DNA from: Pseudomonas argentinensis
GTDB lineage: Bacteria; Pseudomonadota; Gammaproteobacteria; Pseudomonadales; Pseudomonadaceae
Reading direction: 5' to 3'
DNA length: 64,000 nt
NCBI RefSeq assembly: GCF_001839655.2
Contig: NZ_CP056087.1
Location: forward strand, 2,728,001 to 2,792,000
Part shown: piece by piece, positions 1 through 64,000 of the stretch
Numbering within the stretch: the stretch's first letter is position 1
Layout of the letters: every line of letters starts with the position of its first letter
Notes under the pieces: generated by a model
Seen by the model: only the letters and a program-made list of their open reading frames with translations
Database searches by the model: none
Told to the model about the DNA's origin: nothing
Program-made: the position numbers and the translations under genes

Positions 1-347
1 TTGTTCCAGCCGGTGGCGAAGGCGTTGGACTCGTAGGCCGGGAAGATACCCACCTCCGGCATCTTGATGCCGGCATCGCGCGACAGCTCTTCGACGGTCT
101 GCAACAGCCACTGCTCGTGGCGGGTACGCGGTTGGGTGATGATTTCGGTACCGGTGCTCATCTTCGCCATCCACTTGGACAGAAAGAGCGAGACCAGCGA
201 GCCGGCAAAACCAAAGACGGCGCAGAATATCAGCAGGCTGCCGTGGTTCTGGCCGGTGAAGCGATCAACCCCCAGCAGTTTGAGGGTGATGCTGGCGATA
301 ACCAGTACCGCCAAGTTGGTAGCCAGGAACAACATAATGCGCATCAT
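1..347 (-). CDS. htpX: HtpX membrane metalloprotease, N-terminal part (cut by window edge)
   Basis: The first 115 residues of an M48-family zinc metalloprotease that degrades misfolded inner-membrane proteins. The start is a double ATG ([11 protein letters not shown]), followed by a first hydrophobic segment, a second one around residues 35-55, and the family stretch ending in NAFATGWN. The HExxH zinc site lies beyond the left edge and cannot be seen. The N-terminal order of two membrane helices followed by a cytoplasmic NAFATG-type stretch is typical of HtpX. A sigma-32-like promoter lies just upstream, which fits a heat-shock protease. Identity is secure; completeness of the gene cannot be judged. 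Confidence 0.93.
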
Positions 348-394
348 GGTGTGAAACGACTCCTCACGAGTAAAGACAGGCTCATTACGGCGGC

Positions 395-426
395 TATATA
401 AGGGCGCGCCCTATGGCGATTCAACC
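395..426 (-). promoter_or_regulatory. Possible RpoH (heat-shock) promoter of htpX
   Basis: On the minus strand GGTTGAAT (426-419) is followed by a 14-nt spacer and CCCTTATATA (404-395). This resembles the sigma-32 consensus (CTTGAA, 13-17 nt, CCCATnT). It sits about 48 bp upstream of the htpX start. Found by eye. Confidence 0.4.
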
Positions 427-576
427 GAGTCACTATTTCAAACTGTGTCGCCTTGCCCGTCCGCTGCAAAGGGTCGTGCACGGGCGCCAATGCTTAGATG
501 GGCTTTTTCGCGATTATTTCAATCGCGGCCGAGAAAAACCGCCGCTCGCGAGGCGTAGCCGGCGGGCCGACGACCC

Positions 577-1020
577 TCAGCCAGGCGCAGCCGGGCGCTG
601 TTCGAAGAGTTGGCGAGTCAGTCGCGCAATCCGTTCACCATGTTGCTGGGCGAGCGCGTCGCGCAATTGAAAGGCAAGGGTCGCCTGCACCCGATCCACC
701 GCAGGCGGTAGGGCTTCATCCTCGTTGACCGCCCGCGGGATGCCGCGCGACAGGCGCAGAAAACCCTTCTCGCTCAGCACCGCCTGATCGAGGGCGTCAT
801 AGCCGATGGTGGATTCGTAGCGCAGGTAGCCTTCTTCAGCCAGCCACAACAGCGCGCCCAGGCAGGCCTGGTGGCGCTTGCTCGGCAAGCCGAATTCGTC
901 CGGCTCTTCGCGGCCGATCAGGTCTTCCACGTACAGCGAGGCCTTGCGCGGAAAGGCCTGGTAGAGCATCAGCAAACCGCTGGCGGCGTCCTTGTAGAAG
1001 TCGTCTATCTGCAGGTCCAT
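577..1020 (-). CDS. Conserved hypothetical protein, 147 aa
   Basis: A 147-residue soluble protein with no signal peptide or membrane segment that I can see. It is rich in charged residues and begins [17 protein letters not shown]. The N-terminal half looks alpha-helical, with a segment reading [18 protein letters not shown] that resembles a small winged-helix-like unit; the second half is basic. I do not recognise a functional family. In P. aeruginosa a gene of this size lies between htpX and the aminotransferase, so the neighbourhood is conserved. It ends 21 bp before the stop-side neighbour alaA begins on the same strand, so the two may share a transcript. Real-gene confidence rests on length, codon use and position. 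Confidence 0.75.
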
Positions 1021-1041
1021 GGGCTCGTGCTCTGGCGAGGG

Positions 1042-2253
1042 TTACTGGCGGTAGGTCTTGAGGAAGCTGCCGATACGGCCGATCGCCTGTTCCAGGTCGT
1101 CGACGCGGGGCAGGGTGACCACCCGGAAGTGGTCCGGCCACGGCCAGTTGAAGGCGGTGCCCTGGACGATCAGCAGCTTCTCGGAGAGCAGCAGGTCGAG
1201 GACGAACTTCTCGTCGTTGTGGATCGGGCAGACCTTGGGGTCGATCTTCGGAAAGGCGTACAGGGCGCCCATGGGTTTCACGCAACTGACGCCGGGGATG
1301 TCGTTGAGCAGCTCCCAGGTGCGGTTGCGCTGTTCCAGCAGGCGACCATTGGGCAGCACCAGGTCGTTGATGCTCTGGTAGCCCCCCAGTGCGGTCTGGA
1401 TCGCATGCTGGCTGGGCACGTTGGCGCACAGGCGCATGTTGGCCAGGATGTCGATGCCTTCGATATAGCTTTTCGCGGTGTGCTTGGGCCCGGAAATGAT
1501 CACCCAGCCGGAGCGGAAACCGGCTACCCGGTAGGACTTGGACAGGCCGTTGAAGGTCAGACACAGCACGTCCGGCGCCAGGGAGGCGGTGGAGATGTGC
1601 TGGGCTTCGTCATAGAGGATCTTGTCGTAGATCTCGTCGGAGAAGATCACCAGGTTGTGCTGGCGGGCCAGTTCGACGATGTCCTGCAGCACCTCGCGCG
1701 AATACACGGCACCGGTGGGGTTGTTCGGGTTGATCAGCACCAGTGCCTTGGTGTTCGGGGTGATCTTGGCGCGCATGTCGGCGATGTCCGGGAACCAGCC
1801 GGCCTGTTCGTCGCACAGGTAATGCACCGGCTTGCCACCGGAGAGCGCCACGGCAGCGGTCCACAGCGGGTAGTCGGGTGCCGGGATCAGCACTTCGTCA
1901 CCGTTGTTGAGCAGCGCCTGCATGGCCATGACGATCAGCTCGGACACGCCGTTGCCCAGGTAGATGTCCTCGATGCCGACGCCTTCGATCTGCTTCTGCT
2001 GGCAGTACTGCATCACCGCCTTGCGCGCGCTGAACAGGCCCTTGGAGTCGCTGTAGCCTTGCGCCGTGGGCAGGTTGCGAATCACGTCCTGGAGGATTTC
2101 CTCGGGAGCTTCGAAACCGAATGGCGCCGGGTTGCCGATGTTCAGCTTGAGGATGCGCTGGCCTTCCTCTTCCAGACGCTTGGCGTGCTTGAGCACCGGG
2201 CCGCGAATGTCGTAGCAGACGTTGGCGAGCTTGTTGGATTTGCTGACCTGCAT
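1042..2253 (-). CDS. alaA: Alanine/pyruvate-type aminotransferase (AlaA family)
   Basis: A 403-residue class I/II PLP-dependent aminotransferase, the length of E. coli AlaA, which makes alanine from pyruvate and glutamate. The chosen ATG gives [20 protein letters not shown]; a longer in-frame extension to 2337 has no family match. The PLP region [11 protein letters not shown], the Asp/Tyr segment IFSDEIYD, and the Schiff-base lysine K239 in [16 protein letters not shown] are all present. It is transcribed away from msrB, with about 150 bp between the divergent starts. Substrate assignment is from the family; the fold and cofactor are secure. Confidence 0.9.
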
Positions 2254-2400
2254 GGTGAAGAATCCCGAATCGAAGAAGGGCGGCCTGCAATGGGCCGTTG
2301 CGGCGGCGAGCCGTGGCGGGTTGAGGTGTCGAATCATACGTGTCAGCCTGAGTCGGGCAAAGATACAGATAGGGCTTTTTTATCCCGAGGAGGACGGCCT

Positions 2401-2799
2401 GTGAGCAAGCTCGAAAAACCCCTGGAAACCTGGCGCGAGGAGCTGACGGACGCGCAGTTCAACGTCTGCCGCCTGGGCGGCACCGAACGGCCGTTCACCG
2501 GTGAGTACCACGACAGCAAGGTGCCGGGCGTCTACCAGTGCGTGTGCTGCGGCACGCCGCTGTTCGACTCGGATGCCAAGTTCGATTCCGGCTGCGGCTG
2601 GCCGAGTTACTTCCAGCCGCTCGACGACCAGGTGATCACCGAACTGGACGACTTCAGCCACGGCATGCATCGCATCGAAGTGCGCTGCAGCAACTGCGAA
2701 GCTCACCTGGGCCACGTGTTTCCCGACGGCCCGCGGCCGACCGGGTTGCGCTATTGCATCAACTCGGTGTCGCTCAAGCACGTGCCGCGCGAGGCGTAA
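2401..2799 (+). CDS. msrB: Peptide methionine-(R)-S-oxide reductase MsrB
   Basis: A 132-residue MsrB that repairs the R-epimer of methionine sulfoxide in proteins. It shows both zinc CxxC pairs (CVCCGTPLF and [12 protein letters not shown]), the GCGWPSYF motif with a likely resolving cysteine, and the catalytic cysteine in RYCINSVSL. The start is GTG at 2401, supported by GAGGAGG seven bases upstream; the open frame extends far upstream but without family sequence. It is the first gene of a same-strand redox group (msrB, gpx, ospR), but a hairpin terminator separates it from gpx. No signal peptide is seen, so it is cytoplasmic. Confidence 0.95.
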
Positions 2800-2803
2800 G
2801 CGG

Positions 2804-2842
2804 CAGGCCGGCATCAGGTCCGCTGATGGCGGGCCTGTTTTT
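2804..2842 (+). terminator. Rho-independent terminator after msrB
   Basis: CAGGCCGGCATCAG and CTGATGGCGGGCCTG form a long hairpin with one bulge, followed by TTTTT at 2838-2842. It isolates msrB from the regulated gpx promoter. Confidence 0.8.
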
Positions 2843-2854
2843 GGATGAATCGGA

Positions 2855-2883
2855 TTGTGTGCAATTCAATTGCTGGCTACTCT
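2855..2883 (+). promoter_or_regulatory. gpx-ospR promoter with OhrR/OspR-type operator in the spacer
   Basis: TTGTGT (2855-2860) and TACTCT (2878-2883) are spaced by 17 nt. The spacer begins with the perfect inverted repeat GCAATT-C-AATTGC (2861-2873). The repeat resembles the OhrR-family operator (TACAATT-AATTGTA). Binding there would occlude RNA polymerase, which fits thiol-switch derepression of gpx and ospR by their own regulator. Confidence 0.7.
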
Positions 2884-2916
2884 TTTCGCTCCATGCAAAA
2901 GAAGAGCGCTGACGCC

Positions 2917-3405
2917 ATGAGCCAAGACCTGCTGGCCATACCTTGTACCACCATCACCGGCGAGCAGACGCGCCTGGGCGATTTCGGCGCCAAGGCCTTC
3001 CTGGTGGCCAATACCGCCAGCCAGTGCGGCTTCACGCCGCAGTACCAGGGGCTCGAAGCGCTCTGGAAGCGCTACCGCGACAAGGGGCTGGTGGTACTGG
3101 GCTTTCCCTGCAACCAGTTCGGCAAGCAGGAGCCGGGCGACGAGCAGGCGATCTCCAGTTTCTGCGAGCTGAATTTCGGGGTGAGCTTCCCGCTGTTTCG
3201 CAAGGTGGAGGTCAATGGCCCGGCGGCGCATCCCCTGTTCGTGCAGCTCAAGCGCCAGGCGCCGGGCTTGCTCGGCACGCAGCGGATCAAGTGGAATTTC
3301 ACCAAGTTCCTGATCAGCGGCGATGGTCGTCAGGTCAGCCGTTACGCACCGACCACCAAGCCTGAGGCGCTACAGGCGGCCATCGACGCGCTCACCGATG
3401 GATGA
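2917..3405 (+). CDS. gpx: Glutathione peroxidase-family thiol peroxidase
   Basis: A 162-residue GPx-like peroxidase that reduces organic hydroperoxides with a cysteine in place of selenocysteine. The peroxidatic Cys lies in NTASQCGFTPQYQGLE, the conserved Gln in GFPCNQFGKQEPG and the Trp/Asn in IKWNFTKFLI. ATG 2917 is chosen because it begins the family region; an alternative ATG at 2893 would add eight residues. Ribosome-binding signal is weak for both. The stop overlaps the start of ospR by 8 bp, so the two are translationally coupled and share the operator-bearing promoter. It probably works with thioredoxin rather than glutathione, as most bacterial members do. Confidence 0.92.
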   Translation: MSQDLLAIPCTTITGEQTRLGDFGAKAFLVANTASQCGFTPQYQGLEALWKRYRDKGLVVLGFPCNQFGKQEPGDEQAISSFCELNFGVSFPLFRKVEVNGPAAHPLFVQLKRQAPGLLGTQRIKWNFTKFLISGDGRQVSRYAPTTKPEALQAAIDALTDG

Positions 3406-3850
3406 CCTGGCCCTCGACCGGCAGCTGTGTTTCAAGCTGTACGCGGCGTCCCGCCAGGTGATACGTGCCTACAAGCCGATGCTCGACGGCCTGCAACTGA
3501 CCTACCCGCAGTACCTGGTGATGTTGGTGCTCTGGGAGTGGGACGAGGCAGCGCCGCCGCAGCCGACGGTCAAGGCCCTGGGCGAACGCCTGCTGCTCGA
3601 TTCGGGCACCCTGACCCCGCTGCTCAAGCGCCTGCAGGCGGCAGGCCTGGTGGAGCGTCGGCGCAGCGCCGTGGACGAGCGCGAGATGCACCTTTGCCTC
3701 AGCGCGCAGGGGCGCGAGCTACGTCGCCGCGTGCCGGTTCTCAAGCAGCAGTTGCTCTGCGAGCATGGCGTCGATACCAGGCAGCTGGAGCCCCTGCGCG
3801 CCCAGCTGGATGCGCTGCTGCAGCGCTTGGCCGAGCCGTTACCCGGTTAA
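3398..3850 (+). CDS. ospR: MarR/OhrR-family peroxide-sensing regulator OspR
   Basis: A 150-residue winged-helix MarR-family repressor. The recognition region (LGERLLLDSGTLTPLLKRLQ) and wing (RRSAVDEREMHLCLS) are clear. Cys11 (RQLCFKLY) and Cys121 (QQLLCEHG) are 110 residues apart, the same spacing as the redox cysteines reported for P. aeruginosa OspR (Cys24 and Cys134 as I remember), so a disulfide switch is likely. A third cysteine is at 100. The N terminus is about a dozen residues shorter than that of PAO1 OspR. It overlaps gpx and is probably autorepressed through the palindrome at 2861-2873. Confidence 0.9.
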   Translation: MDDLALDRQLCFKLYAASRQVIRAYKPMLDGLQLTYPQYLVMLVLWEWDEAAPPQPTVKALGERLLLDSGTLTPLLKRLQAAGLVERRRSAVDEREMHLCLSAQGRELRRRVPVLKQQLLCEHGVDTRQLEPLRAQLDALLQRLAEPLPG

Positions 3851-3867
3851 CAGGTGGTGGCCGCCGC

Positions 3868-6177
3868 TCAGGCGGGCAGCCACTGGTCGAGCAGGGCGAG
3901 CAGCTCTTCACGGCGGAACGGCTTGGCCAGGTAATCGCTCATGCCCGCGGCCAGGCAGCGCTCGCGCTCGTCCGACAGGGCATTGGCGGTCAGCGCGATG
4001 ATCGGCAGCTGCTGCCAGGCAGGATTTTGCCGAATGCGGCGGCTGGCCTCGTAGCCATCCATGACCGGCATGTTGCAGTCCATCAGCACCAGTTCGAAGG
4101 CTTCTTCCTGCAGCCGCTCCAGGGCCTGCTGGCCATTGTTGGCCAGCACCACCTCGAGGCCCTGTTTGGCCAGCATGCCCTTGGCGACCAACTGGTTGAC
4201 CGGATTGTCCTCGACCAGCAACACGCGCGCCGGTTTGCGGTCGCTGGGGATCGGTTTGGGCGCGCCGGCCGAGTCGTCGGATGGCCGCTTCAGCGCGTGA
4301 TTCAGCGCCTGCAGCAGGTGCTGCCGGGTCAGCGGCCTGGCGACCTGCTCCAGGGGCGCGAGCGCTGCAGCCCGTTCGCTGTCCAGGAAGCTGCCATAGG
4401 CGGTGACCAGGATGATCGGCGTCGCCGTCTGCTGGCGCAGCCTTTCCATGCAACTGGGGCAGTCGCTGACGATCACGTCGGCGTGGATATCCTCGGCATC
4501 CCGGGCGCTGTCCAGGCGGCGGTAGCCCAGCCCCCAACTGCCGATCAGCAGCGGCAGCAATTCGGCCAGGCCGGTGTCCGCAGCACAGATCGCCAGCACG
4601 CGTCCGCTAAGCTGGGGTGCCGGTTGCGGCGCCTCCATGCCCGGCAACGGCAGGATGGCACTGAAACGACTGCCGCTGCCTGGTGTGGATTGCAGCTCCA
4701 GCGTGCCCTGCATCGCCTCGCAGAGGCGGCGGGTCAGGGCCAGGCCCAGCCCGGTGCCACCGAACTGCCGGGTGATATTGGCGCCAGCCTGGGTGAACGG
4801 CTGGAAGATGCGCGCCTGGGCATCCTGGGCAATGCCGATGCCGGTGTCGCACACTTCGATACGGATGCGTTCGCCTTCAGCGCTGATACGAATGTCGACA
4901 CGGCCTTCGCGGGTGAATTTCAAGGCATTGGACAGCAGGTTGCTGACGATCTGCCGAACACGGGTCGGGTCGCCGAGCACCTGGGCGGGCAGCCGGGGAT
5001 CGATCAGGCAGGTCAGCTCCACGCCGGCCTGGGCATTTTGCGACAGCAGGCTGGCGGTGCCTTCCACCAGGGCGCCGAGGTCGAAGGCGATGCGTTCCAG
5101 TTCCAGCTGGCCGGCCTCGAATTTCGACAGGTCGAGGATGTCGTTGAGCAGGTCCACCAGCACCTTGCCCGAGTCGTGGGCGATGGACAGCTGCTGGCGT
5201 TGTTCGCTGTTCAGCGGCCCTTCCAGCGACAGGGCGAGCATGCCCAGCAGGCCATTGAGCGGGGTGCGGATTTCGTGGCTCATGTTGGCCAGGAAGATCG
5301 AGCGTGCCTGGGCCATGGCCAGGGCGTCGCGGCGGGCCTGCTCCAGCTCGTGGTTGGAGCGGCTGAGGCGGCTGTTGGCCGCCTTCAGCTCGACGGTGCG
5401 CGCCGAAACGATGGCCTCCAGTTCGCCCAGGTAGTCGGTGAGGCGATCCTCGGCGGTGCGCCGGTGCTCGATCTCGGTGGCGATGCTGGCGAACTGGCGG
5501 TTGGCGACCTTGACCAGCACGCCGATCTCGTCGCGTTCGTGGCCGGGCGGGCAGGGCAGCGGGGTGCGGTCGGGCGTACGCAAGTCGCGGCCGGCGAGCG
5601 CCTGGATCACCTGAGTGAGCGGCTTGGTCAGCATGAAGTAGAACAGCACCAGCAGGATCACCGACAGCAGCAGGCTGCGGGTGAAGCCATTGACCATGGT
5701 CAGCACCGAGCGCTTGAGAAAGTTGCTGCCGAAGGCATAGGTGTCGATGTCGAGCTGCAGCATGCCGAGCTGTTCGTCCGGCGCGTGATCGACCGAGAGC
5801 CTGGTCTCGAAATGGCGGCTGCTGCCAAACAGGAAGTCGCTGAACAGCCGGTAGCGGCTCTGCATGGATGGCTGGGTGGCGCTGGCCAGCACTTCGCCGT
5901 TGCTGTCGACGATGCGCGCGCCGATCACCGCGGGCGAGCGCCGCAAGCCCACCACCAGCTCCTGGGCCAGTTCGGCATCGATGTTATAGGCGATTCGTGC
6001 GGCCGGGTTGTGGCTGATCTCCATCAGCGCACGAATCTCGCGGTTGATGGCCGCGTCTTCACTGGCATAATCGACGCCGATCTGCACCAGGCTGAGTAAT
6101 GCGCCCAGAATGAACGCGACGAGAACGGTAAGGCCTGCCTGCTTGAATGACAGTCGCTGTCTGAGTGGTATTTCCAT
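3868..6177 (-). CDS. sagS: SagS-like hybrid sensor histidine kinase/response regulator
   Basis: A 769-residue hybrid kinase. Order of parts: membrane helix (about 12-35), periplasmic sensor, second helix (about 170-195, LLLSVILLVLFYFML), HAMP, coiled coil, HisKA with phospho-accepting H301 in NMSHEIRTPLNG, HATPase (GTGLGLAL), a degenerate receiver-like stretch, and a true receiver at the C terminus with D700 in VLMDCNMPVMDGYE. There is no Hpt domain, so phosphate would pass to a separate Hpt protein, as SagS does with HptB in P. aeruginosa. Start 6177 gives MEIPLRQRLSFKQ just before the first helix; a 22-residue upstream extension looks spurious. It lies convergent to ospR and divergent from the ATPase gene. 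Confidence 0.88.
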   Translation of the reverse strand: MEIPLRQRLSFKQAGLTVLVAFILGALLSLVQIGVDYASEDAAINREIRALMEISHNPAARIAYNIDAELAQELVVGLRRSPAVIGARIVDSNGEVLASATQPSMQSRYRLFSDFLFGSSRHFETRLSVDHAPDEQLGMLQLDIDTYAFGSNFLKRSVLTMVNGFTRSLLLSVILLVLFYFMLTKPLTQVIQALAGRDLRTPDRTPLPCPPGHERDEIGVLVKVANRQFASIATEIEHRRTAEDRLTDYLGELEAIVSARTVELKAANSRLSRSNHELEQARRDALAMAQARSIFLANMSHEIRTPLNGLLGMLALSLEGPLNSEQRQQLSIAHDSGKVLVDLLNDILDLSKFEAGQLELERIAFDLGALVEGTASLLSQNAQAGVELTCLIDPRLPAQVLGDPTRVRQIVSNLLSNALKFTREGRVDIRISAEGERIRIEVCDTGIGIAQDAQARIFQPFTQAGANITRQFGGTGLGLALTRRLCEAMQGTLELQSTPGSGSRFSAILPLPGMEAPQPAPQLSGRVLAICAADTGLAELLPLLIGSWGLGYRRLDSARDAEDIHADVIVSDCPSCMERLRQQTATPIILVTAYGSFLDSERAAALAPLEQVARPLTRQHLLQALNHALKRPSDDSAGAPKPIPSDRKPARVLLVEDNPVNQLVAKGMLAKQGLEVVLANNGQQALERLQEEAFELVLMDCNMPVMDGYEASRRIRQNPAWQQLPIIALTANALSDERERCLAAGMSDYLAKPFRREELLALLDQWLPA

Positions 6178-6280
6178 ATTGGGTGGCGCTATCTCGTTCC
6201 GATCGCTGCCCAAGCATAGACGATCTGGCCTGTTTTTCGGCATACCCGCCTCACAGACTGAATATCCGAGGAGCTGCTAC

Positions 6281-7171
6281 GTGGATTCCCGTATTACCGA
6301 TTTTCTGGCTCGCGCCGAGAGCGTGCTGACCCGTCTCGAGCCGCTGTTGCCGGCTGTTCGCGAGCCGCTGGACTGGAGCCATACCCTGGCTGCGCGCTGG
6401 CAGCGCGAGGGCCGTTCGGGCTACTTGCAGGCGCTCAAGGTGAGCCTGGACATGAGCCTCGCCGACCTGATCGGCGTCGATACCCAGCGCGAGCAGCTGG
6501 CGCGCAACACCCGGCAGTTCGTGCAGGGCATGCCTGCCAACCATGCGTTGCTGTGGGGGGCGCGCGGCACGGGCAAATCGTCGCTGGTCCGCGCGCTGCT
6601 GGCCGAGCATGCCGGCGCCGGACTGCGCCTGATCGAGATCGAGCGTGATCACCTGGCTGATTTACCGCGGGTGGTGGAGCAACTGATGAAGCTGCCGCAG
6701 CGCTTCATCCTGTTCTGCGACGACCTGTCGTTCGAGGCGGGCGAGGGCGATTACCGGGTGCTCAAGAGCGTGCTCGACGGCTCCCTCGAGCGTTCCCCGG
6801 AAAACGTGCTGCTGTATGCCACCTCCAACCGCCGGCATCTGGTGCCGGAGCGCGAGAGCGACAACGCCAACACCAGGATGGTCGACGGCGAGCTGCACCC
6901 CAACGAGGCCGTCGAGGACAAGATCGCCCTGTCGGATCGCTTCGGCCTGTGGCTTTCCTTCTACCCTTTCACCCAGCAGCACTATCTGGATGTGGTGCGC
7001 CACTGGATCGAGGTCCAGGCGCAGCAGGCCGGCCTGCAGTGGCAGTGGAGCGAGGAGCTGGAAAAACTCGCCGTGCGCTGGGCCACCGGGCGCGGTAATC
7101 GCAATGGCCGCTGCGCCTATCAGTTCGCCCGCCAGTGGGTCGGGCTGCAGTTACTGGAGACATCGCAATGA
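6281..7171 (+). CDS. AAA+ ATP-binding protein of the DUF815 family
   Basis: A 296-residue protein with Walker A GARGTGKSSLV (about residues 90-100), Walker B FILFCDDLSF and an arginine-rich sensor region (SNRRHLVPER). These are the marks of the DUF815 single-AAA family, whose role is not established. GTG 6281 is chosen because GAGGAG lies 8 bases upstream and the product begins MDSRITDFLARAES; the frame is open further upstream through the sagS promoter region without family sequence. The stop overlaps the msrC start by 4 bp (ATGA), so they are coupled. Family assignment is good; function is unknown. Confidence 0.85.
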   Translation: MDSRITDFLARAESVLTRLEPLLPAVREPLDWSHTLAARWQREGRSGYLQALKVSLDMSLADLIGVDTQREQLARNTRQFVQGMPANHALLWGARGTGKSSLVRALLAEHAGAGLRLIEIERDHLADLPRVVEQLMKLPQRFILFCDDLSFEAGEGDYRVLKSVLDGSLERSPENVLLYATSNRRHLVPERESDNANTRMVDGELHPNEAVEDKIALSDRFGLWLSFYPFTQQHYLDVVRHWIEVQAQQAGLQWQWSEELEKLAVRWATGRGNRNGRCAYQFARQWVGLQLLETSQ

Positions 7172-7650
7172 TCGATTTGAGTCAAACCGCTTCCGGCCTG
7201 GACGGTTACGCCCTGCTGACCGCCCAGCTGGAGGCCCTGCTGTCCGGCGAACGGGATTTCGTCGCCAATGCCGCGCAGTTCAGCGCCTTCGTCTATCACG
7301 AGTTGGAAGGGCTGAACTGGGCCGGTTTCTATCTCGTCAAGGGCGATGAATTGGTGCTCGGCCCGTTCCAGGGCAAGATCGCCTGCGTGCGCATCGCCTT
7401 CGGACGCGGCGTCTGTGGCGCCGCCGCCGCGTCGCGGCAAACCCAGCGGGTGGAGGATGTGCATGCGTTCCCGGGTCATATCGCCTGCGACAGCGCCTCC
7501 AATAGCGAACTGGTGGTGCCGTTGATCAAGGAGGGCCGGCTGATCGGCGTGCTGGACCTGGACAGCCCGCGGGTAGGGCGTTTCAGCGAGGCGGATCAGC
7601 GCGGTATCGAAGGCTTGGCCGCCGTGCTGCTGCGCGCCAGTGATTGCTGA
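7168..7650 (+). CDS. msrC: Free methionine-(R)-sulfoxide reductase (GAF domain)
   Basis: A 160-residue single-GAF protein that reduces free methionine-R-sulfoxide. The three cysteines expected of the family are visible in order: KIACVRIAF, GRGVCGAAA and HIACDSASN, together with the GAF end LIGVLDLDSP. It is the third methionine- or thiol-repair gene in this 5-kb stretch after msrB and gpx, though on a separate transcript. It is translationally coupled to the upstream DUF815 ATPase. Cytoplasmic; length matches the family (about 160-165 aa). Confidence 0.92.
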   Translation: MIDLSQTASGLDGYALLTAQLEALLSGERDFVANAAQFSAFVYHELEGLNWAGFYLVKGDELVLGPFQGKIACVRIAFGRGVCGAAAASRQTQRVEDVHAFPGHIACDSASNSELVVPLIKEGRLIGVLDLDSPRVGRFSEADQRGIEGLAAVLLRASDC

Positions 7651-7671
7651 GGGCTGAGAGGCGCAGGCCTC

Positions 7672-8442
7672 TCAGTCGTACAGCGCCTTCTTCTTCCAGT
7701 CGCCGTCGTCTTCCATCGACTTGAGCCCCTCGGTCAGCTCGCTGTTGGCATCGCCGCTAGGTGCCTGCGAGCTGACCAGCATGGCATTGACACGCTCGAG
7801 CTGCTTCTGGAATTGCGCCAGGGTCGCCTGGTAGCGCGCAGTGTCGGCCTGCTTCTGCAGGAACTGCACGCCGCGTTCCAAGGCCAGCCGCGCGTGTCCG
7901 GTCTGTTGCTGCTGCAGCGCCTGCTTGGCCTGGTTGCCGTACAGCTCTATATACAGCTGCACCAGCATGTGGCGAATTTCCTTGGCCCAACCCTTGGCTT
8001 CGTCCACCGGCAGCATGCCGGCCTGCGCCAGTTTGCCGACCTGACCATGCAGGGCCTCCAGCTGTGCGCGTACCTGGGTGGCCTTGGCATCGTCGGTCAC
8101 ATGGAAGGGCGCGTTGCGTACCGGAATGTCCTGGCCCTGGGCGATCAGCTTGCGCAGTTCCTCGGCCATGGTCGCGTAGGCGCTGTCGTGCTTGTCGACT
8201 TCCAGAATGCGTTCGGCGTACTGCAACTGCAGGCGGCACAGCAACAATTTGAGTTCGGGAGTCATGAACTGGCCGGCGAACTGTTCGTTGAGATCGGCGA
8301 TACGCCGATAGCGTTCGGCCAGATCCGCTTTCAGGCGCGATTTCTTGCGCTTGTTGTTTTCGGCCAGTTGATTCAGGTAGGCCAGCAGCACCAACAGCGT
8401 GATACCGCCGATTATCGCCATGGTGATCACGAGCGAGGACAT
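7672..8442 (-). CDS. Membrane-anchored coiled-coil hypothetical protein
   Basis: A 256-residue protein with one N-terminal transmembrane helix (SLVITMAIIGGITLLVLLAY, about residues 3-22) followed by a basic stop-transfer stretch (NNKRKKSR) and then long charged, probably alpha-helical, glutamine-rich sequence suggesting coiled coil. I do not recognise an enzyme motif. ATG 8442 puts the helix at the very N terminus; a 22-residue upstream extension would disrupt it. It ends 21 bp from the msrC stop on the opposite strand. Position beside the tRNA array matches a hypothetical gene in P. aeruginosa. Likely a cytoplasmic-facing inner-membrane protein of unknown role. Confidence 0.75.
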   Translation of the reverse strand: MSSLVITMAIIGGITLLVLLAYLNQLAENNKRKKSRLKADLAERYRRIADLNEQFAGQFMTPELKLLLCRLQLQYAERILEVDKHDSAYATMAEELRKLIAQGQDIPVRNAPFHVTDDAKATQVRAQLEALHGQVGKLAQAGMLPVDEAKGWAKEIRHMLVQLYIELYGNQAKQALQQQQTGHARLALERGVQFLQKQADTARYQATLAQFQKQLERVNAMLVSSQAPSGDANSELTEGLKSMEDDGDWKKKALYD

Positions 8443-8668
8443 CGTCTTAACCTCTCGAATGCCGTTGTGCAGGGCGCAGCGACCCGCGAGGTGGTGGCTG
8501 CTTGTCAATGCCGATCAGTTTACTCGCGTTCTGCCATCATTGCGCGCATTAGGCGAGGGCGCGCGCCGCCAGCCTGCTGCATTAAAGCAGGCGGTATTGG
8601 TTTGTACTGCGCCGGTGGTGCCGGAATCCGGGTGAAGTCGTTGATTTTAAAAAATTTTATATGAGAGG
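8443..8668. other. Gene-free stretch upstream of the tRNA array
   Basis: Non-coding DNA between the membrane protein gene and the tRNA promoter. It becomes AT-rich toward 8640-8665 (TTTTAAAAAATTTTATAT), which resembles an UP element for the strong tRNA promoter that follows. Nothing else is recognisable. Confidence 0.5.
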
Positions 8669-8697
8669 TTGACGACCGTTGAAAGCCTCCATAGAAT
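8669..8697 (+). promoter_or_regulatory. Sigma-70 promoter of the tRNA-Glu/Gly array
   Basis: TTGACG (8669-8674), a 17-nt spacer, then TAGAAT (8692-8697). It is preceded by an A/T-rich run and followed by GC-rich GCGCGCC, a discriminator typical of stringently controlled stable-RNA promoters. Confidence 0.8.
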
Positions 8698-8758
8698 GCG
8701 CGCCACTTCCACGGTAATGCTGAAAAGCACAGCGGGGAAGCCGGAGATTCCGGGCAAT

Positions 8759-8834
8759 GTCCCCTTCGTCTAGTGGCCTAGGACACCGCCCTTTCACGGC
8801 GGTAACAGGGGTTCGAGTCCCCTAGGGGACGCCA
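8759..8834 (+). tRNA. tRNA-Glu (anticodon TTC), copy 1
   Basis: 76 nt with encoded CCA. GTCCCC pairs with GGGGAC in the acceptor stem. The anticodon stem CCGCC/GGCGG encloses loop CTTTCAC with anticodon TTC at 8793-8795, and the T-arm reads GGGGTTCGAGTCCCC. Confidence 0.97.
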
Positions 8835-8864
8835 CTTCCAAGAGAAGTGGAGCAGCAAAAGATT

Positions 8865-8940
<76 letters not shown>

Positions 8941-8986
8941 GATTCTAGATCCAGCCTGGCAGCTGGATCGCGGTAAGAAGTTCCAG

Positions 8987-9062
8987 GTCCCCTTCGTCTA
9001 GTGGCCTAGGACACCGCCCTTTCACGGCGGTAACAGGGGTTCGAGTCCCCTAGGGGACGCCA
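8987..9062 (+). tRNA. tRNA-Glu (anticodon TTC), copy 2
   Basis: By eye identical to the copy at 8759-8834, so the Glu-Gly pair is tandemly duplicated with a repeat period of 228 nt between Glu starts. The spacers differ between units. Confidence 0.97.
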
Positions 9063-9075
9063 ATTTGTTGTAACT

Positions 9076-9151
<76 letters not shown>

Positions 9152-9157
9152 AATAAA

Positions 9158-9189
9158 CGAAAACGCCGCTCAATCGAGCGGCGTTTTCG
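9158..9189 (+). terminator. Terminator of the tRNA array
   Basis: A perfect 14-bp stem: CGAAAACGCCGCTC (9158-9171), loop AATC, and GAGCGGCGTTTTCG (9176-9189), with T residues inside the 3' arm. Confidence 0.85.
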
Positions 9190-9214
9190 TATCTGCGTTT
9201 CGGCGCTGAAAGGA

Positions 9215-9249
9215 GCCCGCCAGCATTTTGGATTGCTGGCGGGCTTTTT
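9215..9249 (+). terminator. Second rho-independent terminator
   Basis: GCCCGCCAGCA (9215-9225) pairs with TGCTGGCGGGC (9234-9244) around an 8-nt loop and is followed by TTTTT. It backs up the tRNA terminator 26 bp upstream. Confidence 0.8.
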
Positions 9250-9944
9250 CGTCAGTGGCGGCTGGTTGATGCCGGCATTGCCAGCGGCTGCGTTTACTGG
9301 TTTCTGCCGATCAATCTAGCCATGCCTGCTCGGGATGATGTGGGGTTTGTGGTTTTCCGCACCTCGAAACCTGTACCTATCTCGATTAAGAGTCAGGGTA
9401 CCGCTGCGTCTGTTCTCTATATCAGGAAGACCACGCGCCGCGGCCAGGTGCTTGCTCGGCGCGCGGGATGGCACCAAGTTCATCGAGGTCATCGCGAAAT
9501 GGCGCGTGCGCCTGTCGATAGGGCAGTAGGCTAAGGATATCTGTTGGCGAGCCCCGTCATCACCTTTCGCGCCGCAGTCAAGGTCCAGAGTGTTGCCATG
9601 TAAGGCGGCCAGCGAGGCAGATGCCCGACGCTGCCCAGGCGTGATTGGAAACTGATCAGGCGGTCGACCTCTGGCGTTCATTCGGCAAGATCGAGAACAC
9701 CGTGCCGAGATAGGCTACGGTTTTCTGAACCTCGCCAAAGGTGGCACTGCGCCGGACGGGCGCCCCATGCAAGGCGCCGGTGAAGAACCGTGGCGCCATG
9801 ATGAACAGATGGCAGGGCGGTAACCTGTTCACCCCACGCAGTTGCTATAACCCCAGCTGTTTTAACGCACTTATTCAATAGCCTCTGGGTAGGCATAAAG
9901 GCGCCTAACTGGCATAACCTCACGCCTCCGACTTATGGCTTCTC
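9250..9944. other. About 0.7 kb without a convincing gene at the left edge of the siderophore locus
   Basis: Short frames exist on both strands but none shows a ribosome-binding site, domain or Pseudomonas-like codon preference. I see no integrase, no insertion sequence and no duplicated tRNA end. This may be decayed DNA left at the junction of the acquired locus. Confidence 0.5.
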
Positions 9945-9966
9945 GCTATCATTGCAATGAGAAGTG
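9945..9966 (+). promoter_or_regulatory. Candidate Fur box upstream of the sigma factor gene
   Basis: GCTATCATTGCAATGAGAAG contains the perfect palindrome TCATTGCAATGA and the AATGAGAA element common in Pseudomonas Fur sites. It lies 45-66 bp before the sigma gene start. Iron repression of the sigma factor would place the whole locus under Fur. Confidence 0.55.
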
Positions 9967-10010
9967 TTTGCATTCAGGATTGGCGCTCCTTGCCAAGAGC
10001 GTGACCTCAC

Positions 10011-10643
10011 ATGGAATGTTCTCAACAGTCATTGCCAGCCTCGGGTCGAAGAGGGTTTCGGCCGTCCTTTGCCGCGAATGCATCTGCTTATCGCCGTGCC
10101 GCTGCCGCCATTGATCGCAAGGCGTTGCTGGCTGCCTATCAGGCTCAGCGTCATTCGTTGCTCAATGTGGCGACACGCATACTGGGCTGTCGCAGCAGAG
10201 CCGAAGATGTCCTGCAGGATGCCTTTCTCAAATTGTGGGAGGGCAACCTCAATCTTTCTCGGCTGGAGGCGCCCGAGCGCTACCTGAGTCGTCTGGTGCG
10301 CAATCTGGCCATCGATCATCTGCGCCGCTTGCAGCTGGAGCAGCGCTACGGAGCTGTCGCCGAGCTGGCGGATCTGCAGCCCTCGGAGATTTCCCCGGAG
10401 CAGGCGGTAGGCGGGCAGCAGGCGGTGCGCCGGTTGCTCGATGCCCTGGCCGAGCTGACCCCGCGCATGCGGCGAGTTTTCACCCTCAGTCGGTTGGATG
10501 GTCTCACCCAGCGCGAGGTGGCGACTCGACTGGGTGCGTCCCCGGCGCTTATCAATCTGATCTTGCGCGATACCCTGGGGCATTGCCGTGTTCGACTCGA
10601 CGGGCATTGCTCGCGTAACTGTCCCCTGACCAAGAGGTTGTGA
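10011..10643 (+). CDS. ECF sigma factor, iron-starvation type (PvdS/FecI-like)
   Basis: A 210-residue extracytoplasmic-function sigma factor. Region 2 carries RILGCRSRAEDVLQDAFLKLWEG and the -10-binding helix YLSRLVRNLAIDHLRR; region 4 carries LTPRMRRVFTLSRLDGLTQREVATRLGAS. The GCRSRAEDV motif is typical of PvdS and the iron-starvation group. It has about 35 extra residues before region 2 compared with PvdS, so the true start may be later, though no better start codon is obvious. The stop is immediately followed by the exporter ATG. No FecR-type anti-sigma gene is nearby, and the receptor gene downstream lacks a signalling domain, so control probably rests on Fur. Likely target: the iron-starvation-type promoter at 12405-12428. 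Confidence 0.9.
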   Translation: MECSQQSLPASGRRGFRPSFAANASAYRRAAAAIDRKALLAAYQAQRHSLLNVATRILGCRSRAEDVLQDAFLKLWEGNLNLSRLEAPERYLSRLVRNLAIDHLRRLQLEQRYGAVAELADLQPSEISPEQAVGGQQAVRRLLDALAELTPRMRRVFTLSRLDGLTQREVATRLGASPALINLILRDTLGHCRVRLDGHCSRNCPLTKRL

Positions 10644-12320
10644 ATGAAGCTGCTGCGTCTGGTTTTTCACGAATATCGCTGGTCCATCGCGCTGGTGCTG
10701 GGGCTTAGCCTGAGCAGCGCTTTGCTCAGCGTGGCGGTGATCGCCTTCATCAACCAGCGCATGCTCACGCCAGCGGGCAATCCGGGTGAGGCACTGGGGC
10801 AGTTCATCGCCTTGCTGGCGTTACTGCTGGTGCTGGCCTCGGCGGCGCAACTGTCACTGACGGCGCTGGGCCACCGTTTCGTCTACCGCATGCGGCGGGC
10901 CTTGGTGAAGCGGGTGCTGGACACCAGCATCGAACGCCTGGAGATCATCGGTGGCTCCAACCTCATCGCCAGCCTGTCGAGCGATATCCGCAACATCACC
11001 CTAGCCTTCGTGCATCTGCCCGAACTGATTTACGGCAGTGTCCTGACGCTGGCGGCATTCGCCTATCTGGCTTGGCTGTCGCCCGGCCTGTTCGTCACCA
11101 CGCTGCTTTGGATGAGCTTTACCCTCGGCGTCGGCTGGCTGCTGGTCGGTCGCCTCAATCACCACCTGCGCATGTTGCGTGAGTCCGAGGATCGACTCTA
11201 CGGGGATTACCAGGCAGTGATCGATGGGCGTAAGGAACTGACCCTCAACCGCGATCGCGCTCAGCGCCTATACGAAGACGAGTTCGACCTCAGCGCTCGC
11301 GCCTATCGCGATCACGTGACCCTGGCCGACCGTTACCACGGCCTTGCCAGCAACTGGGCCAACATCATGGTGCTGGGCACCATCGGCCTGGTGTTCTACC
11401 TGGCCAACGGTCTGGGATGGGCCTCCACAGCGGTGGCCTCGACCTATGCGCTGACCATTCTGTTCATGCGTACGCCGCTGGTCTCGGCAGTGGCAGCGAT
11501 CCCGGCACAGATCGCCGGTCGCGTGGCACTGGACAAGGTGGAATCGCTGGCGCTGGCGCCCCATGTGGAGGCCTTCAAGCACCCGGCCGACCCCTTGAGT
11601 GGCCAGTGGCAGGTGCTGGAGTTGCACGAGGTGGAGTATCGCTATCCGGCGCAGGACGGTGAGCCCGGCTTTGACGTGGGGCCGGTCAGCCTTCGCCTTG
11701 AACGCGGCGAGACGGTGTTTCTGGTCGGTGGCAACGGTAGCGGGAAGTCTACTCTGGCGCGTCTGCTGACGGGGTTGTACATCCCGCAGCGCGGCGAGAT
11801 CCGCGTCGACGGCCGGGTGATCGGAGCGCAGGAGTGGTCGGCCTACCGTCAGCTGTTCGCATCGGTGTTCACCGACTACCACCTGTTCTCGCAGCTGCTT
11901 GGCCCGCAGGGTGTGGCAGCGTCTGATGAAGAACTCGATCACTGGCTCGGCAGCTTGCACATGCGCCACAAGGTGCAGGTGGCGGCAGGGCGCTTGCGCG
12001 ACACGCGCCTGTCGGCCGGTCAGCGCAAGCGTTTGGCCCTGCTCCTGGCGCTGCTCGAAGCGCGCGATATCCTGCTACTCGACGAGTGGGCCGCCGATCA
12101 GGATCCGCTGTTTCGCCAGGTATTCTACCGCGAGCTGTTGCCGCAGTTGAAAGCCGCCGGCAAGACCGTATTCGCCATCAGTCACGACGACCACTACTTC
12201 GATCAGGCTGACCGCCTGCTGAAGATGGATAGTGGACAGCTCTATGAGTTGCAGGGCGAACATCGCGCCCGGGCCAGTCGCAACGCGCTACTGGAGATCG
12301 GTGGCGCCGCTCATTCCTGA
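10644..12320 (+). CDS. pvdE: Cyclic-peptide/siderophore-precursor ABC exporter, PvdE type
   Basis: A 558-residue half-transporter with fused membrane and ATPase parts. Six hydrophobic segments lie within about residues 10-290. The ATPase has Walker A GGNGSGKSTLA, signature LSAGQRKRLALL and Walker B ILLLDEWAADQDP. Size and order match PvdE and SyrD-like exporters that move acylated peptide precursors from cytoplasm to periplasm. Its ATG directly follows the sigma-factor stop, so it is co-transcribed with the Fur-controlled regulator. The acyl-peptide made by the NRPSs below is the expected cargo. No periplasmic acylase or PvdN/O/P-type maturation gene is present in the window. Confidence 0.9.
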   Translation: MKLLRLVFHEYRWSIALVLGLSLSSALLSVAVIAFINQRMLTPAGNPGEALGQFIALLALLLVLASAAQLSLTALGHRFVYRMRRALVKRVLDTSIERLEIIGGSNLIASLSSDIRNITLAFVHLPELIYGSVLTLAAFAYLAWLSPGLFVTTLLWMSFTLGVGWLLVGRLNHHLRMLRESEDRLYGDYQAVIDGRKELTLNRDRAQRLYEDEFDLSARAYRDHVTLADRYHGLASNWANIMVLGTIGLVFYLANGLGWASTAVASTYALTILFMRTPLVSAVAAIPAQIAGRVALDKVESLALAPHVEAFKHPADPLSGQWQVLELHEVEYRYPAQDGEPGFDVGPVSLRLERGETVFLVGGNGSGKSTLARLLTGLYIPQRGEIRVDGRVIGAQEWSAYRQLFASVFTDYHLFSQLLGPQGVAASDEELDHWLGSLHMRHKVQVAAGRLRDTRLSAGQRKRLALLLALLEARDILLLDEWAADQDPLFRQVFYRELLPQLKAAGKTVFAISHDDHYFDQADRLLKMDSGQLYELQGEHRARASRNALLEIGGAAHS

Positions 12321-12336
12321 ATAGTGTTGTCCTTGT

Positions 12337-12359
12337 TGCGCCCGCTTGATGCGGGCGCA
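12337..12359 (+). terminator. Hairpin after the exporter gene
   Basis: A 9-bp perfect stem, TGCGCCCGC and GCGGGCGCA with loop TTGAT, sits 16 bp after the stop. It lacks a clean T-run, so it is at best a weak terminator between the exporter and the monooxygenase gene. Confidence 0.45.
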
Positions 12360-12404
12360 GTTGTTGCTGCCGGAGTGATTTCACAGTCCGCAGGCAATTG
12401 CCCC

Positions 12405-12428
12405 TAAACATTCCTCTCCCTCGTTCGT
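12405..12428 (+). promoter_or_regulatory. Iron-starvation (PvdS-type) promoter box
   Basis: TAAAC (12405-12409), exactly 16 nt, then CGT (12426-12428), within CCCCTAAACATTCC. This matches the PvdS-dependent box TAAAT-N16-CGT with one change. It lies about 80 bp upstream of the monooxygenase and is a natural target for the ECF sigma factor encoded at 10011. Confidence 0.65.
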
Positions 12429-12432
12429 CAGT

Positions 12433-12450
12433 GTTAATGAGAATGTTTTC
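12433..12450 (+). promoter_or_regulatory. Possible Fur half-site beside the iron-starvation box
   Basis: GTTAATGAGAATGTTTTC contains AATGAGAATG, a frequent Fur-site core, immediately 3' of the iron-starvation box. The dyad partner is weak, so direct Fur control here is uncertain. Confidence 0.4.
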
Positions 12451-12505
12451 CAGTTCATTCCGGCTGGCGAACCGCCCATTCAGTACGCAGATATCGGGAG
12501 GATTT

Positions 12506-13822
12506 ATGGGGCTCGTTTACGACTATATCGGGGTTGGCTTCGGGCCCTCTAACTTGGCACTGGCCATCGCTACCGAAGAGTTCGCGCAGCGCAGTGGACG
12601 AGAGCCCAGCGTCTGCTTTATCGAGCGCAAGCCTTCATTCAACTGGCATGAAGGAATGCTGATCGACGGTTCGAGCATGCAGATATCCTTCCTCAAGGAT
12701 CTCGCCACGCTGCGCAATCCGGCCAGCCGTTTCACCTTCATCAGCTACCTCAAGGCATGCGGGCGCCTGGAGGACTTCATCAACCTGAATACCTTCTATC
12801 CCAGCCGCGAGGAGTTCAACGACTACCTCGGCTGGGCCGCCGATGCATTCGCCGGGCAGGTCCATTACGGCGAAGAGGTGACCAGCATCGAGCCGTTCTA
12901 CAGTGCCGGCGTATGTGCCGGCGTGGAGGTGGTTTCACGCGGTACGGACGGACAGAGCACGCGGCGCCGCGGGCGCAACCTGGTGCTGGGTATCGGCGGT
13001 GTGGCACAGATCCCGGCGGCCTTCGCCGGCCTGGCTGATCCACGCATCGTGCATTCCTCGCGCTACCTGGGCGTGCTCGATGCCTTGTTGGGCGATGGCA
13101 GTCCTCCACGTCGGGTCGCCGTCATCGGGGGTGGACAGAGCGCCGCGGAAATCTTCCATGATCTGGCGTGCCGCTTCCCGCAGGTCGAGGCCAGTCTTTT
13201 GATACGCGGCGGCAGCCTCAAACCCTCCGATGACAGCCCGTTCGTCAACGAGATATTCAATGCTGACTTCACCGACCGCATCTTCGCCCAAGGCCCTGAG
13301 CAGCGCGCGCGGATGCTGAGGGAGTACCGCAACACCAACTATTCGGTGGTCGATCTGGAGCTGATCGAGAAGATCTACCACCTGTTCTACCAGCAGAAGG
13401 TTCGCGGTCAGCACCCCCATCGTTTGCTCACCCATCGCGAAGTCATGGCCGTTGCCACCGACGACAACGGTGTGGAGTTGAGCCTGCGTAACACGGTGGG
13501 CGGCGATCAGCACAGCGAGCGATTCGATGTGGTGATCCTCGCCACCGGCTATCGCCGTGATTATCACCGCACCCTCCTGGAGGGCTTTGCCGACTACATC
13601 GAGGGCGATGCGGTCGACCGTCAGTACCGCTTGTCACTGCGTGCTGGCTGCCAGGCACAGATTTTCCTGCAAGGCAGCTGCGAGGGCAGCCACGGCCTCA
13701 GCGACACCCTGCTGTCGGTACTGGCCCTGCGTTCCGAGGAGTTGGTCACCTCGATGTTCGCGGAGCCCTCCGGCACGCAGGTGCGCGAGTCGCTGCGTCT
13801 GGCCGCGGCATCGCTCAGCTAA
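12506..13822 (+). CDS. pvdA: L-ornithine N5-monooxygenase (PvdA family)
   Basis: A 438-residue flavin-dependent N-hydroxylating monooxygenase that turns ornithine into N5-hydroxyornithine, the precursor of the hydroxamate ligands. The FAD motif GVGFGPSNLALA (about residues 9-20), the NADPH motif VAVIGGGQSAAE and the C-terminal ATGYRRD substrate motif are all present; length equals PvdA. ATG 12506 follows GGGAGGA by three bases; a longer frame upstream has no family sequence. Ornithine rather than lysine is inferred from the two N-hydroxyornithine-type adenylation domains and the acetyltransferase in the same locus. Its own iron-starvation-type promoter likely drives the synthetase genes that follow 88 bp later. 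Confidence 0.95.
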   Translation: MGLVYDYIGVGFGPSNLALAIATEEFAQRSGREPSVCFIERKPSFNWHEGMLIDGSSMQISFLKDLATLRNPASRFTFISYLKACGRLEDFINLNTFYPSREEFNDYLGWAADAFAGQVHYGEEVTSIEPFYSAGVCAGVEVVSRGTDGQSTRRRGRNLVLGIGGVAQIPAAFAGLADPRIVHSSRYLGVLDALLGDGSPPRRVAVIGGGQSAAEIFHDLACRFPQVEASLLIRGGSLKPSDDSPFVNEIFNADFTDRIFAQGPEQRARMLREYRNTNYSVVDLELIEKIYHLFYQQKVRGQHPHRLLTHREVMAVATDDNGVELSLRNTVGGDQHSERFDVVILATGYRRDYHRTLLEGFADYIEGDAVDRQYRLSLRAGCQAQIFLQGSCEGSHGLSDTLLSVLALRSEELVTSMFAEPSGTQVRESLRLAAASLS

Positions 13823-13910
13823 CCGACTGACGCAGGTTTTCCTACTTTCGCGAGCGGCTCGGCAGTCTTGCTAGGCCGTTGCGCAGGCACGAATTTTCAC
13901 GGGTGACAAG

Positions 13911-16900
13911 ATGAGATCGATGGTGGATCAGGCGCAGCACTTTGCCGACATTCTGGACTATCACGCCGAGCGCACGCCGGGCCGAGTGGCCATCCGGCAT
14001 ATCGTGGCGGATCAGGGCGAGCCACTATTGACGACTTATGGCGAACTGCGGGAGCAGGCGCTGGCCGTCGCCGGCCTGCTGCAGCAGCGCCTGGGCTGTC
14101 AGGCGGGGGAGCGTTGCGTGCTGATGCTGCCCAGTGGCGCCGAGTACGCTGCTACCTTCTTCGGTTGCCTGTACGCCGGTGTGATCGCGGTGCCGGCCTT
14201 CCCGCCGGAGAACAACCGGCAGATGCATATCGAGCGCCTCACCGGCATTCTGCTCGATGCCCAGCCCGCAGTGGTGCTGGCGCCGCGCGAGGTGATCCAG
14301 CGTTGCCAGGCGGATCTGCAGCCGCTGCTCGCGCCCGAGGCAAAGATGATCGCCATCGAGGATGTCGATGCCCACGACCGCGCTGGCTACCAGCCGCGTT
14401 TGATTACCAGCGATGCGCTGGCTTTCCTGCAATACACCTCGGGTTCCACCCGTGCGCCCAAGGGGGTAATGGTCAGCCACGCCAACCTGCTCGCTAACGA
14501 GCGCAGCATGAACCGGGGCTTCAAGGCCATTGAGGAGGAATCCTGGGTCAGCTGGCTGCCGCTGTACCACGACATGGGGCTGATGGCCGGGCTGCTGCTG
14601 CCGGTTCTGCACGGCGGTACCCTGACGCTGATGGCACCGAACTTCTTTCTCGCCAGGCCGGCGCGCTGGTTGCAGGCCATCAGCCAATACGGGGGCACTT
14701 TCTCCGGCGGGCCGGATTTTGCCTATCGCCTGTGCGCCGAGCGTGTGCCACAGAGCAGCCTGGAGACACTCGATCTGAGTAGCTGGCGTCTGGCGTTTTC
14801 TGGCTCCGAGCCTATCCGGTTGGACACTCTGCAGGCCTTCAGCCAGCGTTTCGCGGAGGTGGGTTTTCGTGCTCAGGCGCTGGCGCCGAGCTACGGATTG
14901 GCCGAAGCGACGCTCTATGTCTGCACCGACGCCGCTGAGCGCGAACCGCAGGTGGAGGCGTTCGCCAGCAAGACAGCTGGCCAGGCGGGTAGCCGCCTGC
15001 CGGCCTGTGGCTGGAGCGATGCGCAGCACCCGCTACGCATCGTCGAGCCGCAGACGCTGGAGGTGCTGGAGGATGATCAGGTCGGCGAAATCTGGGTTGC
15101 CGGGCCGAGCATCGCCCAGGGTTACTGGCGCAACCCTGAGGCGACTGCCGAGGCCTTCGTCGAGCGTGACGGCCGGCGCTGGCTGCGTACCGGCGACCTG
15201 GGCGTGGTGCGCGAGGGTCAGCTGTTCATCGCCGGGCGCCTGAAGGATCTGATCATTCTCAATGGTCAGAATTTCTACCCGCAGGACATCGAGCAGGCCC
15301 TGGAGCAGGACATCGAACTGCTGCGTCAGGGACGTACAGCCGCGTTCGCCGTTACTGACGAGCAGGGAATGGAGGGCGTTGGCCTGGCTCTGGAGGTCAG
15401 CCGCAACGTGCGCAAGCTGATCAGTGCCGAGATGATCTGCCAACGCATCGCCGATGGCATGGGTGAGCGCTTCCAGCTCGCGCCACAACTGATTCTGTTG
15501 CTCGAGCCAGGCGCCTTGCCGCGCACTACCAGCGGCAAGCTGCAGCGCTCGGCCTGTCGCAGCGGCTGGCAGAACGGCAGCCTGGCGATCTTCGCGCAGT
15601 GGTACAAGGGGCGCCTGCAAGGTGCTGATACGACGAATCCGCTGCCGCAAGCCAATGTCGTGCTGCCGCAGGTGCTGCAGGCCTGGCAGGAAGTGCTGGG
15701 CTGCACGGTGCTGGAGGAGGGCGACCACTTCTTCGCGCGCGGCGGCGACTCGGTGGGCGTGATGCAAGTGCTGGCGCGCCTCAACGCCGAGCTGGGGCTG
15801 GAGCTGCAGGCCGACAGCCTGTTCGAACGGCCGCGCCTGGGTGAATTCAGTGCCTGGGTCGCGGCGCAGCCGCGTACGGCCCGGCAGATGCCGCCACTGC
15901 AGGGCGAGGTGCGTGACGCGCAATGCGCGCAATCCTATGCGCAGCAGCGCCTGTGGTTTCTCGAGCGCTTGCAGGGGGATGCCAGCGCCTACCGGCTGGG
16001 CGGTGAACTGTGTTTCCGGGGCCGGCTCGACGAGGCGGCACTGCAGCGCAGCTTCGATGACCTGATCAGTCGCCACGAGAGCTTGCGCACGCGCTTCTCT
16101 GCTGGTGAAGAGGACGGCGTGCCGCTGCAGCGCATCGATCCGCCTTTTGCTGTCGATCTGGTGCGTTTCGATCTACGTGGCGAGGCGGATGGGGAGGCGG
16201 CACTGGCACGCCTGCGCGAGGCGCGGATGAACCTGCCGCTTGATCTGCAGCAAGGCCCCTTGTGGCATCTCGCCCTGGTGCGGGTAGGCGAGGCCGATCA
16301 TCGCCTGTTGCTGGTGATGCACCACATCATCTGCGACGGTTGGTCGATCCAGGTGCTGATTCGCGAGTTCGCCCAGCTCTACGCTGCCCATGTACTCGGC
16401 CAGGCGGCGAACCTGCCGGCGCTGCCCGTGCAGTACGCCGACTATGCGATCTGGCAGCGACGCTGGCTACTGGCGGGCGAGGGTGAGCGTCAGCTGACTT
16501 ATTGGAAGCAGCAGCTGGGCGATGAGCAGCCGTTGCTGCAACTGCCTGCCGACCATCCGCGCCCGGCGCGTCAGAGCCACCGGGGTGCGCGCCATGCCAT
16601 TCGTCTCGATGAGGCGCTGAGCCAGCGTCTGCACGCGTACGCTGCTGATCAGGGCGTCACTCTGTTCATGCTGCTGCTGGCCGCCTTCAAGGTGCAACTG
16701 CAGCGTTACAGCGGCCAGCGCGATATCCGCGTCGGCGTGCCCAGTGCCGGGCGCGTGTGCCGGGAGACCGAGGCGCTGATCGGCTTCTTCGTCAACACCC
16801 AGGTGTTGCGCAGCGAGTTCGGCGGCGAGCACAGCTTCGCCGATGTGGTGGCCCAAGCGCGGGCAGCGGCCCTCGGCGCGCAGGATCACCAATTGCTGCC

Positions 16901-19900
16901 CTTCGAGCAACTGGTCGAGGCGCTGGCGCCGCAGCGCAGCCTGAGCCACAACCCGCTGTTCCAGGTGAAGTTCACCCAGCAGTTCGCCTTGGCCCAGGAT
17001 CTGGCCCTACCCGGCGTAAGTCTCAGCGCGCGCCAGCTCGACGAGCAGGCCGCACACTTCGACCTGGGGCTGGATATTACCGACTTGCCCAAGGGTATCG
17101 AGGCTGCCTTCACCTATGCCCAGGATCTGTTCGACGCCGAGCGCATCAATGCATTGGCTGCCGATTTCGAGCAGCTGCTGGAGCAACTGCTGGCGCAGCC
17201 GCAAGCGCCGCTGGCCAGCCTGCAACTGACGGTACAGCCCTCGCAGGTGGTGGGCGTCGAGTGCAGGTTCGCCGCTGCGACGGTGCTCGATCTGTGGCAG
17301 CCGCATGTGCACGGCGAGGCCGTGGCTCTGATGCACGATGGCGTGCCCTGCAGTTTCGCCACGCTGGAAGCCCAGGCCAATCAGCTGGCACAGCATCTGC
17401 TCGCCCTAGGGGTGGCGCCGGAGCAGCGCGTCGCCCTGTGCCTGCAGCGTTCGCCGTCTTTCGTCATCGGCCTGCTGGCTGCGCTCAAGGTCGGGGCTGC
17501 CTTCGTGCCACTCGATCCGGCCTGGCCAGCGCAGCGCCAAGCGTTCGTCCTGGCCGACAGCGCCTGTGTGGCATTGCTCTGTGAATCCGTATCGGCGCAA
17601 TCCTTCGCCGGCCCGAAGCTGGACTTCAGCGCCGATGCGCCGTGGCGCCAGCAGCCCAGCGAGGCGCCAACGGTGCTGGTGCATCCGCTACAGGCAGCCT
17701 ATCTGATCTACACCTCCGGCACCACCGGCCAGCCCAAGGGCGCAGTGATCAGCCATGGGGCGCTGGCCGACTACGTACAGGGCATGCTCGAACAATTGGC
17801 TCTGGCGCCTGAGGCGAGCATGGCGATGGTGTCCACCGTTGCGGCCGACCTGGGCCATACCGTGCTGTTCGGCGCGCTGCTGTCCGGGCGTACCCTGCAC
17901 CTGCTGAGCGCGGAAACCGTGGCCGATGCCGATAACCTTGGGGATTACCTGACCACGCAGCAGGTCGGCATTCTCAAGATCGTACCCACCCATTTGGCTG
18001 GCCTGCTGCAGGCCGGCGCAGGTGAGCGGGCGATACCTGCGCATGCTCTGATCGTTGGTGGCGAAGCCCTGCCGGCCGAACTGGTGAAGGAGGTCAAGCG
18101 TCTGCGCCCGCAGTGCCGGCTGATCAACCACTATGGCCCCAGTGAAACCACGGTCGGCGTGCTGACTTACGAGGTCACGGACGTCGAGCTGGCAGCACTG
18201 GGCGGCGTGGTGCCGATTGGCCGGCCATTGCCCAACGTCCGCGCCCTGGTGCTGGACATGGCCCTGACGCCGCTGCCGCAGGGTGCGGTCGGCGAGCTGT
18301 ACCTGGGTGGGCCTGGCCTGGCACGCGGTTATCTCGATCGTCCGGGGCTGACGGCGGCGAGTTTCCTGCCCGATCCCTTCGCCAAGGGTGAGCGTCTTTA
18401 TCGCACCGGCGACCGTGCGCGCCTGCTGGCCGACGGGCGTATCGAGTTTCTCGGGCGCAGCGATGATCAGGTAAAGGTGCGCGGTTATCGCGTCGCCCTC
18501 GGCGAGATCGTGGCGCAGCTGCGCGGCCTGGCGGGCATCGCCGATGCCCATGTGCAGCTGGACGAACGTGGCCAGTTGCTCGCCTATGCGGTCGCGCAGG
18601 AGTCTTCTCTCGACCCCGCGCAGGTGCAGGCACAACTGGCCGAGCGCCTGCCGGATTACATGCTGCCGAGCCATGTGCTGCTGCTCGAACGCTTCCCGCT
18701 GACCGCCAATGGCAAGCTCGATCGTCAGGCGCTGCCGCAACCGCAGGCGGCAGAGCAGGGTTTCGAGGCGCCGCACGAGGGCATCGAGACGCAACTGGCA
18801 GCGCTCTGGCAGCAGGTGCTGAAGGTCGAGCACGTCGGTCGGCACGACAACTTCTTCACCCTTGGCGGCGACTCCATCCTCAGTCTGCAGATCATCGCCC
18901 GGGCGCGGCGCCAGGGCATTCGCCTGACGCCCAAGCAACTGTTCGAGAAACAGAGCATTGCTGAGCTGGCGCAGGTCGCCGTAGTTGCAGAGACGCCGGT
19001 GGCACCCGCAAGTGCCAGCGCAGAGGTGACGCACAGCTTCGCCCTGACGCCGATCCAGGCGCGCTTCTTCGCCCAGCCTCCGGCGCGCATCGGCCACTGG
19101 AACCAGGCTTTGCTGCTGGCGGCGGACGAGCCGCTCGACGCTCGTGCGCTGGCTGAGGCACTGCAGGCCGTGGTGCGTCATCACGCCAGCCTGCGCCTGA
19201 GTTTTCAGCAGGACACGCAGGGCAACTGGCAGCAGCGCTATCGTGGTGCGCAGCCGGCGCAGGAGCTGCTGTGGGTCTGTCAGGTGGCCGCCGCCGATGA
19301 CCTGCCGGCGCTGTGCGACGAAGCCCAGCGCAGCCTGGATATCGAGCGCGGCCCGCTGCTGCGCGCGGTACTGGCCCAGTTGCCGGACGGGCGCAATCGC
19401 CTGATGCTGGCTGTTCACCATCTGGCGGTCGATGGTGTGTCCTGGCGCGTGCTGCTCGACGATCTGCAGCAGGCCTATGCGCAGCGACTGGCCGGAGAGA
19501 CGATTAGTCTCGCGGCCGTTGCGACCAGCTTCCAGCAATGGTCGGCGCATCTGCAGACCCTGGCGGGCAGCCCGCAGCTGGCAGCACAACTGGAGTACTG
19601 GCAGGGTTTCAGCGCCGCCGCAGCCTGTCTGCCCTGCGAACGGCCCGAAGGCAGCGCCAAGGTCGCCGATGCCGGCCAATTGCATCTGACGCTCGACGCT
19701 ACCTCCACTGCGCGCCTGCTCGGCGAAGTGCCAGCGGCCTACCGCACGCAGATCAACGATGTGCTGCTGGCGGCGTTGGCCCAGGCCTTATGGCAGTGGA
19801 GCGGTCGCCGGCGCACGGTGATCAGCCTGGAGGGCCATGGCCGCGAGGAAGATCGGCTCGATCTGAGCCGCACGCTGGGCTGGTTCACAAGCCTGTACCC

Positions 19901-22900
19901 CGTGACGCTGCAGGCCAGCGATGACTTGAACGCTACCCTCAAACTGGTCAAGGAAGGGCTGCGTCAGGTGCCGGACAAGGGCATCGGCTACGGCGTACTC
20001 AAGTACCTGGCCAAGGCCCCGCTAGAGGAACTGACGGGCCAGGGGCTGACCTTCAACTACCTGGGCCGTTTCGATGACCAGGCCAGTGCACGCTGGCGTC
20101 TGGCCGACGAAGCGAGCGGCGCGCCACGCGACGGCAGCGGCCCGCTGGCCAATGCCCTGGCCATCGACGGTCAGGTGCGTGGTGGTTGCCTGCAACTGGC
20201 ACTGACCTATAGCCGCGCGCGTTTCGAGGCGAGCACCGTCGAGCGTCTGCTGGGTTTGTACGACCAGGCGCTGCGGCAGTTGATCGAGCATTGCTGCGCG
20301 CCCGGAGCCGGCGGCCTGACACCTTCCGATTTCCCTCTGGCAACGCTCGGTCAGGCGCAACTCGACGCCTTGCCTTATGCGCCGCAGCAGATCGAGGATC
20401 TGTTCCCGCTGGCGCCGATGCAGCAGGGCATCCTCCTGCACAGCCAGCTGGAGCGGGGCAGCGGCATCTACCTGATGCAGGACCAGTATGCCGTGGCCAG
20501 TGCGCTGGATGTGGAAGCCTTCACCCATGCCTGGCAGCAGGTGGTGCAGCGTCACCCGGCGCTTCGCACAGCCTTCTGCAATCTCGACGACACACCGCAT
20601 CAGCTGGTGCTGCGCCAGGTGCCTTCGCCCGTGCAGTTCCTCGATTTCAGCGAGCTGCCGCGCGATGAAGCCGAGGCCAGGTTGCAGGCAATCCTGGACG
20701 AGGAGCGTCAGCTTGGCTTCGACTTCACCCGGGCGCCGCTGCTGCGCCTGCGCCTGGTGAAGTTCGCCGAGGCCGATCTGCGCATCGTGCAGAGCCATCA
20801 CCATGTCCTGATCGACGCCTGGTGCCGGGGCCTGATGCTGGCCGAGTTCTTCGCCCAGTACCGCGCTCGCCTGCTTGGGCGCAGGCTGCAACTGCCGCCG
20901 GCGCGACCCTATCGCGACTTCATCGCCTGGCTCGCACGTCAGGACGAGGCGGCCAGCCGTCGCTACTGGCAAGACGAGCTGGCCGGCTTCGACACGGTCA
21001 CACCACTGCCTTATCGCTACCAGCAGGGCGAGGCGGGTATGCGCGATGTCAGCCTGGCGCTCGACGCGGCGCAGACCCGCGCTCTCGCCGAGCAGGCGCG
21101 GCGCCATCAGTTGACCGTCAACACCTTCGTCCAGGCTGCCTGGGCGCTGCTGTTGATGCGCTACAGTGGGCGTGATGACGTGCTGTTCGGCGTCACCGTG
21201 GCCGGTAGGCCTACCGAGCTGGAGGGTATCGAGGAGGCGCTGGGGCTGTTCATCAACACCTTGCCGCTGCGCGTGCAGCTCCCGGGTGCGGACTCGACCG
21301 GGCTGCAATTGCTGCAAGCGCTGCAGGCGCAAAATGCCGGCATGCGACAGCATGAGCAGCTGTCCCTGGCCGAGGTGCAGAGCTTCGCCGACACCCCGCG
21401 CGGCCAGCCGCTGTTCGACAGTCTGTTCGTATTCGAGAACGTGCCGCTCGGCGGCGAAGTGCAGCAGGCCGTTGAGACCTACCGCATCACGCCGTTGACC
21501 AACCGTACCCATACCAATTACCCCTTGACCGTGGTGCTGCTGCCGGGCTCCAGTTTGACCCTGCAACTAAGCTTCGATACTCAGCAGTTCGCCGTGGCCG
21601 ACATGCAGGTGCTGGTCGAGCATTTCCGTCGTTTGCTACTGCAGTTGAGCGAGGCACCGCAACGTCCGCTGAGCGCATTGCGTCTGCTCGACGATGGCGA
21701 GCGCGACGCCCTGAGCCAACTGGGGCAGGGCCAGACGCAACCCCAGTGGTATGCGCAGAGTTACTTGGCGCGCTTCGAGGCCCAGGTCGAGCAGCATGGC
21801 GCCCGTACCGTGGCCCGCTGTCAGGGGCAGACGCTGTCCTACCTCGAGCTCAACGAGCGGGCCAACCGTATCGGTCACGGCCTGATCGAGTGCGGTGTGC
21901 AGTTCGATGACGTGGTGGCGCTGTATGCGCCCCGTGACCTGCCACTGCTGAGCCTGATCATCGGCGCATTCAAAGCCGGTGCCGCCTACCTGGCGCTGGA
22001 CGAGCGCCATCCGCCGGCGCGCAGCGCGCGCATGCTGACCAGCAGCGCCGCACCGGTGCTGATCACCCCGCGCGAGCAGCTGGCGCAGGTTCAGGCGATG
22101 CTCGCCGAACTGCCGCAGCCGCCGCGCGTGCTGGTCTATGAAGACCTGCTGGAGCATAGCCGCAGCGACAATCCCGGGCGCTATGCCGGCCCCGAGCACT
22201 TGGCCTACCTGATCTACACCTCCGGCTCCACCGGCGAGCCAAAAGGGGTGATGGTCAGCCAGCGCGGCATGCTCAACAACCAGTTGGCCAAGGTGCCTTA
22301 TCTGCAACTCGGCGAAGCGGACGTGATCGCCCAGACTGCCGCCACCGGCTTCGATATCTCGGTCTGGCAGCTGCTCACCGCGCCGCTGTTCGGTGGCGCG
22401 CTGGAGATCATCCCCGATGCCATCACCCATGACCCGCAGGCCCTGCTCGCGTGCGTCGCTGATACCGGGGTGAGCGTGCTGGAGGCGGTGCCGGCGGTGA
22501 TCGACGGCATGCTCGAAGCGTCGCCCGTGGCGCTGCCGGCATTGCGCTGGCTGTTGCCCACCGGCGAGGCGCTGAGCCATGAGCTGGCCACGCGCTGGTT
22601 CGCCCGCTACCCGCAGGTGCCAATGATCAACGCCTACGGCCCGGCCGAGTGCGCCGATGACGTGACGCTGTACCGTCTGGACGCGGCTCCGCCGCGGCGA
22701 CAGCCCATCGCCATTGGCCAGCCGACCGACAACAACCGCCTGTACGTGCTGGGCGGCGACCTCGAGTTGCTGCCCAGCGGTGTGGTCGGCGAGCTGTACA
22801 TCGGTGGCACCGGTGTGGGCCGTGGCTATGCCGCGCGCCCGGGGCTGACGGCCGAACGCTTTGTGCCCGACCCCTTCGGCGCACCTGGCGAGCGCCTGTA

Positions 22901-23579
22901 TCGCAGCGGCGATCTGGCGCGCTGGAACGCCGAGGGCTACCTCGAATACGTCGGCCGGGTGGACTTCCAGGTGAAGATCCGTGGCCAACGTATCGAACTG
23001 GGCGAGATCGAGGCCTGTCTGCTGGCCAGTGCGCCGCTGCGTCAGGCAGTGGTGGGCGCCCACGAGGGCGCCGCCGGTACGCAGCTGATCGCCTATGGCG
23101 TGGCCGAAGCCGGCCAGCAGGTTGAGGTGCAGGCGCTGCGTGAGGCGCTGGCTGCGCAGTTGCCAGCCTACATGGTACCGGCGCAGATCATCCTGTTGCC
23201 GCGCCTGCCGCTCAACGCCAACGGCAAGCTGGATCGCCGCGCGCTGCCGGCACCACAGGTGCAGGCACACAGCTTCGAGGCGCCACAGGGTGAGCTGGAG
23301 CAGCATTTGGCACAACTCTGGCGCGACCTGCTCAAGGTGGAGCAGGTCGGCCGTCACGACCACTTCTTCGAACTCGGCGGCCACTCGCTGCTCGCCACCC
23401 GCCTGCTGGCGCTGATCCGCGAAACACGGGGAGTCACGGTGCCGCTGGCACAGGCCTTCGAGGCCACCACCGTGGCCGCCATGGCCAGCCTGATCCGCAA
23501 CCTGGAAAACCAGGCTCTCAATGATGAACGCCTGGACGCGCTCGACGACCTGATGAGCGCTCTGGAGGAAATTCAGTGA
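13911..23579 (+). CDS. NRPS 1: FAAL-T-C-A(Asp)-T-E-C-A(Dab?)-T acyl-peptide synthetase
   Basis: 3222 residues. A fatty acyl-AMP ligase (1 to about 560; YTSGSTRAPKG near 174) loads a fatty acid onto the first carrier (GGDS, Ser614). C domain 1 has HHIICDG (804-810). Adenylation domain 1, read against GrsA by hand, gives DLTKIGHVGK, the standard Asp code. A carrier (Ser1655) and an epimerase (HHLAVDGVSW, from 1836) follow, giving D-Asp. The next C domain has the unusual active site HHVLIDAW (2297-2304). Adenylation domain 2 reads DIWELTADDK, acid-rich, probably diaminobutyrate given the aminotransferase downstream. The last carrier has Ser3159. The architecture resembles the N terminus of PvdL. 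No separate beta-hydroxylase domain is present; a stand-alone one lies at 46.8 kb. Confidence 0.95.
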   Translation: MRSMVDQAQHFADILDYHAERTPGRVAIRHIVADQGEPLLTTYGELREQALAVAGLLQQRLGCQAGERCVLMLPSGAEYAATFFGCLYAGVIAVPAFPPENNRQMHIERLTGILLDAQPAVVLAPREVIQRCQADLQPLLAPEAKMIAIEDVDAHDRAGYQPRLITSDALAFLQYTSGSTRAPKGVMVSHANLLANERSMNRGFKAIEEESWVSWLPLYHDMGLMAGLLLPVLHGGTLTLMAPNFFLARPARWLQAISQYGGTFSGGPDFAYRLCAERVPQSSLETLDLSSWRLAFSGSEPIRLDTLQAFSQRFAEVGFRAQALAPSYGLAEATLYVCTDAAEREPQVEAFASKTAGQAGSRLPACGWSDAQHPLRIVEPQTLEVLEDDQVGEIWVAGPSIAQGYWRNPEATAEAFVERDGRRWLRTGDLGVVREGQLFIAGRLKDLIILNGQNFYPQDIEQALEQDIELLRQGRTAAFAVTDEQGMEGVGLALEVSRNVRKLISAEMICQRIADGMGERFQLAPQLILLLEPGALPRTTSGKLQRSACRSGWQNGSLAIFAQWYKGRLQGADTTNPLPQANVVLPQVLQAWQEVLGCTVLEEGDHFFARGGDSVGVMQVLARLNAELGLELQADSLFERPRLGEFSAWVAAQPRTARQMPPLQGEVRDAQCAQSYAQQRLWFLERLQGDASAYRLGGELCFRGRLDEAALQRSFDDLISRHESLRTRFSAGEEDGVPLQRIDPPFAVDLVRFDLRGEADGEAALARLREARMNLPLDLQQGPLWHLALVRVGEADHRLLLVMHHIICDGWSIQVLIREFAQLYAAHVLGQAANLPALPVQYADYAIWQRRWLLAGEGERQLTYWKQQLGDEQPLLQLPADHPRPARQSHRGARHAIRLDEALSQRLHAYAADQGVTLFMLLLAAFKVQLQRYSGQRDIRVGVPSAGRVCRETEALIGFFVNTQVLRSEFGGEHSFADVVAQARAAALGAQDHQLLPFEQLVEALAPQRSLSHNPLFQVKFTQQFALAQDLALPGVSLSARQLDEQAAHFDLGLDITDLPKGIEAAFTYAQDLFDAERINALAADFEQLLEQLLAQPQAPLASLQLTVQPSQVVGVECRFAAATVLDLWQPHVHGEAVALMHDGVPCSFATLEAQANQLAQHLLALGVAPEQRVALCLQRSPSFVIGLLAALKVGAAFVPLDPAWPAQRQAFVLADSACVALLCESVSAQSFAGPKLDFSADAPWRQQPSEAPTVLVHPLQAAYLIYTSGTTGQPKGAVISHGALADYVQGMLEQLALAPEASMAMVSTVAADLGHTVLFGALLSGRTLHLLSAETVADADNLGDYLTTQQVGILKIVPTHLAGLLQAGAGERAIPAHALIVGGEALPAELVKEVKRLRPQCRLINHYGPSETTVGVLTYEVTDVELAALGGVVPIGRPLPNVRALVLDMALTPLPQGAVGELYLGGPGLARGYLDRPGLTAASFLPDPFAKGERLYRTGDRARLLADGRIEFLGRSDDQVKVRGYRVALGEIVAQLRGLAGIADAHVQLDERGQLLAYAVAQESSLDPAQVQAQLAERLPDYMLPSHVLLLERFPLTANGKLDRQALPQPQAAEQGFEAPHEGIETQLAALWQQVLKVEHVGRHDNFFTLGGDSILSLQIIARARRQGIRLTPKQLFEKQSIAELAQVAVVAETPVAPASASAEVTHSFALTPIQARFFAQPPARIGHWNQALLLAADEPLDARALAEALQAVVRHHASLRLSFQQDTQGNWQQRYRGAQPAQELLWVCQVAAADDLPALCDEAQRSLDIERGPLLRAVLAQLPDGRNRLMLAVHHLAVDGVSWRVLLDDLQQAYAQRLAGETISLAAVATSFQQWSAHLQTLAGSPQLAAQLEYWQGFSAAAACLPCERPEGSAKVADAGQLHLTLDATSTARLLGEVPAAYRTQINDVLLAALAQALWQWSGRRRTVISLEGHGREEDRLDLSRTLGWFTSLYPVTLQASDDLNATLKLVKEGLRQVPDKGIGYGVLKYLAKAPLEELTGQGLTFNYLGRFDDQASARWRLADEASGAPRDGSGPLANALAIDGQVRGGCLQLALTYSRARFEASTVERLLGLYDQALRQLIEHCCAPGAGGLTPSDFPLATLGQAQLDALPYAPQQIEDLFPLAPMQQGILLHSQLERGSGIYLMQDQYAVASALDVEAFTHAWQQVVQRHPALRTAFCNLDDTPHQLVLRQVPSPVQFLDFSELPRDEAEARLQAILDEERQLGFDFTRAPLLRLRLVKFAEADLRIVQSHHHVLIDAWCRGLMLAEFFAQYRARLLGRRLQLPPARPYRDFIAWLARQDEAASRRYWQDELAGFDTVTPLPYRYQQGEAGMRDVSLALDAAQTRALAEQARRHQLTVNTFVQAAWALLLMRYSGRDDVLFGVTVAGRPTELEGIEEALGLFINTLPLRVQLPGADSTGLQLLQALQAQNAGMRQHEQLSLAEVQSFADTPRGQPLFDSLFVFENVPLGGEVQQAVETYRITPLTNRTHTNYPLTVVLLPGSSLTLQLSFDTQQFAVADMQVLVEHFRRLLLQLSEAPQRPLSALRLLDDGERDALSQLGQGQTQPQWYAQSYLARFEAQVEQHGARTVARCQGQTLSYLELNERANRIGHGLIECGVQFDDVVALYAPRDLPLLSLIIGAFKAGAAYLALDERHPPARSARMLTSSAAPVLITPREQLAQVQAMLAELPQPPRVLVYEDLLEHSRSDNPGRYAGPEHLAYLIYTSGSTGEPKGVMVSQRGMLNNQLAKVPYLQLGEADVIAQTAATGFDISVWQLLTAPLFGGALEIIPDAITHDPQALLACVADTGVSVLEAVPAVIDGMLEASPVALPALRWLLPTGEALSHELATRWFARYPQVPMINAYGPAECADDVTLYRLDAAPPRRQPIAIGQPTDNNRLYVLGGDLELLPSGVVGELYIGGTGVGRGYAARPGLTAERFVPDPFGAPGERLYRSGDLARWNAEGYLEYVGRVDFQVKIRGQRIELGEIEACLLASAPLRQAVVGAHEGAAGTQLIAYGVAEAGQQVEVQALREALAAQLPAYMVPAQIILLPRLPLNANGKLDRRALPAPQVQAHSFEAPQGELEQHLAQLWRDLLKVEQVGRHDHFFELGGHSLLATRLLALIRETRGVTVPLAQAFEATTVAAMASLIRNLENQALNDERLDALDDLMSALEEIQ

Positions 23580-26500
23580 ATCTGTTGCATGACAAAGCCT
23601 TGCTGCTGTCGCGTCGCTTTCTCGGCCTGGGGCCGCAGCAGCGCCGCGCCTTCCTCGACAAGCTGCGCGAACAGGGGCTCGACGCCTCGGCGCTGCCGAT
23701 CCCGCCGGGTGCGGCCGATGCCGAGGGCAGCGTGCTATCCTACGCGCAGCAGCGCCTGTGGTTCCTCGAACAGCTGCAGCCGGGTAACAGCGCCTATCAC
23801 CTGCCGGGCGCCCTGCAATTGCAGGGGACATTGGACGAGGCCGCGCTGCTGGGCGCCTTCGGCGATCTGGCGCAGCGTCACCCGAGCCTGCGCACGCGCT
23901 TCTTCGCCGATGCCGACGGCAACCCGCGCCAGTGCATCGAAGCAGCGCCGGCACTGACCCTGGAACCGCTGCACGGCGATGACTTTGCTGCCCTGGCGCG
24001 GGAGTTCGCCCAGCGCCCGTTCGACCTCGGGCAGGCGCCGTTGTGGCGCATCGGTTTGCTGCGCCAGGATGAGCAAAGGCATGTGCTGCTGGTCTGTCTG
24101 CACCACATCATCGCAGACGGCTGGTCGATCCAGCTGTTGTTGACCGAACTGGCGCAGTTCTACCGCGCGCGCGTGCAGGGCGAACCGGTCGCACTCGCCG
24201 AGCTGCCGCTGAGCTACGCCGACCACGCCCTATGGCAGCGCGCCTGCCTGGATGCCGGCGAAGGTGGGCGGCAACTGGCCTACTGGCGTGAGCAACTGGG
24301 CGACGAGCAGCCGCTGTTGGAGCTGCCTTGCGATCATTCGCGCCCGGCGCAGCAGAGCTTTCGTGGCGCGCGCCTGGCCTTTCGCGTGGAGCCCGCGCTT
24401 GCCGCGCGCGTGCGCGAGCTGGCGCGGCAACAGGGCTGCACGCCGTTCACCGTGCTGTTGGCGGCCTACAAGGTGTTGCTGCATCGCCTGAGCGGCCAGC
24501 GCGACCTGCGTGTCGGCGTGCCCATCGCCGGGCGTACGCAGAGCGAAACCCAGGGGCTGATCGGCTTCTTCGTCAATACCCAGGTGCTGCGCAGCGAACT
24601 GAGTGGCGAGCAGAGTTTCAACCAGTTGCTGGAGCAGGTGCTGCGCACGGCGCAGGGTGCCCAGGCGAATCAGGCGCTGCCCTTCGAGCAACTGGTCGAG
24701 GCATTGCAGCCCGAGCGCAGCCTCAGCCACAACCCGCTGTTCCAGGTGCTGTACAACCACCAGCAGCGCCCGCAGGACAGCCTGCAACTGACGGCCGATC
24801 TGCACGCGGAGCTGATTGCCCTGGACAGCGGCAGCGCCCAGTTCGACCTGGCGCTGCATACCTGGGAAGGCCCGGGTGAGGAGCTGGCCGGCAACTGGAA
24901 TTACGCCCTGGATCTGTTCGAGGCGGCGACGGTCGAGCGTCTGCACCAGCGCTTCATTCGCCTGCTGGAGCAGTTGCTGGCGCAGCCGCAACTGGCCATT
25001 GGCGAGCACCGCCTGGACGATGATCAGGATCGCCTGGCACTGACGAGCTTCAACGCCACCCGTGTCGATTACGGCGCGGTCGAGCCGGTGCATCGTCAGT
25101 TCGAACGCCGTGTGCAGGCGCAGCCGCAGGCCATCGCCCTGGTGTTCGGCGAGCAGCGTCTGAGCTATGTCGAACTGGACCTGCGCGCCAACCAGCTGGC
25201 TCACCATCTGCAAAAGCTCGGCGTGAGCCGCGACAGCCTGGTGGGTGTGGCGGCGCTGCGTTCGGTGGAGATGGTGGTGGCGCTGTACGCCATCCTCAAG
25301 GCCGGCGGCGCCTATGTGCCGATGGACCCGGAATACCCGGCCGAGCGGCTGCGCTACATGCTCGATGATGCCGGCGTCAGCCTGCTGCTAAGCCACGATG
25401 CGGTGATCGACAGCCTGCCGCAGGTGGGCGGTGTGCAGGTGCTCAACCTCGATCATCTGGATGTGAGCGGCGAGCCGCATACCTCGCCCGAGGCGAATAT
25501 TCACCCGGAGCAACTGGCCTACCTGATCTACACCTCCGGCTCCACCGGCAAGCCCAAAGGGGCAGGCAACAGTCATGCGGCGCTGCACAACCGCCTGGCC
25601 TGGATGCAGGAGGCTTACCAGCTCACGGCTGAAGATCGGGTGCTGCAGAAGACCCCGTTCAGCTTCGACGTGTCGGTGTGGGAATTCTTCTGGCCACTGA
25701 TCACGGGCGCACGCCTGGTCATGGCGCAGCCGGGCGATCACCGCGACCCGGCCAAACTGGTCGAGCTGATCGAGCGTGAAAAAATTAGCACCTTGCACTT
25801 CGTGCCCTCGATGCTGGCGGCCTTTGTCGGTCATGGTGACTTGCACGGCTGCGAAAGCCTGCGACGTATCGTCTGCAGCGGGGAAGCGCTGCCGGCGGAA
25901 CTGGCCTGCAGCACGCGGCAACTCTTGCCCCAGGCCGAGCTGTACAACCTGTATGGCCCGACCGAAGCGGCCATCGATGTGACCCACTGGCACTGCAGCG
26001 GCCAGGAGCGGCGCAGCGTGCCGATTGGCCGGCCGATCGCCAACCTGCAGATCCATATCCTCGACGAACGCCTCAACCGGCAACCGATTGGTGTGGCTGG
26101 GGAACTGTATATCGGCGGCGTCGGCCTGGCGCGCGGTTATCACCGTCGTCCCGGTCTGACCGCCGAGCGTTTCGTCGCCAGTCCCTTCGGCGACGGCCAG
26201 CGCCTGTACCGCAGCGGCGACCTGGCGCGCTGGACCGAAGCGGGCGTGCTGGAGTACCTGGGTCGTATCGACCATCAGGTGAAGTTGCGCGGCTTGCGTA
26301 TCGAGCTGGGCGAGATCGAAGCGGCGCTGCTGGAACATCCGGCGCTGCGTGAGGCGGTGGTGCTGGTGCGCGAGGTAGCGGGTAGCCCACAGCTGGTGGC
26401 CTACGTGGTCGGCGATGCGTTCGAGGAAGAGGCACTGCACGCCCAGCTTAAACAGCGCCTGCCCGAGTTCATGGTGCCGAGTTACTTCGTGCAGCTCGAG

Positions 26501-29500
26501 CGTCTGCCGCTGTCGCCCAACGGCAAGCTGGAACGCAAGGGGCTGCCGGAGCCGCAACGCATCCAGCGCGATTACCAGGCGCCGCGCCCTGGACTGGAAA
26601 GCCAGTTGGCGGCCATCTGGCAGGAATTGCTGTGTGTAGAACGGGTAGGGCGCGACGACAACTTCTTCGAGCTGGGTGGCGACTCCATTCTCAGCTTGCA
26701 GATCATTGCCCGTGCCCGCCGTCAGGGTATCGAGCTGACGCCACGGCAGCTGTTCGAGCGTCAGAGCATCGCCGAGCTGGCTCAGGTCGCAACCCGCAGC
26801 GCCGAGACGTCGGGATGCATCATCGACAGTCAGCGCGACATCCCGCTGACGCCGATCCAGCACTGGTTCTTCGCCCAGCCGATGGACAATCGCCAGCACT
26901 GGAATCAGTCCGTGCTGCTCAGTGCACGCGAGCCGCTGCAGCCACAGCGCCTCCACGCTGCCCTGCAGGCCGTGCTGGAGCAACACGACGCCTTGCGCCT
27001 GCGTTTTCAGCAGCAGGGCGACAGCTGGCGTCAGCGCTATGCGGCCGAGGCCGAAACGCTCGAACTGCGCGTCGAGCGCTGCAGCCTGGCCGAGCTGAGT
27101 GCGCTGTGCGATGAGGTGCAGGCCAGCCTCGATCTGAGCCATGGCCCATTGTTGCGCGCCGTGCTGGTGCAGTTGCACGAAGGCGGCGAGCGTCTGTTGC
27201 TGGTGGTTCACCACCTGGTGATCGATGGCGTTTCCTGGCGCATCCTGCTCGATGACCTGCAGCGTGCCTACGCGCAACTGGGCGTGGGCGCCGCTGCCGA
27301 TCTGGGGCGCAAGAGCAGTGCCTGGCAGAGTTGGAGCGAGCGCCTGTCGGCCTATGCGTCCAGCCCCGAAGTGGCCGGCGAACGTGGCTACTGGCAGGCG
27401 CTGCCGGCTGATCGCGGGCTGCCCTGCGACCACCCGCAAGGGCGCAACCTGACGGCCTGCGCTGAACGTTTGGAGGTGCAGCTCGACCCTGCCTCCTCCG
27501 AGGCACTGCTGACACAGGCCCCGGCGGCGTACCGCACGCAGATCAACGACCTGCTGCTCAGTGCACTGGCCCTTGCCTTGCGTGACTGGAACGGGCAGGC
27601 GCAAACCCTGATCGCCCTCGAAGGCCATGGCCGCGAAGCGCTGTTCGAGGAGCTGGACCTGAGCCAGACTCTGGGCTGGTTCACCAGCCTCTACCCGCTG
27701 CTGCTGCAGGCTGGTGATGACTGGGATGCGACCCTCAAGGGCACCAAGGAGAACCTGCGCCAGGTACCGCGCGGCGGCATCGGTTACGGCCTGCTGAAAT
27801 ACCTGCAGGGCGAGGACCTGCCGGCGCTGGATGATGCGCTGCTGTTCAACTACCTGGGCCGCATGCAGACCAGCGGGCAGTTGTTCGACCTGGCTGAGGA
27901 AGCGTCCGGCGCGCAACGCGACGCCAGCGCACCGCTGACCTGTGCCCTTGCTCTGGACGGTCGCGTCACGGGCGGCTGCCTGCAGTTCACCTGCACCTTC
28001 AGCCATGAGCGTTTCGAGCGCGAGCGCATCGTCGAACTGCTCGAGGCGTACCGCTGCGCGCTCGTCGAGCTGGTGCAGCACTGCCGCACGCAGGCTGCTG
28101 TCACTCCCAGCGATTTCCCCTTCGTGCCGCTCAGCCAGGTCGATCTCGACAGCCTGCCGCTGCCGGCCCGGCAGATCGAGGCTATCTATCCGCTGACACC
28201 GATGCAGCAGGGGCTGTTGTTCCACAGCGAACTGCAGGTGGCCGATGGTGCCTACGTCAATCAGCTCAGCCTGGAGGTCGAGGGCTTGCCGGTGGCGCGT
28301 TTCAAGGCGGCCTGGGCGGTTGCGCTGCAGCGCCATCCGCTGCTGCGCGGGGCGTTTTTGCGCCTGGGCGCCGATCAACAGGCGGTGCAGCTGGTGCAGC
28401 GCGAGACGCATCTGACGATTCGCGAACTGGATGGAAGCGACCTCGATCTTCAGGCACTGCTGCGCGAGGAGCGCGAGACGCCATTCGACCTGACGCGGCC
28501 GCCGCTCATGCGCCTGGTGCTGGTACGCCTGGGCGAGGGGCGTCATCAATTGATCTGGACCCTGCACCATATTCTGCTCGACGGCTGGAGCAGTGCCGCG
28601 CTGCTGGCGCAGGTACTGCAGGACACGCGCGGCGAGGGCGGCGCGCACGAGGTCGGGCATTACCCGGATTACCTGGCCTGGCTGCAACGGCAGGATCTTG
28701 CTGTCAGCGAGGCGTTCTGGCGTGAGCAGCTGCAGGGCTTCGATGAGCCGACGTTACTGACCGGCAGTCTGCACAGCGAGCTGCCTACCAGTGGCAGCGG
28801 CGTGCATGTCCTGAACCTGCCGCGTGCTGAACTCGAAGCCTTCGCCAAGGCTCGACGCATCACCCTCAATACCCTGATCCAGGCGACCTGGACGCTGCTC
28901 CTGCAGCGTTATTGCGGGCGCCGCCAGGTGGCCTTCGGTGCCACCGTAGCGGGGCGGTCGGCGACTGTGGCGGGCATCGAACACATGCTTGGCCTGTTCA
29001 TCAATACCCTGCCGGTGGTGCAGGCCCCGCAGCCTCATGAGCCTGTCGGTGACTGGCTCGAAGCGCTGCAGGCGCACAACCTGGCGCTGCGCGAGCACGA
29101 GCAGGTGCCGCTGTTCCGCCTGCAACAACTGGCCGGCCACGCCGGGCGCGAGCTGTTCGACACCCTGCTGGTGTTCGAGAATTATCCGGTGGATCAGGTG
29201 CTTCAGGGGCAGGGCGATGGCCTGCGCTTCACCAATCTGCAGGCGCACGAGCAGACCCATTATCCGCTGAGCCTGGCGGTGATGGCCGGTAACGAGCTGC
29301 AGGTGCACTGGCATTATCAGCGCGCGCATTTCAACGATCGGCAGATCGCCGGCATGGGTCGCCAGTTCGAGCGATTGCTGCGAGCCCTGTGCGCCGATGC
29401 GCAGCGCTGCATCGGTGAACTGCCCTTGCTGGGCGAAGCCGAGGTGGCCGAAGTCGAGGCCTGGAACGACCCAACGCCAGTTCCGAACAGCACTCAGTTG

Positions 29501-32500
29501 TTGCCAGGGCGCATCTCTGAACAGGTGCGTCTGCGCCCGACGGCCATTGCCCTGGTGCATGGCCAGCAGCGCCTGAGCTTCGCCGAGCTGGAAGTCCGCG
29601 CCAATCGCCTGGCCCATCAACTGATCGCCCATGGCGTTGGTGCCGAAGTGCGCGTCGGCGTGGCGCTGGAGCGCGGCATCGAACTGTTCGTCGCCCTGCT
29701 GGCGGTGCTCAAGGCCGGCGGTGCCTATGTGCCGTTGGACCCGGACTACCCCGGTGAGCGCCTGCGCTACATGCTCGAAGATGCCGGGGTGAAGCTGCTG
29801 CTGAGCCACCAGGCGGCCCTGCCACGCCTGCCCGAGGTGGCGGGTATCGAGGTGCTCGACCTCGATCAGCAGGAGCTGAGCGGCGAATCGTCAGAAGCGC
29901 CTGAGGTGAGTATCCACCCCGAGCAACTGGCCTATCTGATCTACACCTCCGGCTCCACCGGCAAGCCCAAGGGTGTGGCGGTGGCCCATGGTGCGATCGC
30001 CCTGCATTGCCAGGCCATTGGCGAGCGTTACGAACTGACGGCCGAGGATCGCGAGCTGCATTTCCTCTCGGTCAGCTTCGACGGCGCCCATGAGCGCTGG
30101 CTCACACCACTGAGCCATGGCGCGCGGGTGGTGATCCGCGACCAGCAACTGTGGAGCGTGCAGCAGACCTATGACTGCCTGATCGCAGAAGGCATCAGCG
30201 TGGTGGCCTTGCCGCCCAGCTACCTGCGTCAGTTGGCCGAATGGGCCGAGCAATGCGGTCGAGCCCCTGGGGTGAAAACCTACTGCTTCGCCGGTGAAGC
30301 CTTCAGTCGCGAGCTGTTGCAGCAGGTGATCCGCAGCCTGCAACCGCAATGGATCATCAACGGCTACGGACCGACCGAAACCGTGGTCACCCCAACCCTG
30401 TGGCGAGCACCGGCGGCCACGGCCGATTTCACTACCGCTTACGCGCCGATTGGCGACCGGGTCGGGGCGCGTCAGGGCTATGTGCTGGATGCCGACCTCA
30501 ACCTGTTGCCGGTCGGTGTGTCCGGCGAGCTGTACCTGGGCGGGCTGCTGGCGCGGGGTTATCTAGATCGACCAGGTGCTACCGCCGAGCGCTTCGTGCC
30601 CAATCCGTACCGCCCCGGTGAGCGTCTGTACCGCACCGGCGACCGCGTGCGCCTGGGCGCTGACGGCCAGCTGGAATACCTGGGCCGGCTGGATCAGCAG
30701 ATCAAGCTGCGTGGCTTCCGCATCGAGATCGGCGAAGTCGAAGCGGCGCTGAAAGCCTGCGCCGGTGTGGGTGAAGCGCTGGTGGTGGTCAAGGACAGTG
30801 CCGTCGGTAAGCGTTTGGTGGGCTACGTCAGCGGCCAGGGTTTGAGCGAAAGCGAGTTGAAAGCGCAGCTCAAGCAGCGCCTGCCGGCGCATATGGTGCC
30901 GAGCCATATCCTGGCGCTGGAGCGTTTGCCGCTGCTGCCTAACGGCAAGCTGGATCGGCAGAGCCTGCCGGAACCGCAGGTGGAGGCGGGGGGTTACCAG
31001 GCGCCGCGCACCGAGCAGGAACGGCTGCTGGTCGAGCTGTGGAGCGAATTGCTGGAGCAGCCGCGCATCGGCCGTGAGGATCATTTCTTCGAACTGGGTG
31101 GTCACTCGCTGCTGGCGACGCAACTGATCTCCCGCCTGCGCCATGCGCACGGGCTGGATCTGCCGCTACGCGCCGTGTTCGAGGCGCCGCTGCTCAGCGA
31201 TCTGGCCAGGCAGCTGAAGCAGGCCGCTCAGACCGTCAACCGGCCTCTGCAGGCCAGAGGCGAGCGGGCGCAGGCGCCGCAATCCTACGCCCAGCAGCGC
31301 CTGTGGTTCCTCCAACAACTGGAGCCGAGCAGCAATGCCTATCACCTGCCGGGCGTGTTGCGCCTGCGTGGTGAAGTGGACCGGCAGGCACTGCAGCGGG
31401 CCTTCGAAGCCCTGGCCGAGCGTCACTGGATTCTGCGTACCACCTTCACCCAGGACGCCGAGGGCAAGCCGCTGCAATGCATACAGCCGCAGGCGTCGGT
31501 GAATCTGGAGAGTCTCCAGGCCAGGGGCGAGCATGCCTTCCAGACCCTGGCGCGCGCGTTCATGGAAAAGCCTTTCGATTTGCGGCAGTCGCCGCCATGG
31601 CGTGTTGCCCTGGTGACCCTGGAGCCGGGCGAGCAGCGCCTGCTGCTGTGCCTGCATCACCTGCTGTCCGATGGCTGGTCCGTGCAGATTCTGCTGGCCG
31701 AATTCGCCGCCCTGTACAACGCCGCCCGCGCTGGCGTGGCGGCTGCACTGCCGGCACTGGTCGTGCAGTACGCCGATTACGCGACCTGGCAGCGTGAGTG
31801 GCTGGCAGGCGGTGAAGGCGCGCGGCAACTGGCCTACTGGCGCGAGCAGCTGGGCGACGAGCAGCCGCTGCTGGAACTGCCTTGCGACCATCCGCGACCG
31901 GCGCGGCAGAGTTTTCGCGGTGGGCGGGTGCATTTCCGTCTCGGTGCGACCTTGGGCGAGCGCCTGCGCGATTTGGCCCAGGCGCAGAATGCGACGCCCT
32001 TCATGGTGTTGCTGGGCGCCTACAAGGTGCTGCTGCACCGAATGAGCGGTCAGCGTGACCTGCGTGTCGGCGTGCCTATCGCCGGGCGTACACGTACCGA
32101 GGTCGAGGGGTTGATTGGATTGTTCGTCAATACTCAGGTGCTGCGCAGCGAGATTGTTCCGCAGCAGAGCTTCACGGCCTTGGTCGAGCAGATAAGGCGC
32201 ACCAGCCTGGACGCCCAGGCGCATCAGGAACTGCCCTTCGAGCAACTGGTTGAGGCGTTGCAGCCCGAGCGTAGTCTCAGCCACAACCCGCTGTTCCAGG
32301 TGGCCTATGACCATCAGCAGGTGCGTCATGAGGCGTTGGGGCAGCTGCAGGATCTGCACGCCGAAGTGCTGAGCCTGGCCGATGGCGGCAGCCAGTTCGA
32401 CCTGGCGCTCAATACCCAGGAAGATCGCCACGGCCAGTTCAGCGGCAACTGGAACTACGCCCTGGATCTGTTCGAGGCGGCCACGGTGGAGCGTCTGCAT

Positions 32501-35500
32501 CAGCGCTTTATCCGTCTACTGGAGCAGTTGCTGGAACAACCGCAGTTGGCCATCGGCGAGCACCGTCTGGACGATGACCAGGATCGCCTGGCGCTGACGA
32601 GCTTCAACGCCACCTGCGTCGATTACGGCGCGGTGGAGCCGGTGCATCGTCAGTTCGAACGCCGTGTGCAGGCGCAGCCGCAGGCCATCGCCCTGGTGTT
32701 CGGCGAGCAGCGTCTGAGCTATGTCGAACTGGACCTGCGCGCCAACCAGCTGGCTCACCATCTGCAAAAGCTCGGCGTGAGCCGCGACAGCCTGGTGGGT
32801 GTGGCGGCGCTGCGTTCGGTGGAGATGGTGGTGGCGCTGTACGCCATCCTCAAGGCCGGCGGCGCTTATGTGCCGATGGACCCGGAATACCCGGCCGAGC
32901 GGCTGCGCTACATGCTCGATGATGCCGGCGTCAGCCTGTTGCTGAGCCATGACGCGGTGATCGACAGCCTGCCTCAAGTGGCGGGCGTGCAGATGCTCAA
33001 TCTCGATCATCTGGATCTTTCTCAAGAGCCGCAGACCGCGCCCGAGGTGGCGATTCACCCCGAGCAACTGGCCTACCTGATCTACACCTCCGGCTCCACC
33101 GGCAAGCCCAAAGGGGCAGGCAACAGTCATGCGGCGCTGCACAACCGCCTGGCCTGGATGCAGGAGGCTTACCAGCTCACGGCTGAAGATCGGGTGCTGC
33201 AGAAGACCCCGTTCAGCTTCGACGTGTCGGTGTGGGAATTCTTCTGGCCACTGATCACGGGCGCACGCCTGGTCATGGCGCAGCCGGGCGATCACCGCGA
33301 CCCGGCCAAACTGGTCGAGCTGATCGAGCGTGAAAAAATTAGCACCTTGCACTTCGTGCCCTCGATGCTGGCGGCCTTTGTCGGTCATGGTGACTTGCAC
33401 GGCTGCGAAAGCCTGCGACGTATCGTCTGCAGCGGGGAAGCGCTGCCGGCGGAACTGGCCTGCAGCACGCGGCAACTCTTGCCCCAGGCCGAGCTGTACA
33501 ACCTGTATGGCCCGACCGAAGCGGCCATCGATGTGACCCACTGGCACTGCAGCGGCCAGGAGCGGCGCAGCGTGCCGATTGGCCGGCCGATCGCCAACCT
33601 GCAGATCCATATCCTCGACGAACGCCTCAACCGGCAACCGATTGGTGTGGCTGGGGAACTGTATATCGGCGGCGTCGGCCTGGCGCGCGGTTATCACCGT
33701 CGTCCTGGTCTGACCGCCGAACGCTTCGTCGCCAGCCCCTTCGGCGACGGCCAGCGCCTGTACCGCAGCGGCGACCTGGCGCGCTGGACCGAAGCGGGCG
33801 TGCTGGAATACCTGGGTCGTATCGACCACCAGGTGAAGTTGCGCGGCTTGCGTATCGAGCTGGGCGAGATCGAAGCGGCGCTGCTGGAACATCCGGCGCT
33901 GCGTGAGGCGGTGGTGCTGGTACGTGATCAACAGCTGGTGGCCTATGTGGTCGGCAGCGATTACGACGAGGTTGAGCTGCGGGCGCGGTTGAAACGGCGC
34001 CTGCCCGAGTTCATGGTGCCGAGTTACTTCGTGCAGCTCGAACGCCTGCCGCTGTCGCCCAACGGCAAGCTGGAACGCAAGGCGCTGCCCGAGCCGCAGC
34101 GCGTTCAGCGCGATTACCAGGCGCCGCGCCCTGGGCTGGAAAGCCAGCTCGCAAACATCTGGCAGGAACTGTTGGGTGTAGAACGGGTAGGGCGTGAGGA
34201 TGATTTCTTCGTCCTTGGCGGTCATTCGCTGCTGGCTATGCAACTGGTGTCGCAGATTCGTCGCCAACTGCAGCGTGAGCTGCCGCTACGCGCGGCTTTC
34301 GAGGCCAGCACCCTCAGTGATCAGGCCCGGCAGCTAGCGGTGGCCGATGCCGTACTTGGTGTCGGCCTGCAGGCTCGCCAGCGTGCAGCGCGCAGCCCAC
34401 AGTCCTTCGCTCAGCAGCGCCTGTGGTTCCTTGCCCAACTGGAGCCCGACAGCCTGGCCTACCACCTGCCTTGTGCCGTGCGCCTGACGGGTGAGTTGGA
34501 TATCCAGGCCCTGCAAGGCAGCTTCGACACACTGGCCCAGCGCCATGAAAGCCTGCGCACCACCTTCGCCAGCGGCGACGAGGGTGAGCCTTTGCAATGC
34601 GTGCAGCAGCCGATTTCGGCCGGCATCGAGCGACTGCGGGCGCAGGACCAGGCGCAGCTGCGACAGCAGGTCGATACCTTCAATCGGCGCCCCTTCGACC
34701 TCGAACAGAGCCCGCCCTGGCGTGTGGCGCTGATCGAACTGGGGCCGCAGCAGCACGTGCTGGTGCTCTGCCTGCATCACATCATCGCTGATGGCTGGTC
34801 GATCCAGGTGCTGCTCGACGAGTTCGCCGTGCTCTATCGGGGGCATGCCGAAGGGCAGCCGGTGGAACTGGTGGCACTGCCGATCCAGTACGCCGACTAT
34901 GCCCTGTGGCAGCGTGATCACCTTGCAGGCAGTCGCCTGGCCGAGCAGGTGCAGTGGTGGCGTGAGCAGCTCGGCAATGAACAACCGCTGCTGGAGCTGC
35001 CGGGGGATCGACCACGTCCGGCCGTGCGTCTGGGGCAGGGTGCACGGCATGCCTTCAGCTTGCCGGCCAGCCTGGCCGAGCGACTGCGCGAGCAGGCGCA
35101 ACTGCACGAAGTGACCCCGTTCATGCTGATCCTGGCGGTCTATCAGAGCCTGCTATATCGCCTGACCGGCCAGCGCGACCTGCGCATTGGCGTGCCGGTG
35201 GCCGGGCGTACCCAGAGCGAGAGCGAGGGGCTGATCGGCCTGTTCGTCAACACCCTGGTGATTCGCAGCGAAGTGGACGGGCAGCACTCGTTCCTCGACC
35301 TGCTGCGGCAGGTCAAGGCGCGGGTGATCGGCGCCCAGGCCCATCAGGATGTGCCCTTCGAGCAACTGGTCGATGCTCTGCAGCCGGAGCGCAGCCTTAG
35401 CCACAACCCGCTGTTCCAGGTGGCGTACAATCATCAACGCCAGGACCAGAGCGCCCTGCAGGCGCTGCCCGGCCTGCAGTGCGAAAACCTCGACTGCCAG

Positions 35501-38500
35501 GGGCGGAGCGCTCACTTCGATCTGGTGCTGGGCACCCTTGAACAGGCCGATGGCCGCTTAGAGGCCTACCTGGATTACGCCACCGATCTGTTCGATGCCT
35601 CCAGTGTCGAGCGCCTGGCCAGCCAGTTCCTGCGTCTGCTCGATGGCGCATGCCGCATGCCTCAGATATCGCTGGCTGATCTGCCCTTGCTGGACGCCGC
35701 CGAAGTGGCCGAAGTCGAAGCCTGGAACTATCCAGCGACGCTTCCGAGCACCATTCAGCTCTTGCCGGAGCGTATCGCCGAGCAGGCGCGCCTGCGCCCG
35801 ACGGCCATTGCCCTGGTGCATGGCCAGCGGCGCCTGAGCTTCGCCGAGCTGGAAGTCCGCGCCAATCGTCTGGCCCATCAACTGATCGCCCATGGCGTTG
35901 GTGCCGAGGTGCGCGTCGGCGTGGCGCTGGAGCGCGGCATCGAACTGTTCGTCGCCCTGCTGGCGGTGCTCAAGGCCGGCGGCGCCTACGTGCCGCTGGA
36001 CCCGGACTATCCCGGCGAGCGTTTGCGTTACATGCTCGAAGATGCCGGGGTGAAGCTGCTGCTGAGCCACCAGGCGGCCCTGCCACGCCTGCCCGAAGTG
36101 ACCGGTATCGAGGTGCTCGACCTTGACCAGCTGGAGCTAAGCGGCGAATCGTCAGAAGCGCCTGAGGTGGATATCCACCCCGAGCAACTGGCCTATCTGA
36201 TCTACACCTCCGGCTCCACCGGCAAGCCCAAGGGCGTTGCGGTGGCCCATGGTGCGATCGCCCTGCATTGCCAGGCCATTGGCGAGCGCTACGAACTCAC
36301 GGCCGAGGATCGCGAACTGCATTTCCTCTCGGTCAGTTTCGATGGTGCCCATGAGCGTTGGCTCACACCACTGAGCCATGGCGCGCGGGTGGTGATCCGC
36401 GACCAGCAGTTGTGGAGCGTGCAGCAGACTTACGACTGCATGCTTGCCGAGGGCATCAGCGTGGTGGCCTTGCCACCAAGCTACCTGCGCCAGTTGGCCG
36501 AATGGGCCGAGCAATGCGGTCGAGCCCCTGGGGTGAAAACCTACTGCTTCGCCGGTGAAGCCTTCAGCCGCGAGTTGCTGCAGCAGGTGATCCGCAGCCT
36601 GCAGCCGCAGTGGGTCATCAACGGCTACGGGCCGACCGAAACCGTGGTCACCCCGACCCTGTGGCGAGTGCCGGCGGCCACGGCTGACTTCACTACCGCT
36701 TATGCGCCGATTGGCGACCGGGTCGGGGCGCGTCAGGGCTATGTCCTGGATGCCGACCTCAACCTGTTGCCGGTCGGTGTGGCCGGCGAGCTGTACCTGG
36801 GCGGGCTGCTGGCGCGGGGTTACCTGGATCGACCGGGCGCTACCGCCGAGCGCTTCGTGCCCAATCCGTACCGCCCCGGTGAGCGTCTGTACCGCACCGG
36901 CGACCGCGTGCGCCTGGGCGCTGACGGCCAGCTGGAATACCTGGGCCGGCTGGATCAGCAGATCAAGCTGCGCGGTTTTCGCATCGAGATCGGCGAAATC
37001 GAGGCGGCGCTGAAAGCCTGCGCCGGCGTGGGCGAAGCACTGGTGGTGGTCAAGGACAGCGCGGCGGGCAAGCGTCTGGTGGGCTACGTCAGCGGCCAGG
37101 GTTTGAGCGAAAGCGAGTTGAAAGCGCAGCTCAAGCAGCGCCTGCCGGCGCATATGGTGCCGAGCCATATCCTGGCGCTGGAGCGCCTGCCGCTGCTGCC
37201 TAACGGCAAGCTGGATCGGCAGAGCCTGCCGGAGCCGCAGGTGGAGGCGGGGGTTTACCAGGTGCCGCGCACCGAGCAGGAGCGGCTGCTGGCCGAGCTA
37301 TGGAGCGAGCTGCTCGGTATTAGCCAGATCAGCCGCGATGCCCAGTTCTTCGCCCTGGGCGGTGATTCGATTCAGTCCCTGAGCCTGGTGACACGGCTGC
37401 GCAAGGCCGGTTGGGAGCTGACGCCCAAGGCGGTATTCCAGCATCCGCGCCTGGCCGATCTGGCTGCGGTGCTGACACCGGTCAGCACTCAGAGCGTGAT
37501 GGTGCCGCGCGCCAGTGGCGAGCTGCCGCTGACGCCGATCCAGGCGCATTTCTTCTCGCTGCCCATGGCCAACCGTGCGCACTGGAACCAGGCCTTGCTG
37601 CTGGATGTGCGCCGGCCTTTGCAGGTCGCGCCTCTGCAGCGTGCGCTGCAAGGGCTGTTCGAGCATCACGATGCGCTGCGTCTGGCCTTCCGTCAGGATG
37701 AAACGGGCAACTGGCAGGCCTTCTACCGGGACGAGGAGCAGGCCGAGCGTCTGTTCTGGCAGCGCCGCATCGACTCGGAAGCAGCCCTGCAGGCGCAATG
37801 CGAGGCCGCCCAGCGCAGCCTGGATCTGCAGCACGGCCCACTGCTGCGGGCGCTGCTTGCGGACATGCCGGATGGCAGTCAGCGCCTGTTGCTTGCGGCT
37901 CATCACCTGATCATCGATGGCGTTTCCTGGCGCATCCTGCTGGATGATCTGGCCCGCGCCTACCAGCAGGCTGTGGCTGGCCAGCCGGTCGATCTCGGTG
38001 ACCGGCCAGGCAGCTATCAGGCCTGGGCCGAACATCTGTGGCGCCACGCGCAGGGAGCGCCGCTGGCCAGCGAGATGGACTACTGGCAGGCGCAGCGTGC
38101 CGGCCAGCGTTTGCCCGTGGATGACCCTGCCGGCGAGGCGAGCCATGCCCAGGTGCAGACCTGTACCTGGCAACTGAGCGAAGCGCAGACCCGGCGTCTG
38201 CTGCGCGAAACCCTGCAGCAGCAGGATGCGCGTATGGACGAGGTGCTGCTTGCCGCCTTGGCCGAAGGATTGCGCCGCTGGGGCGGCCTTGATGACAGCC
38301 TGATCGCCCTCGAAGGTCATGGGCGCGAATGGCTCGACGAGCATGCCGAGCAGGATATCGCCCGTACGCTGGGCTGGTTCACCAGTCTCTTTCCGCTGCG
38401 TCTGCAGGCGCAGGAGACGCTGCCACAGACCTTGGCCGATGTGCGTCGGCGCCTGCGCAGCGTGCCCAACAAGGGCCTGGGCTATGGTCTGCTGCGCCAT

Positions 38501-39574
38501 CTGGGTAATGCCGAACAACGCCTTTGTCTGGCCGAACTCGGCGAACCCGATGTGGCGTTCAACTACCTGGGGCAATTCGACGCGCAGCTCGGCGATGGTC
38601 ACTTCGCTCCCGCCAGCGAGTCGCCGGGCACTCTGGTCGATCCGACCACGGCGTTGACCCGGGAGCTGGAAATCAACGGCCAGGTGTTCGCCGGTCGTCT
38701 GAGCCTCAGTTGTCGATTCAGTGCGCAACGCCATCGGCTGCAGCGCATCGAAGCGTTGCTGGCGGCGGTGGGCGATGCACTGCAAGCCCTGATCGACGAC
38801 ACGCCGGCCGTGTCTGTTCCAAGCCCGCATGTCACGACGGCTGCTGCGCCCAGCCCCTTGCTGCGCCTGAACCAGGCGGATACCGAACGGCCCACGCTGT
38901 TCTGCGTTCATCCGGTGAGCGGCACGCTGGTCGGCTACTACCCGCTGGCCCGTGCTCTGGCGCCGCACTGGCAGGTATTCGGCCTGCAGAACCGGCAATT
39001 GCTGCAACCGGCCTGGCGTGATCAGAGCCTCGAACAGATGGCCCGTGATTACGTCAGGGTGATGCTGGAAACCCAGCCGCAGGGTCCTTACCACCTGCTC
39101 GGCTGGTCGATGGGTGGCGCCCTGGTGCTGGCCATGGCCCGGCTGCTGGAGCGTCTGGGCAAGGCGGTGGCCTTCGTCGGCTTGGTGGACGGCTATGTAC
39201 CCGGCGCCGGTCTGGCCCGTGCACCACGCGCCGCCCTGGCAGAGGCGTCGGCCTCGGGCGATGACGACTGGCAACAGTTGCTCGCCCTGGAGCGGCACAT
39301 GCACGCGCTGGCCGCGCAGCACCGGCATATCCAGGCGCTACGCAGCCCGGTACAGGCCTGGTGGGCCGCGCACTCGCCGGAGAACAACCGCAATGGCGAG
39401 GCGCTGCTGCAGGCGGCGCTGGGCCGCGAGTTGCAGCTGTCGAGCTGGGTTCAGGCCGACCACCTGGGCATCGTTTGCGATCCGTCCTTTATCGAACACC
39501 TGAGCCGGCAACTGGCTGCGCTCGATCAATCGTCACGGCCGCTGGGCCTGGAGAGTCACGATTATGCAAATTGA
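23576..39574 (+). CDS. NRPS 2: four modules, Ser-E, OHOrn, Ser, OHOrn-E, thioesterase
   Basis: 5332 residues, starting at GTG 23576 (GGAGG upstream, overlapping the NRPS 1 stop by 4 bp). Module 1: C (HHIIADG at 176), A code DVWHVSLIDK (Ser), carrier Ser1037, epimerase (HHLVIDGVSW, 1212). Module 2: D-type C (HHILLDG, 1664), A code DGEACAGVTK, carrier Ser2511. Module 3: C (HHLLSDG, 2694), Ser A domain, carrier Ser3551, no epimerase. Module 4: C (HHIIADG, 3734), A code DGEACAGVTK, carrier Ser4598, epimerase (HHLIIDGVSW, 4776). A thioesterase ends the protein (GWSMGGA, Ser5178). Glu at code position 3 suits a basic substrate; acetyl-N-hydroxyornithine is inferred from the tailoring genes. Predicted order is D-Ser, L-AcOHOrn, L-Ser, D-AcOHOrn. 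Confidence 0.95.
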   Translation: MNLLHDKALLLSRRFLGLGPQQRRAFLDKLREQGLDASALPIPPGAADAEGSVLSYAQQRLWFLEQLQPGNSAYHLPGALQLQGTLDEAALLGAFGDLAQRHPSLRTRFFADADGNPRQCIEAAPALTLEPLHGDDFAALAREFAQRPFDLGQAPLWRIGLLRQDEQRHVLLVCLHHIIADGWSIQLLLTELAQFYRARVQGEPVALAELPLSYADHALWQRACLDAGEGGRQLAYWREQLGDEQPLLELPCDHSRPAQQSFRGARLAFRVEPALAARVRELARQQGCTPFTVLLAAYKVLLHRLSGQRDLRVGVPIAGRTQSETQGLIGFFVNTQVLRSELSGEQSFNQLLEQVLRTAQGAQANQALPFEQLVEALQPERSLSHNPLFQVLYNHQQRPQDSLQLTADLHAELIALDSGSAQFDLALHTWEGPGEELAGNWNYALDLFEAATVERLHQRFIRLLEQLLAQPQLAIGEHRLDDDQDRLALTSFNATRVDYGAVEPVHRQFERRVQAQPQAIALVFGEQRLSYVELDLRANQLAHHLQKLGVSRDSLVGVAALRSVEMVVALYAILKAGGAYVPMDPEYPAERLRYMLDDAGVSLLLSHDAVIDSLPQVGGVQVLNLDHLDVSGEPHTSPEANIHPEQLAYLIYTSGSTGKPKGAGNSHAALHNRLAWMQEAYQLTAEDRVLQKTPFSFDVSVWEFFWPLITGARLVMAQPGDHRDPAKLVELIEREKISTLHFVPSMLAAFVGHGDLHGCESLRRIVCSGEALPAELACSTRQLLPQAELYNLYGPTEAAIDVTHWHCSGQERRSVPIGRPIANLQIHILDERLNRQPIGVAGELYIGGVGLARGYHRRPGLTAERFVASPFGDGQRLYRSGDLARWTEAGVLEYLGRIDHQVKLRGLRIELGEIEAALLEHPALREAVVLVREVAGSPQLVAYVVGDAFEEEALHAQLKQRLPEFMVPSYFVQLERLPLSPNGKLERKGLPEPQRIQRDYQAPRPGLESQLAAIWQELLCVERVGRDDNFFELGGDSILSLQIIARARRQGIELTPRQLFERQSIAELAQVATRSAETSGCIIDSQRDIPLTPIQHWFFAQPMDNRQHWNQSVLLSAREPLQPQRLHAALQAVLEQHDALRLRFQQQGDSWRQRYAAEAETLELRVERCSLAELSALCDEVQASLDLSHGPLLRAVLVQLHEGGERLLLVVHHLVIDGVSWRILLDDLQRAYAQLGVGAAADLGRKSSAWQSWSERLSAYASSPEVAGERGYWQALPADRGLPCDHPQGRNLTACAERLEVQLDPASSEALLTQAPAAYRTQINDLLLSALALALRDWNGQAQTLIALEGHGREALFEELDLSQTLGWFTSLYPLLLQAGDDWDATLKGTKENLRQVPRGGIGYGLLKYLQGEDLPALDDALLFNYLGRMQTSGQLFDLAEEASGAQRDASAPLTCALALDGRVTGGCLQFTCTFSHERFERERIVELLEAYRCALVELVQHCRTQAAVTPSDFPFVPLSQVDLDSLPLPARQIEAIYPLTPMQQGLLFHSELQVADGAYVNQLSLEVEGLPVARFKAAWAVALQRHPLLRGAFLRLGADQQAVQLVQRETHLTIRELDGSDLDLQALLREERETPFDLTRPPLMRLVLVRLGEGRHQLIWTLHHILLDGWSSAALLAQVLQDTRGEGGAHEVGHYPDYLAWLQRQDLAVSEAFWREQLQGFDEPTLLTGSLHSELPTSGSGVHVLNLPRAELEAFAKARRITLNTLIQATWTLLLQRYCGRRQVAFGATVAGRSATVAGIEHMLGLFINTLPVVQAPQPHEPVGDWLEALQAHNLALREHEQVPLFRLQQLAGHAGRELFDTLLVFENYPVDQVLQGQGDGLRFTNLQAHEQTHYPLSLAVMAGNELQVHWHYQRAHFNDRQIAGMGRQFERLLRALCADAQRCIGELPLLGEAEVAEVEAWNDPTPVPNSTQLLPGRISEQVRLRPTAIALVHGQQRLSFAELEVRANRLAHQLIAHGVGAEVRVGVALERGIELFVALLAVLKAGGAYVPLDPDYPGERLRYMLEDAGVKLLLSHQAALPRLPEVAGIEVLDLDQQELSGESSEAPEVSIHPEQLAYLIYTSGSTGKPKGVAVAHGAIALHCQAIGERYELTAEDRELHFLSVSFDGAHERWLTPLSHGARVVIRDQQLWSVQQTYDCLIAEGISVVALPPSYLRQLAEWAEQCGRAPGVKTYCFAGEAFSRELLQQVIRSLQPQWIINGYGPTETVVTPTLWRAPAATADFTTAYAPIGDRVGARQGYVLDADLNLLPVGVSGELYLGGLLARGYLDRPGATAERFVPNPYRPGERLYRTGDRVRLGADGQLEYLGRLDQQIKLRGFRIEIGEVEAALKACAGVGEALVVVKDSAVGKRLVGYVSGQGLSESELKAQLKQRLPAHMVPSHILALERLPLLPNGKLDRQSLPEPQVEAGGYQAPRTEQERLLVELWSELLEQPRIGREDHFFELGGHSLLATQLISRLRHAHGLDLPLRAVFEAPLLSDLARQLKQAAQTVNRPLQARGERAQAPQSYAQQRLWFLQQLEPSSNAYHLPGVLRLRGEVDRQALQRAFEALAERHWILRTTFTQDAEGKPLQCIQPQASVNLESLQARGEHAFQTLARAFMEKPFDLRQSPPWRVALVTLEPGEQRLLLCLHHLLSDGWSVQILLAEFAALYNAARAGVAAALPALVVQYADYATWQREWLAGGEGARQLAYWREQLGDEQPLLELPCDHPRPARQSFRGGRVHFRLGATLGERLRDLAQAQNATPFMVLLGAYKVLLHRMSGQRDLRVGVPIAGRTRTEVEGLIGLFVNTQVLRSEIVPQQSFTALVEQIRRTSLDAQAHQELPFEQLVEALQPERSLSHNPLFQVAYDHQQVRHEALGQLQDLHAEVLSLADGGSQFDLALNTQEDRHGQFSGNWNYALDLFEAATVERLHQRFIRLLEQLLEQPQLAIGEHRLDDDQDRLALTSFNATCVDYGAVEPVHRQFERRVQAQPQAIALVFGEQRLSYVELDLRANQLAHHLQKLGVSRDSLVGVAALRSVEMVVALYAILKAGGAYVPMDPEYPAERLRYMLDDAGVSLLLSHDAVIDSLPQVAGVQMLNLDHLDLSQEPQTAPEVAIHPEQLAYLIYTSGSTGKPKGAGNSHAALHNRLAWMQEAYQLTAEDRVLQKTPFSFDVSVWEFFWPLITGARLVMAQPGDHRDPAKLVELIEREKISTLHFVPSMLAAFVGHGDLHGCESLRRIVCSGEALPAELACSTRQLLPQAELYNLYGPTEAAIDVTHWHCSGQERRSVPIGRPIANLQIHILDERLNRQPIGVAGELYIGGVGLARGYHRRPGLTAERFVASPFGDGQRLYRSGDLARWTEAGVLEYLGRIDHQVKLRGLRIELGEIEAALLEHPALREAVVLVRDQQLVAYVVGSDYDEVELRARLKRRLPEFMVPSYFVQLERLPLSPNGKLERKALPEPQRVQRDYQAPRPGLESQLANIWQELLGVERVGREDDFFVLGGHSLLAMQLVSQIRRQLQRELPLRAAFEASTLSDQARQLAVADAVLGVGLQARQRAARSPQSFAQQRLWFLAQLEPDSLAYHLPCAVRLTGELDIQALQGSFDTLAQRHESLRTTFASGDEGEPLQCVQQPISAGIERLRAQDQAQLRQQVDTFNRRPFDLEQSPPWRVALIELGPQQHVLVLCLHHIIADGWSIQVLLDEFAVLYRGHAEGQPVELVALPIQYADYALWQRDHLAGSRLAEQVQWWREQLGNEQPLLELPGDRPRPAVRLGQGARHAFSLPASLAERLREQAQLHEVTPFMLILAVYQSLLYRLTGQRDLRIGVPVAGRTQSESEGLIGLFVNTLVIRSEVDGQHSFLDLLRQVKARVIGAQAHQDVPFEQLVDALQPERSLSHNPLFQVAYNHQRQDQSALQALPGLQCENLDCQGRSAHFDLVLGTLEQADGRLEAYLDYATDLFDASSVERLASQFLRLLDGACRMPQISLADLPLLDAAEVAEVEAWNYPATLPSTIQLLPERIAEQARLRPTAIALVHGQRRLSFAELEVRANRLAHQLIAHGVGAEVRVGVALERGIELFVALLAVLKAGGAYVPLDPDYPGERLRYMLEDAGVKLLLSHQAALPRLPEVTGIEVLDLDQLELSGESSEAPEVDIHPEQLAYLIYTSGSTGKPKGVAVAHGAIALHCQAIGERYELTAEDRELHFLSVSFDGAHERWLTPLSHGARVVIRDQQLWSVQQTYDCMLAEGISVVALPPSYLRQLAEWAEQCGRAPGVKTYCFAGEAFSRELLQQVIRSLQPQWVINGYGPTETVVTPTLWRVPAATADFTTAYAPIGDRVGARQGYVLDADLNLLPVGVAGELYLGGLLARGYLDRPGATAERFVPNPYRPGERLYRTGDRVRLGADGQLEYLGRLDQQIKLRGFRIEIGEIEAALKACAGVGEALVVVKDSAAGKRLVGYVSGQGLSESELKAQLKQRLPAHMVPSHILALERLPLLPNGKLDRQSLPEPQVEAGVYQVPRTEQERLLAELWSELLGISQISRDAQFFALGGDSIQSLSLVTRLRKAGWELTPKAVFQHPRLADLAAVLTPVSTQSVMVPRASGELPLTPIQAHFFSLPMANRAHWNQALLLDVRRPLQVAPLQRALQGLFEHHDALRLAFRQDETGNWQAFYRDEEQAERLFWQRRIDSEAALQAQCEAAQRSLDLQHGPLLRALLADMPDGSQRLLLAAHHLIIDGVSWRILLDDLARAYQQAVAGQPVDLGDRPGSYQAWAEHLWRHAQGAPLASEMDYWQAQRAGQRLPVDDPAGEASHAQVQTCTWQLSEAQTRRLLRETLQQQDARMDEVLLAALAEGLRRWGGLDDSLIALEGHGREWLDEHAEQDIARTLGWFTSLFPLRLQAQETLPQTLADVRRRLRSVPNKGLGYGLLRHLGNAEQRLCLAELGEPDVAFNYLGQFDAQLGDGHFAPASESPGTLVDPTTALTRELEINGQVFAGRLSLSCRFSAQRHRLQRIEALLAAVGDALQALIDDTPAVSVPSPHVTTAAAPSPLLRLNQADTERPTLFCVHPVSGTLVGYYPLARALAPHWQVFGLQNRQLLQPAWRDQSLEQMARDYVRVMLETQPQGPYHLLGWSMGGALVLAMARLLERLGKAVAFVGLVDGYVPGAGLARAPRAALAEASASGDDDWQQLLALERHMHALAAQHRHIQALRSPVQAWWAAHSPENNRNGEALLQAALGRELQLSSWVQADHLGIVCDPSFIEHLSRQLAALDQSSRPLGLESHDYAN

Positions 39575-40985
39575 ACCGCACTACGATCCGCTGCCGATGC
39601 CTGTCGCTCTCGATCTCGGCCCGGAGGCCACGCTGCGTGGCGCCGACTACCGCTTCGCCAGCACGGCCAGGCTGCAGCACCAGAGCGAGGTGGAGTCCAA
39701 CGCGCGCAGCTATCCCAGGCGCATCCCGCTGGAGCTGCGCCGCGCGGAGGGTATCCATGTGCAGGATAGCGAGGGCCGCTGGTTCATCGACTGCCTGGCC
39801 GGTGCCGGCACCCTGGCCCTGGGGCATAACCATCCCGTCGTGTTGCAGGCCATTCGCGGTCTGCTCGATGGCAAGCGGCCGCTGCACACGCTGGACCTGA
39901 TGACCGAAGCCAAGGACGATTTCATTACTGAACTGTTCGCCTGCCTGCCGGCCGAGTTCGCCCGCGATGCGCGCATCCAATTCTGTGGGCCAGCCGGCAC
40001 CGATGCGGTGGAGGCGGCCTTGAAGCTGGTGCGCACGGCCACCGGGCGCAGCCAGATGCTGGCTTTCCATGGCGCCTACCACGGCATGACCCAGGGCGCT
40101 CTGAGTCTGATGGGCAGTCTGGGGCCCAAGCAGTATCTGGACGGCATGGTCAGTGGCGTGCAGATGCTTCCGTATCCCTACGGCTATCGCTGCCCGTTCG
40201 GCCTGGGCGGTGTCGAGGGCGAGCGGGTCGGCCTGCATTACATCGAGAACCAGTTGTGCGACCCGGAAAGTGGCGTATTGCCGGCTGCCGGTATGATTCT
40301 GGAAACAGTGCAGGGCGAGGGTGGGGTGATCGCCCCGTCCGCCGACTGGTTGCGCGGTATTCGCCGTATCACTCGTGAGGCCGGCGTGCCGCTGATTCTC
40401 GACGAGGTGCAATGCGGCATCGGTCGCACCGGTAAGCTGTTCGCCTTCGAGCATGCCGGCATCACGCCGGACGTGCTGGTGCTGTCCAAGGCCATCGGCG
40501 GCAGCCTGCCGCTGGCGGTGGTCGTCTATCACAAGGATCTCGACCGCTGGCAGCCGGGCGCTCACGCCGGTACCTTCCGTGGCAACCAGATGGCGATGGC
40601 GGCAGGCGCCGCCACCTTGCGCCTGATCCGCGAGGAGCGTCTGGATCAGCACGCCGCCGCCATGGGCGAACGCCTCTGTGCTCATCTGCAGGCCTTGCAG
40701 GCGCGCTACCCGCAGATCGGCGAAGTGCGCGGCAAGGGATTGATGCTTGGGGTGGAAATGGTCGATCCACGAGGCAAGGCAGATTCCATGGGCCACGCTC
40801 CGCACAACCGCGCGCTGGCCTCGGCCGTGCAGCAGCAGTGTCTGCGTCGGGGCCTGATTCTGGAGGTCGGTGGGCGCCATTCCAGTGTTCTGCGTTTGCT
40901 GCCGCCGCTGATCATCACGGCGGCGCAGGTGGATCAGGTGGCGGAACTCTTCGCCAGCGCCCTCGACGCCGCGGTCGACCAATAA
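39564..40985 (+). CDS. dat: Diaminobutyrate--2-oxoglutarate aminotransferase
   Basis: A 473-residue class III PLP aminotransferase that makes L-2,4-diaminobutyrate from aspartate semialdehyde. Seen: the cofactor-binding GPAGTDAVEAA region, the LILDEVQCGIGRTGKLFAFE segment and the Schiff-base lysine in LVLSKAIGGSLPL; the C-terminal GLILEVGGRHSSVLRLLPPL stretch is typical of the Dab subfamily (PvdH, DatA). It overlaps the NRPS 2 stop by 11 bp, so supply of this monomer is coupled to the synthetase. This is the main support for Dab at the second peptide position. A C-terminal fragment of a second copy lies at 50735-50923. Confidence 0.92.
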   Translation: MQIEPHYDPLPMPVALDLGPEATLRGADYRFASTARLQHQSEVESNARSYPRRIPLELRRAEGIHVQDSEGRWFIDCLAGAGTLALGHNHPVVLQAIRGLLDGKRPLHTLDLMTEAKDDFITELFACLPAEFARDARIQFCGPAGTDAVEAALKLVRTATGRSQMLAFHGAYHGMTQGALSLMGSLGPKQYLDGMVSGVQMLPYPYGYRCPFGLGGVEGERVGLHYIENQLCDPESGVLPAAGMILETVQGEGGVIAPSADWLRGIRRITREAGVPLILDEVQCGIGRTGKLFAFEHAGITPDVLVLSKAIGGSLPLAVVVYHKDLDRWQPGAHAGTFRGNQMAMAAGAATLRLIREERLDQHAAAMGERLCAHLQALQARYPQIGEVRGKGLMLGVEMVDPRGKADSMGHAPHNRALASAVQQQCLRRGLILEVGGRHSSVLRLLPPLIITAAQVDQVAELFASALDAAVDQ

Positions 40986-41052
40986 CAACGTTCTGCAAGA
41001 ACGATCCACCGTCGCTCTCGCGAAGGCAGGTGCCCAGCTGGTGTGGAATGGC

Positions 41053-41071
41053 TTCCCGCCTGAGGCGGGAA
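41053..41071. repeat. Intergenic hairpin, REP-like, after the aminotransferase
   Basis: TTCCCGCC-TGA-GGCGGGAA forms a perfect 8-bp stem followed by TGACGG. The surrounding stretch (about 41005-41077) resembles the dispersed GGCGGGAATGACG-type repeats of many proteobacteria. It may also stop transcription from the synthetase operon before the receptor gene. Confidence 0.5.
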
Positions 41072-41160
41072 TGACGGCTGTTTCAAGATTGCCAATCAAA
41101 TCGATCAGTGCATGGTCCATCTACCGCGATAGTGGCAGAGTAATTTCAAATTGCCTGCTA

Positions 41161-41180
41161 AATGATAAAAGTTACTATTC
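41161..41180 (+). promoter_or_regulatory. Candidate Fur box upstream of the siderophore receptor
   Basis: AATGATAAAAGTTACTATTC is an AT-rich dyad (AATGATAA against TTACTATT, 6 of 8 positions complementary) inside a GC-rich genome. It lies about 80 bp before the receptor gene, which therefore probably has its own iron-controlled promoter. Confidence 0.5.
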
Positions 41181-41260
41181 AGTTTTGCGTTCATATTGGT
41201 TAGGCTAGCCAGCGTTTTCTTGACGGGCCAGCGGATTGGCTGGCGGTATCGGGGGAGAGG

Positions 41261-43453
41261 ATGATGTCGAAAGCAGAGCAAGGTGCTGGACGTTTTCAAC
41301 TGAAATGCCTGGCTGTGGTGATCGCTGCTGCATGCCATGGCGTGGTTCAGGCGCAGGAGAGCGATGATGCCAATCAGGTGACATTGCCTGCACAAACGGT
41401 CACCGGTGAACTGGAGCGCCCGCAAGGCCCGGATTATGGTTACAAGGCCGAGAAAAGCCTGACCGCCAGCAAAACCAGCACGCCGCTGTCGGAGACGCCG
41501 CGTTCGGTGTCGGTGGTGACGCGCAAGCGCATCGAGGACCAGAAGTCGCAGAGCCTCACTGATGTTCTGGGCTACGTGCCGGGTATCTTTGCGCCGCCAT
41601 TCGCCGCTGGTGATGGCCTGGCTGGCGACCTGTTCTTCATCCGCGGCTTCAACGCCACCGACTTCGGCTACGGCCTGCTGCGCGATGGTTTGCGCGTCCA
41701 GGGCAACCGCTACGACACCACCAGCGAGCCCTATGGCCTTGAGCGGGTGGAAGTGTTCCGCGGGCCGACCTCGATTCTCTATGGCGAGAACGCGCCGGGT
41801 GGCCTGGTCAACCTGGTCAGCAAGCGTCCAACCGCCGCTCGGCAGGGCGAAGTGCAGCTGAGTTACGGCAGCAACAACCGTAGACAGTTGAACGTGGATG
41901 TGTCCGGCCCGCTCACCGACAGCGGCAGCGTGCTGGGCCGCGTGGTCATGGTGGGGCGCAAGTCTGACACTCAGACCAACCATGTGCAGGATGACCGCAT
42001 CTACATCGCGCCGTCGCTGACCCTGGATTTCGACGATTTCAACAGCCTGACCCTGTTGGCCACTTACCAGAAGGACCGCACCAATCTCGAGCTGGGTCTG
42101 CCGGCCGCCGGTACGTTGTTGAATAACCCCAATGGCAAGCTTGACAAGGACACGTTCCTAGGACATCCAGACTGGAACGATTTCGACCGCGAAGCGTGGA
42201 CTGCCGGCTACGAATTTACCCACCGCTTCAACGATGATTGGCAGTTCCGCCAGAACTCGCGCTACATGCAGTCGCAAATTCAAAGGTATGAAACCTGGCC
42301 AGGCAACCTGAACGGTGGTGGTTTTGGCACAACCCTAGCCATGACAGCCTACGATCGCTATAACAAGTCGATTGCCTACTCCCTGGATAACCAGCTAGAA
42401 GGCAAGTTCAGCGCAGGCGGTTTGGAAAATACGGTATTGTTTGGGGCCAGTTTCGACCGTACCTCCTTCAATCAAAATTGGGATGCAGGTGTGGTTGGCT
42501 TGGGGGTGCCTGGCCCTATCAACATCTTCGATCCTGTTTGGACTGCCAAACCGACTACCCCGGTTGCGGTACAAAACACTCTGCTGACTCAGGATATGCA
42601 AGGCCTCTATAGCCAGGTCCAGAGCAAGTACGAAAATTGGATATTCCTTCTAGGTGGACGTTACGATTGGGTTGATAGTGACTTCCGCAATAAGCTCGCA
42701 CCAACCACCGATATGAGCGCGAAGGATGAGAAGTTCACTTGGCAGGCCGGTGTGATGTACGAGTTCGAGAACGGTCTGTCCCCGTATGTCAGTTACTCCA
42801 CAGCGTTCGTTCCCGTACAGCAAACTACCAGCGCTGATGGCCCGCTCGACCCGATTACCGCCGAGCAATATGAATTGGGCCTGAAGTACGAGCCGAAAGG
42901 CTGGAATACGATGTTCACCGCCGCGGTGTTCGATCTGCGCAAAGAGGACGATATCTACTTTGAGAGTGGTATTCCCCGTCAAGTTGGGGAAAGTCGCTCC
43001 AAAGGTATTGAGCTGGAAGTCAATAGCGATATTAGCGCCAACCTGAATGTCACGGCGGCGTATACCTATACAGACGTGCGAATCACCAAGGATTTTCCCG
43101 GGTCCTTGCTTGAAGATAAACAGATCACTGGCGTGCCACGTAATCAAGCCTCAATCTGGGCCAATTATCGCTTCCTTGATGGCGCCTTACGTGGTCTGCG
43201 CTTGGGCGGCGGCGTGCGCCACTTCGACAGTACCTTCGCCTACACTCCGCAAACGCTTTACGGCAAGCTGGACACCGGCGACGTGACCCTGGTCGATGCC
43301 GCCATCGGCTACGACATCGACGAGAACTGGTCGGTCGACCTCAACGCCAAGAACCTCTTCGATCAGGAGTACGTGGCAGGCTGCAACAATGCCGGGCGTT
43401 GCTACTGGGGCGATGAACGCACCTTCCTCGGTAGCGTGTCGCTGCGCTGGTAA
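41261..43453 (+). CDS. TonB-dependent ferric-siderophore outer-membrane receptor
   Basis: 730 residues. A signal peptide ends near residue 31 (GVVQAQ), then a possible TonB box (VTLPAQTVTG), a plug domain (SETPRSVSVVTRKRIEDQ, LFFIRGFNATDFGYGLLRDG, RVEVFRGPTSILYGENAPGG) and a 22-strand-type barrel ending in SLRW, the C-terminal aromatic needed for assembly. It is of the FhuA/FhuE class and lacks the roughly 80-residue signalling domain of FpvA/FecA, so it cannot signal to a FecR. GGGGGAGAGG precedes the double ATG at 41261/41264. The segment from about 42.23 to 43.18 kb has visibly lower GC and different codon choice from both ends. Expected ligand: the ferric acyl-peptide made by this locus. 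Confidence 0.93.
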   Translation: MMSKAEQGAGRFQLKCLAVVIAAACHGVVQAQESDDANQVTLPAQTVTGELERPQGPDYGYKAEKSLTASKTSTPLSETPRSVSVVTRKRIEDQKSQSLTDVLGYVPGIFAPPFAAGDGLAGDLFFIRGFNATDFGYGLLRDGLRVQGNRYDTTSEPYGLERVEVFRGPTSILYGENAPGGLVNLVSKRPTAARQGEVQLSYGSNNRRQLNVDVSGPLTDSGSVLGRVVMVGRKSDTQTNHVQDDRIYIAPSLTLDFDDFNSLTLLATYQKDRTNLELGLPAAGTLLNNPNGKLDKDTFLGHPDWNDFDREAWTAGYEFTHRFNDDWQFRQNSRYMQSQIQRYETWPGNLNGGGFGTTLAMTAYDRYNKSIAYSLDNQLEGKFSAGGLENTVLFGASFDRTSFNQNWDAGVVGLGVPGPINIFDPVWTAKPTTPVAVQNTLLTQDMQGLYSQVQSKYENWIFLLGGRYDWVDSDFRNKLAPTTDMSAKDEKFTWQAGVMYEFENGLSPYVSYSTAFVPVQQTTSADGPLDPITAEQYELGLKYEPKGWNTMFTAAVFDLRKEDDIYFESGIPRQVGESRSKGIELEVNSDISANLNVTAAYTYTDVRITKDFPGSLLEDKQITGVPRNQASIWANYRFLDGALRGLRLGGGVRHFDSTFAYTPQTLYGKLDTGDVTLVDAAIGYDIDENWSVDLNAKNLFDQEYVAGCNNAGRCYWGDERTFLGSVSLRW

Positions 43454-43475
43454 GCGGCAACCGAGCGGGCAAACC

Positions 43476-43505
43476 AAGGCGAGGGGGATACCCTTCGCCT
43501 TTTTG
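43476..43505 (+). terminator. Rho-independent terminator after the receptor gene
   Basis: AAGGCGAGGG pairs with CCCTTCGCCTT (one bulge) around GATA, followed by TTT. It separates the receptor from the permease gene, whose start is only about 20 bp further on. Confidence 0.7.
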
Positions 43506-43523
43506 CATATATAAGGACAACGG

Positions 43524-45560
43524 ATGACGAGTTTGAGTCGCCCAGGGCAACCAGCTGCTATGCGCGGGTTCGGTCACGCTGGCCTGGCGCTGCTGGGGCT
43601 CGCGCTGCTGTTGGGCATGCTGCTGTGGCAGGGCGTGTTGCGCCACCCCTCGCCAACAGCCGAGGCCTGGTTGGCGCCGCTGTCTTCAACGCCGTCGCTC
43701 GACGGCCTGCTGCTGTGGTGGATCCAGCTGCCACGCGCCTTTGCCGGGGTCGTGGTTGGCGCCTGTCTGGGCGTTTCCGGGGCGATCATGCAGTTGATCA
43801 CGCGCAACCCGCTGGTGTCGCCGGATCTGCTGGGCATCACCGCCGGGGCGCAACTGGGCGTTATCCTCGGCATGCTCCTGCCTGGCGCCTTGGGTTTGCC
43901 GTTGATCTTCGTCGGCGGGTTGCTGGCGGCGCTGTTTACCTTCCTCATGGCCGGCGGCTGGAACACTTCACCACTACGTCTGACCCTGGCCGGCGTGGCG
44001 GTGGGGCAGACCTTTGCCGCGTTGATCGCGTTGTTTCTCAGCCTCAACGACCAGGCCGCGATGGTGGTATCGCTGTGGAATACCGGTTCGCTGCAGCAGT
44101 TGGGCTGGGGCGCGATGCATCCGGCGCTGTATCTGTTACCGCTGATTGCCCTGGCGCTGCTGGTGCTGATGCGCCCGATGAACCTGGCCGTGCTGGGCGA
44201 CGGGCAGATGCGCTCGTTGGGTCTTTCGCCGGCCTGGCTGAAAGGGCTGAGCATTGCTTTGGGTAGCCTGCTGGCGGCGCTGGCCATTCATCTGGCCGGG
44301 CCGCTGGGCTTTATCGGGTTGATCACGCCGAATCTGCTGCGCTTTGCCTTCGCTGTGGTGCGGCCTTCCCGATTGATCCCCTTGTGCGCGATCTGGGGGG
44401 CACTGCTGACGGTACTCGCCGATGCGCTGGTAGCGGCGGTGGAGCCCTGGTTCCAGCTGCCGCTGGGGGTGCTGTCGGCCATTCTCGGTTCGGCGGCGAT
44501 TCTCTTGCTGCTGCGCTACGGGCGCAGCGCGCCGGTGGCGGCGGTCACGGCGAGCATGCCGGGCGAGAGCCGGGCCATGCGCCTGCCACTTTGGTCATTC
44601 GTCGTGCTCTCCGTGCTGGTCTGCCTGGTGCTGCTGGTAGGGGGCACGGCGCAGGGCGAGTCGGGCGTCTGGGCATTCTGGCAGCGGGTGTGGGCCAGTG
44701 AGCCCATGGCCTTGACCCTGCTCGATCTGCGCTTGCCGCGCCTGCTGGTGGATATGGCCGCCGGGGCACTGCTGGCAACCGCCGGCATGTTGTTGCAGGC
44801 GGTCACGCGCAACCCGCTGGCCGGCCCGGAAATTCTCGGGGTAAGCCAGATGGCGGCCCTGGTGGTCCTGCTGGCACTGATCTTCATGCCCGAGCTCGCG
44901 GTAGCCTGGCGCTTCCCGCTGGCCTGGCTGGGCGCCGGCCTGGCGCTGGTGGTCGTCATCGGCCTCAACCTGCGCCATGGCCTCGAGCCGTTGCGCGTGA
45001 CGCTCACCGGTTTTGCCATCAGCGGTGTGGTGCTGGCCCTGGTGAGCCTGCTGATGGCGCAGTTCACCAGCAATATCGCCCAGGCGCTGATCTGGATGGT
45101 GGGCAGCAGTTACGGGCGTACCTGGGGCGATCTGCAGGCCATGTTGCCATGGCTGGTGATCGGGTTGGCGCTTTGCGCGGCGACCACGCGCTGGATGGAC
45201 CTGCTGCAGTTGGGTGAGGGCGTAGCCAGCAGTCTCGGTTTGTCGGTACCGAGCCGCAGGGTATTGCTTATCGTGCTGGCCAGCGCATTGATTGCGGCGG
45301 CGGTGGCGGTGGTTGGGCCAGTGGCGTTCATTGGTTTGCTGGTGCCCCATGGCGTGCGTCTGCTGGGTTTTCATCGTGCCCGTCAACGCCTGCTGGCGGC
45401 GCCACTACTGGGCGCGACCCTGCTGGCCTCGGCCGATTTGCTCGGGCGCGTGCTACTGGCGCCACTGGATATCCCGCTGGGGATCGCCACGGCCGCCATC
45501 GGTGCGCCGTTGTTTCTACTGTTGCTCAGTCGTGTCTATTTCAGTGACAAAAGGAGCTAG
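43524..45560 (+). CDS. fhuB: Fused FecCD/FhuB-type siderophore permease
   Basis: 678 residues composed of two homologous FecCD halves (about 1-335 and 345-678), each with around ten membrane helices. Both halves repeat the family motif: TRNPLVSPDLLGI in the first and TRNPLAGPEILGV in the second, and GPLGFIGLITPNLLR against GPVAFIGLLVPHGVR. Only FhuB-type hydroxamate importers are commonly fused this way, so inner-membrane uptake of an intact ferric-hydroxamate-containing siderophore is expected. AAGGA lies 6-7 bases before ATG 43524. The binding-protein gene starts 4 bp after the stop; the ATPase is encoded separately at 49851 on the other strand. Confidence 0.93.
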   Translation: MTSLSRPGQPAAMRGFGHAGLALLGLALLLGMLLWQGVLRHPSPTAEAWLAPLSSTPSLDGLLLWWIQLPRAFAGVVVGACLGVSGAIMQLITRNPLVSPDLLGITAGAQLGVILGMLLPGALGLPLIFVGGLLAALFTFLMAGGWNTSPLRLTLAGVAVGQTFAALIALFLSLNDQAAMVVSLWNTGSLQQLGWGAMHPALYLLPLIALALLVLMRPMNLAVLGDGQMRSLGLSPAWLKGLSIALGSLLAALAIHLAGPLGFIGLITPNLLRFAFAVVRPSRLIPLCAIWGALLTVLADALVAAVEPWFQLPLGVLSAILGSAAILLLLRYGRSAPVAAVTASMPGESRAMRLPLWSFVVLSVLVCLVLLVGGTAQGESGVWAFWQRVWASEPMALTLLDLRLPRLLVDMAAGALLATAGMLLQAVTRNPLAGPEILGVSQMAALVVLLALIFMPELAVAWRFPLAWLGAGLALVVVIGLNLRHGLEPLRVTLTGFAISGVVLALVSLLMAQFTSNIAQALIWMVGSSYGRTWGDLQAMLPWLVIGLALCAATTRWMDLLQLGEGVASSLGLSVPSRRVLLIVLASALIAAAVAVVGPVAFIGLLVPHGVRLLGFHRARQRLLAAPLLGATLLASADLLGRVLLAPLDIPLGIATAAIGAPLFLLLLSRVYFSDKRS

Positions 45561-45564
45561 CGCG

Positions 45565-46485
45565 GTGGCGATGCTGCGTCTTTTCTGTGGGGCGTTGCTG
45601 CTCTGTCTGGCGCAGGGCGCCTTGGCGGCCGATGCGCAACTGGTGGCCCGGCAGTCGGCCGGCGTTGGAGATGCGCCGCAGCGGATCGTCAGCCTCGATG
45701 AGCTGAGCACCGAGCTGCTGGTGTCGCTGGGGATCGAGCCGGTTGGGGTGGCCAACCTGGCCAGCTACCGCCGCTATATCGGTATCGGCAACGACCTGCT
45801 CGAGCGCAGCATGGCGCTGGGCAGCGCGCAGCAGCCCAATCTGGAGGCCATCGCCCGGCTCAAGCCGGATCTGATCGTCGGCGTGGCCTACCTGCACCTG
45901 CCGTTGTTCGAGCGTCTCGACGGCCTGGCGCCGACCCTGATCTATCAGGTGTCGCTGGCATCGGCTGGCTATGACGGCGTGGCCATTGGCGAGGTCATGC
46001 TGGAGCATCTCGGGCGCCTGACCGGACGCCAAGAGCGTGCTGCTGCAGTGATCCGCGAGGGCCGGCAGGCGCTGGCTGCCGCGCGTCAGGCCGTTCGCGA
46101 GCGAGACCTGCAGGGCGAGCCGGTGGCCGTGCTCTATCCGCTGGTGCAGCAGGGCAGTTTCATTGCCCTCAACCAGCAGGCACTGATTGGCAGCCTGATG
46201 AACCGCCTGGAGGTACGCTCGCCCTGGACCCTGCGTTCCGCACACAGTTTGCATCGGCGCATCGATATGCGCACCTTTGCCAGCGAGCCGGGGCTGCGCG
46301 TGCTGTTCATCGGTGGGCAGGAGCAGGCGCCGTTCTTCGCAAGCCCCCTGTGGAAGGCCCTGCCAGTCGCCCAGCAGCGGCGTTACGCCTTTCTTCCCAC
46401 GCCGTACTGGACCTTTGGTGGCCCGCGCTCGACGGCCGCCATCGCGACCCAGGTGCGCGAGGCGATCAAGGCAATGAATCGTTGA
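45565..46485 (+). CDS. fhuD: Periplasmic ferric-siderophore-binding protein, FhuD-like
   Basis: 306 residues with a signal peptide (MLRLFCGALLLCLAQGALA, cleavage near residue 22) and a BtuF/FhuD class III binding fold: QRIVSLDELSTELLVSLGIEPVGVA, then LEAIARLKPDLIVG. GTG 45565 is preferred because AAGGAG lies 8 bases upstream; ATG 45571 is two codons later. It would pass the ferric siderophore to the FhuB-like permease. There is no lipobox cysteine near the cleavage site, so a free periplasmic protein is expected. Confidence 0.9.
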   Translation: MAMLRLFCGALLLCLAQGALAADAQLVARQSAGVGDAPQRIVSLDELSTELLVSLGIEPVGVANLASYRRYIGIGNDLLERSMALGSAQQPNLEAIARLKPDLIVGVAYLHLPLFERLDGLAPTLIYQVSLASAGYDGVAIGEVMLEHLGRLTGRQERAAAVIREGRQALAAARQAVRERDLQGEPVAVLYPLVQQGSFIALNQQALIGSLMNRLEVRSPWTLRSAHSLHRRIDMRTFASEPGLRVLFIGGQEQAPFFASPLWKALPVAQQRRYAFLPTPYWTFGGPRSTAAIATQVREAIKAMNR

Positions 46486-46572
46486 ATTTTGTCTTTGGCC
46501 ATTCGTCCTTTAAGAGGACCCTGGCGACCATCGGTATTGGCCAGGGCAAGCCACTTTCACAGAGGTCATAGC

Positions 46573-46773
46573 ATGAGCTTCGACAACGACAACGCGCGCT
46601 TTCTGGTCGTGATCAATCATGAGCAGCAGTATTCCATCTGGCCCGAGTACAAGATCATTCCCGAAGGCTGGTCCGCGGTGGGCGTGTCTGGCGACAAGGC
46701 GGCCTGTCTGGCTCATATCGAAGAGGTGTGGACCGACATGCGCCCGCTGAGCCTGCGCCAGGCCATGGCGTGA
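46573..46773 (+). CDS. mbtH: MbtH-family NRPS accessory protein
   Basis: A 66-residue protein that binds and activates adenylation domains. Family residues are clear: [19 protein letters not shown] and the end [14 protein letters not shown]. The start at 46573 follows an AGAGG five bases upstream. It lies 87 bp after fhuD and 22 bp before the beta-hydroxylase, and is the only MbtH gene seen, so it probably serves both synthetases. Confidence 0.96.
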
Positions 46774-46795
46774 ACAGCGACCTGCGGGGACCGCG

Positions 46796-47785
46796 ATGAT
46801 GAATCAAGTGACCGATCTGACGCATGTCGCCCTGAGCATCGAAGCCGGCCTGCCGATGCGCGTCAGCCCGCTGCAGGCCGGGCAGAGCTTGCGCGAGCAT
46901 ATGCCGGCCCTGCAGCAGCTGGTGGCCGAGCATCTCGAAGTGAGCGGCGGTCTGCTGTTCAGTGGCTTCGCCAATGCCGATGTGGCGGGCTTTCAGCAGT
47001 TTGCCGGCGCATTCGGCCATCCGCTGCTGAGCTACGAGTTTGGCTCCACGCCGCGTAGTCGGGTAAGTTCGGGTGGGGTGTATACCTCCACCGAGTTTCC
47101 TGCCCATCGACCGATTCCGCTGCATAACGAGCAGGCTTACACCACCGAATGGCCGTTGCGCATCTGGTTCTATTGCGCCCAGGCGGCCGAACAGGGGGGC
47201 GAGACGCCGATCGCCGACAGCCGTGAAGTGTTCCGGCGTATCGACCCAGCCATCCGCCAACGTTTCGCCGAACGCGGCCTGCTTTATGTGCGCAATTACG
47301 GCAATGGGCTGGATCTGCCCTGGCAGCAGGTCTTCAATACCGAAGATCGACAGGTAGTCGAGCGTTACTGCAGCGCCCGTCGCATTGATCTCGAGTGGAT
47401 CGGCGATGATGAGCTGCGCACGCGCCAGCTGTGCCAAGGCGTCGCCCAGCATCCGCGTACCCGTGACTGGGTCTGGTTCAACCAGGCGCACCTGTTTCAC
47501 CTGTCGGCCCTGGATATCGATACCCAGGAGGTATTGATCGACGCGGTCGGCCTCGAGGGGCTGCCGCGCAACGTGTATTTTGGGGACGGGACGCCCATCG
47601 AGGCAAGTCTGCTGGACGAGGTGCGTGGCGTGCTGGACGCCTGCACCATCCGTTTCCCTTGGCGCGACGGCGATATCCTGATGCTCGACAACATGCTCAC
47701 GGCCCACGCACGCGATCCCTTCAACGGGCCGCGCAAGGTGGTGGTGGCGATGGCCGAGGCCTATGGCCAAGAGGGCTTCCAATGA
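46796..47785 (+). CDS. Stand-alone SyrP-like aspartyl beta-hydroxylase (Fe(II)/2-oxoglutarate)
   Basis: 329 residues of the TauD/TfdA superfamily. The iron ligands are seen as H110-N-E112 (PLHNEQAYT, the HxE form found in SyrP) and distal H304 (NMLTAHARDPF), with the 2-oxoglutarate arginine at R313 (GPRKVVVAM). SyrP-type enzymes hydroxylate the beta carbon of Asp while it is held on an NRPS carrier; the only Asp module here is the first of NRPS 1. The product, beta-hydroxyaspartate, is a bidentate Fe(III) ligand. The stop overlaps the acetyltransferase ATG by 4 bp. Being stand-alone, it belongs to the class reported to give the L-erythro isomer before any epimerisation. Confidence 0.88.
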   Translation: MMNQVTDLTHVALSIEAGLPMRVSPLQAGQSLREHMPALQQLVAEHLEVSGGLLFSGFANADVAGFQQFAGAFGHPLLSYEFGSTPRSRVSSGGVYTSTEFPAHRPIPLHNEQAYTTEWPLRIWFYCAQAAEQGGETPIADSREVFRRIDPAIRQRFAERGLLYVRNYGNGLDLPWQQVFNTEDRQVVERYCSARRIDLEWIGDDELRTRQLCQGVAQHPRTRDWVWFNQAHLFHLSALDIDTQEVLIDAVGLEGLPRNVYFGDGTPIEASLLDEVRGVLDACTIRFPWRDGDILMLDNMLTAHARDPFNGPRKVVVAMAEAYGQEGFQ

Positions 47786-48768
47786 ACGTGTTACCACTGC
47801 CTGACGGGCGCGTGCTGCAAGGCGAGTCGCGCGAATCGACGATCTGGCTGAGATGCGACGGCCGACCGCTGATGCAACTGCGTACCAGCGAGGCCAACAT
47901 CGTGCAGGTGCTGGAAGTGGCTACGGCCGATCTGGCCGATGCCCTGTGGTGCGCCAGCTATTGGTGGTTCGCCGCTCATCCGCAGGCGCCAGGTCTACTG
48001 TGGCAGGGGCTGGATCAGCAGGCTGTGCAACCCTGTGGCGACTGGTTGCGTAAAGACGCCGGCACGCAAAGCACGCTGGTCGAGCGCAGCGTGTTCTGGC
48101 AGTTGCCGCAGCCCTGGCTGCGCCAGGCGTCGCCGCCTTATCCGCAGCAAATGGTGATGAGTGACGGCAAGCGTCATCCGCGGCGCCGGGTCAAGCCCCA
48201 GGGCGAGGTGTACCGGCGCTTCGATGCGCGGTTGGGCGCCTGGATATCCCTGCGTACGCTGGACATGGAGCAGGACCTGGAGCGCTTCAATCGCTGGCAG
48301 AACACGCCGCGGGTCCTGCATTTCTGGCAGGAAGGCGGAGATCTGGCACAGCACCGTAGCTATCTCGAGACCATCGCTGCCGATCCGCATGTGTATAGCC
48401 TGATAGGCTGCTTCGACGACCAGCCCTTCGCCTACTTCGAGCTCTACTGGGCCAAGGAAGATCGCATCGCGCCTTTCTATTCTGTGGACAACCATGATCG
48501 TGGCATTCACATGCTGGTGGGTGAGCAGGCACATCGCGGGCCGCACAAGGTGGCTAGCTGGCTGGCGGCGCTGACCCATTACGCCTTTCTCGACGATCCG
48601 CGTACAAACCTGGTGGTAGCCGAGCCACGTGCCGACAACGCGAAGATGATTGGCTACATGCAAACGCTGGGTTACTACCGGGAAAAGGAATTCGATTTTC
48701 CTCACAAGCGCGCCGCGCTGATGGCGATTGGGCGCGAGCGTTTTTTCGATAGCGGGGTATTGTGTTGA
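47782..48768 (+). CDS. N5-hydroxyornithine acetyltransferase, IucB/AlcB-type GNAT
   Basis: 328 residues: an N-terminal non-catalytic half and a C-terminal GNAT domain. The family pattern is visible in LERFNRWQNTPRVLHFWQE, PFAYFELYWAKEDRI, DRGIHMLVGE and the acetyl-CoA pyrophosphate region near RGPHKVASWLAAL. Relatives (IucB, RhbD, AlcB) acylate N-hydroxylated diamines in hydroxamate siderophores. Together with the ornithine monooxygenase this predicts N5-acetyl-N5-hydroxyornithine, in contrast to the formyl group put on by PvdF in classical pyoverdines. Start overlaps the beta-hydroxylase stop (ATGA). The acyl donor could be other than acetyl-CoA. Confidence 0.85.
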   Translation: MNVLPLPDGRVLQGESRESTIWLRCDGRPLMQLRTSEANIVQVLEVATADLADALWCASYWWFAAHPQAPGLLWQGLDQQAVQPCGDWLRKDAGTQSTLVERSVFWQLPQPWLRQASPPYPQQMVMSDGKRHPRRRVKPQGEVYRRFDARLGAWISLRTLDMEQDLERFNRWQNTPRVLHFWQEGGDLAQHRSYLETIAADPHVYSLIGCFDDQPFAYFELYWAKEDRIAPFYSVDNHDRGIHMLVGEQAHRGPHKVASWLAALTHYAFLDDPRTNLVVAEPRADNAKMIGYMQTLGYYREKEFDFPHKRAALMAIGRERFFDSGVLC

Positions 48769-48789
48769 GCGCACCCGGAATCGCTCAGG

Positions 48790-49530
48790 ATGATTGAGGC
48801 ACTGGCGCCGCTGTTCATCGGCGATTTCTCCTCGTATCGGGACACCCTGGTGTTGCACGATGACCCAAGGCCCTCGGTGCCGTTGCGCGAACTGCTCAGC
48901 GCCGAGGGCCTGCCGGCGCTGTTGGCGCGCTTCGGTGAGGCGTACGCAGACGGTGACCGCCGCGCGCTGCTTTCGCAGTGGTCGAAGCATTATTTCGTAC
49001 GCCTGATCCCGCCGGTGGTGGCTGCCGCACTGGTGCTGAATCGGCGCCTGCCGCTAGATCTTGATGACATTGAGGTGGTGCTCGATGAGGAGCACCTGCC
49101 ACAAGCGTTCAAACTGCGCCACGCGGGCGGGTCTTTCGCCCCTGACGATCCGTTCGAGCGTTTCGCTCATCTCCAGCACGATCACTTGGCACCCCTGATC
49201 CAGGCATTCACCGCGCAGGTGAAGATCGCTCCGAAAGTGTTGTGGAGCAACGCTGGCAATTATTTCGAGTGGATCCTGACCGCGCTTGGCAAGGTGCTGC
49301 CGGCACCAATGCTGGCCGATGGTTTCAGCCTTCTGCAGGCGACACTGCAGCCTGATGGCGGCCGCAACCCGTTGTATCAGCCGGTGCGTTATGTCGAGCT
49401 GCAGGGCGCTGCATTGCCCTGGCGGCAACGGCGGGTGTGCTGCATTCGCTATCTGCTGCCCGAGCTCGAGCTATGCGAGAACTGCCCCTTGCTGGACGAG
49501 CCCCCCGTTGCTGGCGATAGCTTGGATTGA
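48790..49530 (+). CDS. fhuF: Ferric-siderophore reductase, FhuF-like
   Basis: 246 residues. The C terminus carries the [2Fe-2S] pattern of FhuF: C217-C218, then C229 and C232 (CCIRYLLPELELCENC). FhuF-type proteins reduce Fe(III)-hydroxamates in the cytoplasm to release iron. With fhuB and fhuD this says the siderophore enters the cytoplasm, unlike pyoverdine, whose iron is removed in the periplasm. It starts 21 bp after the acetyltransferase stop and is probably the last gene of that operon. A MITE-like element follows. Confidence 0.9.
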   Translation: MIEALAPLFIGDFSSYRDTLVLHDDPRPSVPLRELLSAEGLPALLARFGEAYADGDRRALLSQWSKHYFVRLIPPVVAAALVLNRRLPLDLDDIEVVLDEEHLPQAFKLRHAGGSFAPDDPFERFAHLQHDHLAPLIQAFTAQVKIAPKVLWSNAGNYFEWILTALGKVLPAPMLADGFSLLQATLQPDGGRNPLYQPVRYVELQGAALPWRQRRVCCIRYLLPELELCENCPLLDEPPVAGDSLD

Positions 49531-49583
49531 GTCTGCAGTTGCAGGCCGTGATTTGACGCGTTGGCGGGGCTTGGGCAGTTTGC

Positions 49584-49854
49584 CTAGGGTCTGTTGACGT
49601 TTCACGCACGGCCGCGCCGGAGCCCGGTTTGTCGCGAGGCAAGGCACGAGCCGCGAAGTTTAGTGGGCTAAATGAGCCGGCGAGAAACGCCGCATCGCGA
49701 CAAAACGGGCCCGGCCCTGCGGGTTGCGCGAGAAATCTCGCCATGCGTTGTTGGAGGACTTGGCAAGGGAACAACCATTCCCTGCGTCCTCCGCCTAGCC
49801 TGGCGAGATTTCTCGCGGCAACGCGGCTCGCGCTGAAACGTCAACAGACCCTAG
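49584..49854. mobile_element. MITE-like element with terminal and nested inverted repeats
   Basis: About 271 bp bounded by 21-bp perfect terminal inverted repeats (49584-49604 starting CTAGGGTCTGTTGACG, and 49834-49854). Inside are two further hairpins: 49622-49637 with 49695-49710 (15 of 16) and 49728-49743 with 49801-49816 (16 of 16). The second encloses GGAGGAC/GTCCTCC and AGGGA/TCCCT. No transposase is encoded. The right end supplies the stop codon of the fhuC-like gene. It could be mobilised in trans and could act as a bidirectional terminator between fhuF and fhuC. Confidence 0.75.
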
Positions 49855-50618
49855 TGCAGATAGCTGATCGGTGAACCGTCCATCGGGTTGGCCATTACGC
49901 CCATGGGCACACCATAGATGCGCTCTAGCGTTTCGCTGTGCATCAGTTCGGCCGGGCTGCCCTGGGCTAGCAGGCGGCCACTGCGCAAGGCCAGCAGGTG
50001 GTCGCAATAGCGTGCGGCCATGTTGATGTCGTGCAGCACCACCAGCACACCCAGGCCCAGCTCCTGGCTAAGTTCTCTGACGCGCGAGAGGACTTCCACC
50101 TGGTGAGCGATGTCCAGCGCCGAAGTGGGTTCGTCAAGCAACAGATAGCGGGTGTTCTGTGCTAGCAACATGGCCAGCCAGACACGCTGGCGCTCGCCTC
50201 CCGACAGTTGATCGACCAGGCGCCCGGCGAAAGCAGCGGTATGGGTCAGCTCCATGGCACGCTCGATATGCGCCCGGTCCTCGCTGCCCAGGCGACCAAG
50301 GGCGCCGTGCCAGGGGTAGCGACCGAAGCCCACCAGCTCACTTACTGTGAGGCCCTCGGTCTGAGGCGAATGTTGCGGCAGGTAGGCAACTTGCCTGGCG
50401 AAATCGCGTTGCCCCCAGGCCGACAATGGCTGGCCATCGAGACGAATGATCCCCATGCTGGGTTGCTGCTGGCGAGCGAGCAATTTGATCAGGGTCGACT
50501 TGCCCGAACCGTTATGGCCAATCAGGCCGATCATGCGGCCGGAGGGAAGGCTCAGGCTAAGGGGGTGCAGCAGAGTACGCCCAGCAACGCTGAAGCTGGC
50601 GCTTTCCAATTCAAACAT
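49851..50618 (-). CDS. fhuC: Ferric-siderophore import ATPase, FhuC/FecE-like
   Basis: A 255-residue ABC ATPase: Walker A GHNGSGKSTLI, Q-loop YLPQHSP, signature LSGGERQRVWLAMLL, Walker B YLLLDEPTSALD and switch HD. It completes the FhuB/FhuD importer encoded on the opposite strand. Its TAG stop lies within the outermost four bases of the repeat at 49584-49854, so insertion of that element may have changed the C terminus (now ...GSPISYLH). A Fur-like site lies about 50-70 bp upstream, so it has its own iron-controlled promoter. Confidence 0.93.
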   Translation of the reverse strand: MFELESASFSVAGRTLLHPLSLSLPSGRMIGLIGHNGSGKSTLIKLLARQQQPSMGIIRLDGQPLSAWGQRDFARQVAYLPQHSPQTEGLTVSELVGFGRYPWHGALGRLGSEDRAHIERAMELTHTAAFAGRLVDQLSGGERQRVWLAMLLAQNTRYLLLDEPTSALDIAHQVEVLSRVRELSQELGLGVLVVLHDINMAARYCDHLLALRSGRLLAQGSPAELMHSETLERIYGVPMGVMANPMDGSPISYLH

Positions 50619-50666
50619 GGGCTCTCCGCCGGTTGAATCTAGAAGAGGGCGCCAATCTAGTTCAAA

Positions 50667-50686
50667 CGCTAATCGTTATCAAATCT
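50667..50686 (-). promoter_or_regulatory. Candidate Fur box upstream of the import ATPase
   Basis: On the minus strand TTTGATAACGATTAGCG approximates the Fur core GATAATGATTATC. It lies about 50 bp before the gene start, where repressor binding would block transcription. Confidence 0.55.
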
Positions 50687-50734
50687 GCTTCTGTATTGGG
50701 CATGCAGTCGCGAGGGCGGCATGATTCCCGTGCT

Positions 50735-50923
50735 CGATCCATCGCTATCGCACGGGCGCGCGCCTGCCTGGAGCGTGGCCTGATCGTCGAGCTGGGTGGC
50801 CGGCACGGTGCAACCGTCAGGTTCCTGCCGCCGCTGATCATCAGCGAGGCGGAGGTCGATCTGGTCGGGCAGATTCTCTACCAGGCGGCGCAGAGCGTAG
50901 AGAATGCCAGCCGCGACAACTGA
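50735..50923 (+). pseudogene. C-terminal remnant of a diaminobutyrate aminotransferase
   Basis: The frame reads RACLERGLIVELGGRHGATVRFLPPLIISEAEVDLV in two adjoining parts, aligning with the last 60 or so residues of the intact aminotransferase at 39564-40985 (LRRGLILEVGGRHSSVLRLLPPLIITAAQVDQV). Everything upstream of this C-terminal part is absent. The sequence differs at many positions, so it is not a recent copy. It marks the right edge of the siderophore locus and probably reflects an older Dab gene lost during rearrangement. Confidence 0.75.
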
Positions 50924-50961
50924 CGGGTATACCGGGAGGCCCAGGCGCCGCGCTGGCCGAC

Positions 50962-51372
50962 TTAATGGCGGCTGCCGGGTGCCGGCATGGCCAGCAGCTG
51001 CTTTTCCTGGTTCCAGTCGAACGGCTCGTCGTTTTCCTCGGCATGGAAGCGGCGCTCGTCGAGCTGCTGGTACAGCTCGATCTCTTCGTCCGGCATGAAG
51101 TGCAGGCAGTCACCGCCGAAGAACCACAGCAGGTCGCGCGGCACCAGGTGGGCGATCTGCGGGTAGCGCTGGAAGATCTGACTGATCAGCTCCTGGCCCA
51201 GGTACAGGCTGCGCTCCATGTCCACGGGCAGCTCGGCGAGCAGCTCGTCGTAGCGCTCGAGGAAATTGGCATGGCTGGCATCGAGAATCTGCTCGGCTTC
51301 ACCCAGGGCGACCAGGATGGTGCGCAGGTGATTGAGCAGGACGATGTGGTGGTCGAGGTGGGGATTGGCCAT
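50962..51372 (-). CDS. PA2817-family conserved hypothetical protein
   Basis: A 136-residue soluble protein starting MANPHLDHHIVLLNHLRTIL, with an acidic C-terminal half (FMPDEEIELYQQLDERR). I recognise it only as a conserved Pseudomonas protein next to fadE. ATG 51372 is preferred over a start 16 codons upstream because homologues, as I recall, begin near here. No catalytic motif is visible. It is likely co-transcribed with fadE, which starts upstream on the same strand and ends 76 bp before it. It marks the return to the conserved chromosomal backbone after the siderophore locus. Confidence 0.75.
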   Translation of the reverse strand: MANPHLDHHIVLLNHLRTILVALGEAEQILDASHANFLERYDELLAELPVDMERSLYLGQELISQIFQRYPQIAHLVPRDLLWFFGGDCLHFMPDEEIELYQQLDERRFHAEENDEPFDWNQEKQLLAMPAPGSRH

Positions 51373-51448
51373 GTCCGGGTGATCCTGAAAGTGAAACGGG
51401 CGCCGGAGTATAAAGTCCACGGCGCCCGCTGTCGTCTCTGCAGTTCGA

Positions 51449-53896
51449 CTACCTCACCTTGCCCTCGCTGGGCAGCAGCTCTTCTTTGCCGAAGTCATCG
51501 ACATCGATCACCACGCGGCGGGCCTGCTCGGCGCGCTGCAGCTGCTGGCCTTCCTCGGCGCTGAGTACGCCGGCGGTAACCGCCGTTTCGATCTCGTTCT
51601 GCCCAGGTGTTTCCTTGACCTGACCGGCCTTGACGGACTTGTACAGCTTCTTCTGCAAAGGCGCGGCTTCCTGCAGCAGGTTGAGGGCATGTTGCAGGGC
51701 GCCGACCGGATCCTCGGTCGAGGTGGGCCGGAAGCAACCTTCGAGTACAGCTTCCAGTGCCGGGTCGCCGGCATTGCGGCCGATGATTGCGGCGACCTGG
51801 GCGTCGAGGTGATCGTCCGGGCCCTGGTGACGGCGGCCGAAGGGGAACACCAGCACGCGCAGGGCACTGCCGAGCAGGCGGTTGGGGAAGTTGCTGAGCA
51901 GCTCGTCGATGGCGGTTTCGGCCTTGCCCAGGCTTTCTTCCAGCGCCCAGTGCAGCAGCGGGCGAACGTGCTCCGGATAATCCTGGTCGTGGTAGCGCTT
52001 GAGCGCCGCCGAGGCCAGGTACAGGTGGCTGAGTACGTCACCGAGACGTGCCGACAGGCGCTCGCGACGCTTCAGTTCGCCGCCCAGCAGCATCATGCTG
52101 AGGTCGGCGAGCATGGCGAAGGCAGCGCTCAGGCGATTGAGGGCGCGGAAGTAGGGGCGGCTGATGCGATCCCCCGGTACCTTGCCGAGCAGGCCCAGGC
52201 TGAGACTCAGGACCAGCGTGCTGGCGGCGTTGCTGACGGCGAAGCCGATGTGCTGCATCAGCAGGTCGTCGAACTCCAGCAGCGCCTGGTCGCGGTCTTC
52301 ACGACCGGCCAGGGCCATTTCCTTGAGCACGTAGGGATGGCAGCGAATGGCGCCCTGGCCGAAGATCATCAGGTTGCGCGAGAGGATATTGGCGCCCTCG
52401 ACGGTGATGAAGATCGGCGCGCCTTGCCAGGAGCGGCCCAGGTAGTTGCTCGGGCCCATGATGATGCCCTTGCCGCCGTGCACGTCCATGGCGTGGGTGA
52501 TGCACTCGCGACCGCGCTCGGTGAGGTGGTACTTGAGGATCGCCGACAGCACCGAGGGCTTCTCGCCCAGGTCCACCGCGTTGGCGGTGAGGATGCGTGC
52601 GCTGTCCATCAGCCAGGCGTTGCCGCCGATGCGCGCCAGGGCCTCCTGAATGCCCTCGAAGGCCGACAGCGGCACGTTGAACTGCTCACGCACCTGGCTG
52701 TACTGGCCGGTGACCAGGCTGGTGAACTTGGCGGCGCCGGTGCCCACCGCCGGCAGGGAAATCGAACGGCCCACCGACAGGCAGTTCATCAGCATCATCC
52801 AGCCCTTGCCCAGGTACTCGGGGCCGCCGATCAGGTAGTCCAGCGGGATGAACACGTCCTTGCCGGAGTTGGGCCCGTTCATGAAGGCAGCGCCCAGCGG
52901 TATATGGCGACGGCCGATGTCCACGCCGGGTGTATCGGTGGGGATCAGCGCCAGGCTGATGCCCAGTTCGTCCTTGTCGCCGAGCAGGTGATCGGGGTCA
53001 TAGGCCTTGAAGGCCACGCCCAGCAGGGTCGCCACCGGGCCGAGGGTGATGTAGCGCTTTTCCCAGTTCAGGCGCAGGCCGACGACTTCCTCGCCGTTCC
53101 ACTGGCCTTTGCAGACGACGCCGCTGTCGGGCATGGCGCCGGCATCGGAGCCGGCCAGCGGGCCGGTCAGGGCGAAGCAGGGGATGTCCTCGCCTCTAGC
53201 CAGGCGCGGCAGGTAATGGTTGCGCTGCTGTTCGGTGCCGTAGTGCAGCAGCAGTTCGGCCGGGCCGAGTGAGTTGGGCACCATCACCGTGGAGGCCAGG
53301 TCGCCACTGCGGGTGGCCAGCTTCATCGCCACCTGGGAGTGGGCATAGGCGGAAAAGCCCTTGCCGCCGTATTCCTTGGGAATGATCAGGGCGAAGAAGC
53401 CGTGCTGCTTGATGTGCGCCCAGGCCTCGGGCGGCAGGTCCATGCGCTGGCCGATCTGCCATTCGCTGACCATGGCGCACAGCTCTTCGGTGGGGCCATC
53501 GATAAAGGCCTGTTCCTCGGCGGTGAGGGTGGCTTTCGGGTAGGCCAGCAGCTTGTCCCAGTCCGGGCGCCCACTGAACAGCTCGCCGTCCCACCAGACG
53601 GTACCGGCTTCGATGGCGTCCTTCTCGGTGCTGGACATCGGCGGCAGCACCTTCTGGAACCAGGCGAACAACGGCGCGGTGAAGTGCTTGCGGCGCAGTT
53701 CCGGCAATGCGAGCGGAATGGCGACCGCTAGCCACAGCAGCCAGAAGATCACCAGCAGCCAGCCCGGCGCATGGTTGTAGGCGCCCATGATCAGCAGGTA
53801 GGCGGCGACTATCGCCAGGGCGGGTAGGGGAGCCGTGCGGCGGTGGGCCAGATAGGCCGTACCGATGACCAGAACGAGCAACCAGACAGCGAGCAT
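51449..53896 (-). CDS. fadE: Acyl-CoA dehydrogenase FadE
   Basis: An 815-residue FadE-type acyl-CoA dehydrogenase catalysing the first step of fatty-acid beta-oxidation. The N terminus has two or three hydrophobic segments (about residues 1-65), then the dehydrogenase domain with CFALTGPLAGSDAGAMPD, EKRYITLGPVA and DVHGGKGIIMGP, and the long C-terminal DUF1974 extension typical of bacterial FadE. ATG 53896 follows GGAGGATT on the minus strand; the frame is open for a further 250 codons upstream but without matching sequence. It is large and intact and lies in the expected backbone position. Confidence 0.93.
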   Translation of the reverse strand: MLAVWLLVLVIGTAYLAHRRTAPLPALAIVAAYLLIMGAYNHAPGWLLVIFWLLWLAVAIPLALPELRRKHFTAPLFAWFQKVLPPMSSTEKDAIEAGTVWWDGELFSGRPDWDKLLAYPKATLTAEEQAFIDGPTEELCAMVSEWQIGQRMDLPPEAWAHIKQHGFFALIIPKEYGGKGFSAYAHSQVAMKLATRSGDLASTVMVPNSLGPAELLLHYGTEQQRNHYLPRLARGEDIPCFALTGPLAGSDAGAMPDSGVVCKGQWNGEEVVGLRLNWEKRYITLGPVATLLGVAFKAYDPDHLLGDKDELGISLALIPTDTPGVDIGRRHIPLGAAFMNGPNSGKDVFIPLDYLIGGPEYLGKGWMMLMNCLSVGRSISLPAVGTGAAKFTSLVTGQYSQVREQFNVPLSAFEGIQEALARIGGNAWLMDSARILTANAVDLGEKPSVLSAILKYHLTERGRECITHAMDVHGGKGIIMGPSNYLGRSWQGAPIFITVEGANILSRNLMIFGQGAIRCHPYVLKEMALAGREDRDQALLEFDDLLMQHIGFAVSNAASTLVLSLSLGLLGKVPGDRISRPYFRALNRLSAAFAMLADLSMMLLGGELKRRERLSARLGDVLSHLYLASAALKRYHDQDYPEHVRPLLHWALEESLGKAETAIDELLSNFPNRLLGSALRVLVFPFGRRHQGPDDHLDAQVAAIIGRNAGDPALEAVLEGCFRPTSTEDPVGALQHALNLLQEAAPLQKKLYKSVKAGQVKETPGQNEIETAVTAGVLSAEEGQQLQRAEQARRVVIDVDDFGKEELLPSEGKVR

Positions 53897-54228
53897 GCAG
53901 AATCCTCCGTGATGGCGACAGCAGAACGGCGTGTGCCGCCATAATCGTAGTCGGCCCGGGTGAAAGCTGCCGACAAGGGCGTAACAGGGCGCTTCCTGCA
54001 AGGGGTGGCCCGTCACGTTCCCGATAGTGACCCCGTTGCAGGCCGGCGAGTTCGTATAACAAATTGCCTGTGCGGATGACCTGTTGGTCAGCCGCTGAGT
54101 GGCGCCAGTGCCTGTGTTATGAACCCGGTCGATAGCCAACATCACCGTGGCTGGCTTTCTTCTTGGCGACACAGTGGTAGGGTTGTCAGCCTCTTGGCTG
54201 GCAGGACTCTGATTAAGGACGGTTGGTG
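53897..54228. other. Divergent intergenic region between fadE and the transferase gene
   Basis: 332 bp holding the start regions of both genes. I found no FadR/PsrA-type palindrome, no repeat and no convincing promoter by eye. Confidence 0.4.
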
Positions 54229-54849
54229 ATGCTGAAAATTTGGGGCCGCAAGAATTCCAGCAACGTGCGCAAGGCGCTGTGGTGTGCCGAGGAGGCCGGC
54301 GTCGCTTATGAGCGAGTCGAGGCCGGTGGCGCCTTTGGGGTGGTCGACCAGGCCGAGTACCTGGCGCGAAATCCCAACGGCCGTGTGCCGATGCTCGAGG
54401 ACGGCGACCTGGTGTTGTGGGAATCCAACGCCATCGTGCGGTACCTGGCCGCAGCCTATGCGCCGGGCACCCTCTATCCCGAAAACCCCGCCATTCGCGC
54501 ATGTGGCGACAAGTGGATGGACTGGACGAGCTCCAGCTTCGCCGGTGAATTTCGCGATCTGTTCTGGGGCATGCTGCGGACCCCGGTCGAGCAGCGCAAC
54601 TCGGCGCTGATCGAAGCCGCCCGGCAGCGCTGCATCGACCTGCTGGCAATGCCCGAGCGGGCGCTGGGCGAACAGCCCTACCTGTCTGGTGACCGCTTCG
54701 CCATGGGCGATATCCCGCTGGGCAGCTTTATCTACGCCTGGTTCGAAATGCCCATCGAGCGCCCGGCGCAGCCCAACCTGCAGGCCTGGTACGCGCGTTT
54801 GTGCGAGCGGCCTGCCTACCGGCGTGCGGTGATGACCGAACTGACCTGA
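54229..54849 (+). CDS. Glutathione S-transferase family protein
   Basis: 206 residues with a thioredoxin-like N-terminal half (MLKIWGRKNSSNVRKALWCAEE; conserved cis-Pro in NGRVPMLEDGDLVLWESNAI) and an all-alpha C-terminal half. The ES pair of the glutathione site is present in WESNAIVRYL. Ser11/12 near the N terminus are candidate catalytic residues. Start ATG 54229 has AAGGAC 8 bases before it. Substrate unknown. In PAO1 I recall a GST gene on the other side of the tRNA array, so this position may reflect rearrangement. Confidence 0.88.
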   Translation: MLKIWGRKNSSNVRKALWCAEEAGVAYERVEAGGAFGVVDQAEYLARNPNGRVPMLEDGDLVLWESNAIVRYLAAAYAPGTLYPENPAIRACGDKWMDWTSSSFAGEFRDLFWGMLRTPVEQRNSALIEAARQRCIDLLAMPERALGEQPYLSGDRFAMGDIPLGSFIYAWFEMPIERPAQPNLQAWYARLCERPAYRRAVMTELT

Positions 54850-54990
54850 GGGCACCTCTAAATACCGCCTGCGTTGTCATCGCCGCGTTGAAAACAGACT
54901 TGGATGCGAGTCCAATCAAAATGCTCATCCCGCTTTTTCGCCTGTTTTCGCCTTGCGATGACTGCCTCGCCTACGTTTTTAGAGGCGCCC
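54850..54990. mobile_element. Short MITE-like palindromic element
   Basis: 141 bp beginning in GGGCACCTCTAAAT and ending with the complement of GGGCGCCTCTAAAAACG. The left 48 bases and the right 50 bases are imperfect inverted copies (shared blocks CTCTAAA, GTCATCGC, GAAAACAG). No coding capacity. It begins at the first base after the transferase stop and resembles a family of small palindromic elements seen in Pseudomonas intergenic regions. Confidence 0.65.
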
Positions 54991-55066
54991 TGAATGGCAA
55001 TTACGTTGCAATGTTTGCCCGGCATTCCCCTCTAAACCCTGTCTTTTTAATGGGTGCATATCCTTT

Positions 55067-55999
55067 ATGAGTACTGCTCTGTCGATCCGACAGCTGACCA
55101 AAACCTATGGCAACGGCTTTACTGCCCTGCACGGCCTCGACCTGGACGTGGCCGAGGGCGACTTCTTCGCCCTGCTGGGCCCCAACGGCGCCGGCAAGTC
55201 CACCACCATCGGCATCCTCTCCACCCTGGTGAACAAATCCAGCGGCACGGTCAGCGTGTTCGGCCATGACCTGGATGCCCAGCCCGCGGCGCTCAAGCGC
55301 TGCATCGGCGTGGTGCCCCAGGAGTTCAACTTCAACCAGTTCGAGAAGGTCTTCGACATCGTCGTGACCCAGGCCGGCTACTACGGTATTCCAGCACGCC
55401 TGGCCAAGGAGCGCGCCGAGCTGTACCTCACCCAGCTGGGGCTGTGGGACAAGCGCGGCGTGGCATCTAGGGAGCTGTCCGGGGGCATGAAGCGCCGGCT
55501 GATGATCGCCCGCGCCCTGGTGCACGAGCCGCGCCTGCTGATCCTCGACGAGCCGACCGCGGGTGTGGACATCGAGCTGCGCCGATCGATGTGGAGCTTT
55601 CTCACCGAGCTCAACGAGCAGGGCATCACCATCATCCTCACCACCCACTACCTGGAAGAGGCCGAGCAGCTGTGCCGCAACATCGGCATCATCGATCACG
55701 GGCGGATCGTCGAGAACACCAGCATGAAGGCGCTGCTGGGCAAGCTGCACGTCGAGACCTTCCTGCTGGATCTGAAGAACGATCTGGCCGCCGTGCCGGC
55801 GCTCGTGGGCTACCCTGCCAAACTGGTCGATCACCACACCCTGGAGGTGCAGGTCGACAAGAGCCAGGGGGTCACCGAGCTGTTCCGCCAGCTGGCGGCG
55901 CACGATATCGAAGTGCTGAGCCTGCGTAACAAGAACAACCGCCTGGAGGAGCTGTTCGTGTCCCTGGTCGAGAAGAACCTGTCGAAGGTGGCCATATGA
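55067..55999 (+). CDS. ABC-2 type exporter ATPase (YadG-like)
   Basis: 310 residues. Walker A GPNGAGKSTTI, Q-loop VVPQEF, signature LSGGMKRRLMIARAL, Walker B LLILDEPTAGVD and H-loop TTHYLEEAE are all present, followed by a C-terminal extension typical of the YadG/NodI class. It pairs with the permease immediately downstream (4-bp overlap). The cargo is unknown; P. aeruginosa has the same pair in this region. It is not part of the siderophore locus by position. Confidence 0.9.
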   Translation: MSTALSIRQLTKTYGNGFTALHGLDLDVAEGDFFALLGPNGAGKSTTIGILSTLVNKSSGTVSVFGHDLDAQPAALKRCIGVVPQEFNFNQFEKVFDIVVTQAGYYGIPARLAKERAELYLTQLGLWDKRGVASRELSGGMKRRLMIARALVHEPRLLILDEPTAGVDIELRRSMWSFLTELNEQGITIILTTHYLEEAEQLCRNIGIIDHGRIVENTSMKALLGKLHVETFLLDLKNDLAAVPALVGYPAKLVDHHTLEVQVDKSQGVTELFRQLAAHDIEVLSLRNKNNRLEELFVSLVEKNLSKVAI

Positions 56000-56781
56000 A
56001 CCAGCAGTCCGAGTTCAACGCCAACCTGGTGGCCCTGCGCACCATCGTCTACCGGGAAGTCCGCCGTTTCATGCGCATCTGGCCGCAGACCCTGCTGCCC
56101 CCGGCGATCACCATGGTTCTGTACTTCGTGATCTTCGGCAACCTGATCGGTCGGCAGATCGGCGACATGGATGGCTTCACCTACATGGAATACATCGTGC
56201 CGGGGCTGATCATGATGTCGGTGATCACCAACGCCTACGGCAACGTGGTGTCGAGCTTCTTCGGCAGCAAGTTCCAGCGTTCGGTGGAGGAGTTGATGGT
56301 GTCGCCGGTATCGCCGCACACCATCCTTATCGGCTACGTCACCGGCGGCGTGTTGCGCGGGCTGGCGGTCGGCATCATCGTCACCCTGCTGTCGCTGTTC
56401 TTCACCCACCTGCAGGTGCATCACCTGGGGCTGACCGTGCTGGTGGTGTTGCTGACCGCGACCATCTTCTCCCTGGGCGGCTTCGTCAACGCGGTGTTCG
56501 CGCGAAATTTCGACGATATCTCGATCATCCCGACCTTCGTGCTGACGCCGCTGACCTACCTGGGCGGGGTCTTCTATTCGATCAGCCTGCTGCCGCCGTT
56601 CTGGCAGACGGTGTCGCTGGCCAACCCGGTGCTGCACATGGTCAATGCCTTCCGCTACGGCATTCTCGGCGTGTCGGACATCAGCATCGGCACCGCCATC
56701 GGCTTTATGCTCGTTGCCACGGCGCTGCTCTATGTACTGTGCGTGCGCCTGCTGGTCAGCGGCCGCGGGATGCGCCAGTAA
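55996..56781 (+). CDS. ABC-2 type permease (YadH-like)
   Basis: 261 residues with six hydrophobic segments and the ABC-2 family sequence GLIMMSVITNAYGNVVSS, the RSVEELMVSPVSP segment and the LTPLTYLGGVFYS loop. It forms the membrane half of an exporter with the preceding ATPase. Start ATG overlaps the ATPase stop (ATGA). Substrate unknown. Confidence 0.9.
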   Translation: MNQQSEFNANLVALRTIVYREVRRFMRIWPQTLLPPAITMVLYFVIFGNLIGRQIGDMDGFTYMEYIVPGLIMMSVITNAYGNVVSSFFGSKFQRSVEELMVSPVSPHTILIGYVTGGVLRGLAVGIIVTLLSLFFTHLQVHHLGLTVLVVLLTATIFSLGGFVNAVFARNFDDISIIPTFVLTPLTYLGGVFYSISLLPPFWQTVSLANPVLHMVNAFRYGILGVSDISIGTAIGFMLVATALLYVLCVRLLVSGRGMRQ

Positions 56782-56812
56782 GCGCCATCGCGCGGCGGGC
56801 GGTGGCCGGGTT

Positions 56813-57784
56813 CTACAGCCAGCCGTAATGCCGGAAGCTGGCGTACAGGCCGGCGCAGCCTGCGCCGATCACGCCCAGTACGGCGAAGTAGCCGTACTGC
56901 CAGCTCAGCTCCGGCATGTTGTGAAAGTTCATGCCGTAGATGCCGGCCACCGCGGTGGGGAAGGCCAGGATCGCCGCCCAGGCGGCGAACTTGCGTTGCA
57001 CCACGCTCTGCCGGGATGACTCCAGCAGCAGGCCGATCTCGATGGCGTGATCGGCCATCTCCCGCAGGTTGGTCAGGTCTTCGAGCAGGCGATTGACGTG
57101 AATCGCCACGTCGCGAAAGTAAGGCCGCATGTTCTTGTCGATAAAGGGAAAGTCCAGGTGCTGCAGCTCCTGACAGATCTCCGCGAGCGGCCCGATATTG
57201 CGGCGCAGGCGCAGCAGGTCGCGGCGCAGCTGCTGGATGCGCACCACTTCGCCGTGGGTCATGGCGCACTCGAGCACCGTCTGTTCGAGCTGCTCCAACT
57301 CGGCATAGTAGGTGTCCATCAGCGGCCGGTAGTTCTCGATGATGAAGCTGATCAGCGCGTAGAGCACGAAATCCTCGCCGTGCTCGAGCAGCAGCGGCCT
57401 GGCCTCGCAGCGCTGGCGCACCTTGGAGTAGGGCGCGGAGTCGCCATAACGGGCGCTGATCACGTAGCCCTTGCCGGCGAACAGCTGGGTTTCCACGAAG
57501 GTCAGTTCACCGCCGACCTGCACGGGCGAATAGAGCACCAGAAACAGCGCGTCGCCGAATATCTCCAGCTTGGGACGGGTGTGGCGCTGCAGCGCATCTT
57601 CCAGGGCCAACTCATGCAGGTTGAACTGCCGTTGCAAATTGCCGAGTTCCTCGCTGCCGGGATCGTGCAGGCCGATCCAGACGAAGTGCTCGGGCTTGCA
57701 GGCCCATTCCCGACCTTCGTCGAGGTGGATGTCGCCGACCTTGCGGCCCTTGCTGTAAACCGCTGCTGCGACCACTTCGCCCAT
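56813..57784 (-). CDS. CorA-family divalent cation transporter
   Basis: 323 residues: a long cytoplasmic N-terminal domain and two C-terminal membrane helices. The first helix ends in the family signature YGMNF (FPTAVAGIYGMNFHNMPEL). Length and layout fit CorA/ZntB proteins that move Mg2+, Co2+ or Zn2+. Which metal cannot be told. It is convergent with the ABC pair (31 bp between stops). Confidence 0.9.
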   Translation of the reverse strand: MGEVVAAAVYSKGRKVGDIHLDEGREWACKPEHFVWIGLHDPGSEELGNLQRQFNLHELALEDALQRHTRPKLEIFGDALFLVLYSPVQVGGELTFVETQLFAGKGYVISARYGDSAPYSKVRQRCEARPLLLEHGEDFVLYALISFIIENYRPLMDTYYAELEQLEQTVLECAMTHGEVVRIQQLRRDLLRLRRNIGPLAEICQELQHLDFPFIDKNMRPYFRDVAIHVNRLLEDLTNLREMADHAIEIGLLLESSRQSVVQRKFAAWAAILAFPTAVAGIYGMNFHNMPELSWQYGYFAVLGVIGAGCAGLYASFRHYGWL

Positions 57785-57920
57785 GGTGTGCCCCGTGCAT
57801 GATTGTTGGCGGCAGCTTACCTGCTTATCTCGGCGCGCTCAGCAGTCACGTGATCGATCTGCACGGCTGGGGCGGCGAAGAGGCTGGCGTGCAGGGAGGC
57901 CGCACGCCAGCCTGGGGGCG

Positions 57921-58610
57921 TTACAGCGACTGCTGCTTGTCCAGCTCGATGGATTTATCGAGGGTTTCCAGCAGGGCGGCGCGCACCTTGAGCTTGGTCT
58001 TACGGTGGGCGTTCATGTTGATCTTCTTGAACTGTGCCGCGACGGCCAGGGCGGCGGCCATCAGCTGCTCGGCCGGCACCACCTTGTCGAGAAAGCCGGC
58101 GTCGATGGCGCCTTGCGGGTCGAACATCTCGCCATTGATCACCGAGCGATGGAAGGCCGATTTGCGCAGGCGATCACGGGCCAGTTCGATGCCCACGTGG
58201 TGCATGGTCATGCCGATCTGCACTTCGTTGAGGCCGATGGTGAAGGGGCCCTCGACGCCGATACGGTAATCGCTGGAGAGCAGCAGGAAGGCGCCCTTGG
58301 CCACCGCATGGCCGGGACAGGCGGCGATGATCGGGTAAGGGTGGGCGAGCATGCGCCTGGCCAGGGTCGAGCCGGCGGCGACCAGGTCGATGGCGTTCTG
58401 TGGGCCGGAGGTCATCACCTTGAGGTCATAGCCGCCGGAGAGAATGCCCGGCTGGCCGGTAAGGATGACGATGGCCTTGTCCTGGATGGCGCGATCCAGG
58501 GTCGCGTTGAAGGCCTCGATCACCGCTGGCGAGATCGCATTCACCTTGCCGTTGTTGAGCGTCAGCGTGGCGACGCCGTCATCGAGTTGGTAGCTGATCA
58601 GGTCGCTCAT
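57921..58610 (-). CDS. Crotonase-family enoyl-CoA hydratase/isomerase
   Basis: 229 residues, shorter than a typical hydratase (about 260). The oxyanion-hole segments are visible (LSGGYDLKVM and GHAVAKGAFLLLSSDYRIG), but the paired catalytic glutamates of classical hydratases are not obvious: the second region reads LNEVQIGMTMHHVG. A role as an isomerase or other crotonase is as likely as hydration. AAGGAG lies upstream of the ATG at 58610. The gene is alone on the minus strand. Confidence 0.85.
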   Translation of the reverse strand: MSDLISYQLDDGVATLTLNNGKVNAISPAVIEAFNATLDRAIQDKAIVILTGQPGILSGGYDLKVMTSGPQNAIDLVAAGSTLARRMLAHPYPIIAACPGHAVAKGAFLLLSSDYRIGVEGPFTIGLNEVQIGMTMHHVGIELARDRLRKSAFHRSVINGEMFDPQGAIDAGFLDKVVPAEQLMAAALAVAAQFKKINMNAHRKTKLKVRAALLETLDKSIELDKQQSL

Positions 58611-58896
58611 GGTCGACTCCTTGTTGTGAAAGTGCGGCTGACGTTACCCATCCGGCCTGCTCTGGTAAAGCACGAAGGGTGACCGTCGAGTCAGGGTGGC
58701 TCGCTCGCTACAGCAGCAAGGCAAGCCGTCGGCTCACTGGCCGTGCCGATGATGGAAGGGACGAATTACCACTACAGACTTTTTTTAGGCGCCGCTGGCC
58801 AGCGCTCATGGGCCCTTTGCTCGCGCTGACCTGGTGGCGGGTAGGCCGGTCGCGCGCTCGCGATGGCTTAAGCGCATGAATCTTTTGAAAAAAGTT
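58611..58896. other. Intergenic region before tRNA-Ser
   Basis: About 290 bp with no convincing gene. Scattered T-runs occur, but no repeat or operator is recognised. Confidence 0.4.
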
Positions 58897-58925
58897 TTGC
58901 GTTTGGGAAAGGCTTCGATTACATT
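58897..58925 (+). promoter_or_regulatory. Sigma-70 promoter of tRNA-Ser
   Basis: TTGCGT (58897-58902), a 17-nt spacer and TACATT (58920-58925), followed by the GC-rich discriminator AGCGCGCC, as at the tRNA-Glu/Gly promoter. Confidence 0.65.
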
Positions 58926-58961
58926 AGCGCGCCTCGACAGACAGCACGTCTGGCGAGATCC

Positions 58962-59051
58962 GGTGAAGTGTCCGAGCGGTTGAAGGAGCACGCCTGGAAA
59001 GTGTGTATACGGGAAACCGTATCAAGGGTTCGAATCCCTTCTTCACCGCCA
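58962..59051 (+). tRNA. tRNA-Ser (anticodon GGA)
   Basis: 90 nt with encoded CCA and the long variable arm of class II tRNAs. The acceptor stem is GGTGAAG/CTTCACC. The anticodon stem CACGC/GTGTG encloses CTGGAAA with anticodon GGA at 58996-58998. Confidence 0.97.
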
Positions 59052-59067
59052 CTTTCGCAATACTTAG

Positions 59068-59103
59068 AGCCCTGAAAACGTTACCGTTTTCGGGGCTTTT
59101 TGC
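59068..59103 (+). terminator. Terminator of tRNA-Ser
   Basis: AGCCCTGAAAACG and CGTTTTCGGGGCT form a 13-bp stem (one G-T pair) around TTAC and are followed by TTTTT. Confidence 0.85.
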
Positions 59104-59133
59104 ATTCCAGGCCAGGTAACTGTCGAAAGCGCT

Positions 59134-59397
59134 TTATTCGTAATGCGTCCAGAGCCGTAGCACCTTGAGCACGTGCTCATCCTGCAGCACCTGATAAACG
59201 AGCCTGTACTGGATGTTGATGCGCCGTGAGTAGGCGCCGGACAGATCGCCCACCAGCTTTTCGTAGGGCGGTGGGTTCTGAAAGGGGTTTTCCTGTATCA
59301 AGTTCAGCAAAGCCTTGGCCTTGTCCTTCAAGCCTGCTGCAGCAAGCTTCTTGGCATCTTTTTGAGCCTGTTTCGTGAAGGCGAGCTGCCAAGTCAC
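59134..59397 (-). CDS. yoeB: YoeB/Txe-family ribosome-dependent endoribonuclease toxin
   Basis: 87 residues of the RelE/YoeB superfamily. Family residues are clear: the N-terminal MTWQLAFTKQAQKD, the PPYEKLVGDLSGAYSRRINIQYRLVYQV core with the Glu and Arg used for catalysis, and the terminal VLRLWTHYE with the His-Tyr pair. Such toxins cut mRNA at the ribosomal A site. It overlaps its antitoxin gene by 4 bp and lies downstream of it, the usual order. It appears intact. Confidence 0.93.
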   Translation of the reverse strand: MTWQLAFTKQAQKDAKKLAAAGLKDKAKALLNLIQENPFQNPPPYEKLVGDLSGAYSRRINIQYRLVYQVLQDEHVLKVLRLWTHYE

Positions 59398-59636
59398 CAG
59401 TCCAGTTCCTTAGCGCAGTTGTCTACCGGCTCTTCCATGCCTTCTTTGATGGATTCGCGCATGCCTGGAACGGACAAGAGGTACAGCGTTTCCTGGATGG
59501 CTTCCCAGTCCTCGGCCGAGACCAGGACGGAGTTGGTGCGCTTGCCCGAGATCATAATCGGCTGATGGGATTCGGCGGATTGATCCATCAGACGATATAG
59601 GTTGGTGCGTGCTTCGCTGGCGGTAAGTATTTGCAT
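59394..59636 (-). CDS. yefM: YefM/Phd-family antitoxin
   Basis: 80 residues. The N-terminal DNA-binding half reads MQILTASEARTNLYRLMDQ and continues PIMISGKRTNSVLVSAEDWEA, the classic YefM pattern. The acidic C terminus (EGMEEPVDNCAKELDW) is the toxin-binding tail. It is the first gene of the operon, behind a promoter carrying two CGTACG hexamers, the form of operator used by YefM-YoeB autoregulation. Confidence 0.93.
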   Translation of the reverse strand: MQILTASEARTNLYRLMDQSAESHQPIMISGKRTNSVLVSAEDWEAIQETLYLLSVPGMRESIKEGMEEPVDNCAKELDW

Positions 59637-59663
59637 GATGATTGGCCTCTTAGGGATGCTTGA

Positions 59664-59692
59664 ATCGTACGCTAAGTCGTACGTCGCGTTAA
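59664..59692 (-). promoter_or_regulatory. yefM-yoeB promoter with paired CGTACG operator hexamers
   Basis: On the minus strand TTAACG (59692-59687), 17 nt, TACGAT (59669-59664). CGTACG occurs at 59666-59671 and 59678-59683, 12 bp apart, the centre-to-centre spacing reported for E. coli YefM-YoeB sites (TGTACA). Binding would cover the -10 and spacer. Confidence 0.65.
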
Positions 59693-60020
59693 GGGCTTTT
59701 CATCGCTCATGGGTGAGTTGCGAGGCATCCTGATTGTCCGCATCCACCGGCTCGTGTATCGTCCGCGGCCTCTGATGGAGCACCCTGCGCCCGTCAGGTT
59801 CTATCGTTTCAGCTCCCCACCTTCAAACAAAAACCAAAAGCCACTCGGGCATTTGGGTTTTGGCGTCCGCGTTTCTGTCACGGCGTCTTTCCCTGAAGCA
59901 TCCCCATTGGCCAAGCATTGCTTGTCCTCGAGCGCAGCTGTGTGTGCGGTTTAGGTTGTCTGTAACGGTTATATCACTGTTCTCGATGCGCCTGTGTGGC
60001 GGCATCGTTCCGAGGTTTTT
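59693..60020. other. Intergenic region between the toxin-antitoxin pair and the MFS gene
   Basis: 328 bp. Weak dyad CCAAAA/TTTTGG near 59830-59862. No gene is supported by a domain or ribosome-binding site, and no clear promoter for the MFS gene was found. Confidence 0.4.
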
Positions 60021-61367
60021 ATGTCGCAATTGCTTGGCATGGCGCTGGGGCCCTTGCTCGGTTTGTTCATCATCAGTATCGGTAACGGCTTCATTTCGTC
60101 GCTGACCACGCTGCGCCTGGATGCGGCGGGGGTGTCGGCAACGGTGATCGGTATCGTGTCGGCGTCCTACTTTATCGGCCTGACCCTGGGCGCGCTGTTC
60201 AACGACCGGCTGATCCTGCGCATCGGCCATATCCGTGCCTACAGCAGCTTCGCCTCGCTGACCGCGGTCAGCGTGTTGTTGCAGGGCCTGTTCTTCGACC
60301 CCTGGGCCTGGTTCGTTTTCCGCCTGGTCGCCGGCTGGTCGATTCTGGGCGTGTTCCTGGTGGTGGAAAGCTGGATGCTGCTGGCCGGCGACCAGAAGGT
60401 GCGTGGCCGCCTGCTGGCGCTGTACATGATGGCGCTCTACGGTTCCGGCATGCTCGGCCAGCTGCAACTGGGCGCCATCGACGCCTGGGGTGAAACCGCG
60501 CCCTTTATGGTGGCCGGGCTGCTGGCCTCCTTGTCGGTGCTGCCGATGGGCATCATTCCGCGGGTGACGCCCCTGGTCGAGAAGGTCGAGCCGCTGCTGC
60601 CGCATCAGTTGATCCGCATGACCCCGACCGGGGTGATTGGCTGCTTCGGTTCGGGCATCGCCATCGCCGCGGTCTATTCGCTGCTGCCGCTGTATCTGCA
60701 GCGGGTGGGCATGAGCGTCAGCGAGGTCGGGCAGATGATGGCCAGCGTGATCCTCGGCGCCATGCTGCTGCAGTACCCGGTGGGGCGCTGGTCCGACCAG
60801 CATGATCGGCAGAGCGTGCTGATCGTGCTCAGTCTGTTCTGCCTGCTGATCTCCCTGGCGATCATGATCCTGCCGTCCTCGCCGCTGTTGCTGATGGTGT
60901 TGCTGTTCCTGCTCGGTGGCGGGGTCTTCGCCGTCTACCCGGTGGCGGTCAGCCATGCGGCGGACCGCGCGCCGGCCGGGGCGCTGGTGCGCATGGTGCA
61001 GGGGCTTCTGCTGATCAACTCCCTGGGCTCGGCGATCAGCCCGCTGATGATCTCCCCGCTGATGGAGCACGACGGCGACGCCGGACTGTTCCTGGCCTTC
61101 AGCCTGCTCAACGGCTGCCTGGTGATGCTGTTCTTCTGGCGCCGCAAGCTGCGCCCGGCACCCCAGCCTGTGGCACCATTCGAGCCGGCGACGCCCGCTT
61201 CTATGGTCGGCGCGGAGCTGCGGGTGACCGAGGACCTGGTACAGGGCGCGCTCGAACACGAGCGCCAGGAAGACCTCTCCGATGTGGTGCCCGGCGTCGA
61301 GGTTGCCGAGCCAGCGGTCGATGTGACCCTGGACGGCCGGCAGCGTGAAGGCGGGTTGCAGGCCTGA
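60021..61367 (+). CDS. MFS transporter, YcaD-like
   Basis: 448 residues with about twelve membrane helices in two sets of six and a hydrophilic C-terminal tail (about residues 380-448). The MFS loop after helix 2 is present (GALFNDRLILRIGHIRAY), with the matching loop in the second half (GRWSDQHDRQSVLI). Sequence character resembles the YcaD family of E. coli, whose substrate is unknown. ATG 60021 begins MSQLLGMALGPLLGL right at the first helix. It ends 24 bp before earP. Confidence 0.85.
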   Translation: MSQLLGMALGPLLGLFIISIGNGFISSLTTLRLDAAGVSATVIGIVSASYFIGLTLGALFNDRLILRIGHIRAYSSFASLTAVSVLLQGLFFDPWAWFVFRLVAGWSILGVFLVVESWMLLAGDQKVRGRLLALYMMALYGSGMLGQLQLGAIDAWGETAPFMVAGLLASLSVLPMGIIPRVTPLVEKVEPLLPHQLIRMTPTGVIGCFGSGIAIAAVYSLLPLYLQRVGMSVSEVGQMMASVILGAMLLQYPVGRWSDQHDRQSVLIVLSLFCLLISLAIMILPSSPLLLMVLLFLLGGGVFAVYPVAVSHAADRAPAGALVRMVQGLLLINSLGSAISPLMISPLMEHDGDAGLFLAFSLLNGCLVMLFFWRRKLRPAPQPVAPFEPATPASMVGAELRVTEDLVQGALEHERQEDLSDVVPGVEVAEPAVDVTLDGRQREGGLQA

Positions 61368-61391
61368 GCCGGCCGATAAGGGAGGGCAGCT

Positions 61392-62516
61392 ATGAAGTGG
61401 GACATATTCTGCTGCGTCGTCGACAACTATGGCGACATCGGCGTGACCTGGCGCCTGGCGCGGCAACTGGTGGCCGAGCAGGGCGCCGAGGTGCGCCTGT
61501 GGGTCGATGACCTGGCGGCGCTGGCGCGCATCTGCCCGCAGGCCGAGGCCGGGGCCAGCTGTCAGCGATTGAGCGGGGTCGAGGTACGCCATTGGGCGTC
61601 GGCCTGGCAGGCGGTCGAGCCGGCCGACGTGGTGATCGAAGCCTTTGCCTGCCAATTGCCTGCCGATTACCTGGCGGCGATGACGGGGCGCAAGACGCCG
61701 GTGCTCTGGCTGAATCTGGAATACCTGAGCGCCGAGCGCTGGGTCGAGGGCTGCCACGGCCTGCCATCGATGCAGGGCAACGGCTTGCAGAAGTTCTTTT
61801 TCTTTCCCGGATTCACTGCCGGCACCGGCGGGCTGCTGCGTGAGCGCGGGCTGCTCGCCGCGCGGGACAGGCTGCAGGGCGATGCCGAGGCCCGCGCAGG
61901 GTTCCTCGCCTCCCTGGGCATCACGCCGGCCGCCAATGCCCGCCTGGTTTCCCTGTTCGCCTATGAGAACGCCGCGCTGGCCGGCTGGCTGGATACCTTG
62001 GCCGGCGATGCCATGCCCACCCAGCTGCTGGTGCCGGAAGGGCGGATTCTCGGCGATTTGCAGCGCTGGGCGGGGCAATCGCTCGAAGCCGGCAAGGTGC
62101 TGCAGCGCGGCGCCTTGAGCGTTCAGGTGGTGCCCTTCATGCAGCAGGAGCAGTACGACGCGCTGCTTTGCAGCTGTGATCTCAACCTGGTGCGCGGCGA
62201 GGACTCCTTCGTGCGAGCGCAGTGGGCCGCTCGGCCGCTGGTCTGGCATATCTATGCGCAGCAGGAAGACGCACACCTGGAAAAGCTCGAGGCCTTCATG
62301 GTCCTCTACTGCCAGGGGCTTTCAGACGAGGCCGAGGCCGCGTTGCGTGCCCTGTGGCACGCCTGGAACACGGGTGAGGCGATGGCACCGGCCTGGGGCG
62401 CCTGGCGGCACCATGCCGATGAACTGGCCGCCCATGCCCAGACGTGGGCCAGGCGCCAGGCGGTACGTGCAGATCTTGCCGCGGCGCTGGTGCAGTTTTA
62501 CCGAAATTGGCTATGA
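61392..62516 (+). CDS. earP: EarP, EF-P arginine rhamnosyltransferase
   Basis: 374 residues. The family start MKWDIFCCVVDNYGDIGVTWRLARQL includes the N-terminal Asp of the active site; LCSCDLNLVRGEDSFVRAQWA is the donor-binding C-terminal motif. EarP attaches rhamnose from dTDP-L-rhamnose to Arg32 of elongation factor P. The efp gene lies 46 bp downstream and encodes Arg32, so enzyme and substrate are neighbours. Confidence is high. Confidence 0.95.
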   Translation: MKWDIFCCVVDNYGDIGVTWRLARQLVAEQGAEVRLWVDDLAALARICPQAEAGASCQRLSGVEVRHWASAWQAVEPADVVIEAFACQLPADYLAAMTGRKTPVLWLNLEYLSAERWVEGCHGLPSMQGNGLQKFFFFPGFTAGTGGLLRERGLLAARDRLQGDAEARAGFLASLGITPAANARLVSLFAYENAALAGWLDTLAGDAMPTQLLVPEGRILGDLQRWAGQSLEAGKVLQRGALSVQVVPFMQQEQYDALLCSCDLNLVRGEDSFVRAQWAARPLVWHIYAQQEDAHLEKLEAFMVLYCQGLSDEAEAALRALWHAWNTGEAMAPAWGAWRHHADELAAHAQTWARRQAVRADLAAALVQFYRNWL

Positions 62517-62562
62517 TACGCGGCCTCGAATTTTGTAAATCCATTCAGATCCGGATATTCGT

Positions 62563-63135
62563 ATGAAAACCGCACAAGAAATGAAGCCTAACAGCGTGGC
62601 CCTGATCGACGGCCAGCCATGGCTGATCCAGAAGGCCGAGTTCACCAAGTCCGGTCGTAACAGCGCCATCGTCAAGATGAAGCTGAAGAACCTGATCAAC
62701 GGCTCCAAGACCGAAACCGTCTACAAAGCCGACGACAAGATGGAGCCGGTCATCCTTGAGCGCAAGGAAGTGAACCTGTCCTACATCAGCGGCGACGACT
62801 ACGTGTTCATGGATCCGGAGTACAACTCCTACGAGCTGCGCGCCGAAGACCTGGAAAGCGTCCTGCCGTTCATCGAAGAAGGCATGAACGACGTCTGCGA
62901 AGCGGTGTTCTTCGAAGGCAAGGTCATCTCCGTAGACCTGCCGACCACCATCGTGCGTCAGCTGGCCTACACCGAAGGCTCGGCCCGTGGCGACACGTCC
63001 GGCAAGGTGATGAAGCCTGCCAAGCTGAACAACGGTACCGAAGTGAAAGTGGCCGACTTCTGCGAAATCGGCGACTGGATCGAAATCGACACCCGCACCG
63101 GCGAGTACAAGTCCCGCGCCAAGGCGCCGGTCTGA
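62563..63135 (+). CDS. efp: Translation elongation factor P
   Basis: 190 residues, three beta-barrel domains. The modified loop reads [12 protein letters not shown] with the acceptor Arg at position 32, as in arginine-rhamnosylated EF-P. The C-terminal signature [20 protein letters not shown] is present. It relieves ribosome stalling at polyproline stretches. Downstream terminator at 63155-63182. A TATGAT that could serve as a -10 lies over the earP stop, but no good -35 was found. Confidence 0.97.
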
Positions 63136-63154
63136 TCGTCAGGCTCGCGATGTG

Positions 63155-63182
63155 AAAACCCGGCCTCAGCGCCGGGTTTTTT
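63155..63182 (+). terminator. Rho-independent terminator after efp
   Basis: AAAACCCGGC (63155-63164) and GCCGGGTTTT (63171-63180) form a 10-bp stem with a 6-nt loop, running into TT. Confidence 0.85.
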
Positions 63183-63225
63183 ATGCGTGCCCTTCGGCTG
63201 AGGCGAGGGCGGCGGTGCAGACGTG

Positions 63226-63783
63226 CTACTCGTCGCGGCCATCGAGCATGGTGCGCTTGAGCATCACGTAGACCGCGCCGGTACCGCCGTGCTTGGCGAT
63301 GCACGAGGCGAAACCCAGCACCTGCGGATGCTGACGCAGCCAGGTGTTCACATGGCTCTTGATCATCGGTTTGCGGCCGTCGGTGCGCACCGCCTTGCCG
63401 TGGGTGACCCGCACGCAGCGGATTTCCAGCTTGGTGGCTTCGGCGAGAAACTCCCAGAGGGTGTCGCGGGCCTTCTCCACGCTCATGCCATGCAGGTCCA
63501 GGCTGCCGTCGAAGGGAATCTGGCCGAGCTTGAGTTTGCGCATCTGGCCGTCCTGAACGCCGTTGCCGGCCCAGAAAAGGGCGTCCTCGGCGCCGACGTC
63601 GATGACGAACTGGTCGGACAGGCCATCGACCTTGAGGGTGTCGGTACGCTGCGTGGCGGCCTGGCGCAGGGTGGCCAGGCGTGCACGGTCGCTCCTTGGC
63701 TTACCGGTGTCGGCACGGTCGTGCTTGATCGGCTTGACGCCTAGCAGCTGGGCTTTGAACAGGGAAAGGTCATCGTCTTGCAT
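63226..63783 (-). CDS. Smr-domain protein (SmrA/YdaL-like nuclease)
   Basis: 185 residues with a C-terminal Smr domain: LDLHGMSVEKARDTL, then VRVTHGKAVRTDGRKPMIK, then HGGTGAVYVMLK. Smr proteins are small structure-specific or RNA endonucleases; the DLHG and HGxG motifs are the active-site features. The N-terminal 80 residues are charged and less ordered. It is convergent with efp. Precise role unknown. Confidence 0.9.
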   Translation of the reverse strand: MQDDDLSLFKAQLLGVKPIKHDRADTGKPRSDRARLATLRQAATQRTDTLKVDGLSDQFVIDVGAEDALFWAGNGVQDGQMRKLKLGQIPFDGSLDLHGMSVEKARDTLWEFLAEATKLEIRCVRVTHGKAVRTDGRKPMIKSHVNTWLRQHPQVLGFASCIAKHGGTGAVYVMLKRTMLDGRDE

Positions 63784-63829
63784 GGGGCCTCCGCACGGGC
63801 GCCCAGTTTACCAAGCGGCGCAGGGCGGG

Positions 63830-64000
63830 TCAGTCGCGTTTCTTCATCAGCTGCGGTGACATCGCCAGGTCGGCCCGGCGCTGGCGCATGCGCCGCCGGG
63901 ATTTGCGCCAGCCCAGCACGCCACCCCAGAACAGCACCAGGCCAAGCACCAAGAGCACGCTGGCGTCGACCGTCGAATCATTGAGGCTCCCCAGCGCCGG
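63830..64000 (-). CDS. C-terminal end of a membrane protein (cut by window edge)
   Basis: The last 56 codons of a minus-strand gene. A hydrophobic segment (SVLLVLGLVLFWGGVLGW) is followed by a strongly basic tail (RKSRRRMRQRR) and ends MSPQLMKKRD. The open frame runs out of the window. I do not recognise the family; a single C-terminal helix with cytoplasmic basic tail is all that can be said. Confidence 0.55.
   Translation of the reverse strand, partial: PALGSLNDSTVDASVLLVLGLVLFWGGVLGWRKSRRRMRQRRADLAMSPQLMKKRD

Follow-up and report, generated by a model that had tools for sequence, protein, structure and literature searches.

The stretch of DNA analysed here, called the window in the following, comprises 64,000 nucleotides. 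Between positions 10011 and 50618 it carries a gene set for siderophore synthesis, export, re-import and iron reduction, recognised from long open frames with family matches, and the genes which a first-pass annotation had named in this region were all found in place (plus strand unless stated otherwise). Judged by its sequence relationships, the host is a relative of Pseudomonas mendocina, the nearest named relatives being Ectopseudomonas (mendocina/oleovorans group); the first synthetase (NRPS1) matches E. chengduensis at 93%, the second (NRPS2) a protein of E. mendocina at 88.5% and the siderophore receptor that of E. toyotomiensis at 89%.

The locus begins with a gene for an FmbA-like ECF sigma factor (10011-10643, 210 aa, Pfam Sigma70_r2/r4), followed by an ABC transporter of the cyclic-peptide-exporter type (10644-12320, 558 aa), which scores above cut-off with NCBIfam TIGR01194 and NF007813 and which we take to be PvdE-like. 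Sigma factor homologues (48-74%) are located directly upstream of the exporter gene in L114 (genome G133), L110 (Marinobacter BGYM27), L107 (G182), L003 and L001 as well, and the exporter is 69-89% identical to its counterparts in related loci. A Fur box (19-mer, up to 3 mismatches) and an exact PvdS box, searched as consensus sequences, gave zero matches in the window. On the uptake side, the proposed FhuBCD-like importer and FhuF reductase are indeed encoded. Here we found an FhuA-like TonB-dependent ferric-siderophore receptor (41261-43453, 730 aa; homologues of 54-76% in the G133, G199, G182 and Marinobacter stretches), an FhuB-type permease (43524-45560, 678 aa, NCBIfam NF007872 above cut-off), an FhuD-like periplasmic binding protein (45292-46485, Pfam Peripla_BP_2), the FhuF siderophore-iron reductase (48790-49530, 246 aa, TIGR03951 above cut-off) and, on the minus strand, an FhuC-type ATPase (49851-50618, 255 aa, Pfam ABC_tran). 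The FhuC model reaches 401 bits, slightly under its cut-off of 433, and the FhuD model 85 bits, under its cut-off of 252; the frame of the FhuD-like protein overlaps fhuB and its start probably lies at about 45550.

Both synthetase frames are unbroken with a single terminal stop each. NRPS1 (13911-23579, 3222 aa) has the layout FAAL-T / C1-A1(Asp)-T-E1 / C2-A2(Dab)-T and NRPS2 (23576-39574, 5332 aa), for which the domain search was run as two halves, C3-A3(Ser)-T-E3 / C4-A4(OHOrn)-T / C5-A5(Ser)-T / C6-A6(OHOrn)-T-E6-TE. Nine condensation-family domains were separated by position, motif and pairwise identity into six C and three E domains; these are accompanied by seven AMP-binding domains, of which the N-terminal one is a fatty-acyl-AMP ligase and the other six are A domains for amino acids, and by seven carriers and a terminal thioesterase. 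A gene for an MbtH-like NRPS partner (46573-46773, 66 aa, Pfam MbtH 83.4 bits), additional to the genes listed in the first-pass annotation, belongs to the cluster, and by eye a counterpart was seen at the equivalent place in Marinobacter (L112).

The adenylation codes were read by eye from the translation and checked by alignment. They are DLTKIGHVG for A1, DIWELTADD for A2, DVWHVSLID for both A3 and A5, and DGEACAGVT for both A4 and A6, although in a wider alignment position 299 of A4/A6 is read as Y instead of C, with uncertain gap placement there. With the code positions and substrate labels applied here, this corresponds to an acyl-activating start and six modules for Asp-Dab-Ser-OHOrn-Ser-OHOrn, the layout expected of marinobactin. 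In the alignments, the A1 and A2 codes are identical to those of M. nanhaiticus and of one P. lutea-type NRPS1; those of A3/A5 are identical in P. lutea and P. abietaniphila and one residue off in Marinobacter BGYM27, and for A4/A6 the agreement is complete with Marinobacter BGYM27 and E. mendocina, whereas P. lutea and P. abietaniphila deviate at one of nine positions. At this position, 278, the window, E. mendocina and Marinobacter have A, and P. lutea and P. abietaniphila have S. It was considered as a marker for acetyl or formyl and was discarded, as formyl-type P. schmalbachii (L003) and P0049 carry A too. Since P. schmalbachii, of formyl type, also has a code of the DGEACAGVT type, A-domain codes cannot separate the two acyl groups.

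E-type domains with the HHxxxDG motif are located in modules 1, 3 and 6. The two C domains downstream of E domains, C2 and C4, cluster together (40.6%), and C1, C3, C5 and C6 are mutually 50-62% identical; such a separate grouping is expected if C2 and C4 both accept D-donors. Epimerase placement and C-domain types thus fit D residues at positions 1, 3 and 6, the pattern which the first-pass annotation ascribed to marinobactins. Domain search and alignment, taken together, uphold the module order, epimerase positions, codes and tailoring genes first described for this locus. The predicted D configuration of β-OH-Asp is unsafe, because in the bokeelamides of E. khazarica, according to the accessible text of PMC11574851, a TauD hydroxylase together with an E domain in the Asp module yields L-erythro and not D-threo.

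Among the tailoring genes, the putative L-ornithine N5-monooxygenase (12506-13822, Pfam Lys_Orn_oxgnase 382 bits) was correctly recognised before, but not its TTG start at 12398: the frame is open from there, whereas homology to the enzymes of related loci begins at 12506, which is most likely the start. In NCBIfam it matches one model only, that for histamine N-monooxygenase, and with 174 bits stays under the cut-off of 700, so that ornithine as substrate is suggested by the context. L-Dab would be supplied by a diaminobutyrate-2-oxoglutarate transaminase (39564-40985, 473 aa, NCBIfam NF005393 above cut-off). The predicted aspartyl β-hydroxylase is a TauD/TfdA dioxygenase (46796-47785, 329 aa, Pfam TauD) with no NCBIfam match at 1e-10; its identity to the TauD proteins encoded in the stretches from G133, G199, G182 and Marinobacter is 68-83%. 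Putative genes for Asp β-hydroxylation and Orn N-hydroxylation are therefore both present, as in marinobactin clusters. A GNAT acyltransferase (47782-48768, Pfam Acetyltransf_8), likewise with no NCBIfam match at 1e-10, is the predicted N5-hydroxyornithine acetyltransferase; its best solved relative is the N5-hydroxyornithine transacylase SidF (E 1.9e-49) and it is 52% identical to the Marinobacter enzyme.

The same six-residue order is also compatible with a formylated product. This would be formomarinobactin, the siderophore of the P. lutea group, whose synthetases have an equal layout and nearly equal codes. Gene content speaks against it. Four of 11 genomes contain the GNAT gene and the other seven the PvdF formyltransferase, with zero overlap; the seven with PvdF and without GNAT are P. 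schmalbachii and all six P. lutea-type genomes in the sample, whereas the present genome has GNAT only, and none of three candidates scored for PvdF/FmbJ in it was significant. In the accessible part of PMC13037486, presence of GNAT together with absence of PvdF defines a marinobactin cluster, which is the combination found in our genome. Formomarinobactin (fmb) identity is thereby largely refuted and was rejected, leaving it a highly improbable reading, and the earlier preference for acetyl over formyl on hydroxyornithine is sustained across the 11 genomes, with acetyl as the predicted acyl donor.

In our view, the locus is very likely a complete marinobactin-type cluster for biosynthesis, export, uptake and reduction, with an acyl-hexapeptide suite as predicted product: fatty acyl - D-(β-OH)Asp - L-Dab - D-Ser - L-(N-acetyl-N-OH)Orn - L-Ser - D-(N-acetyl-N-OH)Orn. 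The FAAL domain would convert a fatty acid to the acyl-AMP and load it onto the first carrier, and modules 1-6 would append Asp, Dab, Ser, OHOrn, Ser and OHOrn. Asp would be β-hydroxylated by the TauD enzyme and Orn converted to the hydroxamate by the flavin monooxygenase and the GNAT enzyme, while the E domains of modules 1, 3 and 6 would impose the D-configuration and the thioesterase would free the linear acid. The siderophore would then be exported by the ABC protein, its ferric complex imported via the FhuA-like receptor and FhuBCD, and the iron reduced by FhuF. It is unlikely, though clearly more probable than a formylated product, that the marinobactin order holds with an altered detail, such as L-erythro or other β-OH-Asp, another hydroxamate acyl group or another tail range. 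The bokeelamide exception comes from a species of the nearest named genus, and tails vary within the type (C10-C14 in formomarinobactin versus C12-C18 in marinobactins, as given in the accessible text of PMC13037486); the tailoring enzymes, however, align with their Marinobacter counterparts across their length.

Self-BLAST and an identity profile revealed that NRPS2 contains two pairs of similar tracts. In module 3, positions 24215-26669 are 88.9% identical at the DNA level to 31769-34211 in module 5, and in module 4, positions 29416-31102 are 92.6% identical to 35677-37363 in module 6. Among 21 synthetases of this layout, 20 have A domains that are 90-97% identical within the Ser pair and within the OHOrn pair of the same synthetase, but the preceding C domains are not, the exception being P0026 with 67.7% and 42.9%; the 20 relatives were drawn from the best 120 matches of the NRPS1 search, not of an NRPS2 search, and most are of P. 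lutea type. In a tree of the 21 synthetases, A3/A5 are strict sisters in 14, A4/A6 in six and each C pair in one, where C3/C5 are a fair control, C4/C6 are a poor one owing to their different C subtypes, and the C5 anchor of P0058 was wrongly placed. We regard it as probable that NRPS2 is under concerted evolution, in which intragenic gene conversion homogenises the Ser and the OHOrn A pair in at least three lineages (Ectopseudomonas, the P. lutea group and Marinobacter); the converted tracts would end at the C-A boundary, or inside C3/C5, and near the carrier. Substrate choice would thus be edited jointly in both modules of a pair, and the C domains and the E-specific carrier types would keep their differences. 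The limited number of sister pairs (14 and six of 21) indicates that conversion is episodic relative to speciation; the alternative to gene conversion is that duplication or replacement recurred within each lineage. Our literature search found no report of homogenised A-domain pairs in marinobactin-type NRPS2. Together with diverged C domains, such pairs are a natural record of NRPS boundaries that tolerate exchange.

Genome-wide, 12 C domains were counted, nine in the marinobactin-type cluster and three in a separate pyochelin-like locus. No C domains are left over for a pyoverdine assembly line, so a pyoverdine NRPS set is absent and pyoverdine besides the marinobactin-type siderophore can be ruled out. 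Of the two options considered at first, the amphiphilic siderophore would accordingly stand in for pyoverdine in this strain rather than complement it. As candidates for a tail-removing acylase, two penicillin-amidase-family proteins encoded elsewhere in the genome were considered and rejected; their solved relatives (E 1e-20; 37 and 11 matches) are D-succinylase and penicillin, glutaryl and cephalosporin acylases, with no PvdQ-named molecule among them.

Work by Awaya and DuBois from 2008 is cited in the literature on predicted marinobactin clusters of Ectopseudomonas spp. Whether the cluster had been described before was initially left open; the type is already in print for Ectopseudomonas, the mendocina/oleovorans group (Girard 2023, Grosse 2026; PMC10165715, PMC13037486, in their accessible parts), and the present genome is a further example of this class. 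At the level of the cluster type, no difference was found to these predicted clusters, including that of P. (Ectopseudomonas) mendocina ymp, whose siderophore structure is described as not elucidated in the accessible text of PMC13037486. In the literature as far as it was accessible, our search found no chemical structure from any Ectopseudomonas cluster of this type. A product structure from the present strain would hence fill a small gap.

For Marinobacter, the domain-by-domain comparison suggested at the outset gave equal C/A/E motif spacing in both synthetases at 59-61% identity (NRPS1 60.6% to M. nanhaiticus, NRPS2 59.4% to BGYM27). We know of no product of BGYM27, whose accessory genes, with FhuBCD and FhuF, are homologous to those of the window and arranged in the same order. 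As this order recurs in Marinobacter and in the same-genus genome G133 (on two contigs), a chance arrangement is no concern. A difference is that the Marinobacter stretch L110-L112 has no Dab aminotransferase match at E 1e-15, unlike the window. Marinobactin clusters are on record for Marinobacter and Terasakiispira (MIBiG BGC0003173; PMC12971057, accessible part). The formomarinobactin clusters of the P. lutea group (fmbA-K, PMC13037486) have the same layout, with synthetases 63-64% identical to ours, and like the window their own Dab aminotransferase, but PvdF in place of GNAT; in its accessible text that source reports formomarinobactin production by the P. lutea and P. abietaniphila type strains by LC-MS. 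The P. lutea-type stretch L107-L109 (G182) gave no FhuB, FhuD or FhuC match at E 1e-15, whereas the window has all three. A scan of genome contigs used generic peptide patterns and met many unrelated NRPSs, and of its 80 loci the analysis drew on L001, L002 and L003 only.

Aquachelin and loihichelin share the acyl-activating start, OHAsp, Ser and OHOrn with our cluster. That the product belongs to such another family of acylated hydroxamate peptides is the least probable of the readings weighed here; among the best 120 of 2295 matches, the named full-length NRPS1 relatives above 55% identity are from Ectopseudomonas, Pseudomonas and Marinobacter. The bokeelamides (bka) of E. khazarica, in the nearest named genus, are likewise acylated hydroxamate/OHAsp siderophores with these features, but according to the accessible text of PMC11574851 they are built by five modules without Dab and with a cyclised terminal OHOrn. 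In the window there are six modules, the second of which is for Dab, and bokeelamide identity was rejected on module number and Dab.

The siderophore cluster spans 10011-50618 of the window (G000:C1:2728001-2792000), in a genome that consists of a single contig of 5.08 Mb. It comprises genes for a sigma factor, an exporter, an ornithine N-hydroxylase, two nonribosomal peptide synthetases (NRPS1 and NRPS2), a Dab transaminase, a TonB receptor, FhuB, a FhuD-like protein, MbtH, TauD, an acetyltransferase (GNAT) and FhuF, with FhuC on the opposite strand. Every gene has a family match in Pfam or NCBIfam, and the NCBIfam scores of FhuD, FhuC and the monooxygenase lie below the model cut-offs. The FhuBCD-like importer and the FhuF reductase named in the first-pass annotation are thereby represented, FhuD and FhuC with this qualification. 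From the cluster we infer the activities of its enzymes as well as the acetyl donor, the OHAsp configuration and the tail lengths of the predicted product; the cluster may be regulated by iron and would direct siderophore production. Outside of it, an 890-aa plus-strand frame (3427-6243) has no Pfam match and is overlapped by a 791-aa minus-strand frame, and the EarP rhamnosyltransferase gene is followed by that of elongation factor P (61392-63135).

NRPS1 starts with a fatty-acyl-AMP ligase (FAAL) region (residues ~12-558; NCBIfam FAAL models score below cut-off on the whole protein) and a carrier, continued by C-A-T-E and C-A-T. NRPS2 is organised as C-A-T-E, C-A-T, C-A-T and C-A-T-E-TE. The adenylation codes of modules 1-6, read by eye and by alignment, correspond to Asp, Dab, Ser, OHOrn, Ser and OHOrn under the usual position rules and substrate labels. 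Together with the module order, they bear out the residue order proposed earlier. In the alignment, A3 and A5 have the same codes as proteins of P. lutea and P. abietaniphila, and the A4 and A6 codes deviate from theirs in a single one of the nine positions. Since the type strains of both species make formomarinobactin according to LC-MS (PMC13037486), this agreement gives the labels better support. C2 and C4, each following an E domain, are 40.6% alike and merely 28-32% alike to the remaining C domains, whereas these reach 50-62% among themselves. All nine condensation-family domains are assigned (six C, three E), leaving no spare interface-type domain.

Within NRPS2, tracts of modules 3 and 5 (24215-26669 and 31769-34211) share 88.9% DNA identity, and those of modules 4 and 6 (29416-31102 and 35677-37363) 92.6%. 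As judged from sequence, the paired A domains are probably subject to concerted evolution. Among the best 120 of 2295 relatives found with NRPS1, 29 proteins of 5000-5700 aa were compared; 20 carry the Ser-OHOrn-Ser-OHOrn pattern at the first three code positions and nine do not, giving 21 synthetases with that of the window. In 20 of the 21, identity within the synthetase is 90.1-97.2% for A3/A5 and 91.0-96.2% for A4/A6, and 53.5-63.1% for C3/C5 and 23.2-28.4% for C4/C6. The exception is P0026 (A pairs 67.7 and 42.9%, C pairs 50.4 and 46.8%). Between three lineages, with one representative each, identity at equivalent positions is 62-73% for A domains and 58-66% for C3 or C5; within these representatives C3/C5 identity (55-62%) is near the latter values. 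The modules therefore duplicated at about the time when the lineages split, and in spite of this the A domains look young. High identity sets in ~120-180 residues ahead of the A3 motif and declines ~360 residues past it, near the carrier domain. With the exception of the outlier P0026, A4 and A6 within a synthetase share the residue at code position 278, which would fit co-editing. Concerted A-domain evolution as a general phenomenon has been described (PMC9205934); a limited literature search on the combined topic yielded nothing beyond this paper.

Acetyl and formyl types were compared by gene content in 11 genomes (own; same-genus G133; six same-genus genomes of P. lutea type, 62-63% identical in the FAAL region; those of loci L001, L002 and L003), using the window GNAT and the formyltransferase of G182 as queries. 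GNAT was found in four (own, G133, L001's genome and Marinobacter BGYM27), the formyltransferase in exactly the seven others. By sequence, the best solved relative of GNAT is the hydroxyornithine transacylase SidF. L001/L115, from a Pseudomonas MAG (G199), represents a deeper GNAT-type lineage whose NRPS1 is 58% identical to that of the window and whose accessory genes lie on a different contig. Position 278 of the OHOrn code is S or A depending on lineage (NRPS2 of P0041, P0064 and others compared with the window, P0044, P0066 and L003); this split does not follow acetyl versus formyl, which rules the position out as a marker.

Genome-wide, 12 condensation-domain matches were obtained, nine in the cluster and three at C1:2516774-2528747. 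With all 12 accounted for by these two loci, the cluster stands in place of pyoverdine; its presence besides pyoverdine, the other option considered before, is not upheld. The second, siderophore-like locus (minus strand; 775-12748 of L116, G000:C1:2516000-2535000) shows carrier, cyclisation-type condensation, methyltransferase and thioesterase features. Its first protein (2152 aa) has an N-terminal carrier and twice the series cyclisation-type C, A and carrier; the next (1841 aa) has cyclisation-type C, A, methyltransferase, carrier and TE. Pyochelin synthetases contain two cyclisation domains, whereas this locus has three. It has relatives at 77-87%, the named ones all being Pseudomonas. Two penicillin-amidase-family acylases are encoded outside the window (G000:C1:754730-756943 and G000:C1:1886638-1888968); comparison with solved structures places them near D-succinylase and penicillin/cephalosporin-type acylases, no relative listed at E 1e-20 being named PvdQ.

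In 199 same-genus genomes, sampled from a larger group, the FAAL region scored >870 bits in eight, own included. The next-best score was 664 bits, for an open frame of 4356 aa; such longer proteins are presumably of PvdL type, judging from size. Among the matches listed, the closest named relatives are Ectopseudomonas. The cluster type is already known: Grosse et al. 2026 describe one with GNAT and its own Dab synthesis, linked to E. mendocina ymp, and state that the product structure of this strain is not elucidated (PMC13037486). Girard et al. 2023 report the cluster in the oryzihabitans and P. oleovorans groups and regard it as identical to the P. mendocina ymp cluster (PMC10165715). Terasakiispira marinobactins were detected by MS following genome mining (PMC12971057). 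The accessory gene order of the window recurs in G133, there over two contigs and with the middle of NRPS2 outside the sequence seen, in Marinobacter BGYM27, but without the Dab transaminase, and in G182 of the P. lutea type, but without FhuB, FhuD and FhuC.
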